Position numbers and translations under genes: made by a program
Assembly: GCA_037349105.1 (NCBI GenBank)
Contig: JAYJMM010000057.1
Location: 1 to 64,000 of the forward strand
Direction of reading: 5' to 3'
Source: Limnomonas spitsbergensis
Taxonomy: Eukaryota > Chlorophyta > Chlorophyceae > Chlamydomonadales
Length of the DNA: 64,000 bases
In this document: one piece after another, positions 1 to 64,000 of the stretch
How positions within the stretch are numbered: position 1 is the first letter of the stretch
How the letters are laid out: each line of letters opens with the position of its first letter
The notes under the pieces: model-generated
What the model saw: the letters and a program-made list of their open reading frames with translations, nothing else
The model's database searches: none
Told to the model about the DNA's origin: nothing

Positions 1-3000
1 ACCCCTGAGACAGGCCCCCTGATGCCCCCTGCACCCTCTGTACCCCTAAGACAGGCCCCGTGATGCCCCGTGCACCCTCTGTACCCCTGAGACAGGCCCC
101 CTGATGCCCCCTGCACCCTCTGTTCCCCTGAGACAGGCCCCATGATGCCCCCTGCACCCTCTGTACCCCTAAAACAGCCCCCCTGATGCCCCCTGCACCC
201 TCTGTTCCCCTGAGACAGGCACCCTGATGCCCCATGCACCCTCTGTACCCCTGAGACAGGCCCCCTGATGCCCCCTGCACCCCTGAGACAGCCCCCCTGA
301 TGCCCCCTGTACCCTCTGTACCCCTGAGACAGGCCCCATGCTGCACCCTGTACCCTCTGTACCCCTGAGACAGGCCCCATGCTGCCCCCTTGCACCCTCT
401 GTACCCCTGAGACAGGCCCCATACTGCCCCCTGTACCCTCTGTACCCCTGAGACATGCCCCTTGCTGCCCCCTGTACCCTCTGTACCCCTGAGACAGGCC
501 CCATGATGCCCCCTGCACCCTCTGTACCCCTGAGACAGGCCCCATGATGCCCCCTGCACCCTCTGTACCCCTGAGACAGGCCCCATAATGCCCCCTGCAC
601 CCTCTGTACCCCTGAGACAGGCCCCATGATGCACCCTGTACCCCTGAGACATGCCCCATGCTGCCCCCTTGCACCCTCTGTACCCCTGAGACAGGCCCCA
701 TGATGCCCCCGGCACCCTCTGCACCCCTGAGACAGCCTCCCTGATGCCCCCTGTACCCTCTGTACCCCTGAGACAGGCCCCCTGGTGCCCCCTGCACCCT
801 CTGTACCCCTTAGACAGGCCCCCTGATGCGCCCTGCACCCTCTGTTCCCCTGAGACAGACCCCCTGATGCCCCATGCACCCTCTGTACCCCTTAAACAGG
901 CCTCCTGATGTCCCCTGCACCCTCTGTACCCCTGAGACAGGCCCCCTGATGCCCCCTTTATCCTCTGTACCCCTGAGACAGGCCCCCTGATGCCCCCTGC
1001 ACCCTCTGTACCCCTTAGACAGGCCTCCTGATGCCCCGTGCACCCTCTGTACCCCTGAGACAGGCCCCCTGATGCCCCCTGCACCCTCTGTCCCCCCTGA
1101 GACAGACCCCATGCTGCCCCCTGCACCCTCTGTACCCCTGAGACAGGCCCCCTGATGCCCCCTGCACCCTCTGTACCCCTGAGACAGGCCCCTTGATGCC
1201 CCCTGTACCCTCTGTACCCCTGAGACAGGCACCCTGATGCCCCCTGCACCCTCTGTACCCCTATGACAGGCCCCCTGATGCCCCCTGCACCCTCTGTACC
1301 CCTGAGACATGCCCCATGCTGCCCCCTGCACCCTCTGTACCCCTGAGACAGGCCCCATGCTGCCCCTTGCACCCTCTGTACCCCTGAGACAGGCCCCCTG
1401 ATGCCCCCTGTACCCTCTGTACCCCTAAGACAGCCCCCCTGATGCCCCCTGTACCCTCTGTACCCCTGAGACAGGCCCCCTGATGCCCCCTGCACCCTCT
1501 GTACCCCTGAGAAAGGCCCCCTGATGCCCCCTGTACCCTCCGTACCCCTGAGACAGGCCCCCTGATGCCCCCTGCACCCTCTGTACCCCTGAGACAGGCA
1601 CCCTGATGCCCCCTGTACCCTCTGTACCCCTGAGACAGGCCCCCTGGTGCCCCCTGCACCCTCTGTACCCCTGAGACAGGCCCCCTGATGCGCCCTGCAC
1701 CCTCTGTTCCCCTGAGACAGGCCCCATGATGCGCCCTGCACCCTCTGTACCCCTGAGACAGGGCCCATTGCTGCCCCCTGCACCCTCTGTACCCTTGAGA
1801 CAGGCCCCATGCTGCCCCTTGCACCCTCTGTACCCCTGAGACAGGCCCCCTGATGCCCCCTGTACCCTAAGTACCCCTAAGACAGCCCCCCTGATGCCCC
1901 CTGTACCCTCTGTACCCCTGAGACAGGCCCCCTGATGCCCCCTGCACCCTCTGTACCCCTGAGACAGCCCCCCTGATGCCCCCTGTACCCTCTGTACCCC
2001 TGAGACAGGCCCCATGCTGCACCCTGTACCCTCTGTACCCCAGAGACAGGCCCCATGATGCCCCCTGCACCCTCTGTACCCCTGAGACAGGCCCCTTGAT
2101 GCCCCCTGTACCCTCTGTACCCCTGAGACAGGCCCCCTGATGCCCCCTGCACCCTATGTACCCCTATGACAGGCCCCCTGATGCCCCCTGCACCCTCTGT
2201 ACCCCTGAGACATGCCCCATGCTGCCCCCTGCACCCTCTGTACCCCTGAGACATGCCCCTTGCTGCCCCCTGTACCCTCTGTACCCCTGAGACAGGCCCC
2301 CTGATGCCCCCTGCACCCTCTGTAACCCTGAGACAGGCCCCATGATGCACCCTGTACCCCTGAGACATGCCCCATCCTGCCCCCTTGCACCCTCTGTACC
2401 CCTGAGACAGGCCCCTGATGCCCCCTGTACCCCTGAGACAGGCCCCCTGATGCCCCCTGCACCCTCTGTACCCCTGAGACAGGCCCCTTGATGCCCCCTG
2501 TACCCTCTGTACCCCTGAGACATGCCCCTTGCTGCCCCCTGTACCCTCTGTACCCCTGAGACAGGCCCCCTGATGCCCCCTGCACCCTCTGTACCCCTGA
2601 GACAGGCCCCATGATGCCCCCTGCACCCTCTGTACCCCTGAGACAGGCCCCCTGATGCCCCCTGCACCCTCTGTACCCCTGAGACAGGCCCCCTGATGCC
2701 CCCTGTACCCTCTGTACCCCTGAGACAGGCACCATGATGCCCCCTGTACCCCTGAGACATGCCCCATGCTGCCCCCTTGCACCCTCTGTACCCCTGAGAC
2801 AGGCCCCATGATGCCCCCGGCACCCTCTGCACCCCTGAGACAGCCCCCCTGATGCCCCCTGTACCCTCTGTACCCCTGAGACAGGCCCCCTGGTGCCCCC
2901 TGCACCCTCTGTACCCCTTAGACAGGCCCCCTGATGCGCCCTGCACCCTCTGTTCCCCTGAGACAGACCCCCTGATGCCCCCTGCACCCTCTGTACCCCT

Positions 3001-6000
3001 GAGACAGGCCCATTGCTGCTCCCTGCGCCCTCTGTACCCCTAAGACAGCCCCCCTGATGCCCCATGCACCCTCTGTTCCCCTGAGACAGGCCCCCTGATG
3101 CCCCCTGCACCCTCTGTAACCCTGAGACAGCCCCCCTGATGCCCCCTGCACCCTCTGTACCCCTTAGACAGCCCCCCTTATGCCCCCTGCACCCTCTGTA
3201 CCCCTGAGACAGGCCCCATGATGCCCCCTGCACCCTCTGTACCCCTAAAACAGCACCCCTGATGCCCCCTGCACCCTCTGTTCCCCTGAGACAGGCACCC
3301 TGATGCCCCATGCACCCTCTGTACCCCTGAGACAGGCCCCCTGATGCCCCCTGCACCCTCTGTACCCCTGAGACAGCCCCCCTGATGCCCCCTGTACCCT
3401 CTGTACCCCTGAGACAGGCCCCATGCTGCCCCCTTGCACCCTCTGTACCCCTGAGACAGGCCCCATGCTGCCCCCTGTACCCTCTGTACTCCTGAAACAT
3501 GCCCCTTGCTGCCCCCTGTACCCTCTGTACCCCTGAGACAGGCCCCCTGATGCCCCCTGCACCCTCTGTACCCCTGAGACAGGCCCCATGATGCCCCCTG
3601 CACCCTCTGTACCCCTGAGACAGGCCCCATGATGCCCCCTGCACCCTCTGTACCCCTGAGACAGGCCCCCTGATGCCCCCTGTACCCTCTGTACCCCTGA
3701 GACAGGCCCCATGATGCCCCCTGTACCCCTGAGACATGCCCCGTGCTGCCCCCTTGCACCCTCTGTTCCCCTGAGACAGGCCCCATGATGCCCCCGGCAC
3801 CCTCTGCACCCCTGAGACAGCCCCCCTGATGCCCCCTGTACCCTCTGTACCCCTAAGACAGGCCCCCTGGTGCCCCCTGCACCCTCTGTACCCCTTAGAC
3901 AGGCCCCCTGATGCGCCCTGCACCCTCTGTTCCCCTGAGACAGACCCCCTGATGCCCCCTGCACCCTCTGTACCCCTTAAACAGGCCTCCTGATGTCCGC
4001 TGCACCCTCTGTACCCCTGAGACAGGCCCCCTGATGCCCCCTTTACCCTCTGTACCCCTGAGACAGGCCCCCTGATGCCCCCTGTACCCTCTGTACCCCT
4101 GAGACAGGCCCCGTGATGCCCCGTGCACCCTCTGTACCCCTGAGACAGGCCCCCTGATGCCCCCTGCACCCTCTGTTCCCCTGAGACAGACCCCATGCTG
4201 CCCCCTGCACCCTCTGTACCCCTTAGACAGGCCCCGTGATGCCCCCGGCACCCTCTGCACCCCTGAGACAGCCCCCCTGATGCCCCCTGTACCCTCTGTA
4301 CCCCTTAGACAGACCCCCTGATGCCCCCTGCACCCTCTGTACCCCTTAAACAGGCCTCCTGATGTCCGTTGCACCCTCTGTACCCCTGAGACAGGCCCCA
4401 TGATGCCCCCTGTACCCCTGAGACATGCCCCATGCTGCCCCCTTGCACCCTCTGTACCCCTGAGACAGGCCCCATGATGCCCCCGGCACCCTCTGCACCC
4501 CTGAGACAGCCCCCCTGATGCCCCCTGTACCCTCTGTACCCCTTAAACAGACCCCCTGATGCCCCCTGCACCCTCTGTACCCCTTAAACAGGCCTCCTGA
4601 TGTCCGCTGCACCCTCTGTACCCCTATGACAGGCCCCCTGATGCCCCCTTTACCCTCTGTACCCCTGAGACAGGCCCCCTGATGCCCCCTGCACCCTCTG
4701 TACCCCTGAGACAGGCCCCGTGATGCCCCGTGCACCCTCTGTACCCCTGAGACAGGCCCCCTGATGCCCCCTGCACCCTCTGTACCCCTGAGACAGACCC
4801 CATGCTGCCCCCTGCACCCTCTGTACCCCTTAGACAGGCCCCCTGATGCCCGCTGCACCCTCTGTACCCCTGAGACAGGCCCCCTGATGCCCCCTGTACC
4901 CTCTGTACCCCTGAGACAGGCCCCCTGATGCCCCCTGCACCCTCTGTACCCCTAAGACAGGCCCCGTGATGCCCCGTGCACCCTCTGTACCCCTGAGACA
5001 GGCCCCCTGATGCCCCCTGCACCCTCTGTTCCCCTGAGACAGGCCCCATGATGCCCCCTGCACCCTCTGTACCCCTTAGACAGGCCCCATGATGCCCCCT
5101 GTACCCTCTGTACCCCTGAGACAGGCCCCCTGATGCCCCCTGCACCCTCTGTAACCCTGAGACAGCCCCCCTGATGCCCCCTGCACCCTCTGTACCCCTT
5201 AGACAGCCCCCCTTATGCCCCCTGCACCCTCTGTACCCCTGAGACAGGCCCCATGATGCCCCCGGCACCCTCTGCACCCCTGAGACAGCCCCCCTGATGC
5301 CCCCTGTACCCTCTGTACCCCTTAAACAGACCCCTTGATGCCCCCTGCACCCTCTGTACCCCTTAAACAGGCCTCCTGATGTCCGCTGCACCCTCTGTAC
5401 CCCTATGACAGGCCCCCTGATGCCCCCTTTACCCTCTGTACCCCTGAGACAGGCCCCCTGATGCCCCCTGCACCCTCTGTACCCCTGAGACAGGCCCCGT
5501 GATGCCCCGTGCACCCTCTGTACCCCTGAGACAGGCCCCCTGATGCCCCCTTTACCCTCTGTACCCCTGAGACAGGCCCCCTGATGCCCCCTGCACCCTC
5601 TGTACCCCTGAGACAGGCCCCCTGATGCCCCCTGCACCCTCTGTTCCCCTGAGACAGGCACCCTGATGCCCCATGCACCCTCTGTACCCCTTAAGCAGAC
5701 CCCCTGATGCCCCCTGCACCCTCTGTACCCCTTAAACAGGCACCCTGATGTCCGCTGCACCCTCTGTACCCCTATGACAGGCCCCCTGATGCCCCCTTTA
5801 CCCTCTGTACCCCTGAAACATGCCCCTTGCTGCCCCCTGTACCCTCTGTACCCCTGAGACAGGCCCCCTGATGCCCCCTGCACCCTCTGTACCCCTGAGA
5901 CAGGCCCCATGATGCCCCCTGCACCCTCTGTACCCCTGAGACAGGCCCCATGATGCCCCCTGCACCCTCTGTACCCCTGAGACAGGCCCCCTGATGCCCC

Positions 6001-9000
6001 CTGTACCCTCTGTACCCCTGAGACAGGCCCCATGATGCCCCCTGTACCCCTGAGACATGCCCCGTGCTGCCCCCTTGCACCCTCTGTACCCCTGAGACAG
6101 GCCCCATGATGCCCCCGGCACCCTCTGCACCCCTGAGACAGCCCCCCTGATGCCCCCTGTACCCTCTGTACCCCTAAGACAGGCCCCCTGGTGCCCCCTG
6201 CACCCTCTGTACCCCTTAGACAGGCCCCCTGATGCGCCCTGCACCCTCTGTTCCCCTGAGACAGACCCCCTGATGCCCCCTGCACCCTCTGTACCCCTTA
6301 AACAGGCCTCCTGATGTCCGCTGCACCCTCTGTACCCCTGAGACAGGCCCCCTGATGCCCCCTTTACCCTCTGTACCCCTGAGACAGGCCCCCTGATGCC
6401 CCCTGTACCCTCTGTACCCCTGAGACAGGCCCCATGATGCCCCCTGTACCCCTGAGACATGCCCCATGCTGCCCCCTTGCACCCTCTGTACCCCTGAGAC
6501 AGGCCCCATGATGCCCCCTGCACCCTCTGTACCCCTGAGACAGCCCCCCTGATGCCCCCTGTACCCTCTGTACCCCTTAGACAGACCCCCTGATGCCCCC
6601 TGCACCCTCTGTACCCCTTAAACAGGCCTCCTGATGTCCGTTGCACCCTCTGTACCCCTGAGACAGGCCCCATGATGCCCCCTGTACCCCTGAGACATGC
6701 CCCATGCTGCCCCCTTGCACCCTCTGTACCCCTGAGACAGGCCCCATGATGCCCCCGGCACCCTCTGCACCCCTGAGACAGCCCCCCTGATGCCCCCTGT
6801 ACCCTCTGTACCCCTTAAACAGACCCCCTGATGCCCCCTGCACCCTCTGTACCCCTTAAACAGGCCTCCTGATGTCCGCTGCACCCTCTGTACCCCTATG
6901 ACAGGCCCCCTGATGCCCCCTTTACCCTCTGTACCCCTGAGACAGGCCCCCTGATGCCCCCTGCACCCTCTGTACCCCTGAGACAGGCCCCGTGATGCCC
7001 CGTGCACCCTCTGTACCCCTGAGACAGGCCCCCTGATGCCCCCTGCACCCTCTGTACCCCTGAGACAGACCCCATGCTGCCCCCTGCACCCTCTGTACCC
7101 CTTAGACAGGCCCCCTGATGCCCGCTGCACCCTCTGTACCCCTGAGACAGGCCCCCTGATGCCCCCTGTACCCTCTGTACCCCTGAGACAGGCCCCCTGA
7201 TGCCCCCTGCACCCTCTGTACCCCTAAGACAGGCCCCGTGATGCCCCGTGCACCCTCTGTACCCCTGAGACAGGCCCCCTGATGCCCCCTGCACCCTCTG
7301 TACCCCTGAGACAGGCCCCATGATGCCCCCTGCACCCTCTGTACCCCTTAGACAGGCCCCATGATGCCCCCTGTACCCTCTGTACCCCTGAGACAGGCCC
7401 CCTGATGCCCCCTGCACCCTCTGTAACCCTGAGACAGCCCCCCTGATGCCCCCTGCACCCTCTGTACCCCTTAGACAGCCCCCCTTATGCCCCCTGCACC
7501 CTCTGTACCCCTGAGACAGGCCCCATGATGCCCCCGGCACCCTCTGCACCCCTGAGACAGCCCCCCTGATGCCCCCTGTACCCTCTGTACCCCTTAAACA
7601 GACCCCTTGATGCCCCCTGCACCCTCTGTACCCCTTAAACAGGCCTCCTGATGTCCGCTGCACCCTCTGTACCCCTATGACAGGCCCCCTGATGCCCCCT
7701 TTACCCTCTGTACCCCTGAGACAGGCCCCCTGATGCCCCCTGCACCCTCTGTACCCCTGAGACAGGCCCCGTGATGCCCCGTGCACCCTCTGTACCCCTG
7801 AGACAGGCCCCCTGATGCCCCCTTTACCCTCTGTACCCCTGAGACAGGCCCCCTGATGCCCCATGCACCCTCTGTACCCCTGAGACAGGCCCCCTGATGC
7901 CCCCTGCACCCTCTGTTCCCCTGAGACAGGCACCCTGATGCCCCATGCACCCTCTGTACCCCTTAAGCAGACCCCCTGATGCCCCCTGCACCCTCTGTAC
8001 CCCTTAAACAGGCACCCTGATGTCCGCTGCACCCTCTGTACCCCTATGACAGGCCCCCTGATGCCCCCTTTACCCTCTGTACCCCTGAAACATGCCCCTT
8101 GCTGCCCCCTGTACCCTCTGTACCCCTGAGACAGGCCCCCTGATGCCCCCTGCACCCTCTGTACCCCTGAGACAGGCCCCATGATGCCCCCTGCACCCTC
8201 TGTACCCCTGAGACAGGCCCCATGATGCCCCCTGCACCCTCTGTACCCCTGAGACAGGCCCCCTGATGCCCCCTGTACCCTCTGTACCCCTGAGACAGGC
8301 CCCATGATGCCCCCTGTACCCCTGAGACATGCCCCGTGCTGCCCCCTTGCACCCTCTGTACCCCTGAGACAGGCCCCATGATGCCCCCGGCACCCTCTGC
8401 ACCCCTGAGACAGCCCCCCTGATGCCCCCTGTACCCTCTGTACCCCTAAGACAGGCCCCCTGGTGCCCCCTGCACCCTCTGTACCCCTTAGACAGGCCCC
8501 CTGATGCGCCCTGCACCCTCTGTTCCCCTGAGACAGACCCCCTGATGCCCCCTGCACCCTCTGTACCCCTTAAACAGGCCTCCTGATGTCCGCTGCACCC
8601 TCTGTACCCCTGAGACAGGCCCCCTGATGCCCCCTTTACCCTCTGTACCCCTGAGACAGGCCCCCTGATGCCCCCTGTACCCTCTGTACCCCTGAGACAG
8701 GCCCCATGATGCCCCCTGTACCCCTGAGACATGCCCCATGCTGCCCCCTTGCACCCTCTGTACCCCTGAGACAGGCCCCATGATGCCCCCGGCACCCTCT
8801 GCACCCCTGAGACAGCCCCCCTGATGCCCCCTGTACCCTCTGTACCCCTGAGACAGGCCCCCTGGTGCCCCCTGCACCCTCTGTACCCCTTAGACAGGCC
8901 CCCTGATGCGCCCTGCACCCTCTGTTCTCCTGAGACAGGCCCCATGATGCCCCCGGCACCCTCTGCACCCCTGAGACAGCCCCCCTGATGCCCCCTGTAC

Positions 9001-12000
9001 CCTCTGTACCCCTTAGACAGACCCCCTGATGCCCCCTGCACCCTCTGTACCCCTTACACAGGCCTCCTGATGTCCGCTGCACCCTCTGTACCCCTGAGAC
9101 AGGCCCCCTGATGCCCCCTTTACCCTCTGTACCCCTGAGACAGGCCCCCTGATGCCCCCTGCACCCTCTGTACCCCTTAGACAGGCCCCGTGATGCCCCG
9201 TGCACCCTCTGTACCCCTGAGACAGGCCCCCTGATGCCCCCTGCACCCTCTGTTCCCCTGAGACAGACCCCATGCTGCCCCCTGCACCCTCTGTACCCCT
9301 TAGACAGGCCCCGTGATGCCCCCGGCACCCTCTGCACCCCTGAGACAGCCCCCCTGATGCCCCCTGTACCCTCTGTACCCCTTAGACAGACCCCCTGATG
9401 CCCCCTGCACCCTCTGTACCCCTTAAACAGGCCTCCTGATGTCCGCTGCACCCTCTGTACCCCTGAGACAGGCCCCATGATGCCCCCTGTACCCCTGAGA
9501 CATGCCCCTTGCTGCCCCCTTGCACCCTCTGTACCCCTGAGACAGGCCCCATGATGCCCCCGGCACCCTCTGCACCCCTGAGACAGCCCCCCTGATGCCC
9601 CCTGTACCCTCTGTACCCCTTAAACAGACCCCCTGATGCCCCCTGCACCCTCTGTACCCCTTAAACAGGCCTCCTGATGTCCGCTGCACCCTCTGTACCC
9701 CTATGACAGGCCCCCTGATGCCCACTTTACCCTCTGTACCCCTGAGACAGGCCCCCTGATGCCCCCTGCACCCTCTGTACCCCTGAGACAGGCCCCGTGA
9801 TGCCCCGTGCACCCTCTGTACCCCTGAGACAGGCCCCCTGATGCCCCCTGCACCCTCTGTACCCCTGAGACAGACCCCATGCTGCCCCCTGCACCCTCTG
9901 TACCCCTTAGACAGGCCCCCTGATGCCCCCTGCACCCTCTGTACCCCTGAGACAGGCCCCCTGATGCCCCCTGTACCCTCTGTACCCCTGAGACAGGCCC
10001 CCTGATGCCCCCTGCACCCTCTGTACCCCTTAGACAGGCCCCGTGATGCCCCGTGCACCCTCTGTACCCCTGAGACAGGCCCCCTGATGCCCCCTGCACC
10101 CTCTGTTCCCCTGAGACAGACCCCATGCTGCCCCCTGCACCCTCTGTACCCCTTAGACAGGCCCCATGATGCCCCCTGTACCCTCTGTACCCCTGAGACA
10201 GGCCCCCTGATGCCCCCTGCAACCTCTGTAACCCTGAGACAGCCCCCTTGATGCCCCCTGCACCCTCTGTACCCCTTAGACAGCCCCCCTTATGCCCCCT
10301 GCACCCTCTGTACCCCTGAGACAGGCCCCATGATGCCCCCGGCACCCTCTGCACCCCTGAGACAGCCCCCCTGATGCCCCCTGTACCCTCTGTACCCCTT
10401 AAACAGACCCCCTGATGCCCCCTGCACCCTCTGTACCCCTTAAACAGGCCTCCTGATGTCCGCTGCACCCTCTGTACCCCTATGACAGGCCCCCTGATGC
10501 CCCCTTTACCCTCTGTACCCCTGAGACAGGCCCCCTGATGCCCCCTGCACCCTCTGTACCCCTGAGACAGGCCCCGTGATGCCCCGTGCACCCTCTGTAC
10601 CCCTGAGACAGGCCCCCTGATGCCCCCTGCACCCTCTGTACCCCTGAGACAGACCCCATGCTGCCCCCTGCACCCTCTGTACCCCTTAGACAGGCCCCCT
10701 GATGCCCCCTGCACCCTCTGTACCCCTGAGACAGGCCCCCTGATGCCCCCTGTACCCTCTGTACCCCTGAGACAGGCCCCCTGATGCCCCCTGCACCCTC
10801 TGTACCCCTTAGACAGGCCCCGTGATGCCCCGTGCACCCTCTGTACCCCTGAGACAGGCCCCCTGATGCCCCCTGCACCCTCTGTTCCCCTGAGACAGAC
10901 CCCATGCTGCCCCCTGCACCCTCTGTACCCCTTAGACAGGCCCCATGATGCCCCCTGTACCCTCTGTACCCCTGAGACAGGCCCCCTGATGCCCCCTGCA
11001 CCCTCTGTACCCCTGAGACAGCCCCCCTGATGCCCCCTGCACCCTCTGTACCCCTTAGACAGCCCCCCTTATGCCCCCTGCACCCTCTGTACCCCTGAGA
11101 CAGGCCCCATGATGCCCCCTGCACCCTCTGTACCCCTAAAACAGCCCCCCTGATGCCCCCTGCACCCTCTGTTCCCCTGAGACAGGCACCCTGATGCCCC
11201 ATGCACCCTCTGTACCCCTGAGACAGGCCCCCTGATGCCCCCTGCACCCTCTGTACCCCTGAGACAGCCCCCCTGATGCCCCCTGTACCCTCTGTACCCC
11301 TGAGACAGGCCCCATGCTGCCCCCTTGCACCCTCTGTACCCCTGAGACAGGCCCCATGCTGCCCCCTGTACCCTCTGTACCCCTGAAACATGCCCCTTGC
11401 TGCCCCCTGTACCCTCTGTACCCCTGAGACAGGCCCCCTGATGCCCCCTGCACCCTCTGTACCCCTGAGACAGGCCCCATGATGCCCCCTGCACCCTCTG
11501 TACCCCTGAGACAGGCCCCATGATGCCCCCTGCACCCTCTGTACCCCTGAGACAGGCCCCCTGATGCCCCCTGTACCCTCTGTACCCCTGAGACAGGCCC
11601 CCTGATGCCCCCTGTACCCCTGAGACATGCCCCGTGCTGCCCCCTTGCACCCTCTGTACCCCTGAGACAGGCCCCATGATGCCCCCGGCACCCTCTGCAC
11701 CCCTGAGACAGCCCCCCTGATGCCCCCTGTACCCTCTGTACCCCTAAGACAGGCCCCCTGGTGCCCCCTGCACCCTCTGTACCCCTTAGACAGGCCCCCT
11801 GATGCGCCCTGCACCCTCTGTTCCCCTGAGACAGACCCCCTGATGCCCCCTGCACCCTCTGTACCCCTTAAACAGGCCTCCTGATGTCCGCTGCACCCTC
11901 TGTACCCCTGAGACAGGCCCCCTGATGCCCCCTTTACCCTCTGTACCCCTGAGACAGGCCCCCTGATGCCCCCTGTAACCTCTGTACCCCTGAGACAGGC

Positions 12001-15000
12001 CCCATGATGCCCCTGTACCCCTGAGACATGCCCCATGCTGCCCCCTTGCACCCTCTGTACCCCTGAGACAGGCCCCATGATGCCCCCGGCACCCTCTGCA
12101 CCCCTGAGATAGCCCCCCTGATGCCCCCTGTACCCTCTGTACCCCTGAGACAGGCCCCCTGGTGCCCCCTGCACCCTCTGTACCCCTTAGACAGGCCCCC
12201 TGATGCGCCCTGCACCCTCTGTTCCCCTGAGACAGGCCCCATGATGCCCCCGGCACCCTCTGCACCCCTGAGACAGCCCCCCTGATGCCCCCTGCACCCT
12301 CTGTACCCCTTAGACAGACCCCCTGATGCCCCCTGCACCCTCTGTACCCCTTAAACAGGCCTCCTGATGTCCGCTGCACCCTCTGTACCCCTGAGACAGG
12401 CCCCCTGATGCCCCCTTTACCCTCTGTACCCCTGAGACAGGCCCCCTGATGCCACCTGCACCCTCTGTACCCCTTAGACAGGCCCCGTGATGCCCCGTGC
12501 ACCCTCTGTACCCCTGAGACAGGCCCCCTGATGCCCCCTGCACCCTCTGTTCCCCTGAGACAGACCCCATGCTGCCCCCTGGACCCTCTGTACCCCTTAG
12601 ACAGGCCCCGTGATGCCCCCGGCACCCTCTGCACCCCTGAGACAGCCCCCCTGATGCCCCCTGTACCCTCTGTACCCCTTAGACAGACCCCCTGATGCCC
12701 CCTGCACCCTCTGTACCCCTTAAACAGGCCTCCTGATGTCCGCTGCACCCTCTGTACCCCTGAGACAGGCCCCCTGATGCCCCCTGTACCCCTGAGACAT
12801 GCCCCATGCTGCCCCCTTGCACCCTCTGTACCCCTGAGACAGGCCCCATTATGCCCCCGGCACCCTCTGCACCCCTGAGACAGCCCCCCTGATGCCCCCT
12901 GTACCCTCTGTACCCCTTAAACAGACCCCCTGATGCCCCCTGCACCCTCTGTACCCCTTAAACAGGCCTCCTGATGTCCGCTGCACCCTCTGTACCCCTA
13001 TGACAGGCCCCCTGATGCCCCCTTTACCCTCTGTACCCCTGAGACAGGCCCCCTGATGCCCCCTGCACCCTCTGTACCCCTGAGACAGGCCCCGTGATAC
13101 CCCGTGCACCCTCTGTACCCCTGAGACAGGCCCCCTGATGCCCCCTGCACCCTCTGTACCCCTGAGACAGACCCCATGCTGCCCCCTGCACCCTCTGTAC
13201 CCCTGAGACAGGCCCCATGATGCCCCCTGTACCCTCTGTACCCCTGAGACAGGCCCCCTGATGCCCCCTGCACCCTCTGTACCCCTTAGACAGGCCCCGT
13301 GATGCCCCGTGCACCCTCTGTACCCCTGAGACAGGCCCCCTGATGCCCCCTGCACCCTCTGTTCCCCTGAGACAGACCCCATGCTGCCCCCTGCACCCTC
13401 TGTACCCCTTAGACAGGCCCCATGATGCCCCCTGTACCCTCTGTACCCCTGAGACAGGCCCCCTGATGCCCCCTGCACCCTCTGTAACCCTGAGACAGCC
13501 CCCCTGATGCCCCCTGCACCCTCTGTACCCCTTAGACAGCCCCCCTTATGCCCCCTGCACCCTCTGTACCCCTGAGACAGGCCCCATGATGCCCCCTGCA
13601 CCCTCTGTACCCCTAAAACAGCCCCCCTGATGCCCCCTGCACCCTCTGTTCCCCTGAGACAGGCACCCTGATGCCCCATGCACCCTCTGTACCCCTGAGA
13701 CAGGCCCCCTGATGCCCCCTGCACCCTCTGTACCCCTGAGACAGACCCCCTGATGCCCCCTGTACCCTCTGTACCCCTGAGACAGGCCCCATGCTGCCCC
13801 CTTGCACCCTCTGTACCCCTGAGACAGGCCCCATGCTGCCCCCTGTACCCTCTGTACCCCTGAAACATGCCCCTTGCTGCCCCCTGTACCCTCTGTACCC
13901 CTGAGACAGGCCCCCTGATGCCCCCTGCACCCTCTGTACTCCTGAGACAGGCCCCATGATGCCCCCTGCACCCTCTGTACCCCTGAGACAGGCCCCATGA
14001 TGCCCCCTGCACCCTCTGTACCCCTGAGACAGGCCCCCTGATGCCCCCTGTACCCTCTGTACCCCTGAGACAGGCCCCATGATGCCCCCTGTACCCCTGA
14101 GACATGCCCCGTGCTGCCCCCTTGCACCCTCTGTACCCCTGAGACAGGCCCCATGATGCCCCCGGCACCCTCTGCACCCCTGAGACAGCCCCCCTGATGC
14201 CCCCTGTACCCTCTGTACCCCTAAGACAGGCCCCCTGGTGCCCCCTGCACCCTCTGTACCCCTTAGACAGGCCCCCTGATGCGCCCTGCACCCTCTGTTC
14301 CCCTGAGACAGACCCCCTGATGCCCCCTGCACCCTCTGTACCCCTTAAACAGGCCTCCTGATGTCCGCTGCACCCTCTGTACCCCTGAGACAGGCCCCCT
14401 GATGCCCCCTTTACCCTCTGTACCCCTGAGACAGGCCCCTTGCTGCCCCCTGTACCCTCTGTACCACTGAGACAGGCCCCCTGATGCCCCCTGTACCCTC
14501 TGTACCCCTGAGACAGGCCCCCTGATGCCCCCTGCACCCTCTGTACCCCTGAGACAGGCCCCATGATGCCCCCGGCACCCTCTGCACCCCTGAGACAGCC
14601 CCCCTGATGCCCCCTGTACCCTCTGTACCCCTGAGTCAGGCCCCCTGGTGCCCCCTGCACCCTCTGTACCCCTTAGACAGGCCCCCTGATGCGCCCTGCA
14701 CCCTCTGTTCCCCTGAGACAGACCCCCTGATGCCCCCTGCACCCTCTGTACCCCTTAGACAGGCCTCCTGATGTCCCCTGCACCCTCTGTACCCCTGAGA
14801 CAGGCCCCCTGATGCCCCCTTTACCCTCTGTACCCCTGAGACAGGCCCCCTGATGCCCCCTGCACCCTCTGTACCCCTTAGACAGGCCCCATGCTGCCCC
14901 CTGCACCCTCTGTACCCCTGAGACAGGCCCCCTGATGCCCCCTGCACCCTCTGTACCCCTTAGACAGGCCCCATGCTGCCCCCTGCACCCTCTGTACCCC

Positions 15001-15027
15001 TGAGACAGGCCCCCTGATGCCCCTTCC
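1..15027. repeat. 41-bp minisatellite array, left copy (about 366 units)
   Basis: Tandem units of 41 bp fill this interval. On the plus strand each unit runs roughly ACCCCTGAGACAGG, then CCCCTGATG, then CCCCCTGCACCCTCTGT. Units vary at set positions (GCACCC or GTACCC, CTGATG or ATGCTG, TGAGACA or TTAGACA). Some are 32 bp, from a 9-bp deletion between two GTACC copies; some are 42 bp, with an extra T before GCACCC. The plus strand is C-rich and full of stops; the minus strand is G-rich and almost stop-free in every frame because 41 is not a multiple of 3. The array lies between the second exon of the left METTL21-like gene and the window edge, so by analogy with the right-hand copy it is probably intronic. 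The left end of the array is outside the window. Confidence 0.97.
4305..8877. repeat. Higher-order repeat of 2,272 bp within the left array
   Basis: Two successive copies of a block of about 55 units share the same order of variant units with a constant offset of 2,272 bp. The rare variant GATGTCCGTTGC occurs at 4,361 and again at 6,633, and the frame interruptions at 4,305, 4,624, 5,403 and 5,772 recur at 6,577, 6,896, 7,675 and 8,044. Looser copies continue to about 14,300 with offsets of 3,297 and 2,477 bp. This is what unequal exchange or segmental duplication inside the array would produce. Confidence 0.85.
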
Positions 15028-15189
15028 TCAGCTTTTCAGTTCAGCATGCTTCTCTTCTCTCACCTTGACTCTGCTCTGCTCCGCCATCCCTTCTCCCATT
15101 TGCACCTGTGCCACCACCGATCACTGCCCTTCCTTCCTATTTTTTCTCAGCACCTGTGACGGCTCCAATTTCCTTCCTTCCGATCCCCT
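15028..15189. other. Segment present in the left copy but absent from the right copy
   Basis: About 164 bp separate the 41-bp array from the part shared with 55,472 onward. In the right-hand copy the two flanks are joined directly, with a 3-bp TCC overlap. The segment contains degenerate 49-bp units, recognisable from CACCTGTG at 15,103 and 15,151. No gene is seen in it. Confidence 0.7.
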
Positions 15190-15800
15190 CCCTTCACACT
15201 TGTACCGGCACCAAAATCCAGCCATCTAATCCCCTCGTCTCTCTGCACCTGTGCAGGCATTAATATCCCCTCCGTTCCCTTATTTTCTCCGCACCTGTGC
15301 CGGCGCCAATCCCCTCCCCTCCCATCCCCTCTGTTCTCCGCACCTGTGCCCGCGCCATTCCCCTCCCCTCCCCTCCCCTCTGTTCTCCGCACCTGTTCCG
15401 GCGCCAATCCCCTCCCCTCCCCTCCCCTCTGTTCTCCGCACCTGTTCCGGCGCCAATCCCCTCCCATCCCATCCCCTCTGTTCTCCGCACCTGTGCCGGC
15501 GCCAATCCCCTCCCATCCCATCCCCTCTGTTCTCCGCACCTGTGCCGGCGCCAATCCCCTCCCATCCCCTCCCCTCTGTTCTCCGCACCTGTTCCGGCGC
15601 CAATCCCCTCCCATCCCATCCCCTCTGTTCTCCGCACCTGTGCCGGCGCCAATCCCCTCCCCTCCCCTCCCCTCTGTTCTCCGCACCTGTGCCGGCGCCA
15701 ATCCCCTCCCATCCCATCCCCTCTGTTCTCCGCACCTGTTCCGGCGCCAATCCCCTCCCATCCCCTCCCCTCTGTTCTCCGCACCTGAGCCGGCGCCAAT
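15095..15800 (-). repeat. 49-bp tandem array spanning a 5' splice site, left copy (about 15 units)
   Basis: The plus-strand word CACCTG recurs at 15,103, 15,151, 15,197 (as CACTTG), 15,246 and 15,292, then exactly every 49 bp from 15,292 to 15,782. Read on the minus strand, each unit contains the end of the methyltransferase exon (GGCGCCGG..CAG) followed by the donor GTGCGG and a G-rich stretch. The unit touching the exon holds the presumed working donor at 15,784-15,783. Units near the exon are almost identical, while those beyond 15,292 are clearly diverged. The minus strand is open in all frames. Confidence 0.93.
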
Positions 15801-15868
15801 CTCCAGGACATGCTTGGCTTGCATCTTGTCCCCATATGCCTGGGTCAAATGCCCTGACAAGTGCACAC
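15785..15868 (-). CDS. METTL21-like methyltransferase, left paralogue, exon 2 (SAM motif I)
   Basis: This 84-bp exon starts after the acceptor CTGCCAACAG and ends at the donor G|GTGCGG, phase 1 at both sides. It encodes a segment ending VLEIGAGSG, the glycine-rich SAM-binding motif I of class I methyltransferases. It differs from the exon at 55,920-56,003 by a Ser for Thr in that motif and a Gly for Ala after VHLS. The next exon would carry the post-I motif and must lie left of the window, beyond the 41-bp array. The frame is intact, so the paralogue may be functional. Confidence 0.75.
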
Positions 15869-16446
15869 CTGTTGGCAGTGGCTTGACAAGGTGAAGCATG
15901 CGGCAACCTAGCTGCTGCTGCTGCATTCACGCAGCCACCCTTAGCTTAATCCAAAGGGGCTAGTCAGAGCCAACCAGTGGGCACCCTATGAACGTGATGC
16001 CTAAGCGCAACCATACATATATGTGTCATGGATCAGTGCTGTGCAATTGCGCCGTAATTCAGGAATCATGCATGTAATTACTCTTTCTGGTAAAGGTAGC
16101 TGAATCTGCCTTGAAAGTACGTTGACTGAAACTCAGCTACGTAATTCAGCCAGCGTAAGGACAATAATCGGCACAGCACTGGTCCAGATACATACCAATA
16201 TACCATTAGCACCAAGTGCATACTACAGAGGGCATACCATGTTTTGAGGTATTGCTTGTGTTATTTCAGCAGCTCTTGTTTTTTGCCGGACTTTCCGCGG
16301 GGTGTCCAATTGCCCAACCTCTAAATCCTGTGAAACTGACATGAGCTGAACATCACATGCCTAGGTCCAGTGGCTCAGTGACATATCAACTCCAGTTCAA
16401 ACTTTAACGTATTCCACCCAATGTCCTCACTTTAAATGCATCCCAC
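15869..16446 (-). other. Intron 1 of the left methyltransferase paralogue
   Basis: Non-coding interval of 578 bp bounded by a GTGGGA donor at 16,446 and a CAACAG acceptor at 15,869. It is nearly identical to 56,004-56,583 and has no tandem array at either end, unlike introns 2 and 3 of the right-hand gene. No independent gene is seen. Confidence 0.65.
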
Positions 16447-16540
16447 CTGCAGTCCAAACAAAGCCACCAGTGGCGTCGCCGCTACCGTCAGCATCGAGGG
16501 ATTTGATCTGCAGGCCTGGCAGGCCCACTTGGTCCGCCAT
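16447..16540 (-). CDS. METTL21-like methyltransferase, left paralogue, exon 1
   Basis: This 94-bp exon begins at an ATG (MADQVG) and ends at the donor GCAG|GTGGGA with one base left over, matching the phase of the next exon. It encodes GGFVWTAG, which joins to VHLSAHL/VHLSGHL to give the (V/L)W..(S/A)G..L segment that precedes motif I in METTL21-type enzymes. The ATG directly follows TTCAG, so it could be either the true start or an internal exon after an acceptor. The sequence is almost identical to the right copy at 56,584-56,677. Confidence 0.7.
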
Positions 16541-16581
16541 CTGAATAAATGGGGCAAGGTGGAATAGAGGATAGTTTGGCC

Positions 16582-16642
16582 AGCGAGCAGGCAGGCAGGT
16601 AGGCAGGCAGGTAGGTAGGCAGACAGACAGACAGGCAGACAC
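16582..16642. repeat. (CAGG/TAGG/CAGA)n microsatellite
   Basis: A tetranucleotide-like run lies just upstream of the left exon 1. On the minus strand it reads as a pyrimidine-rich CTGC/CTAC/CTGT tract and could act as 5' untranslated sequence or as a polypyrimidine tract. The same tract is present at 56,723-56,782. Confidence 0.8.
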
Positions 16643-17215
16643 ACTTCATGGGATATTGGCTGCACAGGTTCAGTAGGCCCGAGTGTGTGCGGGGGTCCTT
16701 AAGGGAGGAAGCTTGATCTGCCTTCTGGACGTGCGGAAGATGGAACGGGGAGGAAGTGAAGCGAGGTGCCTGGGGAGACGTATCAGCCATATACTGCACT
16801 GCACCTTATCTCCCCTTGAAGTGCCAGGCAGCAGGGTCCCTTATACTTTGGGGCAGATGCATCGATGCTTCAAGAAAACAAGAAATCAAGTGATCTGCAG
16901 GCATGATATAATGGGCATGTAATAATTCGGGATGCAAATCTTGCATCTCACCGCCGAAACAATTCCAACACGATTCCAACACCATGTGGGGACGGAGGAG
17001 TGTCCTCATCACCTCGCAGTCTGATGTTCGGTGCATCAGCTGCAATTTAGCTACAATTCAGCTACAATTCAGCTACATCGAGGCCTACGGTGGAGTCGGC
17101 TTGATGCAGCAAGCCCGTGCTGCTTGGCCCATCAGTCGAAAGCTGTTCCATGTTTGATTCCCACCGACACGGTCACGGCTGCCTGGCTGCCTGCCAAAGA
17201 TGGTCTGGAACTCAC

Positions 17216-17967
17216 ACAAATAGACAAATGCACTTCCCTGCAGCTGTGCAGTCACTAGGGACTGGTTGGCCTGAGATGTTCGCCATGTGTCACTTTTCTG
17301 ACCTACCTTTACCTGCGCCATGAGGCTTGCAGATTCTTGCTGGAGCAGAAGTATCTCGACCCTGGAGATCTCATTGTGTCATACTGACTGCCGCAAGAGG
17401 GGGAAAGGCAGGGGGCAAAATCTTTGCATCGATACAAAAAAACCAACAGAGTTTTGGAAATTGAGCTGGATGTCTAGAGTGACGGAATGGCAGGGCCGAG
17501 ATCCGTCGTGCACATTTGAACTGTCAATCTACTCTCCATGCAGTTTGAAAGTGCAACATACAGCAACAGGCTGGTTCTTGGGCCCCTGGCTGGGACAGAG
17601 AACACACAGATGTTCAAATTTGAATTCAACAATAAAGACGTACCCTGGCATACTTCTCTAGCCACTGATTCTTCTCGTTGACGCCCTTGTCCAGTTCCTG
17701 TTTCCAAAACCGCACCTCTTTCTCCAGTTGCTGCAGAACATTCCGAAGAGAGCAGCGTCAGCATAATGTGTCTTGCTTCGACTGTGTTCATAGCCTCACA
17801 ATCTGAATCCCCCCATGAAACGCACACTGGGCTAGTTACCTCGATGCCATTTCGACGCGACCCTCCAATACCGAGAAACGGCATCGCATATGCCGATGCC
17901 GACCCCCTGGTGCTGATGGACTGCAGCAATGAGTGCCTGTTCCGATTGCCGATTCTCGTCTCTACTT
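17216..17967 (-). CDS. Partial coiled-coil protein, 3-4 exons (unidentified)
   Basis: Short exons on the minus strand connect through good splice signals. Exon 17,967-17,840 follows CCTTGTGACAG and ends GAG|GTAACT. Exon 17,730-17,644 follows TTCTGCAG and ends AGG|GTACGT, encoding a charged heptad-like stretch (QLEKEVRFWKQELDKGVNEK). Exon 17,354-17,313 ends CAG|GTAAAG and encodes ILLLQQESASLMAQ. A possible fourth exon is 17,270-17,216, ending T|GTGAGT. All junctions up to the third exon are phase 0. The composition (Glu, Lys, Gln, Leu) suggests an alpha-helical coiled coil, but I do not recognise the family, and both ends of the gene are unresolved. The duplication border at 17,278 falls just upstream of the fourth exon. 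The right-hand copy of that exon has changed residues and a weakened donor (GTGAAT). It could also be the 5' part of the left methyltransferase gene, though the phases do not meet. Confidence 0.45.
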
Positions 17968-18009
17968 CTGTCACAAGGGACTGTCACGGCATCTTCAAAC
18001 TTCACCGCA

Positions 18010-19147
18010 CAGGGCGGGTCAGATGTATCGACACGTTTTTAGGGGTACTGAGGTTTGACCCGCCGTCCCAACCTGGTTCACACTAGCAGTACCAACTGCA
18101 ATTTGAAGTAATCTCTCTAGGAACTGCCTCGATCGACCTGGTGTGTTGCTACATCGTCAAGTGCTGTAATCAGCTTGACATACACGGTTTATTGAGGTCT
18201 GTTGCCTGTTGGGGTATCACTCATTTGAATCCGAATGGCAGTTGGATGCCAAAAACTGCCCCGTTGGGTACCAAACTTGCGGCGGCTGAGCCTGAAAAGT
18301 GGCCAAAACCCGGTTAAGGTAGAACCCTATGTAAGTGTAGGTGGGCCATAGACGGAGGCATTGCCACCTTCCCTGGGTCATTTGGCCAATCCAACATGCA
18401 GATATGGCCTTCCATGGGGCCCACATCAGGGCTGTCTTTGATGGATTGGAATTCACTCCATACATGTCTGATTGCTATGATGTCTGGTAATTCAGAGAGC
18501 CTGAGAGTAGCTCATTAAGACTTTACACCCAATTGTTGCACCATTTCCCACTCCAGAGGCTGCAAATTTGGGGCAAAGGTGGCTTGTCAGGAAGCCATGC
18601 CCCTTGCCCCATGCAGCCCCTCAGCCATGCAAGCTCCCATATCACTGCCACTGAGTTCCAGAATGCCTTAAGTCAGGTATCCACTCTTTATTCACACATC
18701 TTGATTTTCATGTCCTTTATTCCAGGCCCCCCTCCTTATCTGAGCTGAGCCAGCCAGATCTGCCGAGGACTGGTTTTGCGAGAGGATGGAAAAAACAGCA
18801 CTGGTGGTTTCAGAGCCACAACCCTAGGCTTTACAGCAGGTAATACTTCAGCTATGGAGGCCAGCACTGCAATATAACATCCTCAAAAAATTAGAGGCAG
18901 GCCCCTCAGCATGGCCAAGTTATCTCAAAACATAAATTTATTGGAGTTGATGATTCTGTCAAGTGGACTCCTTAAGCCCATTGTGTTTGCGTTTGATTAT
19001 CTCAAGGGACAGTTGGTGCCTACCAGTATTAGTGCACTGCTAGCAATCAGGTTAGAGCACAGTCGATGTGTTATTGATATCAAGTCATGACCTAACCTCC
19101 TTGCACTGGGCCTGTCCACGTTTTTACGATACATATGACCCGCCCTG
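18010..19147. mobile_element. Possible non-autonomous DNA transposon (CAGGG inverted ends, no target duplication)
   Basis: The 21 bases at 18,010-18,030, starting CAGGGCGGGTCA, match the reverse complement of 19,127-19,147 at 20 positions. Ends of the CAGGG type are typical of hAT elements, but the neighbouring 8-mers (TCACCGCA and CACGTTGC) do not match. The 1.1-kb interior has no convincing open frame. It may be an old element or two related solo ends. Confidence 0.35.
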
Positions 19148-21050
19148 CACGTTGCGTGAACGGGCTGAGGCCGGGGATTGAGGCCCCATCCTTGTCACAT
19201 GCCAGTCCTCCAGTTACCCTGGCATCAAAGCTGTTGTTTTACTGTTTTAAAAAATACATGGAAAGTTGATGTCATGCAGTAAATCAGAATCGCCATGATT
19301 TGTAAAGCATAGATGTTTTACTCTGATCTGGGAGCTTGAGGCTTCAAAATGAATCTCAGCTAGCTCATTTCAACAGGGATTCGCACTTGCCGATCCCTGC
19401 CCCTGCCAACAGGGCTTACTCCTGCAGATGAGCTGACTATGGTGCAACAGGATCTGGTCATGCCGCCCAGGCGCCCAGTGGCATCAGCCACGTGGGTTTT
19501 TATCATATCAGCCCTGCTTCCGGAGGCGTCACTCCATGCATCCCTTGCTCAATGTACTTACAGCATACCTCGCTTGACATCCTTACCAACATTTGGACAG
19601 CTGTATGTGCGGCAACTGTGGAGGCCATGGCATGGGGGCGTCGGCAAGTATGGGCGCTCCTTCTGTTGGCGACTTGGCGTCAAGGGATCGGGTGAGCAGG
19701 CAGGGGGGACGTGGTGTTGCAACCTGCACACCGAGTGCAAATGCACTTTAGTCCTAGCTTAAGTTGGTAAAAGCACCTCCTCGCTCTGTACCGTACTGTC
19801 TGTGCCTCCTTGGTTAGGATGCGGTACCGTGTACAGTATCATCCATAACACAGTCTAGATGTGCATGACATGTACATCAGAACCGTATACCAGACTATCT
19901 CAAGGCCTAGTAGCTTCCAGAATGCTTCATACCCCTCACTTAGAACGAAGCTTTTTGAACATGGATGATGATAGATCCGGTAGTGTGAGCAGAACTTGGT
20001 TTAATCCACTCAGGGAAAAGGTTTACAAGTACTGCGACTCATTTTAAATAGGAATGTTTGGTATCCAGGAGGATCATGTCCCCGAGATGATATTAAACAT
20101 CTCTATGGTTTTGGTCGGTATAGAGCTTCTGACGCTGCTGAGCGGCAACTCGAAATTTCGGAGCCTCTGATAAACCTACATAATTTTTCCTGTGAATGCG
20201 GAAGAGGTTTAGGTGTTTTTGCACTAGTGGGAATAACTGAAAGGTAGGCATGGATCACGTCCATGATTTTCAGCTGTAGATTAACAGGTGCCCCATCTTG
20301 TGTGCTCAAGATGACCAACATCGTTTCTTCATGTCTTCCATAACTCGATTGACTCCCTCAGTTTGACAAGCACTTTGAGGGTGAAATAATGCAGAAGATA
20401 GAGCGGCTGTGACTGGTACCATTAGTGTGAATCATTGCTGTCCAGAATTCACACGTAAAGACAGAGCCTCAATCCAAAACCATGTCAATGAGAAGGCCGT
20501 GCAATTCGTACTGTATCCATGTAGCTGAGCTAGCTGTCAATAGTGGATCAAGTAAGAGCAAAATGGACAATATTTAGTGAGTCAGCAGACAAACACAATG
20601 CTGACGTCAGAACCTTTCCTGGTATGCGTTAGGGACCTGTTGAATAAAATCCAGGTTCACCGTGTCCATCCACTGGGGCTGTGGGTACTGCCAACGGCTG
20701 CTATAAGCCGCAGCTGGCTGGTAGCTGGTTTACACTTTTATTTTTTTGTCAGCAAACACACGAGGCTGGTAGGATACCACTGTATGGTCAGGGGGGATGG
20801 TGCATCATCCCACAGAGGATGTGTTTACGAAATTCATCATCATGCAGGACCGTCAGTTGATGGTTTCTCCCCCACAGGCCATCTCTGTGACTGAGTTTTC
20901 TTTACCAGGAAAACCAGACTATGCATCATTTGCATAGCCTTGTTGCAAGAGTTGAGTGGTATTTGTCTCTATATCAGTACTGGGCATCATTCCCCAGACG
21001 TTGCATTTCGACGTCATTGCAGAGGTGTCGAAAGTATCAGCTGTTTCCGT
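19148..21050. other. No recognisable gene
   Basis: Open frames on both strands are short and have no family resemblance, splice logic or unusual repeats. I see intergenic or degraded transposon sequence only. Confidence 0.5.
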
Positions 21051-21063
21051 TGGTAGACCCTGA

Positions 21064-21158
21064 AAGAGAGAAAGAAAGAAAACTATACTCCTCAGGGGCG
21101 TGAGGGTTATGGAAACAGTATGGCATGGACGGAGGCCGCCCCCACGCCGTTACCATTA
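21064..21158 (-). mobile_element. SINE-like short retroposon, copy 1 (95 bp)
   Basis: This copy is similar to 29,870-29,961 and to the first part of 23,967-24,188. Shared blocks are a GAAAGAAAGAAAACTA run, GGGGCGTGAGGGTTA.GGAAA and GGCATGG.C..AGGCCGC, ending near GTTACCAT. It is flanked by 13-bp imperfect direct repeats, TGGTAGACCCTGA (21,051-21,063) and TGGTGGACCTTGA (21,159-21,171), with 11 of 13 matching. On the minus strand the element ends in a (TTTC)n tail, as a retroposed short element might. Confidence 0.6.
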
Positions 21159-21171
21159 TGGTGGACCTTGA

Positions 21172-21818
21172 TGAATATTTTCAGCAATTGTCTCCAAATC
21201 AGGGGACCCCACTGTCTTCCATCTTCGCCTTTATTTGGATAAGGCTTTTCTGGCAGTAGAAAGGGCGAAAGGCTCTACCTCTGGTCTCGATCATGGCCAG
21301 AGCCAGAGTCCCGTGAAATGCTGGGTGTCGGGACAGATGATCAGGAACGTTTGTAATGCCCCCTGCCGCCATTCTCATTTAAATTTAGATGGTTGGAAAG
21401 ATTATTTCCACCAACACTGTCTTTGCGAGAGGGTCGGCTGTGTCTGCTGATGAATGAGAGGATTATGATGATTGATGAGTCATTCCTTTGAGATGAATCC
21501 CCTCTATCTCATTAGGAAGGCCTTGTTCAAAAAGTGTGGACGGTACTAGCCCATATGTCTTGGTCGCCTGTACCGTAGTCCAATTAAGCTCAGCATAAGT
21601 TATATTAGGGCTCTCAAGAGCTCTGGGTCGGCCAGCTTGGAGCGGAGGGGCTGGCCTTGCCTCCTTCTGCATATCTTGATCCAATGCACCAACAGCTACA
21701 GGCCGGACGCACTGACATGGCATACAAATTACTATACCATCTCAGACCCACTTGCTTTAGGAACGCTTCAAAGGGCCATTTAGCTATCCACCGCTGAGCG
21801 GCAATAGTACCCGCCAGG
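21172..21818. other. No recognisable gene
   Basis: No coding signal was identified. A minus-strand open stretch around 21,463-21,826 has a vaguely retrotransposon-like composition, but I could not match it to a domain. Confidence 0.4.
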
Positions 21819-22008
21819 AGTGCCACTCCAGGACCGTTTCATTATATTATTACATGGGGATTATGAAGCCCAGATGGCATTATAATGATGAGGACAAAGC
21901 AGTAACCCTAAACCCTAAACTAGTGCCACTCCAGGACCGTTTCATTATATTATTACATGGGGATTATGAAGCCCAGATGGCATTATAATGATGAGGACAA
22001 AGCAGTAA
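21819..22008. repeat. 87-bp direct duplication with a telomere-motif filler
   Basis: An 87-bp sequence starting AGTGCCACTCC and ending GCAGTAA occurs at 21,819-21,905 and, without a visible change, at 21,922-22,008. Between the copies lie 16 bases, CCCTAAACCCTAAACT, which are two Arabidopsis-type telomere repeats. The identity of the copies implies a recent event. Confidence 0.95.
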
Positions 22009-22107
22009 AGCATTGGTAGCTTGGGGCCAGATTGAGGTCTCTTGCTAGCAGGCATTAGCTTAAGCCGGTGCCAATTTTTGAACGGAAGATTTCTAGAGGG
22101 CAGCGCT

Positions 22108-23286
22108 GACTAGGCCAGGGTTACCCAGTACGGGCCGTATTGGCCTAAAATCCCGTACCGTATCCGTACCGTACCGTACCGTTTGCAACACGGCCAAGTA
22201 CGGTCGCCATTTCCTGCACTGCATGACTGCATGAGAGCGATGGAGGTAGCGCTGAGAACAGGAATGCAGCGTACACGGCTGATTCGCATTGGATTTTGCA
22301 GCCGTCATCGAAGGCTGGCCAGGCCAAGCGTGGGCGATACAAATTTTGTAATTATATTATCGTCAACACTACGCGATTTACCAATCACCTCGCGGGCATA
22401 ACAGGACAAGTTGCGGCGTGTAAGACGTTAGGACGGGTGATACAGGCATATTGCGGTGATGTCGTGTGATCGTCTCCCTCGTCTGGCAAATCCACACCGT
22501 CCACAGTCCACACATCCAGGGCATCAAAATCTACGTAAGCTCGCTCGCCTCCAGTGGTAAAGAGACATTCGTTGCTCGTGAAAGTATAAGTCTAACCCAA
22601 AACCTAGTGGCAATAAGACAGAACTTGGCACCAAGTCACAATCCAAAGCTGCATAGAGGGAGGAGGGCAGGAGGCCAGGAGGAGTAGGAGCCCATGAGTC
22701 CAGGACTCCCAGGAGGGAGGCAAGACACAGGAGCTCCGTGTCTCCTTACGAAGTGATTTCCATGCATGCCATGCAACTCAGCAACTATGCAAGGTGATTC
22801 TGAGGCCTCTTGTTTCTATTGCTATATTCATGCATGTAAAATTTCATGTGCCATGCTGGTGGGTAGCGTTTATATGGACTAGCTGAATTACAGAAATGCT
22901 GAATGGCATGTTGGAACATTGTAATGGCTATCTGTGAGGAGTTTTGGATTGCATCAATGATCATATTTTCTCCTATCATGTCAGCCTGGTAAATCTGCAT
23001 GCATGCATGGAGATCCTTGGTGGTTATTTGGGGGCCATGCAAAAATTGCATGGGGACTGTCATGCAGCCATGCAGTATGTCAGGATGTGCATGGGATCAA
23101 ACAGTTATGTGAGTGTTGCATGCATGTCTTTCTCTGTGTGGATCCTGCTGTTCTGAGCCTTGAAAATGGGGAAAATCTTGGACCGTATTGGCCTACCGTA
23201 CCGTCCCTTTTGTCCGTACCGTATCCGTACCGTACCGCACCGTATTCCCGTACCGTGTTTCCGTACCGGGTTACCCTGGACTAGGC
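22108..23286. mobile_element. hAT-type non-autonomous transposon (1,163 bp) with 8-bp target-site duplication
   Basis: The element proper is 22,116-23,278. Its ends are CAGGGTTACCCAGTACGG and, as reverse complement of the right end, CAGGGTAACCCGGTACGG (16 of 18 match). It is flanked on both sides by the same 8-mer GACTAGGC (22,108-22,115 and 23,279-23,286). CAGGG ends with an 8-bp target duplication are the signature of the hAT superfamily. Both subterminal regions are packed with CCGTA/TACGG repeats (22,150-22,205 and 23,180-23,270), the usual sort of place for transposase binding. There is no transposase frame inside, so it would need enzyme from elsewhere. The interior has TGCATG-rich stretches. 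Confidence 0.9.
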
Positions 23287-23949
23287 TGAGCTTGGAGCAA
23301 AGGAGCACCCCTTGTTTATTTTTAGTGCGGTTTAACTAGACTTAAGATCCATCGTGGTCTACAGCTATGAGGGCTGGGTGCAACACTGCAACACGCTTTG
23401 CTGCTTGGGCCTCGGGCCAAGGGCCTTGCCGATCATTAAATACTTTCTGCCGGTCATGCAAAGTTTCAGTTCTTCCCTAGGCATCAGACCACTGGTGGGT
23501 GTCCCACAGTCCACAAGCTGACTGTGGTTTCGTGGTTAACTGTGAACCTGCTGTGTCTGCTGGCTGTTCTAAAGTTTAATCCAGGTGTTAGTTCCTGAAC
23601 TGGATTGTGGGCACAAATCCTTGCGGGTAAATGTCCACCTCTTGGCTTCCAAGGGACTGAACATACCGTAAAAACGGGTAGACTTCGCTCAGAATTGATT
23701 AATGATTGGGGGTGCGCGGACATGGATGTGCGCTACTGTAATATTCATTCACAAATTGCCGCTGCTCAGCGTGTCAGCCAGGTGAAATTAATAGCATCGT
23801 ACCTGATGCGCGGCGGCATCGGACATGATATACAAACTGTTTTTGGCTGCGCGACATAATTTCGAATTGTTCTTGGGGGGATGCACGGACCCTACAGTCA
23901 TTTTTTTACTGTATTCTGAAAATCTTGATCAGCCTGGATGTGGGCCACC
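23287..23949. other. No recognisable gene
   Basis: Short frames only, with no family resemblance or splice pattern that I can support. Confidence 0.45.
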
Positions 23950-23966
23950 AGGATTTGCACTGCCGT

Positions 23967-24188
23967 ACAGAAAGAAAGAAAACTACGCCCCGTGGGACTG
24001 GCAAGAGGCGTGAAAGTTTAGGAAACAGCGCAGCCTGGGCCGAAGCCATGTTTGCGCCAATACCGAACAAGACCATCACAGTGGCATGGACTGCTGAATA
24101 AATGTGAAGTGGTTGCAGCCATGAGGCAGCTTTGTCTATGTCCCTGTTCAAGCTCTTTATTTTAAAAACATGTTGTGGATAAGCAGGT
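23967..24188 (-). mobile_element. SINE-like retroposon, copy 2 (long form, about 222 bp)
   Basis: The first 90 or so bases match the two shorter copies at 21,064 and 29,870. Possible target duplications are the 17-mers beginning AGGATTTGC at 23,950 and 24,189, with two mismatches. If these are real, this copy carries about 130 bp more at its plus-strand right end than the others. That would make the shorter copies truncated, or this one composite. Confidence 0.45.
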
Positions 24189-24263
24189 AGGATTTGCGCT
24201 GCCATGAGTGTATCATCAGTAACAACTAGTAGGGAAAAGTGGCCTGAGCCATAAATAAAGCCA

Positions 24264-24324
24264 CTTAGCTGGCTGGCTGGGGCCATTATATCAGTTGGCT
24301 GGCTGGCTGGCTGGCTGGGGCAAT
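24264..24324. repeat. (GGCT)n microsatellite
   Basis: Interrupted runs of GGCTGGCTGG lie in a non-coding stretch. No gene is seen between 24,206 and 24,663. Confidence 0.85.
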
Positions 24325-24663
24325 TAAGTCAGTTGGCTAGCTGCTAGCAGATGACTAGCCTACAGGCTGATATTTTGATTCCGTTAATTTACAATGGCAT
24401 CCGTACTAACCTAACAATTAATAACTGCTGGTACTTTTACTATAGGGATATCACATAATAGTTTGCGGGCACTGGACCCGTTGGATTGCCCACTAAATCA
24501 CATTACGAAACTTTGCATGACTTCAAAGCTTATCATAATCCAATTCACAGTTCCGTGGACCATACATTAGTCCCACCGGATATTTTCCACGCGAACATGC
24601 ATCACAGCTAGATAATAGTTACAACATACAGTATATACAAATGAACCTCAACCAAGCATCCAT

Positions 24664-25668
24664 TTAATTCATAGTGTTGTTGGTGCTGTTGGTGCTGTTG
24701 GTGCTGTTGCTACGGGTCATATTGTCCATAGCCATAAGCGCAGTATCGTAGAAGCTGACGTGGACGTGCCATTGGGACAGGAGGAAGGTGCCGTTGACAC
24801 GTGTCCAGTTCATGTTGTTCCAGGAGTGGACAGTGCTGATGTATGTATAAGAATTGGAACCGGTGGAGTTCGATCCAGTGGAGTTGGATCGAGCAGTGAA
24901 GTTGGATCCAGCAGTGGAATTGGATCCAGCAGTGGAGTTGGATTTAGAGGAGTTGGATCCAGTGGAGTTGCTGAACCAATATATCTCGGTGGAGTAACCT
25001 TGGGCCTGCAGACAAAAGGACTCCAAATATTAAAGCGTGCATATGGTCATCAGCGAGGTACCATACCGGTAAGTAGCATGGTAATATGCCTATCCTCCTA
25101 ACATGACGGGCTGACTGATACGGTATACTGTTGAGGTAATATGTTTTTTTTTTTTTTTAGCGAGCAATAGGAGGTTTAGTTTAGAATGCGAACAAAAAAT
25201 GAAAAAAATCTGCAAAGCGGGTACCCTCATCTAAGCAAGTGAGCAAGCAAAGGCCAGAAAGCGACTCACATTAACCAAACTGTTTTTAATGCAGTTCACG
25301 GCATGGTGGCCAGAAGAATGGACGGACTTGTTGGAGGGGTTAGAAACCATCATGAAGTCCATGAAGTCAGCAGGGGTCATTGTCATGTTCATAACATCCA
25401 GCGGGCCTTCTCCGGTCATCGTGAATTCAAACGGGTCACTGAAGACGGTCTCCGACAGGTTGTAGAGAGCAGCGCGGACTTCGGGCATGTCCTTTCCCAT
25501 CTCGTTGGCCATGTCCAGGGCGTAAGACCATTTGATCCAGCGGTTGTTGATGGACCGCTCCAGCAGAGCACACTCGCTCTCTTCCGACTTGACTCGCTTG
25601 GCTCCTACTGTCGTTACCGTGGCGGCAACTGCAATATGCATGGGACAAGCAATGATGAGAGCACGCAT
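24664..25668 (-). CDS. Probable secreted SnoaL/NTF2-like protein, two exons, 246 aa
   Basis: Exon 1 is 25,668-25,270 and exon 2 is 25,005-24,664. The 264-bp intron has donor AAT|GTGAGT and acceptor TTTTGTCTGCAG|GCC and is phase 0. The start MRALIIACPMHIAVAATV gives a signal peptide-like N-terminus. The mature part contains an amphipathic start (ERSINNRWIKWSYALDMA), a short FSDPFEFTM strand, SSGHHAVN, then YWFS and, near the end, VNGTFLLSQWHVHVSFY. This order (helix, acidic patch, T/S-x-H...N, then paired strands with G.W/F) resembles SnoaL-like domains of the NTF2 fold, so the family is inferred from pattern only. Exon 2 carries an insert of degenerate Ser-Asn-Ser-Thr-Gly repeats, and the protein ends in tandem NST triplets. 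These provide many N-glycosylation sequons, consistent with secretion. The intron holds a 15-base T run (25,144-25,158). No catalytic function can be assigned. Confidence 0.6.
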
Positions 25669-26743
25669 GTACGAGCTTGCATGGGACAAGAAAATGGGAC
25701 TGTATCCTATTTATTTGAGAGGCTTAAATTGAAATAATCTATCCGGATAGCTTTCTATGCAAGCATCATCATGAGTGAGTGGCAATCAATGGAGACGTGC
25801 AATCATTTTACTGTTGTTCGTATGTAGTAATGTAATTTCTGCTCTGAAGAATAATGAATGCCAGGTGCACTCAGCAGGTGAGAGATGTTGTGTTGTCAAA
25901 ATATCAAAATACTGATGAAATATGGAGAGAGTGCGTGAGTCTGACTCGCCTGCCAACAGGAGTATCATCAGGCTCATCATTGGCATAGCCATGTTGTCAC
26001 GAATAGGGTAGGTAGATAAGTGGGCAGCGGTGTGCAGTGAAGGTAGACCTGCAGATCATAGAAGAAAAACACTTTCAACATTTCATTATGAACAGTGTGC
26101 ATGTATGTGCCATTTTCCATGGCGTGAAGGGACAAGCAAGATGAATTGAAGGGATGGGGCGGGAGGACGGAGCGAGGCAGGGAAAGCTGTAGATAGGTGA
26201 TGAGGCCTCCGCGAATGGGGTGTGAGCTATCAAGGTAGTATATCGGATGGGATGGAGAGGAAGTGCATATACAAATGGGTATAACATCATGCATGTCATA
26301 GTGGTGGTCAGGACGAAAGCGTGGAAGTACCCAACAAAAGCCAGTGGCTGATGAATCGCAATTACGGTGAGCTTTGCTTGTTTGAACATAACAAGTAACA
26401 CAACTAAATGCTTGTTGGATCAAACTAAATCAAGCAAGAATTTTGTTGGTTGGATCTGAAATTGGTCAATATACATGTCTAGCAAGAGGATGAAGTCAGT
26501 GTCTCATTGGAATCACCGAATGCACCGCGCAGTATCAGCAGGGGGCGGTACCGGTAGACGCACGCGCGCCGCGCGCAACTAAGTAGGCAAGGCCGCAATC
26601 AGCGTTGATATGCCAGTGGCCACTATGAACTGAGACTGAATACTGAGTACTGCATTTGATAGTTACGATTCTGTCTTTGCAGCAGAAGCGAATTTTGTGG
26701 GGGGGCAATAATTATCAGGGCATGCATCAATGCCACTACATAC
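25669..26743. other. Upstream region of the secreted-protein gene; no gene assigned
   Basis: Several minus-strand open stretches occur (for example 26,423-25,977, with MENGTYMHTVHNEM), but none has a coherent pair of splice sites or a recognisable domain. A TACCGGTA palindrome is at 26,549-26,556. Confidence 0.4.
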
Positions 26744-26829
26744 CAGGAAATTGTCCAAGCGTTCAATTCTGTAGGCCCGAATGACACCATGCGTATAAAG
26801 AAATTCGGAACGGAAGGTATTGATGCTGG
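26744..26829 (-). CDS. Probable internal exon, unidentified protein
   Basis: This 86-bp open segment lies between the acceptor CCGGTATGTAG and the donor CTG|GTATGT. It encodes two leading bases and 28 residues, including INTFRSEFLYTHGVIRAYRI. The composition is protein-like and both splice signals are strong, but the family is unknown. It may belong to the same gene as the exon at 27,099-27,335, though the phases of the two do not join directly, so another exon would be required. The acceptor overlaps a TACCGGTA palindrome (26,835-26,842). Confidence 0.4.
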
Positions 26830-27098
26830 CTACATACCGGTATGAGTGATGTGCGCGCGCGGGTCGGAGTCTCGGAGATATGGGGTCGACTGACATACAA
26901 ACCCCGCAGGTAGAAGTGAGGGTATGCAGCAGCTATGATGGCATGCCATAATAATGATCAGCGTTTTATGTGTTACGAATATGTGATATCGTCATGTATA
27001 CGCAGCCGGTAGTATAAGCACTGCACCCGATATAGCATATTTGCTAGCTGCAAGCAACTACCCAGACACGCGCCATGGCATGGCTTCCACTGACTTAC

Positions 27099-27335
27099 CT
27101 TTGATTCTTCGATGATGAGCAGCGGACGGTGGCTTGCACTTGATGCTAATGTAATCCTGGATACAATACTTGTTGCCTGCCACTCGGTATATTTTAAAGC
27201 AAACGTCTCACTGCATAATACGGCCAACAGGATTTTTTTTTGTGAATTCGGTTGCATCGCGAACTTCGCGATGCATTTGTCAGAGCCTGCGGCGACGAGG
27301 TGTGACCATGGGTGTGACTCCAGAAATTTGACCAA
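27099..27335 (-). CDS. Probable internal exon with a WD40-like segment
   Basis: This 237-bp exon (79 codons, phase 0) starts after TATTCGGTAG and ends at a near-perfect donor AAG|GTAAGT. It encodes LVKFLESHPWSHLVAAGSDK, followed by CIAKFAM. The HP..HLVAAGSDK.I.KF pattern is like one blade of a WD40 propeller (HPxxxLVASGSxDxxIxxF). The rest, ending RPLLIIEESK, is compatible with a second blade but not diagnostic. The neighbouring exons are not resolved; a candidate is at 26,744-26,829. Without the flanking blades the WD40 label stays tentative. Confidence 0.45.
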
Positions 27336-28320
27336 CTACCGAATATGCGGGTTTATACACAGAAGCTGTCAGCACCCATAGCATTGCATGCTCGTTATCC
27401 CACGCTTCGATGCTTGCCGTTTATGGTCAGTACCAGTAGCATGTTGCCGGATTGATGACCGCCTTCCAACTAACATACAGAAACATTTTTCACTGCAGTG
27501 CTCACGCACACGGGCCTCGATGCTCAGTCGTCGAATCGAACATACCGTATGTTAGTCACCAACCGTTGTGCGTGACAGCCTGCTGTTTTGACGACTTCCG
27601 ACTGGCTTCGACAGTGAATTGTGACGCATCCCCCCCCCGCGAACGCCTGAGTAAAGCACAGTGACGAAACTGCCAATTTAGCATCATCTATCTGTGGACA
27701 CGACATCCAGCGTGCAGGGGACACAGCTTCATCCTTTGCATGTTCAGATTTGCAGCTGGGATCAATGCATCAAGCCCTCAATGGAGTCAATGGTCCGTCG
27801 GTTGTACCCAAATCACTCAGAGGCCCAAATGGTTGCTGATGCCGAGATCCTGCTGCTGCGTGCGTTCTAAAACACCTATCAGATCCTCCTCTCATGCAAC
27901 TGTGAGGTTGTGCTGGTAGTGCTGGGCTTAAGTCGTTCACGGAGATGATACTAGGTCAGCCCTGAACTAAATACCCTCTTCCAATGGCCGGGGCTGCTTG
28001 ATTGGATACTTGCTTGATGCCAGGCAGGGGAAGCGCTGATGACTGCCGACTGTTACGAAATTATCATGCACATAGCCTCCGTCTGAGCCGCACCCCTCTC
28101 AACCTGGCCGTAACCAAAACCTCTATTACCCATCCTGCAGAGAAGTAGCTGCAATCGCAAACTACCGGTATGAGACGACAGTGGTGTGAAATGGAACTTA
28201 TGACGAACCTGAAGGTTGATTTAGCCATAAAGGTGCATTGTGAAAAGACAAGGCATGGCACACGAAATGGCAATCACACCAAATAAGAAAGGCTATGCTG
28301 GTCCAGTAAATTCGGCATGG
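27336..28320. other. No confident gene
   Basis: This interval lies upstream of the WD40-like exon on the minus strand. A short open stretch near 27,690-27,640 (IDDAKLAVSSLCFTQ) after TCCACAG could be a small exon. A run of nine C bases at 27,630-27,638 breaks any longer frame. A TACCGGTA palindrome is at 28,163-28,170. Confidence 0.35.
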
Positions 28321-28321
28321 G

Positions 28322-28725
28322 GGGCCATCAACACTAACTGATACTGAACTTGCCATCTGATGAGCCATCAACACTAACTGATACTGAACTTGCCATCTGA
28401 TGGGCCATCAACACGAACTGATACTGAACTTGCCATCTGATGGGCCATCAACACTAATTGATACTGAACTTGCCATCTGATGGGCCATCAACACGAACTG
28501 ATACTGAACTTGCCATCTGATGGGCCATCAACACTAACTGATACTGAACTTGCCATCTGATGGGCCATCAACACTAACTGATACTGAACTTGCCATCTGA
28601 TGGGCCATCAACACTAACTGATACTGAACTTGCCATCTGATGGGCCATCAACACTAACTGATACTGAACTTGCCATACATCTGATGGGTCATCAACACTA
28701 ACTGATACTGAACTTGCCATCTGAT
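28322..28725. repeat. 40-bp minisatellite, 10 units
   Basis: Units of 40 bp, starting GGGCCATCAACACTAACTGA, repeat at 28,322, 28,362, 28,402 and so on to 28,642. A tenth unit follows at 28,686, after a 4-base ACAT insertion into unit 9. Units differ by single bases only (ACGAAC or ACTAAT for ACTAAC, GAGCC for GGGCC), so the array is young. It is unrelated to the 41-bp arrays. Confidence 0.97.
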
Positions 28726-28814
28726 CTTGGGCCTACTAGTAGAGCTAACAGCACTGGGCAGGCATGCAAAAAGCCATACCGGTACCACTCAACAACAAGG
28801 AACGGTGCATCCAC

Positions 28815-28924
28815 CTTTTGGGTGATTATTTGAATGACGCTGCTGCCTGGCATGTGCATGTAATCCTGTTTATTTGGCCCCACAAAGAGTCGTTCATGAG
28901 TGTCGCTTCTTGTCCGTGCGAGGA
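28815..28924 (-). CDS. Possible exon, unidentified
   Basis: This minus-strand open segment lies between a possible acceptor AAACCAG and a possible donor AAAAG|GTGGAT. It encodes HERLFVGPNKQDYMHMPGSS and then VIQIITQK. The residue mix is protein-like and there is no stop, but both splice signals are mediocre and I do not recognise the domain. It could be a chance frame. Confidence 0.25.
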
Positions 28925-29238
28925 CTGGTTTTGCATGTTGTAGTACCGGTATGTGTCCGACCAAGTGATGAAGTATTTTTGCCTAATGCGCCAAGCTGAG
29001 CATAATATGTGCTGCCTCCAGAAAGGACCCCCTCGAGGCACTGCTCAGATAAGTCAAGAATGGTGCATAATTGCTCAGATAAGTACATGTTGCCAGCTTC
29101 TTTTTATCGGAAGCCACTTGGTAGTGAATGTAGGCCTGGGGCTGGGGCAGGGGCTTCTTCTTCTTTGGCAGCCCATTATTAGAAAGGCTTTTTTGTAAAA
29201 TAAAGAAGGTGAAATCGGATGCCTTGTGCATGGTGGCA

Positions 29239-29441
29239 TCAGCCTGACAGTTGCGACCTCTCTACTAGGAAGAGGGAAAGGACCTCCCCCGCCACATTAT
29301 TGTCATCCCCGTTTGCTGGCACCATGCCCATCATTGGCTGGCTCCTTGTGGCATCCAGCTGGCCGCTGCTGCTGCTGTCGCTGCTGCGGGCGCCTGGCGG
29401 GCTGCTGCTGCTGCTCCTGCCATCTCTTGATGTCGGCAACC
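29239..29441 (-). CDS. METTL21-like gene, exon 5 (tentative terminal exon)
   Basis: Follows the acceptor GATCAAG and is open to TGA at 29,239-29,241. It encodes GLPTSRDG, a Ser-rich stretch, and EVLSLFLVERSQLSG at the C-terminus. The last part could supply the final beta strand of the methyltransferase fold. The phase agrees with exon 4, but the acceptor is weak and the Ser run comes from a GCT/AGC-type microsatellite. Confidence 0.45.
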
Positions 29442-32400
29442 CTTGATCAGGTCTCACCAGCACCAGGCCACAGCCTGAAGGACAGGCATGACATGGCAGA
29501 AACGAGCGGGTTGATGCTTGGGTACTTCAAATCCAGTCATATACCGGTACATGTAGGATAGAAAAGCACTTTTTAAATTCAACGAGGTACGCCGTCACCC
29601 ATTTCACCTTGCAAGAAAAAGGTCCATGATCCGCCAACTTTGCTGCATGCATCAGAGACCAGCATGTTCTAGGCACTCCAGACCACATTTGGGAGGCTGC
29701 CGGGATGCAAACACTGAGCCCATTTGGACCAAACCTTCACCAGTCTATACCCGGTGCCTCAAACCACAGGGCTCCATGCACCCAGCCCTGCCGACTGTAG
29801 ACTGGGTTGTCCTTATGGTATAGTTGAAGCACCTTCAAACATATAATGGCAGTGACAGGCTCGACGGCAAAGAAAGAAAGATAGAAAACTACGCCTGCAG
29901 GGGCGTGAGGGTTAAGGAAAGAGCGCGGCATGGGCCTAGGCCGCGTCCGGGCTGTTACCATCTCGACGGCAGAAGAATTAAAACCCAACATTACACACGA
30001 GAGCCTGCCACACCTGACCTGCAAAGGCCTCCACAATATGCAAGTCCATTGCTGGCCCCCGATGCCGATGTGCCAACAGAATAGTCGTCCCGCTATGCGC
30101 CTCGATTAGCTGACTCAGCAGATTGGACAGAGCGGGGAGAGAGGCCGTCATGTACATCACATCGGAGGCTGACACAGCATGCGGGTACAAGGGTACAGAG
30201 ATTGGTATTTGCGCAAGGAGGAAGTAATAGGAGCTGCGTAGCAATTGAGGCTGGCAGGACAAAAGGGCACAGTGGTACAGAGGTTGGCATTACGTGCAGA
30301 GGATAGGAAACAGGCTGTATGGGACCTAATGAAGCTGACATGGCACAATGGAAAGATGGTGCAGGGTAGTGAGAGGCTTGCATTGTGAGAGGAGGAAATA
30401 AAGGAGGCCGCGATACCCTTGGCACCCTTAGTCGAGTGAATAATGACACCCTGGGGCTGTTCAGATCTTGGACTAGTTCTGATGGATCTGCTGCATCATC
30501 GATAATTACATCAAATCAGTGATGTGCCGATGACGGCCCTTTCGGTGCATAAATTATGTACCGGTTGCTAAATTTCAACCACCGTAATCTCAGGGCCAAT
30601 TCAACTACTTTTATCTGTAAGACATAGGTACTTAAATGTCTTCAATGATTTTTAGATGACGGCTTCATTACACAGCACTGCATCGAAGACATTTGCTGGC
30701 TGAGCCTTGGGTCTGCATTGACCTGATGGATATATTGAATCTGCCATGGCCCGACCGGCATGCTAGATCTGCCTTCACCTCCTGGATCTGCTAGATCTGC
30801 TTCCTACTGACGGGCCTATTGCATCTGCCAGATCTGCCTCCTCTAACAGGCCTTCTATATCTGCCTTCGCCTGCTAGATCTGCTCACCCTGACGGGCTTA
30901 CTTTATCCGCCATTACCTGATGGATCTGCTAGATCTGCTCATCCTGCCGGGTGTGCTATATCTACCTTCACCTGATAGATCTGCTAGATCTGCTCAACCT
31001 GGCGGGTGCACTATATCTACCGTCACCTAATGGATCTACTAGATCTGCCTCAACATGACGGGCCTACCACATCTACCTCAGCCTCATGGATTTACTAGAC
31101 CTCCCTCAACCTGACAGGCCTCACCCATCACGTAATCGTATCTCTGGTTGAGTATCCGAGGGTCTGGTCTGCTCCACTCCAGCTCCGAGACCAAGGCACT
31201 GCCTCCAGCCGCCTCGATCAGCCCGGCATTGAGGTCTACATTTGAGCGTGCCAGGGGCAGCACAGCGGCCAGATCCGTCAGCTGTACATGCGCACCCAGG
31301 CATGCGCATGTGATTCCAACAATACCTAGTTTGATGGGGAAGAAGAGGAGGGTGGGGGGGAAGGGGAAAAGGACATGCGTCAGCACATATGCACCCAGGC
31401 ATATGACATTCCGACAAAACATTTTGTGATGGGGAAGGTGAAGAAGGGGAGGAGGAGGGGGGGGATATGCTTCAGTACATATGTGCACCAGGTAGGCGAA
31501 TGTGATTCCGACAGCACTTCAGGTGAGGAAGAGAGGGAGGATCAGGAGGAGGAGTGAAGGGGGGAGGAGAGAGAGAGGAAGAGGAAGAAATACGAGGGAG
31601 AAGAGAAGAAGGAGGAGAAGGACGATATGCTTTACTGCATAGACAGATGCAACAGAGCACCCTGGCCAGAGAGGAAAGTAGAGAAGGATGATTGGCAGGA
31701 GGGATTAGGGTCGACCGCACTAGAGCGACCCAGAAGCCTAAAGTGTAAAGGAGTGCAAGCAGTTTTTTGGTGAAGGAGATGAGGATGGAGTGCATTTGGA
31801 AAGCTGCACAACCGAGGGTAAGGTGCATGCCTCTCGAGAAACACTGATTATTAAATTATTTATATATCCCACATCAGTATACAATAGCCCCCCGCAGCCC
31901 CCCTCATCACTTTCCCTTGCTTCTCTAACCTGTGCGCCCCTGAGACAGGCCCCTTGCTGCCCCCTGCACCCTCTGTACCCCTGAGACAGGCCCCATGCTG
32001 CCCCCTGCACCCTCTGTACCCCTGAGACAGGCCCCTAGCTGCCCCCTGCACCCTCTGTGCCCCTGAGACAGGCCCCATGCTGCCCCCTGCACCCTCTGTA
32101 CCCCTGAGACAGGCCCCATGCTGCCCCCTGCACCCTCTGTACCCCTGAGACAGGCCCCATGATGCCCCCTGCACCCACTGTACCCCTGAGACAGGCCCCA
32201 TGCTGCCCCCTGTACCCTCTGTACCCCTGAGACAGACCCCCTGATGCCCCCTGCACCCTCTGTACCCTGAGACAGGCCCCCTGATGCCCCCTGTACCCTC
32301 TGTACCCCTGAGACAGGCCCCTTGCTGCCCCCTGCACCCTCTGTACGCCTGAGACAGGCCCCATGCTGCCCCCTTGCACCCTCTGTACCCCTGAGACAGG

Positions 32401-35400
32401 CCCCATGCTGCCCCCTGCACCCTCTGTACCCCTGAGACAGGCCCCTTGCTGCCCCTGCACCCTCTGTACCCCTGAGACAGGCCCCATGATGCCCCCTGCA
32501 CCCTCTGTACCCCTGAGACAGCCCCCCTGATGCCCCCTGCACCCTCTGTACCCCTAAGACAGACCCCCTGACGCCCCCTGTACCCTCTGTACCCCTGAGA
32601 CAGGCCCCATGCTGCCCCCTGTACCCTCTGTACCCCTGAGACAGGCCCCATGCTGTCCCCTGTACCCTCGGTACCCCTAAGACAGGCCCCATGCTGCCCC
32701 CTGCACCCTCTGTACCCCTGAGAAAGCCCCCCTGATGCACCCTGCACCCTCTGTACCCCTGAGACAGGCCCCATGATGCCCCATGCACCCTCTGTGCCCC
32801 TGAGACAGGCCCCATGCTGCCCCCTGCACCCTCTGTACCCCTAAGACAGCCCCCCTGATGCCCCCTGCACCCTCTGTTCCCCTGAAACAGACCCCCAGAT
32901 GCCCCCTGCACACTCTGTACCCCTTAGACAGCCCCCCTGATGCCCCCTACACCCTCTGTACCACTTAGACAGGCCCCCTGATGCCCCCTGCACCCTCTGT
33001 ACCCCTGAGACAGACCCCTTGCTGCCCCCTGCACCCTCTGTGCCCCTAAGACAGGCCCCATGATGCCCCCTGTACCCTCTGTACCCCTGAGACAGGCCCC
33101 TTGCTGCCCCATGCACCCTCTGTACCCCTTAGACAGCCCCCATGATGCCCCCTGCACCCTCTGTTCCCCTGAGACAGACCCCCTGCTGCCCCCTGCACCC
33201 TCTGTACCCCTTAGACAGCCCCCCTGATGCCCCCTGCACCCTCTGTTCCCCTGAGACAGACCCCCTGCTGCCCCCTGCACCCTCTGTACCCCTGAGACAG
33301 GCCCCTTGCTGCTCCCTGCGCCCTCTGTACCCCTAAGACAGCCCCCCTGATGCCCCCTGCACCCTCTGTTCCCCTGAGACAGGCCCCATGATGCCCCCTG
33401 CACCCTCTGTACCCCTTAGACAGCCCCCCTGATGCCCCCTGCACCCTCTGTACCCCTGAGACAGGCCCCATGATGCCCCCTGCACCCTCTGTAACCCTAA
33501 GACAGCCCCCCTGATGCCCCCTGCACCCCCTGTACCCCTTAGACAGCCCCCCTGATGCCCCCTGCACCCTCTGTACCCCTGAGACAGGCCCCCTGATGCC
33601 CCCTGCACCCTCTGTACCCCTAAGACAGCCCCCCTGATGCCCCCTGCACCCTCTGTTCCCCTGCGACAGGCACCCTGATGCCCCATGCACCCTCTGTACC
33701 CCTGAGACAGGCCCCCTGATGCCCCCTGCACCCTCTGTGCCCCTCAGACAGCCCCCCTGATGCCCCCTGTACCCTCTGTACCCCTGAGAAAGCCCCATGC
33801 TGCCCCCTGTACCCTGTGAACCCCTGAGACAGGCCCCTTGCTGCCCCCTTGCACCCTCTGTACCCCTGACACAGGCCCCATGCTGCCCCCTGTACCCTCT
33901 GTACCCCTGAGACAGGCCCCTTGCTGCCCCCTGCACCCTCAGTACCCCTGAGACAGGCCCCATGATGCCCCCTGCACCCTCTGTACCCCTGAGACAGGCC
34001 CCATGATGCCCCCTGCACCCTCTGTGCCCCTGAGACAGGCCCCATGCTGCCCCCTGCACCCTCTGTACCCCTGAGACAGGCCCCATGCTGCCCCCTGCAC
34101 CCTCTGTACCCCTGAGACAGGCCCCATGATGCCCCCTGCACCCACTGTACCCCTGAGACAGGCCCCATGCTGCCCCCTGTACCCTCTGTACCCCTGAGAC
34201 AGACCCCCTGATGCCCCCTGCACCCTCTGTACCCTGAGACAGGCCCCCTGATGCCCCCTGTACCCTCTGTACCCCTGAGACAGGCCCCTTGCTGCCCCCT
34301 GCACCCTCTGTACGCCTGAGACAGGCCCCATGCTGCCCCCTTGCACCCTCTGTACCCCTGAGACAGGCCCCATGCTGCCCCCTGCACCCTCTGTACCCCT
34401 GAGACAGGCCCCTTGCTGCCCCCTGCACCCTCTGTACCCCTGAGACAGGCCCCATGATGCCCCCTGCACCCTCTGTACCGCTGAGACAGCCCCCCTGATG
34501 CCCCCTGCACCCTCTGTACCCCTAAGACAGACCCCCTGATGCCCCCTGTACCCTCTGTACCCCTGAGACAGGCCCCATGCTGCCCCCTGTACCCTCTGTA
34601 CCCCTGAGACAGGCCCCATGCTGTCCCCTGTACCCTCGGTACCCCTAAGACAGGCCCCATGCTGCCCCCTGCACCCTCTGTACCCCTGAGAAAGCCCCCC
34701 TGATGCACCCTGTACCCTCTGTACCCCTGAGACAGGCCCCATGATGCCCCATGCACCCTCTGTGCCCCAGAGACAGGCCCCATGCTGCCCCCTGCACCCT
34801 CTGTACCCCTAAGACAGCCCCCCTGATGCCCCCTGCACCCTCTGTTCCCCTGAAACAGACCCCCAAATGCCCCCTGCACAATCTGTACCCCTTAGACAGC
34901 CCCCCTGATGCCCCCTACACCCTCTGTACCACTTAGACAGGCCCCCTGATGCCCCCTGCACCCTCTGTACCCCTGAGACAGACCCCTTGCTGCCCCCTGC
35001 ACCCTCTGTGCCCCTAAGACAGGCCCCATGATGCCCCCTGTACCCTCTGTACCCCTGAGACAGGCCCCTTGCTGCCCCATGCACCCTCTGTACCCCTTAG
35101 ACAGCCCCCATGATGCCCCCTGTACCCTCTGTTCCCCTGAGACAGACCCCATGCTGCCCCCTGCACCCTCTGTACCCCTTAGACAGCCCCCCTGATGCCC
35201 CCTGCACCCTCTGTTCCCCTGAGACAGACCCCCTGCTGCCCCCTGCACCCTCTGTACCCCTGAGACAGGCCCCTTGCTGCTCCCTGCGCCCTCTGTACCC
35301 CTAAGACAGCCCCCCTGATGCCCCCTGCACCCTCTGTTCCCCTGAGACAGGCCCCATGATGCCCCCTGCACCCTCTGTACCCCTTAGACAGCCCCCCTGA

Positions 35401-38400
35401 TGCCCCCTGTACCCTCTGTACCCCTGAGACAGGCCCCATGATGCCCCCTGCACCCTCTGTAACCCTAAGACAGCCCCCCTGATGCCCCCTGCACCCCCTG
35501 TACCCCTTAGACAGCCCCCCTGATGCCCCCTGCACCCTCTGTACCCCTGAGACAGGCCCCCTGATGCCCCCTGCACCCTCTGTACCCCTAAGACAGCCCC
35601 CCTGATGCCCCCTGCACCCTCTGTTCCCCTGCGACAGGCACCCTGATGCCCCATGCACCCTCTGTACCCCTGAGACAGGCCCCCTGATGCCCCCTGCACC
35701 CTCTGTGCCCCTGAGACAGCCCCCCTGATGCCCCCTGTACCCTCTGTACCCCTGAGAAAGCCCCATGCTGCCCCCTGTACCCTGTGAACCCCTGAGACAG
35801 GCCCCTTGCTGCCCCCTTGCACCCTCTGTACCCCTGACACAGGCCCCATGCTGCCCCCTGTACCCTCTGTACCCCTGAGACAGGCCCCTTGCTGCCCCCT
35901 GCACCCTCAGTACCCCTGAGACAGGCCCCATGATGCCCCCTGCACCCTCTGTACCCCTGAGACAGGCCCCATGATGCCCCCTGCACCCTCTGTACCCCTG
36001 AGACAGGCCCCATGATGCCCCCTGCACCCTCTGTACCCCTGAGAAAGCCCCATGCTGCCCCCTGTACCCTGTGAACCCCTGAGACAGGCCCCTTGCTGCC
36101 CCCTTGCACCCTCTGTACCCCTGACACAGGCCCCATGCTGCCCCCTGTACCCTCTGTACCCCTGAGACAGGCCCCTTGCTGCCCCCTGCACCCTCAGTAC
36201 CCCTGAGACAGGCCCCATGATGCCCCCTGCACCCTCTGTACCCCTGAGACAGGCCCCATGATGCCCCCTGCACCCTCTGTACCCCTGAGACAGGCCCCAT
36301 GATGCCCCCTGCACCCTCTGTACCCCTGAGACAGGCCCCCTGATGCCCCCTGTACCCTCTGTACCCCTGAGACAGGCCCCATGATGCCCCCTGTACCCCT
36401 GAGACATGCCCCATGCTGCCCCCTTGCACCCTCTGTACCCCTGAGACAGGCCCCATGATGCCATCGGCACCCTCTGCACCCCTGAGACAGGCCCCCTGAT
36501 GCCCCCTGTACCCTCTGTACCCCTGAGACAGGCCCCCTAGTGCCCCCTGCACCCTCTGTACCCCTTAGACAGGCCCCCTGATGCCCCCTGCACCCTCTGT
36601 ACCCCTGAGACAGGCCCCCTGATGCCCCCTGTACCCTCTGTACCCCTGAGACAGCCCCCCTGATGCCCCCTGCACCCTCTGTACCCCTAAGACAGACCCC
36701 CTGATGCCCCCTGTACCCTCTGTACCCCTGAGACAGGCCCCATGCTGCCCCCTGTACCCTCTGTACCCCTGAGACAGGCCCCATGCTGTCCCCTGTACCC
36801 TCGGTACCCCTAAGACAGGCCCCATGCTGCCCCCTGCACCCTCTGTACCCCTGAGAAAGCCCCCCTGATGCACCCTGTACCCTCTGTACCCCTGAGACAG
36901 GCCCCATGATGCCCCATGCACCCTCTGTGCCCCAGAGACAGGCCCCATGCTGCCCCCTGCACCCTCTGTACCCCTAAGACAGCCCCCCTGATGCCCCCTG
37001 CACCCTCTGTTCCCCTGAAACAGACCCCCAAATGCCCCCTGCACACTCTGTACCCCTTAGACAGCCCCCCTGATGCCCCCTACACCCTCTGTACCACTTA
37101 GACAGGCCCCCTGATGCCCCCTGCACCCTCTGTACCCCTGAGACAGACCCCTTGCTGCCCCCTGCACCCTCTGTGCCCCTAAGACAGGCCCCATGATGCC
37201 CCCTGTACCCTCTGTACCCCTGAGACAGGCCCCTTGCTGCCCCATGCACCCTCTGTACCCCTTAGACAGCCCCCATGATGCCCCCTGTACCCTCTGTTCC
37301 CCTGAGACAGACCCCATGCTGCCCCCTGCACCCTCTGTACCCCTTAGACAGCCCCCCTGATGCCCCCTGCACCCTCTGTTCCCCTGAGACAGACCCCCTG
37401 CTGCCCCCTGCACCCTCTGTACCCCTGAGACAGGCCCCTTGCTGCTCCCTGCGCCCTCTGTACCCCTAAGACAGCCCCCCTGATGCCCCCTGCACCCTCT
37501 GTTCCCCTGAGACAGGCCCCATGATGCCCCCTGCACCCTCTGTACCCCTGAGACAGGCCCCCTGATGCCCCCTGTACCCTCTGTACCCCTGAGACAGGCC
37601 CCATGATGCCCCCTGCACCCTCTGTAACCCTAAGACAGCCCCCCTGATGCCCCCTGCACCCCCTGTACCCCTTAGACAGCCCCCCTGATGCCCCCTGCAC
37701 CCTCTGTACCCCTGAGACAGGCCCCCTGATGCCCCCTGCACCCTCTGTACCCCTAAGACAGCCCCCCTGATGCCCCCTGCACCCTCTGTTCCCCTGCGAC
37801 AGGCACCCTGATGCCCCATGCACCCTCTGTACCCCTGAGACAGGCCCCCTGATGCCCCCTGCACCCTCTGTACCCCTGAGACAGCCCCCCTGATGCCCCC
37901 TGTACCCTCTGTACCCCTGAGAAAGCCCCATGCTGCCCCCTGTACCCTGTGAACCCCTGAGACAGGCCCCTTGCTGCCCCCTTGCACCCTCTGTACCCCT
38001 GACACAGGCCCCATGCTGCCCCCTGTACCCTCTGTACCCCTGAGACAGGCCCCTTGCTGCCCCCTGCACCCTCAGTACCCCTGAGACAGGCCCCATGATG
38101 CCCCCTGCACCCTCTGTACCCCTGAGACAGGCCCCATGATGCCCCCTGCACCCTCTGTACCCCTGAGACAGGCCCCATGATGCCCCCTGCACCCTCTGTA
38201 CCCCTGAGAAAGCCCCATGCTGCCCCCTGTACCCTGTGAACCCCTGAGACAGGCCCCTTGCTGCCCCCTTGCACCCTCTGTACCCCTGACACAGGCCCCA
38301 TGCTGCCCCCTGTACCCTCTGTACCCCTGAGACAGGCCCCTTGCTGCCCCCTGCACCCTCAGTACCCCTGAGACAGGCCCCATGATGCCCCCTGCACCCT

Positions 38401-41400
38401 CTGTACCCCTGAGACAGGCCCCATGATGCCCCCTGCACCCTCTGTACCCCTGAGACAGGCCCCATGATGCCCCCTGCACCCTCTGTACCCCTGAGACAGG
38501 CCCCCTGATGCCCCCTGTACCCTCTGTACCCCTGAGACAGGCCCCATGATGCCCCCTGTACCCCTGAGACATGCCCCATGCTGCCCCCTTGCACCCTCTG
38601 TACCCCTGAGACAGGCCCCATGATGCCATCGGCACCCTCTGCACCCCTGAGACAGGCCCCCTGATGCCCCCTGTACCCTCTGTACCCCTGAGACAGGCCC
38701 CCTAGTGCCCCCTGCACCCTCTGTACCCCTTAGACAGGCCCCCTGATGCCCCCTGCACCCTCTGTACCCCTGAGACAGGCCCCCTGATGCCCCCTGTACC
38801 CTCTGTACCCCTGAGACAGGCCTCCTGATGTCCCCTGCACCCTCTGTACCCCTGAGACAGGCCCCCTGATGCCCCCTTTACCCTCTGTACCCCTGAGACA
38901 GGCCCCATGATGCCCCCTGCACCCTATGTACCCCTTAGACAGGCCCCCTGATGCCCCCTGCACCCTCTGTACCCCTGAGACAGGCCCCCTGATGCCCCTG
39001 CATCCTCTGTACCCCTGAGACAGGCCCCCTGATGCCCCCTGCACCCTCTGTACCCCTGAAACAGGCCCCCTGATGCCCCCTGTACCCTCTGTACCCCTGA
39101 GACAGGCCCCCTGATGCCCCCTGTACCCTCTGTACCCCTGAGACAGGCCCCCTGATGCCCCCTGCACCCTCTGTACCCCTGAGACAGGCCCCCTGATGCC
39201 CCCTGCACCCTCTGTACCCCTAACACAGCCCCCCTGATGCCCCCTGCACCCTCTGTTCCCCTGCGACAGGCACCCTGATGCCCCATGCACCCTCTGTACC
39301 CCTGAGACAGGCCCCCTGATGCCCCCTGCACCCTCTGTACCCCTGAGATAGCCCCCCTGATGCCCCCTGTACCCTCTGTACCCCTGAGACAGGCCCTTAT
39401 GCCCCCTGTACCCTCTGTACCCCTGAGACAGGCCCCATGATGCCCCCTGTACCCCTGAGACATGCCCCATGCTGCCCCCTTGCACCCTCTGTACCCCTGA
39501 GACAGGCCCCATGATGCCATCGGCACCCTCTGCACCCCTGAGACAGGCCCCCTGATGCCCCCTGTACCCTCTGTACCCCTGAGACAGGCCCCCTAGTGCC
39601 CCCTGCACCCTCTGTACCCCTGAGACAGGCCCCCTGATGCCCCCTGCACCCTCTGTACCCCTGAGACAGGCCCCCTGATGCCCCCTGTACCCTCTGTACC
39701 CCTGAGACAGGCCTCCTGATGTCCCCTGCACCCTCTGTACCCCTGAGACAGGCCCCCTGATGCCCCCTTTACCCTCTGTACCCCTGAAACAGGCCCCATG
39801 ATGCCCCCTGCACCCTATGTACCCCTTAGACAGGCCCCCTGATGCCCCCTGCACCCTCTGTACCCCTGAGACAGGCCCCCTGATGCCCCCTGCATCCTCT
39901 GTACCCCTGAGACAGGCCCCCTGATGCCCCCTGCACCCTCTGTACCCCTGAAACAGGCCCCCTGATGCCCCCTGTACCCTCTGTACCCCTGAGACAGGCC
40001 CCCTGATGCCCCCTGTACCCTCTGTACCCCTGAGACAGGCCCCCTGATGCCCCCTGCACCCTCTGTACCCCTGAGACAGGCCCCCTGATGCCCCCTGCAC
40101 CCTCTGTACCCCTAAGACAGGCCCCCTGATGCCCCCTGCACCCTCTGTTCCCCTGCGACAGGCCCCCTGATGCCCCCTGTACCCTCTGTACCCCTGAGAC
40201 AGGCCCCTTGCTGCCCCCTGCACCCTCTGTACGCCTGAGACAGGCCCCATGCTGCCCCCTTGCACCCTCTGTACCCCTGAGACAGGCCCCATGCTGCCCC
40301 CTGCACCCTCTGTACCCCTGAGACAGGCCCCTTGCTGCCCCCTGCACCCTCTGTACCCCTGAGACAGGCCCCCTGATGCCCCCTGCACCCTCTGTACCGC
40401 TGAGACAGCCCCCCTGATGCCCCCTGCACCCTCTGTACCCCTAAGACAGACCCCCTGATGCCCCCTGTACCCTCTGTACCCCTGAGACAGGCCCCATGCT
40501 GCCCCCTGTACCCTCTGTACCCCTGAGACAGGCCCCATGCTGTCCCCTGTACCCTCGGTACCCCTCAGACAGGCCCCATGCTGCCCCCTGCACCCTCTGT
40601 ACCCCTGAGAAAGCCCCCCTGATGCACCCTGTACCCTCTGTACCCCTGAGACAGGCCCCATGATGCCCCATGCACCCTCTGTGCCCCAGAGACAGGCCCC
40701 ATGCTGCCCCCTGCACCCTCTGTACCCCTAAGACAGCCCCCCTGATGCCCCCTGCACCCTCTGTTCCCCTGAAACAGACCCCCAAATGCCCCCTGCACAC
40801 TCTGTACCCCTTAGACAGCCCCCCTGATGCCCCCTACACCCTCTGTACCACTTAGACAGGCCCCCTGATGCCCCCTGCACCCTCTGTACCCCTGAGACAG
40901 ACCCCTTGCTGCCCCCTGCACCCTCTGTGCCCCTAAGACAGGCCCCATGATGCCCCCTGTACCCTCTGTACCCCTGAGACAGGCCCCTTGCTGCCCCATG
41001 CACCCTCTGTACCCCTTAGACAGCCCCCATGATGCCCCCTGCACCCTCTGTTCCCCTGAGACAGACCCCATGCTGCCCCCTGCACCCTCTGTACCCCTTA
41101 GACAGCCCCCCTGATGCCCCCTGCACCCTCTGTTCCCCTGAGACAGACCCCCTGCTGCCCCCTGCACCCTCTGTACCCCTGAGACAGGCCCCTTGCTGCT
41201 CCCTGCGCCCTCTGTACCCCTAAGACAGCCCCCCTGATGCCCCCTGCACCCTCTGTTCCCCTGAGACAGGCCCCATGATGCCCCCTGCACCCTCTGTACC
41301 CCTTAGACAGCCCCCCTGATGCCCCCTGTACCCTCTGTACCCCTGAGACAGGCCCCATGATGCCCCCTGCACCCTCTGTAACCCTAAGACAGCCCCCCTG

Positions 41401-44400
41401 ATGCCCCCTGCACCCCCTGTACCCCTTAGACAGCCCCCCTGATGCCCCCTGCACCCTCTGTACCCCTGAGACAGGCCCCCTGATGCCCCCTGCACCCTCT
41501 GTACCCCTAAGACAGCCCCCCTGATGCCCCCTGCACCCTCTGTTCCCCTGCGACAGGCACCCTGATGCCCCATGCACCCTCTGTACCCCTGAGACAGGCC
41601 CCCTGATGCCCCCTGCACCCTCTGTGCCCCTGAGACAGCCCCCCTGATGCCCCCTGTACCCTCTGTACCCCTGAGAAAGCCCCATGCTGCCCCCTGTACC
41701 CTGTGAACCCCTGAGACAGGCCCCTTGCTGCCCCCTTGCACCCTCTGTACCCCTGACACAGGCCCCATGCTGCCCCCTGTACCCTCTGTACCCCTGAGAC
41801 AGGCCCCTTGCTGCCCCCTGCACCCTCAGTACCCCTGAGACAGGCCCCATGATGCCCCCTGCACCCTCTGTACCCCTGAGACAGGCCCCATGATGCCCCC
41901 TGTACCCTCTGTACCCCTGAGACAGGCCCCATGATGCCCCCTGCACCCTCTGTACCCCTGAGAAAGCCCCATGCTGCCCCCTGTACCCTGTGAACCCCTG
42001 AGACAGGCCCCTTGCTGCCCCCTTGCACCCTCTGTACCCCTGACACAGGCCCCATGCTGCCCCCTGTACCCTCTGTACCCCTGAGACAGGCCCCTTGCTG
42101 CCCCCTGCACCCTCAGTACCCCTGAGACAGGCCCCATGATGCCCCCTGCACCCTCTGTACCCCTGAGACAGGCCCCATGATGCCCCCTGCACCCTCTGTA
42201 CCCCTGAGACAGGCCCCATGATGCCCCCTGCACCCTCTGTACCCCTGAGACAGGCCCCCTGATGCCCCCTGTACCCTCTGTACCCCTGAGACAGGCCCCA
42301 TGATGCCCCCTGTACCCCTGAGACATGCCCCATGCTGCCCCCTTGCACCCTCTGTACCCCTGAGACAGGCCCCATGATGCCATCGGCACCCTCTGCACCC
42401 CTGAGACAGGCCCCCTGATGCCCCCTGTACCCTCTGTACCCCTGAGACAGGCCCCCTAGTGCCCCCTGCACCCTCTGTACCCCTTAGACAGGCCCCCTGA
42501 TGCCCCCTGCACCCTCTGTACCCCTGAGACAGGCCCCCTGATGCCCCCTGTACCCTCTGTACCCCTGAGACAGGCCTCCTGATGTCCCCTGCACCCTCTG
42601 TACCCCTGAGACAGGCCCCCTGATGCCCCCTTTACCCTCTGTACCCCTGAGACAGGCCCCATGATGCCCCCTGCACCCTATGTACCCCTTAGACAGGCCC
42701 CCTGATGCCCCCTGCACCCTCTGTACCCCTGAGACAGGCCCCCTGATGCCCCCTGCATCCTCTGTACCCCTGAGACAGGCCCCCTGATGCCCCCTGCACC
42801 CTCTGTACCCCTGAAACAGGCCCCCTGATGCCCCCTGTACCCTCTGTACCCCTGAGACAGGCCCCCTGATGCCCCCTGTACCCTCTGTACCCCTGAGACA
42901 GGCCCCCTGATGCCCCCTGCACCCTCTGTACCCCTGAGACAGGCCCCCTGATGCCCCCTGCACCCTCTGTACCCCTAACACAGCCCCCCTGATGCCCCCT
43001 GCACCCTCTGTTCCCCTGCGACAGGCACCCTGATGCCCCATGCACCCTCTGTACCCCTGAGACAGGCCCCCTGATGCCCCCTGCACCCTCTGTACCCCTG
43101 AGATAGCCCCCCTGATGCCCCCTGTACCCTCTGTACCCCTGAGACAGGCCCTTATGCCCCCTGTACCCTCTGTACCCCTGAGACAGGCCCCATGATGCCC
43201 CCTGTACCCCTGAGACATGCCCCATGCTGCCCCCTTGCACCCTCTGTACCCCTGAGACAGGCCCCATGATGCCATCGGCACCCTCTGCACCCCTGAGACA
43301 GGCCCCCTGATGCCCCCTGTACCCTCTGTACCCCTGAGACAGGCCCCCTAGTGCCCCCTGCACCCTCTGTACCCCTTAGACAGGCCCCCTGATGCCCCCT
43401 GCACCCTCTGTACCCCTGAGACAGGCCCCCTGATGCCCCCTGTACCCTCTGTACCCCTGAGACAGGCCTCCTGATGTCCCCTGCACCCTCTGTACCCCTG
43501 AGACAGGCCCCCTGATGCCCCCTTTACCCTCTGTACCCCTGAGACAGGCCCCATGATGCCCCCTGCACCCTATGTACCCCTTAGACAGGCCCCCTGATGC
43601 CCCCTGCACCCTCTGTACCCCTGAGACAGGCCCCCTGATGCCCCCTGCATCCTCTGTACCCCTGAGACAGGCCCCCTGATGCCCCCTGCACCCTCTGTAC
43701 CCCTGAAACAGGCCCCCTGATGCCCCCTGTACCCTCTGTACCCCTGAGACAGGCCCCCTGATGCCCCCTGTACCCTCTGTACCCCTGAGACAGGCCCCCT
43801 GATGCCCCCTGCACCCTCTGTACCCCTGAGACAGGCCCCCTGATGCCCCCTGCACCCTCTGTACCCCTAAGACAGGCCCCCTGATGCCCCCTGCACCCTC
43901 TGTTCCCCTGCGACAGGCACCCTGATGCCCCATGCACCCTCTGTACCCCTGAGACAGGCCCCCTGATGCCCCCTGCACCCTCTGTACCCCTGAGATAGCC
44001 CCCCTGATGCCCCCTGTACCCTCTGTACCCCTGAGACAGGCCCCATGCTGCCCCCTGTACCCTGTGTACCCCTGAGACAGGCCCCATGCTGCCCCCTTGC
44101 ACCCTCTGTACCCCTGACACAGGCCCCATGCTGCCCCCTGTACCCTCTGTACCCCTGAGACAGGCCCCTTGCTGCCCCCTGCACCCTCTGTACCCCTGAG
44201 ACAGGCCCCTTGATGCCCCCTGCATCCTCTGTACCCCTGAGACAGGCCCCATGATGCCCCCTGCACCCTCTGTACCCCTGAGACAGGCCCCCTGATGCCC
44301 CCTGTACCCTCTGTACCCCTGAGACATGCCCCATGCTGCCCCTTTGCACCCTCTGTACCCCTGAGACAGGCCCCATGATGCCATCGGCACCCTCTGCACC

Positions 44401-47400
44401 CCTGAGACAGCCCCCCTGATGCCCCCTGTACCCTCTGTACCCCTGAGACAGGCCCCCTAGTGCCCCCTGCACCCTCTGTACCCCTTAGACAGGCCCCCTG
44501 ATGCCCCCTACACCCTCTGTACCACTTAGACAGGCCCCCTGATGCCCCCTGCACCCTCTGTACCCCTGAGACAGACCCCTTGCTGCCCCCTGCACCCTCT
44601 GTGCCCCTAAGACAGGCCCCATGATGCCCCCTGTACCCTCTGTACCCCTGAGACAGGCCCCTTGCTGCCCCATGCACCCTCTGTACCCCTTAGACAGCCC
44701 CCATGATGCCCCCTGCACCCTCTGTTCCCCTGAGACAGACCCCATGCTGCCCCCTGCACCCTCTGTACCCCTTAGACAGCCCCCCTGATGCCCCCTGCAC
44801 CCTCTGTTCCCCTGAGACAGACCCCCTGCTGCCCCCTGCACCCTCTGTACCCCTGAGACAGGCCCCTTGCTGCTCCCTGCGCCCTCTGTACCCCTAAGAC
44901 AGCCCCCCTGATGCCCCCTGCACCCTCTGTTCCCCTGAGACAGGCCCCATGATGCCCCCTGCACCCTCTGTACCCCTTAGACAGCCCCCCTGATGCCCCC
45001 TGTACCCTCTGTACCCCTGAGACAGGCCCCATGATGCCCCCTGCACCCTCTGTAACCCTAAGACAGCCCCCCTGATGCCCCCTGCACCCCCTGTACCCCT
45101 TAGACAGCCCCCCTGATGCCCCCTGCACCCTCTGTACCCCTGAGACAGGCCCCCTGATGCCCCCTGCACCCTCTGTACCCCTAAGACAGCCCCCCTGATG
45201 CCCCCTGCACCCTCTGTTCCCCTGCGACAGGCACCCTGATGCCCCATGCACCCTCTGTACCCCTGAGACAGGCCCCCTGATGCCCCCTGCACCCTCTGTG
45301 CCCCTGAGACAGCCCCCCTGATGCCCCCTGTACCCTCTGTACCCCTGAGAAAGCCCCATGCTGCCCCCTGTACCCTGTGAACCCCTGAGACAGGCCCCTT
45401 GCTGCCCCCTTGCACCCTCTGTACCCCTGACACAGGCCCCATGCTGCCCCCTGTACCCTCTGTACCCCTGAGACAGGCCCCTTGCTGCCCCCTGCACCCT
45501 CAGTACCCCTGAGACAGGCCCCATGATGCCCCCTGCACCCTCTGTACCCCTGAGACAGGCCCCATGATGCCCCCTGCACCCTCTGTACCCCTGAGACAGG
45601 CCCCATGATGCCCCCTGCACCCTCTGTACCCCTGAGAAAGCCCCATGCTGCCCCCTGTACCCTGTGAACCCCTGAGACAGGCCCCTTGCTGCCCCCTTGC
45701 ACCCTCTGTACCCCTGACACAGGCCCCATGCTGCCCCCTGTACCCTCTGTACCCCTGAGACAGGCCCCTTGCTGCCCCCTGCACCCTCAGTACCCCTGAG
45801 ACAGGCCCCATGATGCCCCCTGCACCCTCTGTACCCCTGAGACAGGCCCCATGATGCCCCCTGCACCCTCTGTACCCCTGAGACAGGCCCCATGATGCCC
45901 CCTGCACCCTCTGTACCCCTGAGACAGGCCCCCTGATGCCCCCTGTACCCTCTGTACCCCTGAGACAGGCCCCATGATGCCCCCTGTACCCCTGAGACAT
46001 GCCCCATGCTGCCCCCTTGCACCCTCTGTACCCCTGAGACAGGCCCCATGATGCCATCGGCACCCTCTGCACCCCTGAGACAGGCCCCCTGATGCCCCCT
46101 GTACCCTCTGTACCCCTGAGACAGGCCCCCTAGTGCCCCCTGCACCCTCTGTACCCCTTAGACAGGCCCCCTGATGCCCCCTGCACCCTCTGTACCCCTG
46201 AGACAGGCCCCCTGATGCCCCCTGTACCCTCTGTACCCCTGAGACAGGCCTCCTGATGTCCCCTGCACCCTCTGTACCCCTGAGACAGGCCCCCTGATGC
46301 CCCCTTTACCCTCTGTACCCCTGAGACAGGCCCCATGATGCCCCCTGCACCCTATGTACCCCTTAGACAGGCCCCCTGATGCCCCCTGCACCCTCTGTAC
46401 CCCTGAGACAGGCCCCCTGATGCCCCCTGCATCCTCTGTACCCCTGAGACAGGCCCCCTGATGCCCCCTGCACCCTCTGTACCCCTGAAACAGGCCCCCT
46501 GATGCCCCCTGTACCCTCTGTACCCCTGAGACAGGCCCCCTGATGCCCCCTGTACCCTCTGTACCCCTGAGACAGGCCCCCTGATGCCCCCTGCACCCTC
46601 TGTACCCCTGAGACAGGCCCCCTGATGCCCCCTGCACCCTCTGTACCCCTAACACAGCCCCCCTGATGCCCCCTGCACCCTCTGTTCCCCTGCGACAGGC
46701 ACCCTGATGCCCCATGCACCCTCTGTACCCCTGAGACAGGCCCCCTGATGCCCCCTGCACCCTCTGTACCCCTGAGATAGCCCCCCTGATGCCCCCTGTA
46801 CCCTCTGTACCCCTGAGACAGGCCCTTATGCCCCCTGTACCCTCTGTACCCCTGAGACAGGCCCCATGATGCCCCCTGTACCCCTGAGACATGCCCCATG
46901 CTGCCCCCTTGCACCCTCTGTACCCCTGAGACAGGCCCCATGATGCCATCGGCACCCTCTGCACCCCTGAGACAGGCCCCCTGATGCCCCCTGTACCCTC
47001 TGTACCCCTGAGACAGGCCCCCTAGTGCCCCCTGCACCCTCTGTACCCCTTAGACAGGCCCCCTGATGCCCCCTGCACCCTCTGTACCCCTGAGACAGGC
47101 CCCCTGATGCCCCCTGTACCCTCTGTACCCCTGAGACAGGCCTCCTGATGTCCCCTGCACCCTCTGTACCCCTGAGACAGGCCCCCTGATGCCCCCTTTA
47201 CCCTCTGTACCCCTGAGACAGGCCCCATGATGCCCCCTGCACCCTCTGTACCCCTTAGACAGGCCCCCTGATGCCCCCTGCACCCTCTGTACCCCTGAGA
47301 CAGGCCCCCTGATGCCCCCTGCACCCTCTGTACCCCTGAGACAGGCCCCCTGATGCCCCCTGCACCCTCTGTACCCCTGAGACAGGCCCCCTGATGCCCC

Positions 47401-50400
47401 CTGTACCCTCTGTACCCCTGAGACAGGCCCCCTGATGCCCCCTGTACCCTCTGTACCCCTGAGACAGGCCCCCTGATGCCCCCTGCACCCTCTGTACCCC
47501 TGAGACAGGCCCCCTGATGCCCCCTGCACCCTCTGTACCCCTAAGACAGCCCCCCTGATGCCCCCTGCACCCTCTGTTCCCCTGCGACAGGCACCCTGAT
47601 GCCCCATGCACCCTCTGTACCCCTGAGACAGGCCCCCTGATGCCCCCTGCACCCTCTGTACCCCTGAGATAGCCCCCCTGATGCCCCCTGTACCCTCTGT
47701 ACCCCTGAGACAGGCCCCATGCTGCCCCCTGTACCCTGTGTACCCCTGAGACAGGCCCCATGCTGCCCCCTTGCACCCTCTGTACCCCTGACACAGGCCC
47801 CATGCTGCCCCCTGTACCCTCTGTACCCCTGAGACAGGCCCCTTGCTGCCCCCTGCACCCTCTGTACCCCTGAGACAGGCCCCTTGATGCCCCCTGCACC
47901 CTCTGTACCCCTGAGACAGGCCCCATGATGCCCCCTGCACCCTCTGTACCCCTGAGACAGGCCCCCTGATGCCCCCTGTACCCTCTGTACCCCTGAGACA
48001 TGCCCCATGCTGCCCCTTTGCACCCTCTGTACCCCTGAGACAGGCCCCATGATGCCATCGGCACCCTCTGCACCCCTGAGACAGCCCCCCTGATGCCCCC
48101 TGTACCCTCTGTACCCCTGAGACAGGCCCCCTGATGCCCCCTTTACCCTCTGTACCCCTTAGACAGGCCCCCTGATGCGCCCTGCACCCTCTGTACCCCT
48201 GAGACAGGCCCCCTGATGCCCCCTGTACCCTCTGTACCCCTGAGACAGGCCTCCTGATGTCCCCTGCACCCTCTGTACCCCTGAGACAGGCCCCCTGATG
48301 CCCCCTTTACCCTCTGTACCCCTGAGATAGGCCCCATGATGCCCCCTGCACCCTATGTACCCCTTAGACAGGCCCCCTGATGCCCCCTGCACCCTCTGTA
48401 CCCCTGAAACAGGCCCCCTGATGCCCCCTGCATCCTCTGTACCCCTGAGACAGGCCCCCTGATGCCCCCTGCACCCTCTGTACCCCTGAGACAGGCCCCC
48501 TGATGCCCCCTGCACCCTCTGTACCCCTGAGACAGGCCCCCTGATGCCCCCTGCACCCTCTGTGCCCCTGAGACAGCCCCCCTGATGCCCCCTGCACCCT
48601 CTGTACCCCTGAGACAGGCCCCATGATGCCCCCTGCACCCTCTGTAACCCTAAGACAGCCCCCCTGATGCCCCCTGCACCCCCTGTACCCCTTAGACAGC
48701 CCCCCTGATGCCCCCTGCACCCTCTGTACCCCTGAGACAGGCCCCCTGATGCCCCCTGCACCCTCTGTACCCCTAAGACAGCCCCCCTGATGCCCCCTGC
48801 ACCCTCTGTTCCCCTGCGACAGGCACCCTGATGCCCCATGCACCCTCTGTACCCCTGAGACAGGCCCCCTGATGCCCCCTGCACCCTCTGTGCCCCTGAG
48901 ACAGCCCCCCTGATGCCCCCTGTACCCTCTGTACCCCTGAGAAAGCCCCATGCTGCCCCCTGTACCCTGTGAACCCCTGAGACAGGCCCCTTGCTGCCCC
49001 CTTGCACCCTCTGTACCCCTGACACAGGCCCCATGCTGCCCCCTGCACCCTCTGTACCCCTGAGATAGGCCCCATGATGCCCCCTGCACCCTCTGTACCC
49101 CTGAGACAGGCCCCATGATGCCCCCTGCACCCTCTGTACCCCTGAGACAGGCCCCCTGATGCCCCCTGTACCCTCTGTACCCCAGAGACAGGCCCCATGA
49201 TGCCCCCTGCACCCTCTGTACCCCTGAGACAGGCCCCCTGATGCCCCCTGTACCCTCTGTACCCCTGAGACAGGCCCCCTGATGCCCCCTGCACCCTCTG
49301 TACCCCTGAGACAGGCCCCCTGATGCCCCCTGTACCCTCTGTACCCCTGAGACATGCCCCATGCTGCCCCTTTGCACCCTCTGTACCCCTGAGACAGGCC
49401 CCATGATGCCATCGGCACCCTCTTCACCCCTGAGACAGCCCCCCTGATGCCCCCTGTACCCTCTGTACCCCTGAGACAGGCCCCCTAGTGCCCCCTGCAC
49501 CCTCTGTACCCCTTAGACAGGCCCCCTGATGCGCCCTGCACCCTCTGTACCCCTGAGACAGGCCCCCTGATGCCCCCTGTACCCTCTGTACCCCTGAGAC
49601 AGGCCTCCTGATGTCCCCTGCACCCTCTGTACCCCTGAGACAGGCCCCCTGATGCCCCCTTTACCCTCTGTACCCCTGAGATAGGCCCCATGATGCCCCC
49701 TGCACCCTATGTACCCCTTAGACAGGCCCCCTGATGCCCCCTGCACCCTCTGTACCCCTGAAACAGGCCCCCTGATGCCCCCTGCACCCTCTGTACCCCT
49801 GAGACAGGCCCCCTGATGCCCCCTGCACCCTCTGTACCCCTGAGACAGGCCCCCTGATGCCCCCTGCACCCTCTGTACCCCTGAGACAGGCCCCCTGATG
49901 CCCCCTGCACCCTCTGTACCCCTGAGACAGCCCCCCTGATGCCCCCTGCACCCTCTGTACCCCTGAGACAGGCCCCATGATGCCCCCTGCACCCTCTGTA
50001 ACCCTAAGACAGCCCCCCTGATGCCCCCTGCACCCCCTGTACCCCTTAGACAGCCCCCCTGATGCCCCCTGCACCCTCTGTACCCCTGAGACAGGCCCCC
50101 TGATGCCCCCTGCACCCTCTGTACCCCTAAGACAGCCCCCCTGATGCCCCCTGCACCCTCTGTTCCCCTGCGACAGGCACCCTGATGCCCCATGCACCCT
50201 CTGTACCCCTGAGACAGGCCCCCTGATGCCCCCTGCACCCTCTGTGCCCCTGAGACAGCCCCCCTGATGCCCCCTGTACCCTCTGTACCCCTGAGAAAGC
50301 CCCATGCTGCCCCCTGTACACTGTGAACCCCTGAGACAGGCCCCTTGCTGCCCCCTTGCACCCTCTGTACCCCTGACACAGGCCCCATGCTGCCCCCTGT

Positions 50401-53400
50401 ACCCTCTGTACCCCTGAGACAGGCCCCTTGCTGCCCCCTGCACCCTCAGTACCCCTGAGACAGGCCCCATGATGCCCCCTGCACCCTCTGTACCCCTGAG
50501 ACAGGCCCCATGATGCCCCCTGCACCCTCTGTACCCCTGAGACAGGCCCCATGATGCCCCCTGCACCCTCTGTACCCCTGAGACAGGCCCCCTGATGCCC
50601 CCTGTACCCTCTGTACCCCTGAGACAGGCCCCATGATGCCCCCTGTACCCCTGAGACATGCCCCATGCTGCCCCCTTGCACCCTCTGTACCCCTGAGACA
50701 GGCCCCATGATGCCATCGGCACCCTCTGCACCCCTGAGACAGGCCCCCTGATGCCCCCTGTACCCTCTGTACCCCTGAGACAGGCCCCCTAGTGCCCCCT
50801 GCACCCTCTGTACCCCTTAGACAGGCCCCCTGATGCCCCCTGCACCCTCTGTACCCCTGAGACAGGCCCCCTGATGCCCCCTGTACCCTCTGTACCCCTG
50901 AGACAGGCCTCCTGATGTCCCCTGCACCCTCTGTACCCCTGAGACAGGCCCCCTGATGCCCCCTTTACCCTCTGTACCCCTGAGACAGGCCCCATGATGC
51001 CCCCTGCACCCTATGTACCCCTTAGACAGGCCCCCTGATGCCCCCTGCACCCTCTGTACCCCTGAGACAGGCCCCCTGATGCCCCCTGCATCCTCTGTAC
51101 CCCTGAGACAGGCCCCCTGATGCCCCCTGCACCCTCTGTACCCCTGAAACAGGCCCCCTGATGCCCCCTGTACCCTCTGTACCCCTGAGACAGGCCCCCT
51201 GATGCCCCCTGTACCCTCTGTACCCCTGAGACAGGCCCCCTGATGCCCCCTGCACCCTCTGTACCCCTGAGACAGGCCCCCTGATGCCCCCTGCACCCTC
51301 TGTACCCCTAAGACAGCCCCCCTGATGCCCCCTGCACCCTCTGTTCCCCTGCGACAGGCACCCTGATGCCCCATGCACCCTCTGTACCCCTGAGACAGGC
51401 CCCCTGATGCCCCCTGCACCCTCTGTACCCCTGAGATAGCCCCCCTGATGCCCCCTGTACCCTCTGTACCCCTGAGACAGGCCCCATGCTGCCCCCTGTA
51501 CCCTGTGTACCCCTGAGACAGGCCCCATGCTGCCCCCTTGCACCCTCTGTACCCCTGACACAGGCCCCATGCTGCCCCCTGTACCCTCTGTACCCCTGAG
51601 ACAGGCCCCTTGCTGCCCCCTGCACCCTCTGTACCCCTGAGACAGGCCCCTTGATGCCCCCTGCATCCTCTGTACCCCTGAGACAGGCCCCATGATGCCC
51701 CCTGCACCCTCTGTACCCCTGAGACAGGCCCCCTGATGCCCCCTGTACCCTCTGTACCCCTGAGACATGCCCCATGCTGCCCCTTTGCACCCTCTGTACC
51801 CCTGAGACAGGCCCCATGATGCCATCGGCACCCTCTGCACCCCTGAGACAGCCCCCCTGATGCCCCCTGTACCCTCTGTACCCCTGAGACAGGCCCCCTA
51901 GTGCCCCCTGCACCCTCTGTACCCCTTAGACAGGCCCCCTGATGCGCCCTGCACCCTCTGTACCCCTGAGACAGGCCCCCTGATGCCCCCTGTACCCTCT
52001 GTACCCCTGAGACAGGCCTCCTGATGTCCCCTGCACCCTCTGTACCCCTGAGACAGGCCCCCTGATGCCCCCTTTACCCTCTGTACCCCTGAGATAGGCC
52101 CCATGATGCCCCCTGCACCCTATGTACCCCTTAGACAGGCCCCCTGATGCCCCCTGCACCCTCTGTACCCCTGAAACAGGCCCCCTGATGCCCCCTGCAT
52201 CCTCTGTACCCCTGAGACAGGCCCCCTGATGCCCCCTGCACCCTCTGTACCCCTGAGACAGGCCCCCTGATGCCCCCTGCACCCTCTGTACCCCTGAGAC
52301 AGGCCCCCTGATGCCCCCTGCACCCTCTGTGCCCCTGAGACAGCCCCCCTGATGCCCCCTGCACCCTCTGTACCCCTGAGACAGGCCCCATGATGCCCCC
52401 TGCACCCTCTGTAACCCTAAGACAGCCCCCCTGATGCCCCCTGCACCCCCTGTACCCCTTAGACAGCCCCCCTGATGCCCCCTGCACCCTCTGTACCCCT
52501 GAGACAGGCCCCCTGATGCCCCCTGCACCCTCTGTACCCCTAAGACAGCCCCCCTGATGCCCCCTGCACCCTCTGTTCCCCTGCGACAGGCACCCTGATG
52601 CCCCATGCACCCTCTGTACCCCTGAGACAGGCCCCCTGATGCCCCCTGCACCCTCTGTGCCCCTGAGACAGCCCCCCTGATGCCCCCTGTACCCTCTGTA
52701 CCCCTGAGAAAGCCCCATGCTGCCCCCTGTACCCTGTGAACCCCTGAGACAGGCCCCTTGCTGCCCCCTTGCACCCTCTGTACCCCTGACACAGGCCCCA
52801 TGCTGCCCCCTGTACCCTCTGTACCCCTGAGACAGGCCCCTTGCTGCCCCCTGCACCCTCAGTACCCCTGAGACAGGCCCCATGATGCCCCCTGCACCCT
52901 CTGTACCCCTGAGACAGGCCCCATGATGCCCCCTGCACCCTCTGTACCCCTGAGACAGGCCCCATGATGCCCCCTGCACCCTCTGTACCCCTGAGACAGG
53001 CCCCCTGATGCCCCCTGTACCCTCTGTACCCCTGAGACAGGCCCCATGATGCCCCCTGTACCCCTGCGACAGGCCCCATGCTGCCCCCTTGCACCCTCTG
53101 TACCCCTGAGACAGGCCCCATGATGCCATCGGCACCCTCTGCACCCCTGAGACAGGCCCCCTGATGCCCCCTGTACCCTCTGTACCCCTGAGACAGGCCC
53201 CCTAGTGCCCCCTGCACCCTCTGTACCCCTTAGACAGGCCCCCTGATGCCCCCTGCACCCTCTGTACCCCTGAGACAGGCCCCCTGATGCCCCCTGTACC
53301 CTCTGTACCCCTGAGACAGGCCTCCTGATGTCCCCTGCACCCTCTGTACCCCTGAGACAGGCCCCCTGATGCCCCCTTTACCCTCTGTACCCCTGAGACA

Positions 53401-56400
53401 GGCCCCATGATGCCCCCTGCACCCTATGTACCCCTTAGACAGGCCCCCTGATGCCCCCTGCACCCTCTGTACCCCTGAGACAGGCCCCCTGATGCCCCCT
53501 GCATCCTCTGTACCCCTGAGACAGGCCCCCTGATGCCCCCTGCACCCTCTGTACCCCTGAAACAGGCCCCCTGATGCCCCCTGTACCCTCTGTACCCCTG
53601 AGACAGGCCCCCTGATGCCCCCTGTACCCTCTGTACCCCTGAGACAGGCCCCCTGATGCCCCCTGCACCCTCTGTACCCCTGAGACAGGCCCCCTGATGC
53701 CCCCTGCACCCTCTGTACCCCTAAGACAGCCCCCCTGATGCCCCCTGCACCCTCTGTTCCCCTGCGACAGGCACCCTGATGCCCCATGCACCCTCTGTAC
53801 CCCTGAGACAGGCCCCCTGATGCCCCCTGCACCCTCTGTACCCCTGAGATAGCCCCCCTGATGCCCCCTGTACCCTCTGTACCCCTGAGACAGGCCCCAT
53901 GCTGCCCCCTGTACCCTGTGTACCCCTGAGACAGGCCCCATGCTGCCCCCTTGCACCCTCTGTACCCCTGACACAGGCCCCATGCTGCCCCCTGTACCCT
54001 CTGTACCCCTGAGACAGGCCCCTTGCTGCCCCCTGCACCCTCTGTACCCCTGAGACAGGCCCCCTGATGCCCCCTGCATCCTCTGTACCCCTGAGACAGG
54101 CCCCATGATGCCCCCTGCACCCTCTGTACCCCTGAGACAGGCCCCATGATGCCCCCTGCACCCTCTGTACCCCTGAGACAGGCCCCCTGATGCCCCCTGT
54201 ACCCTCTGTACCCCTGAGACAGGCCCCATGATGCCCCCTGCACCCTCTGTACCCCTGAGACAGGCCCCCTGATGCCCCCTGTACCCTCTGTACCCCTGAG
54301 ACATGCCCCATGCTGCCCCTTTGCACCCTCTGTACCCCTGAGACAGGCCCCATGATGCCATCGGCACCCTCTGCACCCCTGAGACAGCCCCCCTGATGCC
54401 CCCTGTACCCTCTGTACCCCTGAGACAGGCCCCATGATGCCCCCTGCACCCTCTGTACCCCTGAGACAGGCCCCCTGATGCCCCCTGTACCCTCTGTACC
54501 CCTGAGACAGGCCCCCTGATGCCCCCTGCACCCTCTGTACCCCTGAGACAGGCCCCCTGATGCCCCCTGTACCCTCTGTACCCCTGAGACATGCCCCATG
54601 CTGCCCCTTTGCACCCTCTGTACCCCTGAGACAGGCCCCATGATGCCATCGGCACCCTCTGCACCCCTGAGACAGCCCCCCTGATGCCCCCTGTACCCTC
54701 TGTACCCCTGAGACAGGCCCCCTAGTGCCCCCTGCACCCTCTGTACCCCTTAGACAGGCCCCCTGATGCGCCCTGCATCCTCTGTACCCCTGAGACAGGC
54801 CCCCTGATGCCCCCTGTACCCTCTGTACCCCTGAGACAGGCCTCCTGATGTCCCCTGCACCCTCTGTACCCCTGAGACAGGCCCCCTGATGCCCCCTTTA
54901 CCCTCTGTACCCCTGAGATAGGCCCCATGATGCCCCCTGCACCCTATGTACCCCTTAGACAGGCCCCCTGATGCCCCCTGCACCCTCTGTACCCCTGAAA
55001 CAGGCCCCATGATGCCCCCTGCATCCTCTGTACCCCTGAGACAGGCCCCCTGATGCCCCCTGCACCCTCTGTACCCCTGAGACAGGCCCCCTGATGCCCC
55101 CTGCACCCTCTGTACCCCTGAGACAGGCCCCCTGATGCCCCCTGTACCCTCTGTACCCCTGAGACAGGCCCCCTGATGCCCCCTGCACCCTCTGTACCCC
55201 TGAGACAGGCCCCCTGATGCCCCCTGCACCCTCTGTACCCCTGAGACAGGCCCCCTGATGCCCCCTGCACCCTCTGTACCCCTGAGACAGGCCCCCTGAT
55301 GCCCCCTGTACCCTCTGTACCCCTGAGACAGGCCCCCTGATCCCCCCTGCACCCTCTGTACCCCTGAGACAGGCCCCCTGATGCCCCCTGCACCCTCTGT
55401 ACCCCTGAGACAGGCCCCATGCTGCCCTTTGCACCCTCTGTACCCCTGAGACAGGCCCCCTGATGCCCCTTCCCTTCACACCTGTACCGGCACCAAAATC
55501 CAGCCATCTAATCCCCTCGTCTCTCTGCACCTGTGCAGGCATTAATATCCCCTCCGTTCCCTTATTTTCTCCGCACCTGTGCCGGCGCCAATCCCCTCCC
55601 CTCCCCTCCCCTCTGTTCTCCGCACCTGTTCCGGCGCCAATCCCCTCCCCTCCCCTCCCCTCTGTTCTCCGCACCTGTGCCGGCGCCAATCCCCTCCCCT
55701 CCCCTCCCCTCTGTTCTCCGCACCTGTTCCGGCGCCAATCCCCTCCCCTCCCATCCCCTCTGTTCTCTGCACCTGTGCCGGCGCCAATCCCCTCCCCTCC
55801 CCTCCCCTCTGTTCTCCGAACCTGTGCCGGCGCCAATCCCCTCCCCTCCCATCCCCTCTGTTCTCCGCACCTGTTCCGGCGCCAATCCCCTCCCCTCCCC
55901 TCCCCTCTGTTCTCCGCACCTGTGCCGGCGCCAATCTCCAGGACATGCTTGGCTTGCATCTTGTCCCCATATGCCTGGGTCAAATGCGCTGACAAGTGCA
56001 CACCTGTTGGCAGTGGCTTGACAAGGTGAAGCATGCGGCAACCTAGCTGCTGCTGCTGCATTCACGCAGCCACCCTTAGCTTAATCCAAAGGGGCTAGTC
56101 AGAGCCAACCAGTGGGCACCCTATGAACGTGATGCCTAAGCGCAACCGTACATATATGTGTCATGGATCAGTGCTGTGCAATTGCGCCGTAATTCAGGAA
56201 TCATGCAAGTAATTACTCTTTCTGGTAAAGGTAGCTGAATCTGCCTTGAAAGTACGTTGACTGAAACTCAGCTACGTAATTCAGCCAGCGTAAGGACAAT
56301 AATCGGCACAGCACTGGTCCAGATACATACCAATATACCATTAGCACCATGTGCATACTACAGAGGGCATACCATGTTTTGAGGTATTGTTTGTGTTATT

Positions 56401-56677
56401 TCAGCAGCTCTTGTTTTTTGCCGGACTTTCCGCGGGGTGTGTCCAATTGCCCAACCTCTAAATCCAGTGAAACAGACATGAGCTGAACATCACATGCCTA
56501 AGTCCAGTGGCTCAGTGACAAATCAACTCCAGTTCACACTTAAGCGTATTCCACCGAATGTCCACACTTTACATTCATCCCACCTGCAGTCCAAACAAAG
56601 CCACCGGTGGCGTCGCCGCTACCGTCAGCATCGAGGGATTTGATCTGCAGGCCTGGCAGGCCCACTTGGTCCGCCAT
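29239..56677 (-). CDS. METTL21-type protein methyltransferase gene, five exons, 243 aa, with a 24.6-kb minisatellite intron
   Basis: Join of 56,677-56,584, 56,003-55,920, 31,325-31,125, 30,168-30,019 and 29,441-29,239. The exons total 732 bp and all four introns are phase 1 (G|G). The product reads GGFVWTAG-VHLSAHL, then motif I VLEIGAGTGIVGI, post-I QLTDLAAVLPLARSNV, VSELEW, then YDYVMASDVMY (the D-x-x-Y class signature), and TTILLAHRHRGPAM. This order and length are those of the Methyltransf_16/METTL21 family, SAM-dependent enzymes that mostly methylate lysines of chaperones and other proteins. The substrate here cannot be told. Intron 2 (31,326-55,919) contains essentially the whole 41-bp array. 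The junction GAGTG|IVGI restores motif I exactly across it, which is the best evidence for the model. The last exon is Ser/Gly-rich and less certain; an alternative is read-through of exon 4 to a stop at 29,978. Confidence 0.75.
29870..29961 (-). mobile_element. SINE-like short retroposon, copy 3 (92 bp)
   Basis: Flanked by perfect 10-bp direct repeats CTCGACGGCA at 29,860-29,869 and 29,962-29,971. Its length agrees with copy 1 (95 bp). It sits in intron 4 of the methyltransferase gene, in antisense orientation if the (TTTC)n end is taken as its tail on the minus strand. Confidence 0.75.
30019..30168 (-). CDS. METTL21-like gene, exon 4
   Basis: Acceptor GCTGTGTCAG, donor GCAG|GTCAGG. It encodes SDVMYMTASLPALSNLLSQL, the helix that follows it, and the LLAHRHRGP strand, which corresponds to the (I/V)LLA.R.R segment of METTL21 proteins. 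Its acceptor is the first of three or four tandem copies of that site (30,165-30,450). Confidence 0.75.
30160..30450 (-). repeat. 82-84-bp tandem repeat spanning the acceptor of exon 4
   Basis: The working acceptor TGTGTCAG|CCTCC (AG at 30,170-30,169) has degenerate copies upstream in the intron: TCCTGCCAG|CCTC near 30,251, CATGTCAG|CTTC near 30,335, and a partial AATGCAAG|CCTC near 30,377. The spacings are 82, 84 and 42 bp. All retain pyrimidine-rich sequence and AG. The same tracts carry repeated GTACAGAG.TTGG words. Confidence 0.7.
30715..31124 (-). repeat. 55-bp tandem repeat starting at the donor of exon 3
   Basis: Read on the minus strand, the exon end ATGG|GTGAGG is followed by degenerate units containing AGGTGA.GG, TAGATAT and GAGCAGATCTAGCAGATC. 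Donor-like words (CAGGTGAAGG, TAGGTGACGG, CAGGTAATGG) recur near 31,024, 30,969, 30,914 and 30,776 at about 55-bp spacing. The BglII-like AGATCT word appears in most units. The block lies wholly in intron 3. Confidence 0.8.
31125..31325 (-). CDS. METTL21-like gene, exon 3
   Basis: Acceptor CAAACTAG|GTATTG, donor ATGG|GTGAGG, phase 1 on both sides. It encodes IVGITCACLGAHVQLTDLAA, then VLPLARSNV, VSELEW and YDYVM. The TDL acidic residue is where this family binds the ribose of SAM. It lies downstream of the 23.5-kb minisatellite and upstream of a second, 55-bp array. Confidence 0.82.
31270..31690 (-). repeat. About 96-bp tandem repeat spanning the acceptor of exon 3
   Basis: The first part of exon 3 (GGAATCACATGCGCATGCC and the following GTGC.CATGT) together with the upstream CTTCCCCATCA tract is repeated in degenerate form. 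The word GATTCC/CATTCC on the plus strand falls at 31,312, 31,407 and 31,504 (spacing 95-97 bp). A poorer fourth copy is near 31,625, beyond a purine-rich expansion. The decoy copies have mostly lost the AG directly at the junction. Confidence 0.75.
31691..31933. other. Intron sequence between the acceptor repeat and the 41-bp array
   Basis: Unique sequence belonging to intron 2. No exon-like segment was found. Confidence 0.5.
35179..46145. repeat. Higher-order repeats in the right array (2,165, 3,754, 3,674 and 892 bp)
   Basis: The same ordered run of variant units, about 1.4 kb long, begins at 35,179, 37,344, 41,098 and 44,772, giving offsets of 2,165, 3,754 and 3,674 bp. A smaller 892-bp block is repeated at 42,456/43,348 and again at 46,130/47,022. 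The longer periods therefore contain the shorter ones. Confidence 0.85.
49485..54300. repeat. Higher-order repeat of 2,413 bp in the right array
   Basis: Landmarks at 49,485, 49,718, 50,127 and 50,817 recur at 51,898, 52,131, 52,540 and 53,230, a constant 2,413-bp offset. Each copy is made of two subblocks of about 1,304 and 1,109 bp. Confidence 0.85.
55474..55940 (-). repeat. 49-bp tandem array spanning a 5' splice site, right copy (10 units)
   Basis: Plus-strand CACCTG words (reverse complement of CAG|GTG) fall at 55,479, 55,528, 55,574, 55,623, 55,672, 55,721, 55,770, 55,819 (as AACCTG), 55,868 and 55,917. The last is the presumed working donor of exon 2 at 55,919-55,918. Units next to the exon are nearly identical. 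The two nearest the 41-bp array are diverged and have lost the GGCGCC core. Confidence 0.93.
55920..56003 (-). CDS. METTL21-like gene, exon 2 (SAM motif I)
   Basis: Acceptor CTGCCAACAG, donor ACAG|GTGCGG. It encodes VHLSAHLTQAYGDKMQAKH followed by VLEIGAGTG. The exon end is itself the template of the 49-bp repeat. An unspliced reading continues open through the 49-bp array and into the 41-bp array as far as 54,955. Confidence 0.85.
56004..56583 (-). other. Intron 1 of the METTL21-like gene
   Basis: 580 bp, GTGGGA donor and CAACAG acceptor, phase 1. There are no splice-site repeats here. It is almost identical to the left copy. Confidence 0.65.
56584..56677 (-). CDS. METTL21-like gene, exon 1
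   Basis: 94 bp from the ATG at 56,677 to the donor GCAG|GTGGGA. It encodes MADQVGLPGLQIKSLDADG and then GGFVWTAG. Taken as the start, the protein is slightly shorter at the N-terminus than animal METTL21A. The TTCAG directly before the ATG leaves room for an upstream exon. Confidence 0.7.
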
Positions 56678-56722
56678 CTGAATTAATGGGGCAAGGTGGA
56701 ATAGAGGATAGTTTGGCCGGCA

Positions 56723-56782
56723 AGCAGGCAGGCAGGTAGGCAGGCAGGTAGGTAGGCAGACAGACAGACAGGCAGACACACT
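56723..56782. repeat. (CAGG/TAGG/CAGA)n microsatellite, right copy
   Basis: Matches the tract at 16,582-16,642. It lies 45-105 bp upstream of exon 1 on the sense strand. Confidence 0.8.
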
Positions 56783-57058
56783 TCATGGGATATTGGTTGC
56801 ACAGGTTCAGTAGGCCCGAGTGTGCGCGGGGGGTCCTTAAGGGAGGGAAGCTTGATCTGCCTTCTGGACGGGCGGAAGATGGAACGAGGAGGAAGTGAAG
56901 CGAGATGCCTGGGGAGACGTAGCAGCTATATACTGCACTGCACCTTATCGCCCCTCGAAGTGCCAGGCAGCAGGGTCCCTTATACTTTGGGGCAGATACA
57001 TCAATGCTTCAAGAAAACAAGACATCAAGTGATCTGCAGGCATTGATATAATGGGCAT

Positions 57059-57489
57059 ACACGGCATGACCAAGCAGAAGACCTTGAGCAGCAGAAGCAA
57101 AGCAATACACCATGAGGCCGATCAAGAGAAGCAGGAACAGCAACAATAAGGCAACAGTAGGACAAGTGTTGTTGCTGCGGACAGACTGTAACGTCATGGT
57201 GGCACAATCTGGCTTCACCTATGTCGTATCGCACCGCGTTGTGCCGCATCTTGCTACCTTGGTAATACAAGCCGGTTCAATCTGTTCTGTATCCTGCTGT
57301 ATCATGCTTCTATGTGTTACAGGGTCCCCGGGTCCACCCAATGCTTGAAATCACCCACAGGGGCGCAGATCCACACTGCCGCAACAGTGTGATGTGTGAG
57401 ATCTGCACTGCCGCAACAGCGTGATGTGTGGGCATGGTGCTTTAAGGATGGAATCAATATAAGCATTCGTTACTCTGCTTCATATGCAT
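57059..57489. other. 431-bp segment specific to the right duplicate
   Basis: Bounded by GCAT at 57,055-57,058 and 57,486-57,489. The left copy has a single GCAT at 16,915-16,918. No inverted ends are visible. It contains a 32-bp tandem pair (57,367-57,398 and 57,399-57,430, core CACTGCCGCAACAG). A minus-strand frame with a hydrophobic VALLLLFLLLLIGLM stretch occurs here, but it has no other support. Confidence 0.7.
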
Positions 57490-57838
57490 GTAATAATACG
57501 GGATGCAAATCTTGCATCTCACCGCCGAAACAATTCCAACACGATTCCAACACCATGTGGGGACGGAGGAGTGTCCTCATCACCTCGCAGTCTGATGCAC
57601 GGTGCATCAGCTACAATTTAGCTACAATGCAGCTACATCGAGGCCTACGGTGGAGTCGGCTTGATGCAGCAAGCCCGTGCTGCTTGGCCCATCAGTCGAA
57701 AGCCGTTCCAGGTTTGATTCCCGCCGACACGGTCACGGCTGCCTGTCTGCCTGCCAAAGATGGTCTGGTATTCACAAAAATAGACAAATACACTTCCCTG
57801 CAGCTGCGCCCTCACTAGGGACTGGTTGGCCTGAGATG

Positions 57839-58336
57839 TGCGCTGTACTGCGTACATTGCAGTATCCCGGGTCTGAAATAACTGCAATTTGACGTACGCA
57901 CCCGTTGCTGCTCCCTAACCAGGGAGTTTTGCAGGATAGCCTTGAAGGCGTCAGGCATCTCCAGGCCTGCACGCGCGATGCTTGCATGGCGACATGGGGC
58001 TTTTGCAAGGGAGGACGGGGCCAGTGCATGGCGACGACTGGCTTGGTTCTTCACACCAACGCCATGCAAGGGCGGAAAAATGTTGGGCTTGGTCCCAAGG
58101 GTTCCTGTTGCTCCTGATAGTGTTGTTGCAGATGCTGATGTTGCTGTAATTTTCCGCAAGCATATTCTGCTGATATGCTGCAGTGCCAGGATCCTACTGA
58201 CGCGGTCATGCAAGAGAGCTGGTGGCGTCCCCCTAGAAGGTGCAGCCTGCAGCCTCTGCTGCTGCTGTGCTGGTGCCAGGAGCACTAGTCTACCCGGCCT
58301 GAGCGGCATAGCCATTGGACGAGGATTCAAAGTGAT
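57839..58336. other. No confident gene
   Basis: Open frames overlap on both strands, one of them Gln-rich on the minus strand near 58,150-58,060 from CAACAG repeats. None has a recognisable domain or splice structure. Confidence 0.35.
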
Positions 58337-58821
58337 TTAATTAAGATAATTGCGCTGCTGTGTGAGAGTCGCGAGCCCGGGATGCAGTGGTAGATGCAGC
58401 AGGGAAACGTGCTCCGAACACCGAGCTTCGTACTTCGTATGTACGACAGATGGTTCGGGCAGATGTCCCGGTATAAGAATCTGGTGGGAGTTGTCAGCGT
58501 CCAGTGAACACTCGAGCACGGCGCAGGCATCCAATAACAACTCGGATTCTACCAGTGGTCGATAGGGGTCTTCTTTCGTCTTGACGAGGTACGGTAAGTA
58601 TGCGGCACAGATAAATGCCGGATAAATGCGCTCTGATGAGGATGTGGGGTTACAAGTAACGCATGTCAGGGCCTTTCCCAGTCTTTCTCGGCTTTCCAGG
58701 GCACTCAAGATGGAAATATAGACATCCCAATCCACCTGAACCCTAAGCAGATCCACATGCAAGCCATGTTGACTTGCTGCACAGCAATAACCTCGGGGGA
58801 GCCAAAGTACCGGTGTTTGTG
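58337..58821 (-). CDS. Hypothetical minus-strand reading frame without a start codon
   Basis: About 160 codons are open to TAA at 58,337. They include VDWDVYISILSALESRERLG and YPAFICAAYLPYLVKTKEDP. The composition is protein-like, but there is no in-frame ATG, so if real it is an internal or terminal exon. I do not recognise it, and chance is a fair alternative. Confidence 0.25.
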
Positions 58822-58826
58822 TGAAC

Positions 58827-58872
58827 GGTTGACAGCTGTGACGTCAGAAGGTTGACAGCTGTGACGACGTCA
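58827..58872. promoter_or_regulatory. Tandem TGACGTCA-type motifs
   Basis: A 17-bp word GGTTGACAGCTGTGACG is repeated at 58,827 and 58,850 (23-bp spacing). Each copy runs into a palindromic GACGTCA (TGACGTCA at 58,839-58,846; GACGTCA at 58,866-58,872), the core recognised by many bZIP factors. It lies directly upstream of the hypothetical frame on the minus strand. A regulatory role is inference. Confidence 0.35.
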
Positions 58873-59117
58873 TTTCGTTTCTAGGCGCGATCTTCCCATC
58901 GTTTGGCAGTGTTGCCGGGGAGGGTGCAGGTGGTGGGTTTCTCCCCACTGCCAACTAAGGGATGATCGCCTCCGCAATGGATTCATTTATAGGGATCTCC
59001 TTATGTGCACTGTATTCATTTTTAGGGGTCTCAATTAAGGCAGACAGTAAAAAAGGTGGCTTAAAAAGGTGAACGCAACTGGGATATTTTCCCGTGATAT
59101 TTCCCCGCATTAGTTCC

Positions 59118-60297
59118 GGGGTTGTTTTCTTTCTGGTGCGAACAACCCAGCGTGTTAGTGCGATAACGCATCGCGCCAGCAGCGTGGCCGCGTTATGACT
59201 TATGACATAGTACTGAACGTCGGGTGTAGGCGATGTTTATTCGAAAAGTTGTTAGACACAACAGTGTGCGCTGCGGGGCTATGACTTCTCTCGCCTGCCA
59301 CTCAATCCAGGTACCCACCCGTTAATAGTGCGGGTGTCAGTCGCTAATCACTTTGCGTCATCGAGATCGGTGTTACGAAGGTCGCGAGTTAGAGAGCCTT
59401 AGGCTGTGTTTCCATTGGCTGTTTTGGCGTCGGGGTGGGCTGCCAGCTGGGCGCCAGCTGTGCCACCCCGACGAAAACGTTTCCATTGGACGTCGAAACA
59501 CGACCGGATTTAATACAGTCGATGGTTGATTTCCCAGACGCTTCTGCCCAAACTTACCCAAACTCACTTCGGGTCCGAGACCCGAAGTGAGTTTGGGTGA
59601 CATCCACCCAAAACGCCAGCTGGACAATACTTCACAGCCTTGTTTTTTAGCTCTGTGCTCATTCTCCTTTACTTAAACCGCTGATAAACTCTGCTGGTTC
59701 GATAGAAGTCGACTGGCTGTCGTCCCGGCACACGGAAGGCCACGTGACGATTTGCTACTCCGTCGTTGCGTTGGAGCATGCGCGACCGAATCGAAATAAA
59801 GCAATAGTATGCGTAAGTACCACTGTTTGCTTTGATCTACGTGGTCAAGCTACATAGGTGCAGAAATTTCAAAAGAGCGTTGCCAGCTGCGCCCAATGCC
59901 ACTATACTACGCATGGACAAGCCGACAGCGCGATTTGATTTGCAGCGGCGCAACAAACGTGACCAAACAACTACCAAGGAATGCTGCGACATTTCAAAGT
60001 TCTTAGCCTGCGAAGGTTCTTGAACGCGAATCGGCCACCCCGGACATGCAATGGAAACGAAGGCCGGATTTTTCTGTGGTGGTCTCCACCTCGGGCTAAA
60101 ACCTTGGCGCGGACCGAACAAAACCGACCTGCCTGACTGCTCACCTCAAACTCCAATGGAAACACAGCCTTAGACACCAGCCGTTGGAAGATAAGATTAC
60201 TGCGTCATCATGCGACCGCGCAGTCGCGATGCATCATTGCAATAACGCATCGCAATGAACCGTTGGGTTGTTCGCACCCAAAAGAAAAGGAACCAAA
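59118..60297. mobile_element. Older inverted-repeat element containing a nested MITE
   Basis: Arms at about 59,118-59,185 and 60,222-60,297 are imperfect inverted repeats sharing GGTGCGAACAACCCA and TAACGCATCGC words. The Harbinger-like element at 59,402-60,169 lies between them, so it probably inserted into the older element. No target duplication was identified for the outer pair. Confidence 0.5.
59399..60172. mobile_element. PIF/Harbinger-like MITE (768 bp) with TTA target duplication
   Basis: The element 59,402-60,169 has perfect 17-bp terminal inverted repeats, GGCTGTGTTTCCATTGG on the left and its reverse complement on the right. It is flanked by TTA at 59,399-59,401 and 60,170-60,172. 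A 3-bp TTA/TAA duplication with GG..TGTTT ends is characteristic of PIF/Harbinger. There is no transposase frame. The interior includes a perfect 19-bp hairpin (59,556-59,574 with 59,580-59,598, loop CCGAG) and a second inverted pair around GGCGTCGGGGTGG. Confidence 0.85.
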
Positions 60298-60608
60298 CCA
60301 TAAGAAATCCGGAAAACGTGCATAGACCCCAGGGGTTATTTTTATGGGTTTTTTGTGTTTTTGCCAGATTGGCAAGGTCGCTGAAGTATGGTCACTGAAG
60401 TACAGCTGGCTGGTGAAAGTTGTCCACCTCATAGACGGGGGGGGTAGGCTTACACAAGAAGCCCTGATATCTGGGGTCGGTCTCGGTTGGCCTAACCAGT
60501 TTGCATGGCTGTCTCCTGATTCCAAAACTCCGTGATGTCATGAGTTTCATGACCCATGACCACACGGCATGTGCTGACAGTGTATTACTCATATTTTCGG
60601 TCAATGAC
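60298..60608. other. No recognisable gene
   Basis: Only short frames are present, with no repeats of note. Confidence 0.45.
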
Positions 60609-60616
60609 GTTGCACC

Positions 60617-60760
60617 TCTGGGTAAAGGAAAAAGGGTAAAGGAAAAAGGGTAAAAGGAAAAAGGGTAAAGGAAAAGGGTAACCCTGGTAACCCTGGGTAA
60701 AGGAAAAAGGGTTTTTCCTTTACCCAGGTAACCCTGGGTAAAGGAAAAAGGGTAAAAAAA
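60617..60760. repeat. GGGTAAAGGAAAAA-type simple repeat with perfect hairpin
   Basis: About nine purine-rich units of 13-15 bp occur here. At 60,692-60,708 and 60,712-60,728 they form a perfect 17-bp inverted repeat around a GGG loop. The block lies just past the 3' end of the LINE relic at 60,825 (minus strand) and may be its simple-repeat tail. Confidence 0.85.
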
Positions 60761-60824
60761 ATGAAGGGACAGACAAAAGGCTGGAAAGGAAAGGCAAAGG
60801 AAGTTCCAGTCTCTGGGTCTATGT

Positions 60825-62077
60825 CTAAACGATTTCTACTACGTCTTCCACAAAAGCCAGGGCATCCCACCCAAGCTTGCCCCGGTACAACTCAAAGAAA
60901 TTTCTTTCACCGTTCAGAGGACCTGCCCATCCCAGCTCCCTAAGTTGATCCTGTACGCTGGGGCATTGAAAGCAAGCATGCAGTGCGTCCTCCACATGCT
61001 CGCCGGCTCCCCTAGCCAACATCGCTGGGAGCACCGTCTGTCACGCTGCTGACCGCTGCGCCGTCCTCTAGTGTCAGCCGTGTTGACGGCGCCGAGCCGC
61101 AGCTTAAGTTTGTGCGCACGCAAGCACACACGGTGGTTGTGTGTTGTTTGCTTGCCCAGGGGGGTCACTGGTTTTCGCTCGCTGTCCTAGCGTATATAGT
61201 GCCTGTACCGGTTTACGGGCTCAAGGCCCATGCATCAAATATGATGCCCCGTTGGACTGTAAAAACTTCACAAACTTCACACTCCCTTCGGCTGGTGCGG
61301 CCCTTCGCCTGGGCAAGGACGGCGTCCGCCGTAGGCTGGAACCAGTCGCGGTAGGCGGCCGCAGACCTGTGTTTAGTGGCATGTCTGGGGTTCCGTCTGC
61401 CAGCTGCATCCAGCTGCGACCGCTGGTATGCTGCATCAACTAACGCTAGCACCTCTGTGACAGGTAGCGGCTGCAGGTCAGTCGCTGTCTGACGCACTTG
61501 GCTGATCCCAGCTCCAGCTCCTCCAAGGCACCTAGCAAATCACTACACCAATCCCTCCGGTGCCCTGCTTGACAGCGAGCTGCATGTCGGCCGCCATGAG
61601 TGGACTGTCTTGCTGTGCTGCTGGTGCTACCGCTGAGTTGTAGAAGCGAAGCACATGCGGCCACCAACCTCGCTGTAACGGCTGGATCTGCAAATCCAGC
61701 TGATCCATCCTTCTTGACCCCCAGCTGGCAGCGGACGCAGGTAGCTCTGCAGCCTGGCGCAGATACTGAAGGAATTTGGACTGCATCCTGCTGTTGAGGC
61801 AATTCCGAGGCCTGAGGTGATCGGTGGCCCACACCACATCATTGTAGTTGGCCGCAGGCGCTGCAGGCAGACGCCAACCAGATGCGTGTAGGCAGATAAA
61901 TAGATGATGCCTGAAGTGCACCTTGGCGGCTATGCGGCAGACACAGTGCAACGCGGCAGCCAAAGGCGCTTCTCTATCTTGCATGGCCTGCCTCGTGCTG
62001 CCGCTCTCGTGCTGAAAGATGCTGAAGAACTTGAAATCCTGGACACGCTTCAGCACTATCTTATCAGGGCCGTACAA
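60825..62077 (-). pseudogene. 5'-truncated, frameshifted LINE (non-LTR retrotransposon) C-terminal region
   Basis: From right to left the minus strand encodes, in shifting frames: VQDFKFFSIFQHESGSTRQA (the FKYLG..F..SGS...A segment after the reverse transcriptase core), RGWWPHVLRFYNSAVA, then DLLGALEELELGSAKCVRQ, VLALVDAAYQRSQLDAAGRR and AAYRDWFQP. The C-terminal part is LKLRLGAVNT...RRCSQRC, then EHVEDALHACFQCPS, a C..C...H...C zinc-binding pattern, and ends FVEDVVEIV. These are the usual elements of the LINE protein downstream of the polymerase core. At least three frameshifts are needed (near 61,560, 61,450 and 61,010) and the polymerase core is absent, so this is a dead, 5'-truncated copy. 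The clade cannot be told. Confidence 0.7.
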
Positions 62078-63462
62078 GCAAGGATGAGCTGATATCCGGC
62101 GGGAATGATTGCTTGTCGCTTCTGGGTGGGATGTTCACAATTATAATCGAAAAACGGTATAATTCTGTTATGTGGTTGACACATATAATATTAACTCGGG
62201 AGCTGCCTGGCTCTCCCCAAGCCACATTTCTTTCTTTATCAAGTCATACGAAATCACAGACCAGACTTTTCCAGGAGAAAAGGGTCTCATCACAAAGATG
62301 TTATGGACATCATCGTGCGTGTACTTGCCAGCGTTACCTACTTGTACCTGCTTGGAGGCACTCATTAGGAAAGATTCGTAGGGACATGATGCAAACAGAG
62401 AATCCGCTCATTTTAGTTACTGGGCAACTATGACATCAACAGGTAAATGGTCCAGTGATACAACATTGGTGACATCCATACCTAGAGGTTGAGGGACTGA
62501 ACTCTTTAATCGATCCCCTCTGTCTACATTTCCAGGTTCCATGTTCCTGCCCCCCTCACATAGGAGGGGGGGCATGGCTGCACCGTGGTCCTGGCTGTGC
62601 ATGTTTGCTGGAAATGCACTTCCTCATCGCCTACCAGCCACGTGCGGCCTAGGGTTCAGCAGGGTCCAGCGGGTATGCACCGTTCTAAACAAGCAATCGA
62701 CCAGCACGCTACCAGGTTCCAGTCACAGGGGAAAAACCCCATCCTCCAAAGCATTTGTCAAATCTGATGTATAACAATTATATACCACATCATCACAGTC
62801 TATTGCAGAAAGCACGCCACCACTGGGGCCTGCCCAAAATTATATTTTATAATACAAGTATGAGTCGCAGGGGCCGTCCAGAGGCAGGCCCCGCAACAAC
62901 GCCCGCCCCTAGGGTAAAAGATGGAAGGTGGGGAGCAGACATCCACAAGCAAAACCGTCATAATTTAATTTCACAAACCATGCTTAAATCCTTTGAACTG
63001 CTCACAAGCCTCAACTTAATTGATTGACGTTCTCTGATAATGAACACAGATGAACTTTTTGCTAAAAGAAGAGGTGTGGAGGGATTGAAGTCCCAAGGGA
63101 TGAAGCCCCACCCTTCTGAGGCCATCCTACCAACACATAATCGAAAATGTTCCCCCCACTCATAGAGTCCAAGTCTTTAAGTACGGTAATTGCATATGCA
63201 CGTTAGGCCACATTTTAAGCAGGTGCTCACACAAGAGGCAGCTCGGTGAAAGCAGTCTGCGGAAAAGGCCGCAGACCCATCAGAGTGGCAGAACATCAAC
63301 TAATCCAGGAAGTAGCAAAAAGCCCGTGGTCCTATTCAATAGAGGCGAGGTGTTCGCGTTTGTGCCCCCCTTCCATGTGGCGGGTGGGGCATGCCTCAAG
63401 GTGGCCAAGCCCTCAAGCACCTGCGCCTGGCAAAAATGCTGCTGCTGCATGCTGCCTTCCAA
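62078..63462. other. No confident gene; includes the probable 3' region of the phosphatase gene
   Basis: The part nearest 63,462 is expected to hold the 3' untranslated region of the phosphatase on the minus strand. Elsewhere only short frames without family resemblance are seen. Confidence 0.4.
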
Positions 63463-63591
63463 TCAAGAGATCAGCACCTCCAGCTCCTCCTTCAGCGCAC
63501 GGTAGATGAAGATGTACTGCTCCAGGGTTTGTACCATACCCATGCGCTGCTGTCTTAGATGGTGCACTAGGTCCGGGATGGCAAGCGCACG
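63463..63591 (-). CDS. Tyrosine-specific protein phosphatase, last exon (partial gene)
   Basis: Follows the acceptor CACACGTAG and ends at TGA (63,465-63,463), giving 42 codons in phase 0. It encodes IPDLVHHLRQQRMGMVQTLE followed by QYIFIYRAL. The R.QR..MVQT..QY.FIY.AL pattern is the C-terminal conserved motif of classical PTP catalytic domains, containing the Gln that positions the catalytic water. The HCSAG.GRTG active-site exon is not found to the right within the window, so the rest of the gene lies beyond 64,000. Classical PTPs remove phosphate from phosphotyrosine. Nothing indicates localisation. Confidence 0.8.
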   Translation of the reverse strand, partial: RALAIPDLVHHLRQQRMGMVQTLEQYIFIYRALKEELEVLIS

Positions 63592-64000
63592 CTACGTGTG
63601 AGAGGTGGGGTTGGGGGTGGGAAGGACGGGTCAGAGGAATCGTAGAGGGTGAGAGGAATGGTGTGCGCCTGCTGCGAGCAGATTGACGGGAGAGGGGGGT
63701 GGTTGAGAGGTTGAGAGAGAAGGTTGGGCGCAGACACAGCAGGAAACCAAGGTGAACACACAAACTGCCGATGCACTACTTGGGTCCCATGGCAAGCAGT
63801 CTGATGGTGATGTGCTAGAAGAAAGGACCTTCCCTCACAGCGAACCTGACACCGCACCACAACACCGACATGACGTGCGGTACGCAACCGTGCTGTTCAC
63901 AAAAAATAAATGTTGCAGAGAGCCCCAAGGTAGCATGAATAATATATCAGTTTATATTATGCGTTATGAGACCCATCGCCACAAATATCACCGGCACAGC
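63592..64000 (-). other. Intron of the phosphatase gene (runs off the window)
   Basis: No exon-like segment was found up to the right edge. The part next to the acceptor is pyrimidine-rich on the sense strand. Confidence 0.45.

Follow-up and report, generated by a model that had tools for sequence, protein, structure and literature searches.

Junction-spanning minisatellites at four splice boundaries of a METTL21-like gene in the green alga Limnomonas spitsbergensis

Tandem repeats that span splice junctions, known as "mirage" minisatellites, are a little-noticed phenomenon, known from amphioxus and a small number of human genes. In human IFI6 (6-16), Turri in 1995, as cited in PMC4526556, reportedly found a minisatellite with multiple splice donors, whose downstream units are said to be used as donors; that gene and the one studied here both have an exon that ends in a repeat containing a donor, and the use of downstream units is a feature of IFI6. 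The amphioxus mirages (PMC3087553) are minisatellite-like tandem duplications across intron-exon boundaries of Adh3 and of the globin genes BflGb6 and BflGb9. They occur at 5' or 3' ends with varied unit lengths, many but not all units carry AG or GT, and copy number is variable, with homogenised inner units and excluded edges. Copy-number instability between haplotypes and somatic instability for Adh3 are described as well, and RT-PCR showed regular splicing to be undisturbed. For recently duplicated human genes in segmental duplications, PMC2812944 describes internal tandem repeats at exon-intron boundaries, with units of about 30 bp on average; these alter transcripts, 27 intron modifications are reported, and new introns may form through them. 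Tandem duplication also serves as a model of intron gain (Rogers 1989), and PMC4974935 recounts cases in fission yeast and potato. No green-algal case of boundary-spanning minisatellites was found in the literature searched.

The window analysed here is a stretch of 64,000 nucleotides of contig JAYJMM010000057.1, and its repeats are most likely mirage minisatellites of the kind already known from amphioxus. The original prediction had known of no described case of such boundary duplications, but the Adh3 and globin genes provide one (PMC3087553). Unlike those cases, the repeats reported here are in a green alga and affect a single gene at four boundaries, all of which are also hit in a diverged paralog. 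The variation demonstrated in the alga is among gene copies, and the algal repeats are known from DNA, whereas the amphioxus work included RT-PCR.

The METTL21-like gene (copy A) has six exons on the minus strand and every intron is GT-AG. The exon numbering of the original prediction was retained, and an additional upstream exon revealed by ortholog alignment was named exon 0 (57902..58336; frame open from 58336, start codon not fixed). The gene model then comprises exon 1 (56584..56677), exon 2 (55920..56003, ending ...ATTGGCGCCGGCACAG, placed also by ortholog alignment), exon 3 (31125..31325, with a Methyltransf_16 match), exon 4 (30019..30168) and exon 5, which carries the stop codon (29239..29474), separated by introns of 1224, 580, 24594, 956 and 544 bp from 5' to 3'. 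One alternative donor position for exon 0 was discarded in favour of the model ending at 57902, and an earlier-placed start of exon 2, with 13 extra residues, was dropped when ortholog alignment placed it at 56003; with this start the Methyltransf_16 profile score on exons 1-5 rose from 96.6 to 105.4 bits. Of seven database relatives, six align to the protein at 41-50% over 198-244 residues, and the seventh at 35% over 167 residues. The frame, built with the outermost sites, is open, and its alignment to orthologs runs through the junctions with few gaps. On the explanation favoured below, the junction stayed put and the protein did not change. The locus resembles the human segmental duplications in having minisatellites at exon-intron boundaries of duplicated genes, and differs from them in that its exon ends appear unchanged.

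Boundaries were assessed with a junction-spanning test, which required an alignment across the junction with at least 8 nt on each side and scored it against 200 dinucleotide-preserving shuffles. Four of the ten boundaries of copy A, all consecutive, carried junction-spanning repeats: donor 2 (z 19.0), acceptor 2 (z 8.9), donor 3 (z 12.7) and acceptor 3 (z 5.2). These are the boundaries named in the original prediction, and its unit lengths were also recovered (49 bp at donor 2, 95-97 bp at acceptor 2, about 55 bp at donor 3 and 82-84 bp at acceptor 3). It had further held that introns 1 and 4 lack such repeats, and this was upheld, since z did not exceed 0.8 at either end of either intron (donor 1, 0.7; acceptor 1, 0.8; donor 4, -0.8; acceptor 4, 0.0). 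The same test gave no repeat at donor 0 (z 1.5) or acceptor 0 (z 1.3).

The donor-2 repeat (55548..55936, minus strand; 7.9 copies by TRF) consists of eight near-identical 49-bp units, the first of which is the exon 2 end itself. Each unit holds 17 nt of the exon 2 end, CAG/GTGCGG (the slash marks the junction) and a G-rich intron start; one unit has GTTCGG and one GTGCAG in place of GTGCGG. Two decayed units follow (55460..55547, minus strand), reading ...TGCACAG/GTGCAG and ...GGTACAG/GTGTGA. This arrangement of a near-identical block with decayed distal units matches the homogenised inner units and excluded edges of the amphioxus mirages, while the decayed older copies and an adjoining 23.5-kb internal array set the alga apart. 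A search with the 49-bp unit returned 16 matches, 11 on contigs C57 and C119, one on C41 and four at a single site on C34, the last a weak match of 71-74%; with only C41 and this weak site matched elsewhere, the repeat was presumably born locally. An introner-element reading would predict that many unrelated intron positions share similar sequence, and such a pattern was not seen in the 49-bp unit search or, for the 41-bp array of intron 2, among the matches listed.

The acceptor-2 repeat (31286..31560, minus strand) comprises the start of exon 3, whose first base is 31325, plus two decayed copies within the intron, with junction-equivalents at 31420 and 31517, that is, at spacings of 95 and 97 bp, and about 40 nt of exon included. 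At donor 3, a repeat starts at the junction and runs for about 4.5 units, each of some 55 bp (30871..31124, minus strand; TRF 30871-31119, and alignments). The acceptor-3 repeat (30160..30364, minus strand) takes in the start of exon 4, whose first base is 30168, together with decayed copies that differ at 15 and 19 of 42 positions and whose junction-equivalents lie near 30250 and 30334, spaced by 82 and 84 bp; two further searches with other settings found no junction-spanning copy at this acceptor. As in amphioxus, both 5' and 3' boundaries are hit and exon sequence is included, clearly at donor 2 and acceptor 2 and only slightly at acceptor 3 and donor 3, where the unit extends about 5 nt into the exon. 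The presence of CAG/GT in the units, and the literature cases told in PMC4974935, recall introns born when an exon segment containing AGGT is duplicated in tandem. The likeness is that a junction or AGGT site lies within the duplicated stretch; in the alga, however, existing junctions are multiplied and no new intron is evident. That model derives both intron ends from one exonic segment, but at donor 2 and acceptor 2 the units have different lengths, are unrelated in sequence by inspection, and each extend the exon on their own side only, so that relics of intron birth are a highly improbable source of the repeats.

The window holds a second gene copy, B, with exon 1 at 16447..16540 and exon 2 at 15785..15868 (both minus strand; the latter from a sequence match, its start set as in copy A). 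Its donor-2 repeat (15060..15801, minus strand; TRF 15285-15801, 10.6 copies) has 11 near-identical 49-bp units and, beyond them, four decayed ones. Donor-2 copies thus number 10, 15 and 11 in copies A, B and C, with 8, 11 and 7 units in the near-identical block, and two in the diverged C41 paralog, the second of them decayed; copy number varies among gene copies. The decayed units of copy A have counterparts in B and C. In the C41 paralog, eight boundaries were tested and the same four carried repeats (donor 2, z 6.1; acceptor 2, 7.9; donor 3, 9.3; acceptor 3, 15.1 with the search extended past an insertion of about 0.6 kb that has terminal inverted repeats), which indicates that the repeats are old. 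Donor 1 (z 0.9), acceptor 1 (-1.1), donor 4 (0.3) and acceptor 4 (-0.7) were negative in the same test; searches with other settings found no copy at C41 donor 2 in two cases and at C41 donor 3 in one.

An earlier reading of C57 and C119 as two haplotypes (98% identical) was dropped, because of the 41-bp array: its match pattern at C57:1648-2068 recurs at C119:7930589-7931009. C57 probably continues C119, the gene copies being tandem paralogs; the join follows from match coordinates rather than end alignment, and similar patterns are present at other places in the C119 array. PacBio CLR reads underlie the assembly, the contig begins within the array and an array match pattern close to that beginning is seen again at the end of C119, all of which would suit an artefact produced in repeats by long, noisy reads. 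Exact copy numbers may be off, but old, mutually divergent copies recur in A, B, C and the diverged C41 paralog, as misassembly would not produce, and we regard an artefact as extremely improbable.

Junctions elsewhere in the genome were used to assess how general the phenomenon is. In twelve 10-kb stretches, tandem repeats of period at least 15 covered between 0.4 and 98% of the sequence, 24% on average. Pfam searches of reading frames and ORFs from the sampled stretches yielded few genes, so that only 31 test junctions resulted; those of the ARM-BTB gene were placed by eye from Pfam and plant homologs, and the junctions of one unplaced exon of this gene were omitted. Spanning repeats were present at three of these 31 junctions, which had not been chosen for repeats and included one in fructose-bisphosphatase (FBPase; C41:5009015). 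The donor 1 of L005 was counted as positive (z 14.7) with just 6 nt of exon in the unit. The L044 exon had repeats at both junctions and was excluded from the rate, since it was found via TRF rows. Duplication at both ends of existing introns with independent unit lengths, as originally proposed, was seen in several genes, together with extra donor and acceptor copies.

An excess of repeats at splice sites was not detected. Positions inside introns of the same genes were positive in 10 of 116 cases (Fisher p = 1 against 3/31, in a sample small enough to be compatible with a several-fold excess at junctions; some of the 116 positions may fall beyond short introns), and random positions in the sampled stretches were positive more often still (81/288). 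The over-representation expected in the original prediction found no support in this small count, and a boundary-specific process is not needed. Splice junctions as hot spots of duplication, through co-transcriptional R-loops, G-rich donors or pausing, with introns growing from their ends, could account for the four boundaries in copy A and the same four in C41, for the separate, independent occurrences in FBPase, in L005 and at the L044 exon, and for the G-run motif in the 49-bp unit (seven four-G-run matches in the copy A donor-2 array, none in C41). The rates at unselected junctions, interior and random positions speak against it and make it unlikely; copy A, at 4/10, does exceed what the interior rate would yield (Fisher p 0.014), though this gene was picked for its repeats. 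A hexamer scan of the twelve stretches showed no enrichment of local copies for GTGAGT (14/53; anagram controls 1374/4112), GTAAGT (1/22; 655/3417) or GTGCGT (0/34; 1144/3974), and was set aside as evidence because most such hexamers lie outside splice sites and satellites dominate.

The extra sites might alternatively be functional, tuning splicing as decoy or alternative donors and acceptors or aiding removal of a very long intron. All 10 listed donor-2 positions in copy A read CAG/GT, five copy positions at the FBPase acceptor all have AG behind a pyrimidine tract, and three minus-strand frames stay open through the 49-bp array, so that a donor three units inward would add 49 residues. Retention of the donor-2 GT and the FBPase AG could hint at selection, counter to a neutral account, but the donor-2 copies, listed as CAG/GT or CAA/GT, were located by that motif and are biased accordingly. 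Moreover, one acceptor-2 copy lacks AG, the second C41 donor-2 copy is decayed, the L044 donor copy has lost its GT and copy number is free to vary. We consider a function very unlikely. The predicted ladders of decoy sites held in that extra donor and acceptor copies exist, the listed donor-2 copies all with GT, and failed in part at acceptor 2; as in amphioxus, many but not all units carry AG or GT, with the donor copies found by motif.

We favour, as the probable explanation, ordinary minisatellite turnover in a genome rich in tandem repeats, tolerated at junctions. Replication slippage or unequal exchange would duplicate short stretches that by chance contain a splice junction. Such duplication would be nearly neutral while the outermost original site (the 5'-most donor or 3'-most acceptor) is spliced, and junction repeats would be tolerated because that site keeps working. 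The extra copies, now inside the intron, could then decay freely, or undergo amplification and homogenisation like any minisatellite. At donor 2, an old round may have left the decayed copies, and a younger one, perhaps aided by the G-quadruplex-prone G-runs of the unit, the 7-11 near-identical units beside the exon. The interior control likewise suggests that repeats strike everywhere and junctions tolerate them. With three of 31 unselected junctions affected, IsoSeq and RNA-seq data published (PMC11228838) and a published annotation of 18,277 genes, the proposed link between minisatellites at splice sites and intron change would become measurable in this alga, beyond single anecdotes. More speculatively, mirage formation may be genome-wide in this snow alga, with about one in 10 junctions carrying spanning duplicates; it would then offer a running supply of duplicate splice sites for alternative exon ends and new introns, and decayed intronic copies would preserve earlier exon sequence.

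The METTL21-like gene also illustrates the extent of intron drift, as three copies have an intron 2 of 0.67, about 12.8 and 24.6 kb, and a fourth copy perhaps one of 57 kb. More than 95% of intron 2 in copy A is a 41-bp minisatellite of about 576 units (23.5 kb; 31937..55469, minus strand, TRF), which is not a boundary repeat, and boundary units contribute just some hundreds of bp to the introns. Of the proposal that introns lengthen by duplicating their own boundaries, the duplicated boundaries stand; growth of intron 2 from the 0.67 kb of the paralog to 24.6 kb appears to have come mainly from the internal array. The array had 188 matches, those listed all lying on C57 or C119, and in copy B it occupies intron 2 and runs off the contig start (1..15023, minus strand, TRF). 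Intron 2 of the C41 paralog, at 674 bp, contains one stretch that by eye resembles the 41-bp array.

The window spans C57:1-64000, at the start of a contig in an assembly of 260.2 Mb and 124 contigs, and carries the METTL21-like gene on its minus strand. Its main copy (copy A) consists of exons 1 to 5 and an upstream exon 0, with GT-AG introns throughout and a frame that stays open as far as a stop at 29239; Methyltransf_16 is matched in exons 1 to 5 with 105.4 bits (cut-off 21). Six of seven database relatives, including Tetradesmus and Scenedesmus proteins, align to copy A at 41-50% over 198-244 residues, and since these alignments pass through junctions 0 to 3, the ends of those exons are fixed. 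The position of exon 5 was set from a paralog on C41, the longest contig in the assembly (10.736 Mb; 10,736,355 bases). The minus strand of the window also carries the final part of a protein-tyrosine phosphatase domain at 63466-63591 (PF00102, 34.8 bits).

The original prediction placed tandem repeats that include exon sequence at four consecutive boundaries of this gene. A junction-spanning alignment test, referenced to 200 dinucleotide shuffles, bore this out for donor 2, acceptor 2, donor 3 and acceptor 3 (z 19.0, 8.9, 12.7 and 5.2), and the same test gave z of -0.8 to 1.5 at the remaining six boundaries of copy A. Donor 2 has ten units running from the exon end at 49-bp spacing, except for one step of 46, and comprises eight near-identical and two decayed units, each near-identical unit containing CAG|GT together with 17 nt from exon 2; copy numbers of this kind depend on a noisy-read assembly. 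At acceptor 2, the start of exon 3 is copied twice in the intron, 95 and 97 bp apart, in decayed form (64% and 56% identity to the exon copy, approximately 40 nt of exon included). A 55-bp array begins at donor 3, and its unit takes in only about 5 nt of exon. The copies at acceptor 3 are weak, spaced at 82 and 84 bp, and two further comparisons with other settings found no junction-spanning copy there in the window.

Further copies of the gene are present: exons 1-2 of copy B near 16.5-15.8 kb of the window and, on contig C119, copy C and exons 3-4 of one more copy. The array-match pattern of C57:1648-2068 is seen again at C119:7930589-7931009, so C57 is probably the continuation of C119, with the gene copies, which are approximately 98% identical, in tandem. 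The array pattern of C57:1-4126 and the end of C119 suggests a contig overlap of approximately 4.1 kb. A 40-bp array at 28322-28725 of the window has 10 copies and its two C119 counterparts have 19, and a perfect 103-bp tandem duplication at 21819-22008 contains the telomere-like CCCTAAACCCTAAACT.

Donor-2 units total 10, 15 and 11 in copies A, B and C, with near-identical blocks of 8, 11 and 7 units, respectively, and the decayed units correspond among the three. Copy C is without acceptor 2, the 41-bp array joining exon 3 directly (C119:7859630), and its donor-3 repeat is split by an insertion of approximately 8.6 kb (C119:7850800-7859410).

The C41 copy is a diverged paralog (protein identity 61-91% by exon). 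Eight of its boundaries were tested, and the same four as in copy A carry repeats: z was 6.1, 7.9 and 9.3 at donor 2, acceptor 2 and donor 3, and 15.1 at acceptor 3 if the search extends beyond an insertion of about 0.6 kb with terminal inverted repeats. The other four gave z of -1.1 to 0.9. Its donor 2, read by eye, has one full and one decayed copy. The repeats are therefore older than the paralog split. One decayed unit in copies B and C reads ATCGGTG, matching the C41 exon, while the present exon 2 and the near-identical units read ATTGGCG (AATGGCG in a single B unit); we read the decayed unit as a relic of older exon sequence, on the strength of one or two sites.

Intron 2 measures 674 bp in C41 and 24,594 bp in copy A; it is approximately 12.8 kb long in copy C and, if the contigs join, approximately 57 kb in the copy divided between C119 and C57. 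These differences are due to the 41-bp array. The introns had also been proposed to lengthen by duplication of their boundaries, and this holds only slightly, since boundary units contribute some hundreds of bp to intron 2 and the array accounts for the main growth.

Tandem repeats (period at least 15) were surveyed in twelve 10-kb stretches taken at round coordinates from five contigs (L040-L051), where they occupied 0.4 to 98% (mean 24%). In the published genome description, satellites make up 0.10% and unclassified interspersed repeats 22.78% (PMC11228838); the unclassified share may include minisatellites. From these stretches and other METTL-like loci, 31 test junctions were placed by homology and reading, partly by eye: 13 in an ARM-BTB gene, two in a fructose-bisphosphatase (FBPase) gene, one in a 2OG oxygenase gene, and 3, 1, 4, 1, 4 and 2 in L001 to L006. 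Three exceeded z 5, namely both L005 donors and the FBPase acceptor, with 6, 23 and 22 nt of exon, respectively; two more reached 3.3 and 3.6. The same test 60, 110, 160 and 210 nt into introns (29 positions each) was positive at 10 of 116 positions (Fisher p = 1 against 3/31), and random positions in the sampled stretches were positive in 81 of 288 cases. Within the wide margin that a sample of 31 allows, junctions are thus struck at a rate similar to that of intron interior. Copy A, with 4 of 10 boundaries, exceeds the rate seen in intron interior (Fisher p 0.014), but was chosen for its striking repeats.

The FBPase acceptor (L049:9015-9464, C41:5009015-5009464, minus strand) has four upstream copies, in each of which a pyrimidine tract precedes AG (TTTCTAG|GCGAGGTCAAGC and similar), and the FBPase_C match begins at about the last one, which is in frame. 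In the methyltransferase gene of L005 (2815-2951, on contig C34), the donor ...CTGATCTACAAG|GTGGG occurs in three tandem copies, 64 and 72 bp apart, the third reading ACATG. A small exon in L044 (1150-1459, C119:1001150-1001459, minus strand), found via its own repeat and so excluded from the junction rate, has both end regions copied (z 11.3 and 28.0), the acceptor region 94 bp upstream and the donor region, without GT, 115 bp downstream. The minus strand at L049:4376-4967 (C41) also has six units of 99 bp that contain ACGTACG|GTGAGTT-like sites.

The METTL21-like boundary repeats belong with a kind already described. Published work on amphioxus minisatellites across intron-exon boundaries, termed mirages, reports effects at 5' as well as 3' boundaries, unit lengths of 10-72 and 150-160 bp, many units bearing AG/GT, regular splicing by RT-PCR and haplotypes differing by 6 versus 3 units, and offers an intron-gain model (PMC3087553). 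A study of human segmental duplications reports tandem repeats situated at exon-intron boundaries, with 27 intron modifications among them (PMC2812944). No green-algal case of junction-spanning repeats was found in the literature searched.

A general minisatellite process, together with tolerance of repeats at junctions, offers the simplest explanation. Duplication over a donor or acceptor would leave the mRNA the same provided that the outermost site is retained, and spare copies would turn into intron; judged from the reading frame and orthologs, the outermost sites are presumably those used. The 49-bp units occur essentially only at these gene loci, and this restriction, the young and old donor-2 units and the unequal blocks in copies A, B and C fit local birth and repeated turnover. 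G-run motifs in the unit, matched seven times in copy A and not once in C41, could have aided the late donor-2 expansion.

Among the other contigs, two adaptin-type genes are inverted in order between C34 (618666-621620, 872353-883174) and C112 (955496-958035, 693183-699149) and differ in intron lengths, the pairs being either haplotigs or a duplicated segment. The plus strand of L046 (648-9998) carries a 3117-codon open frame with two zinc-knuckle (zf-CCHC) matches.
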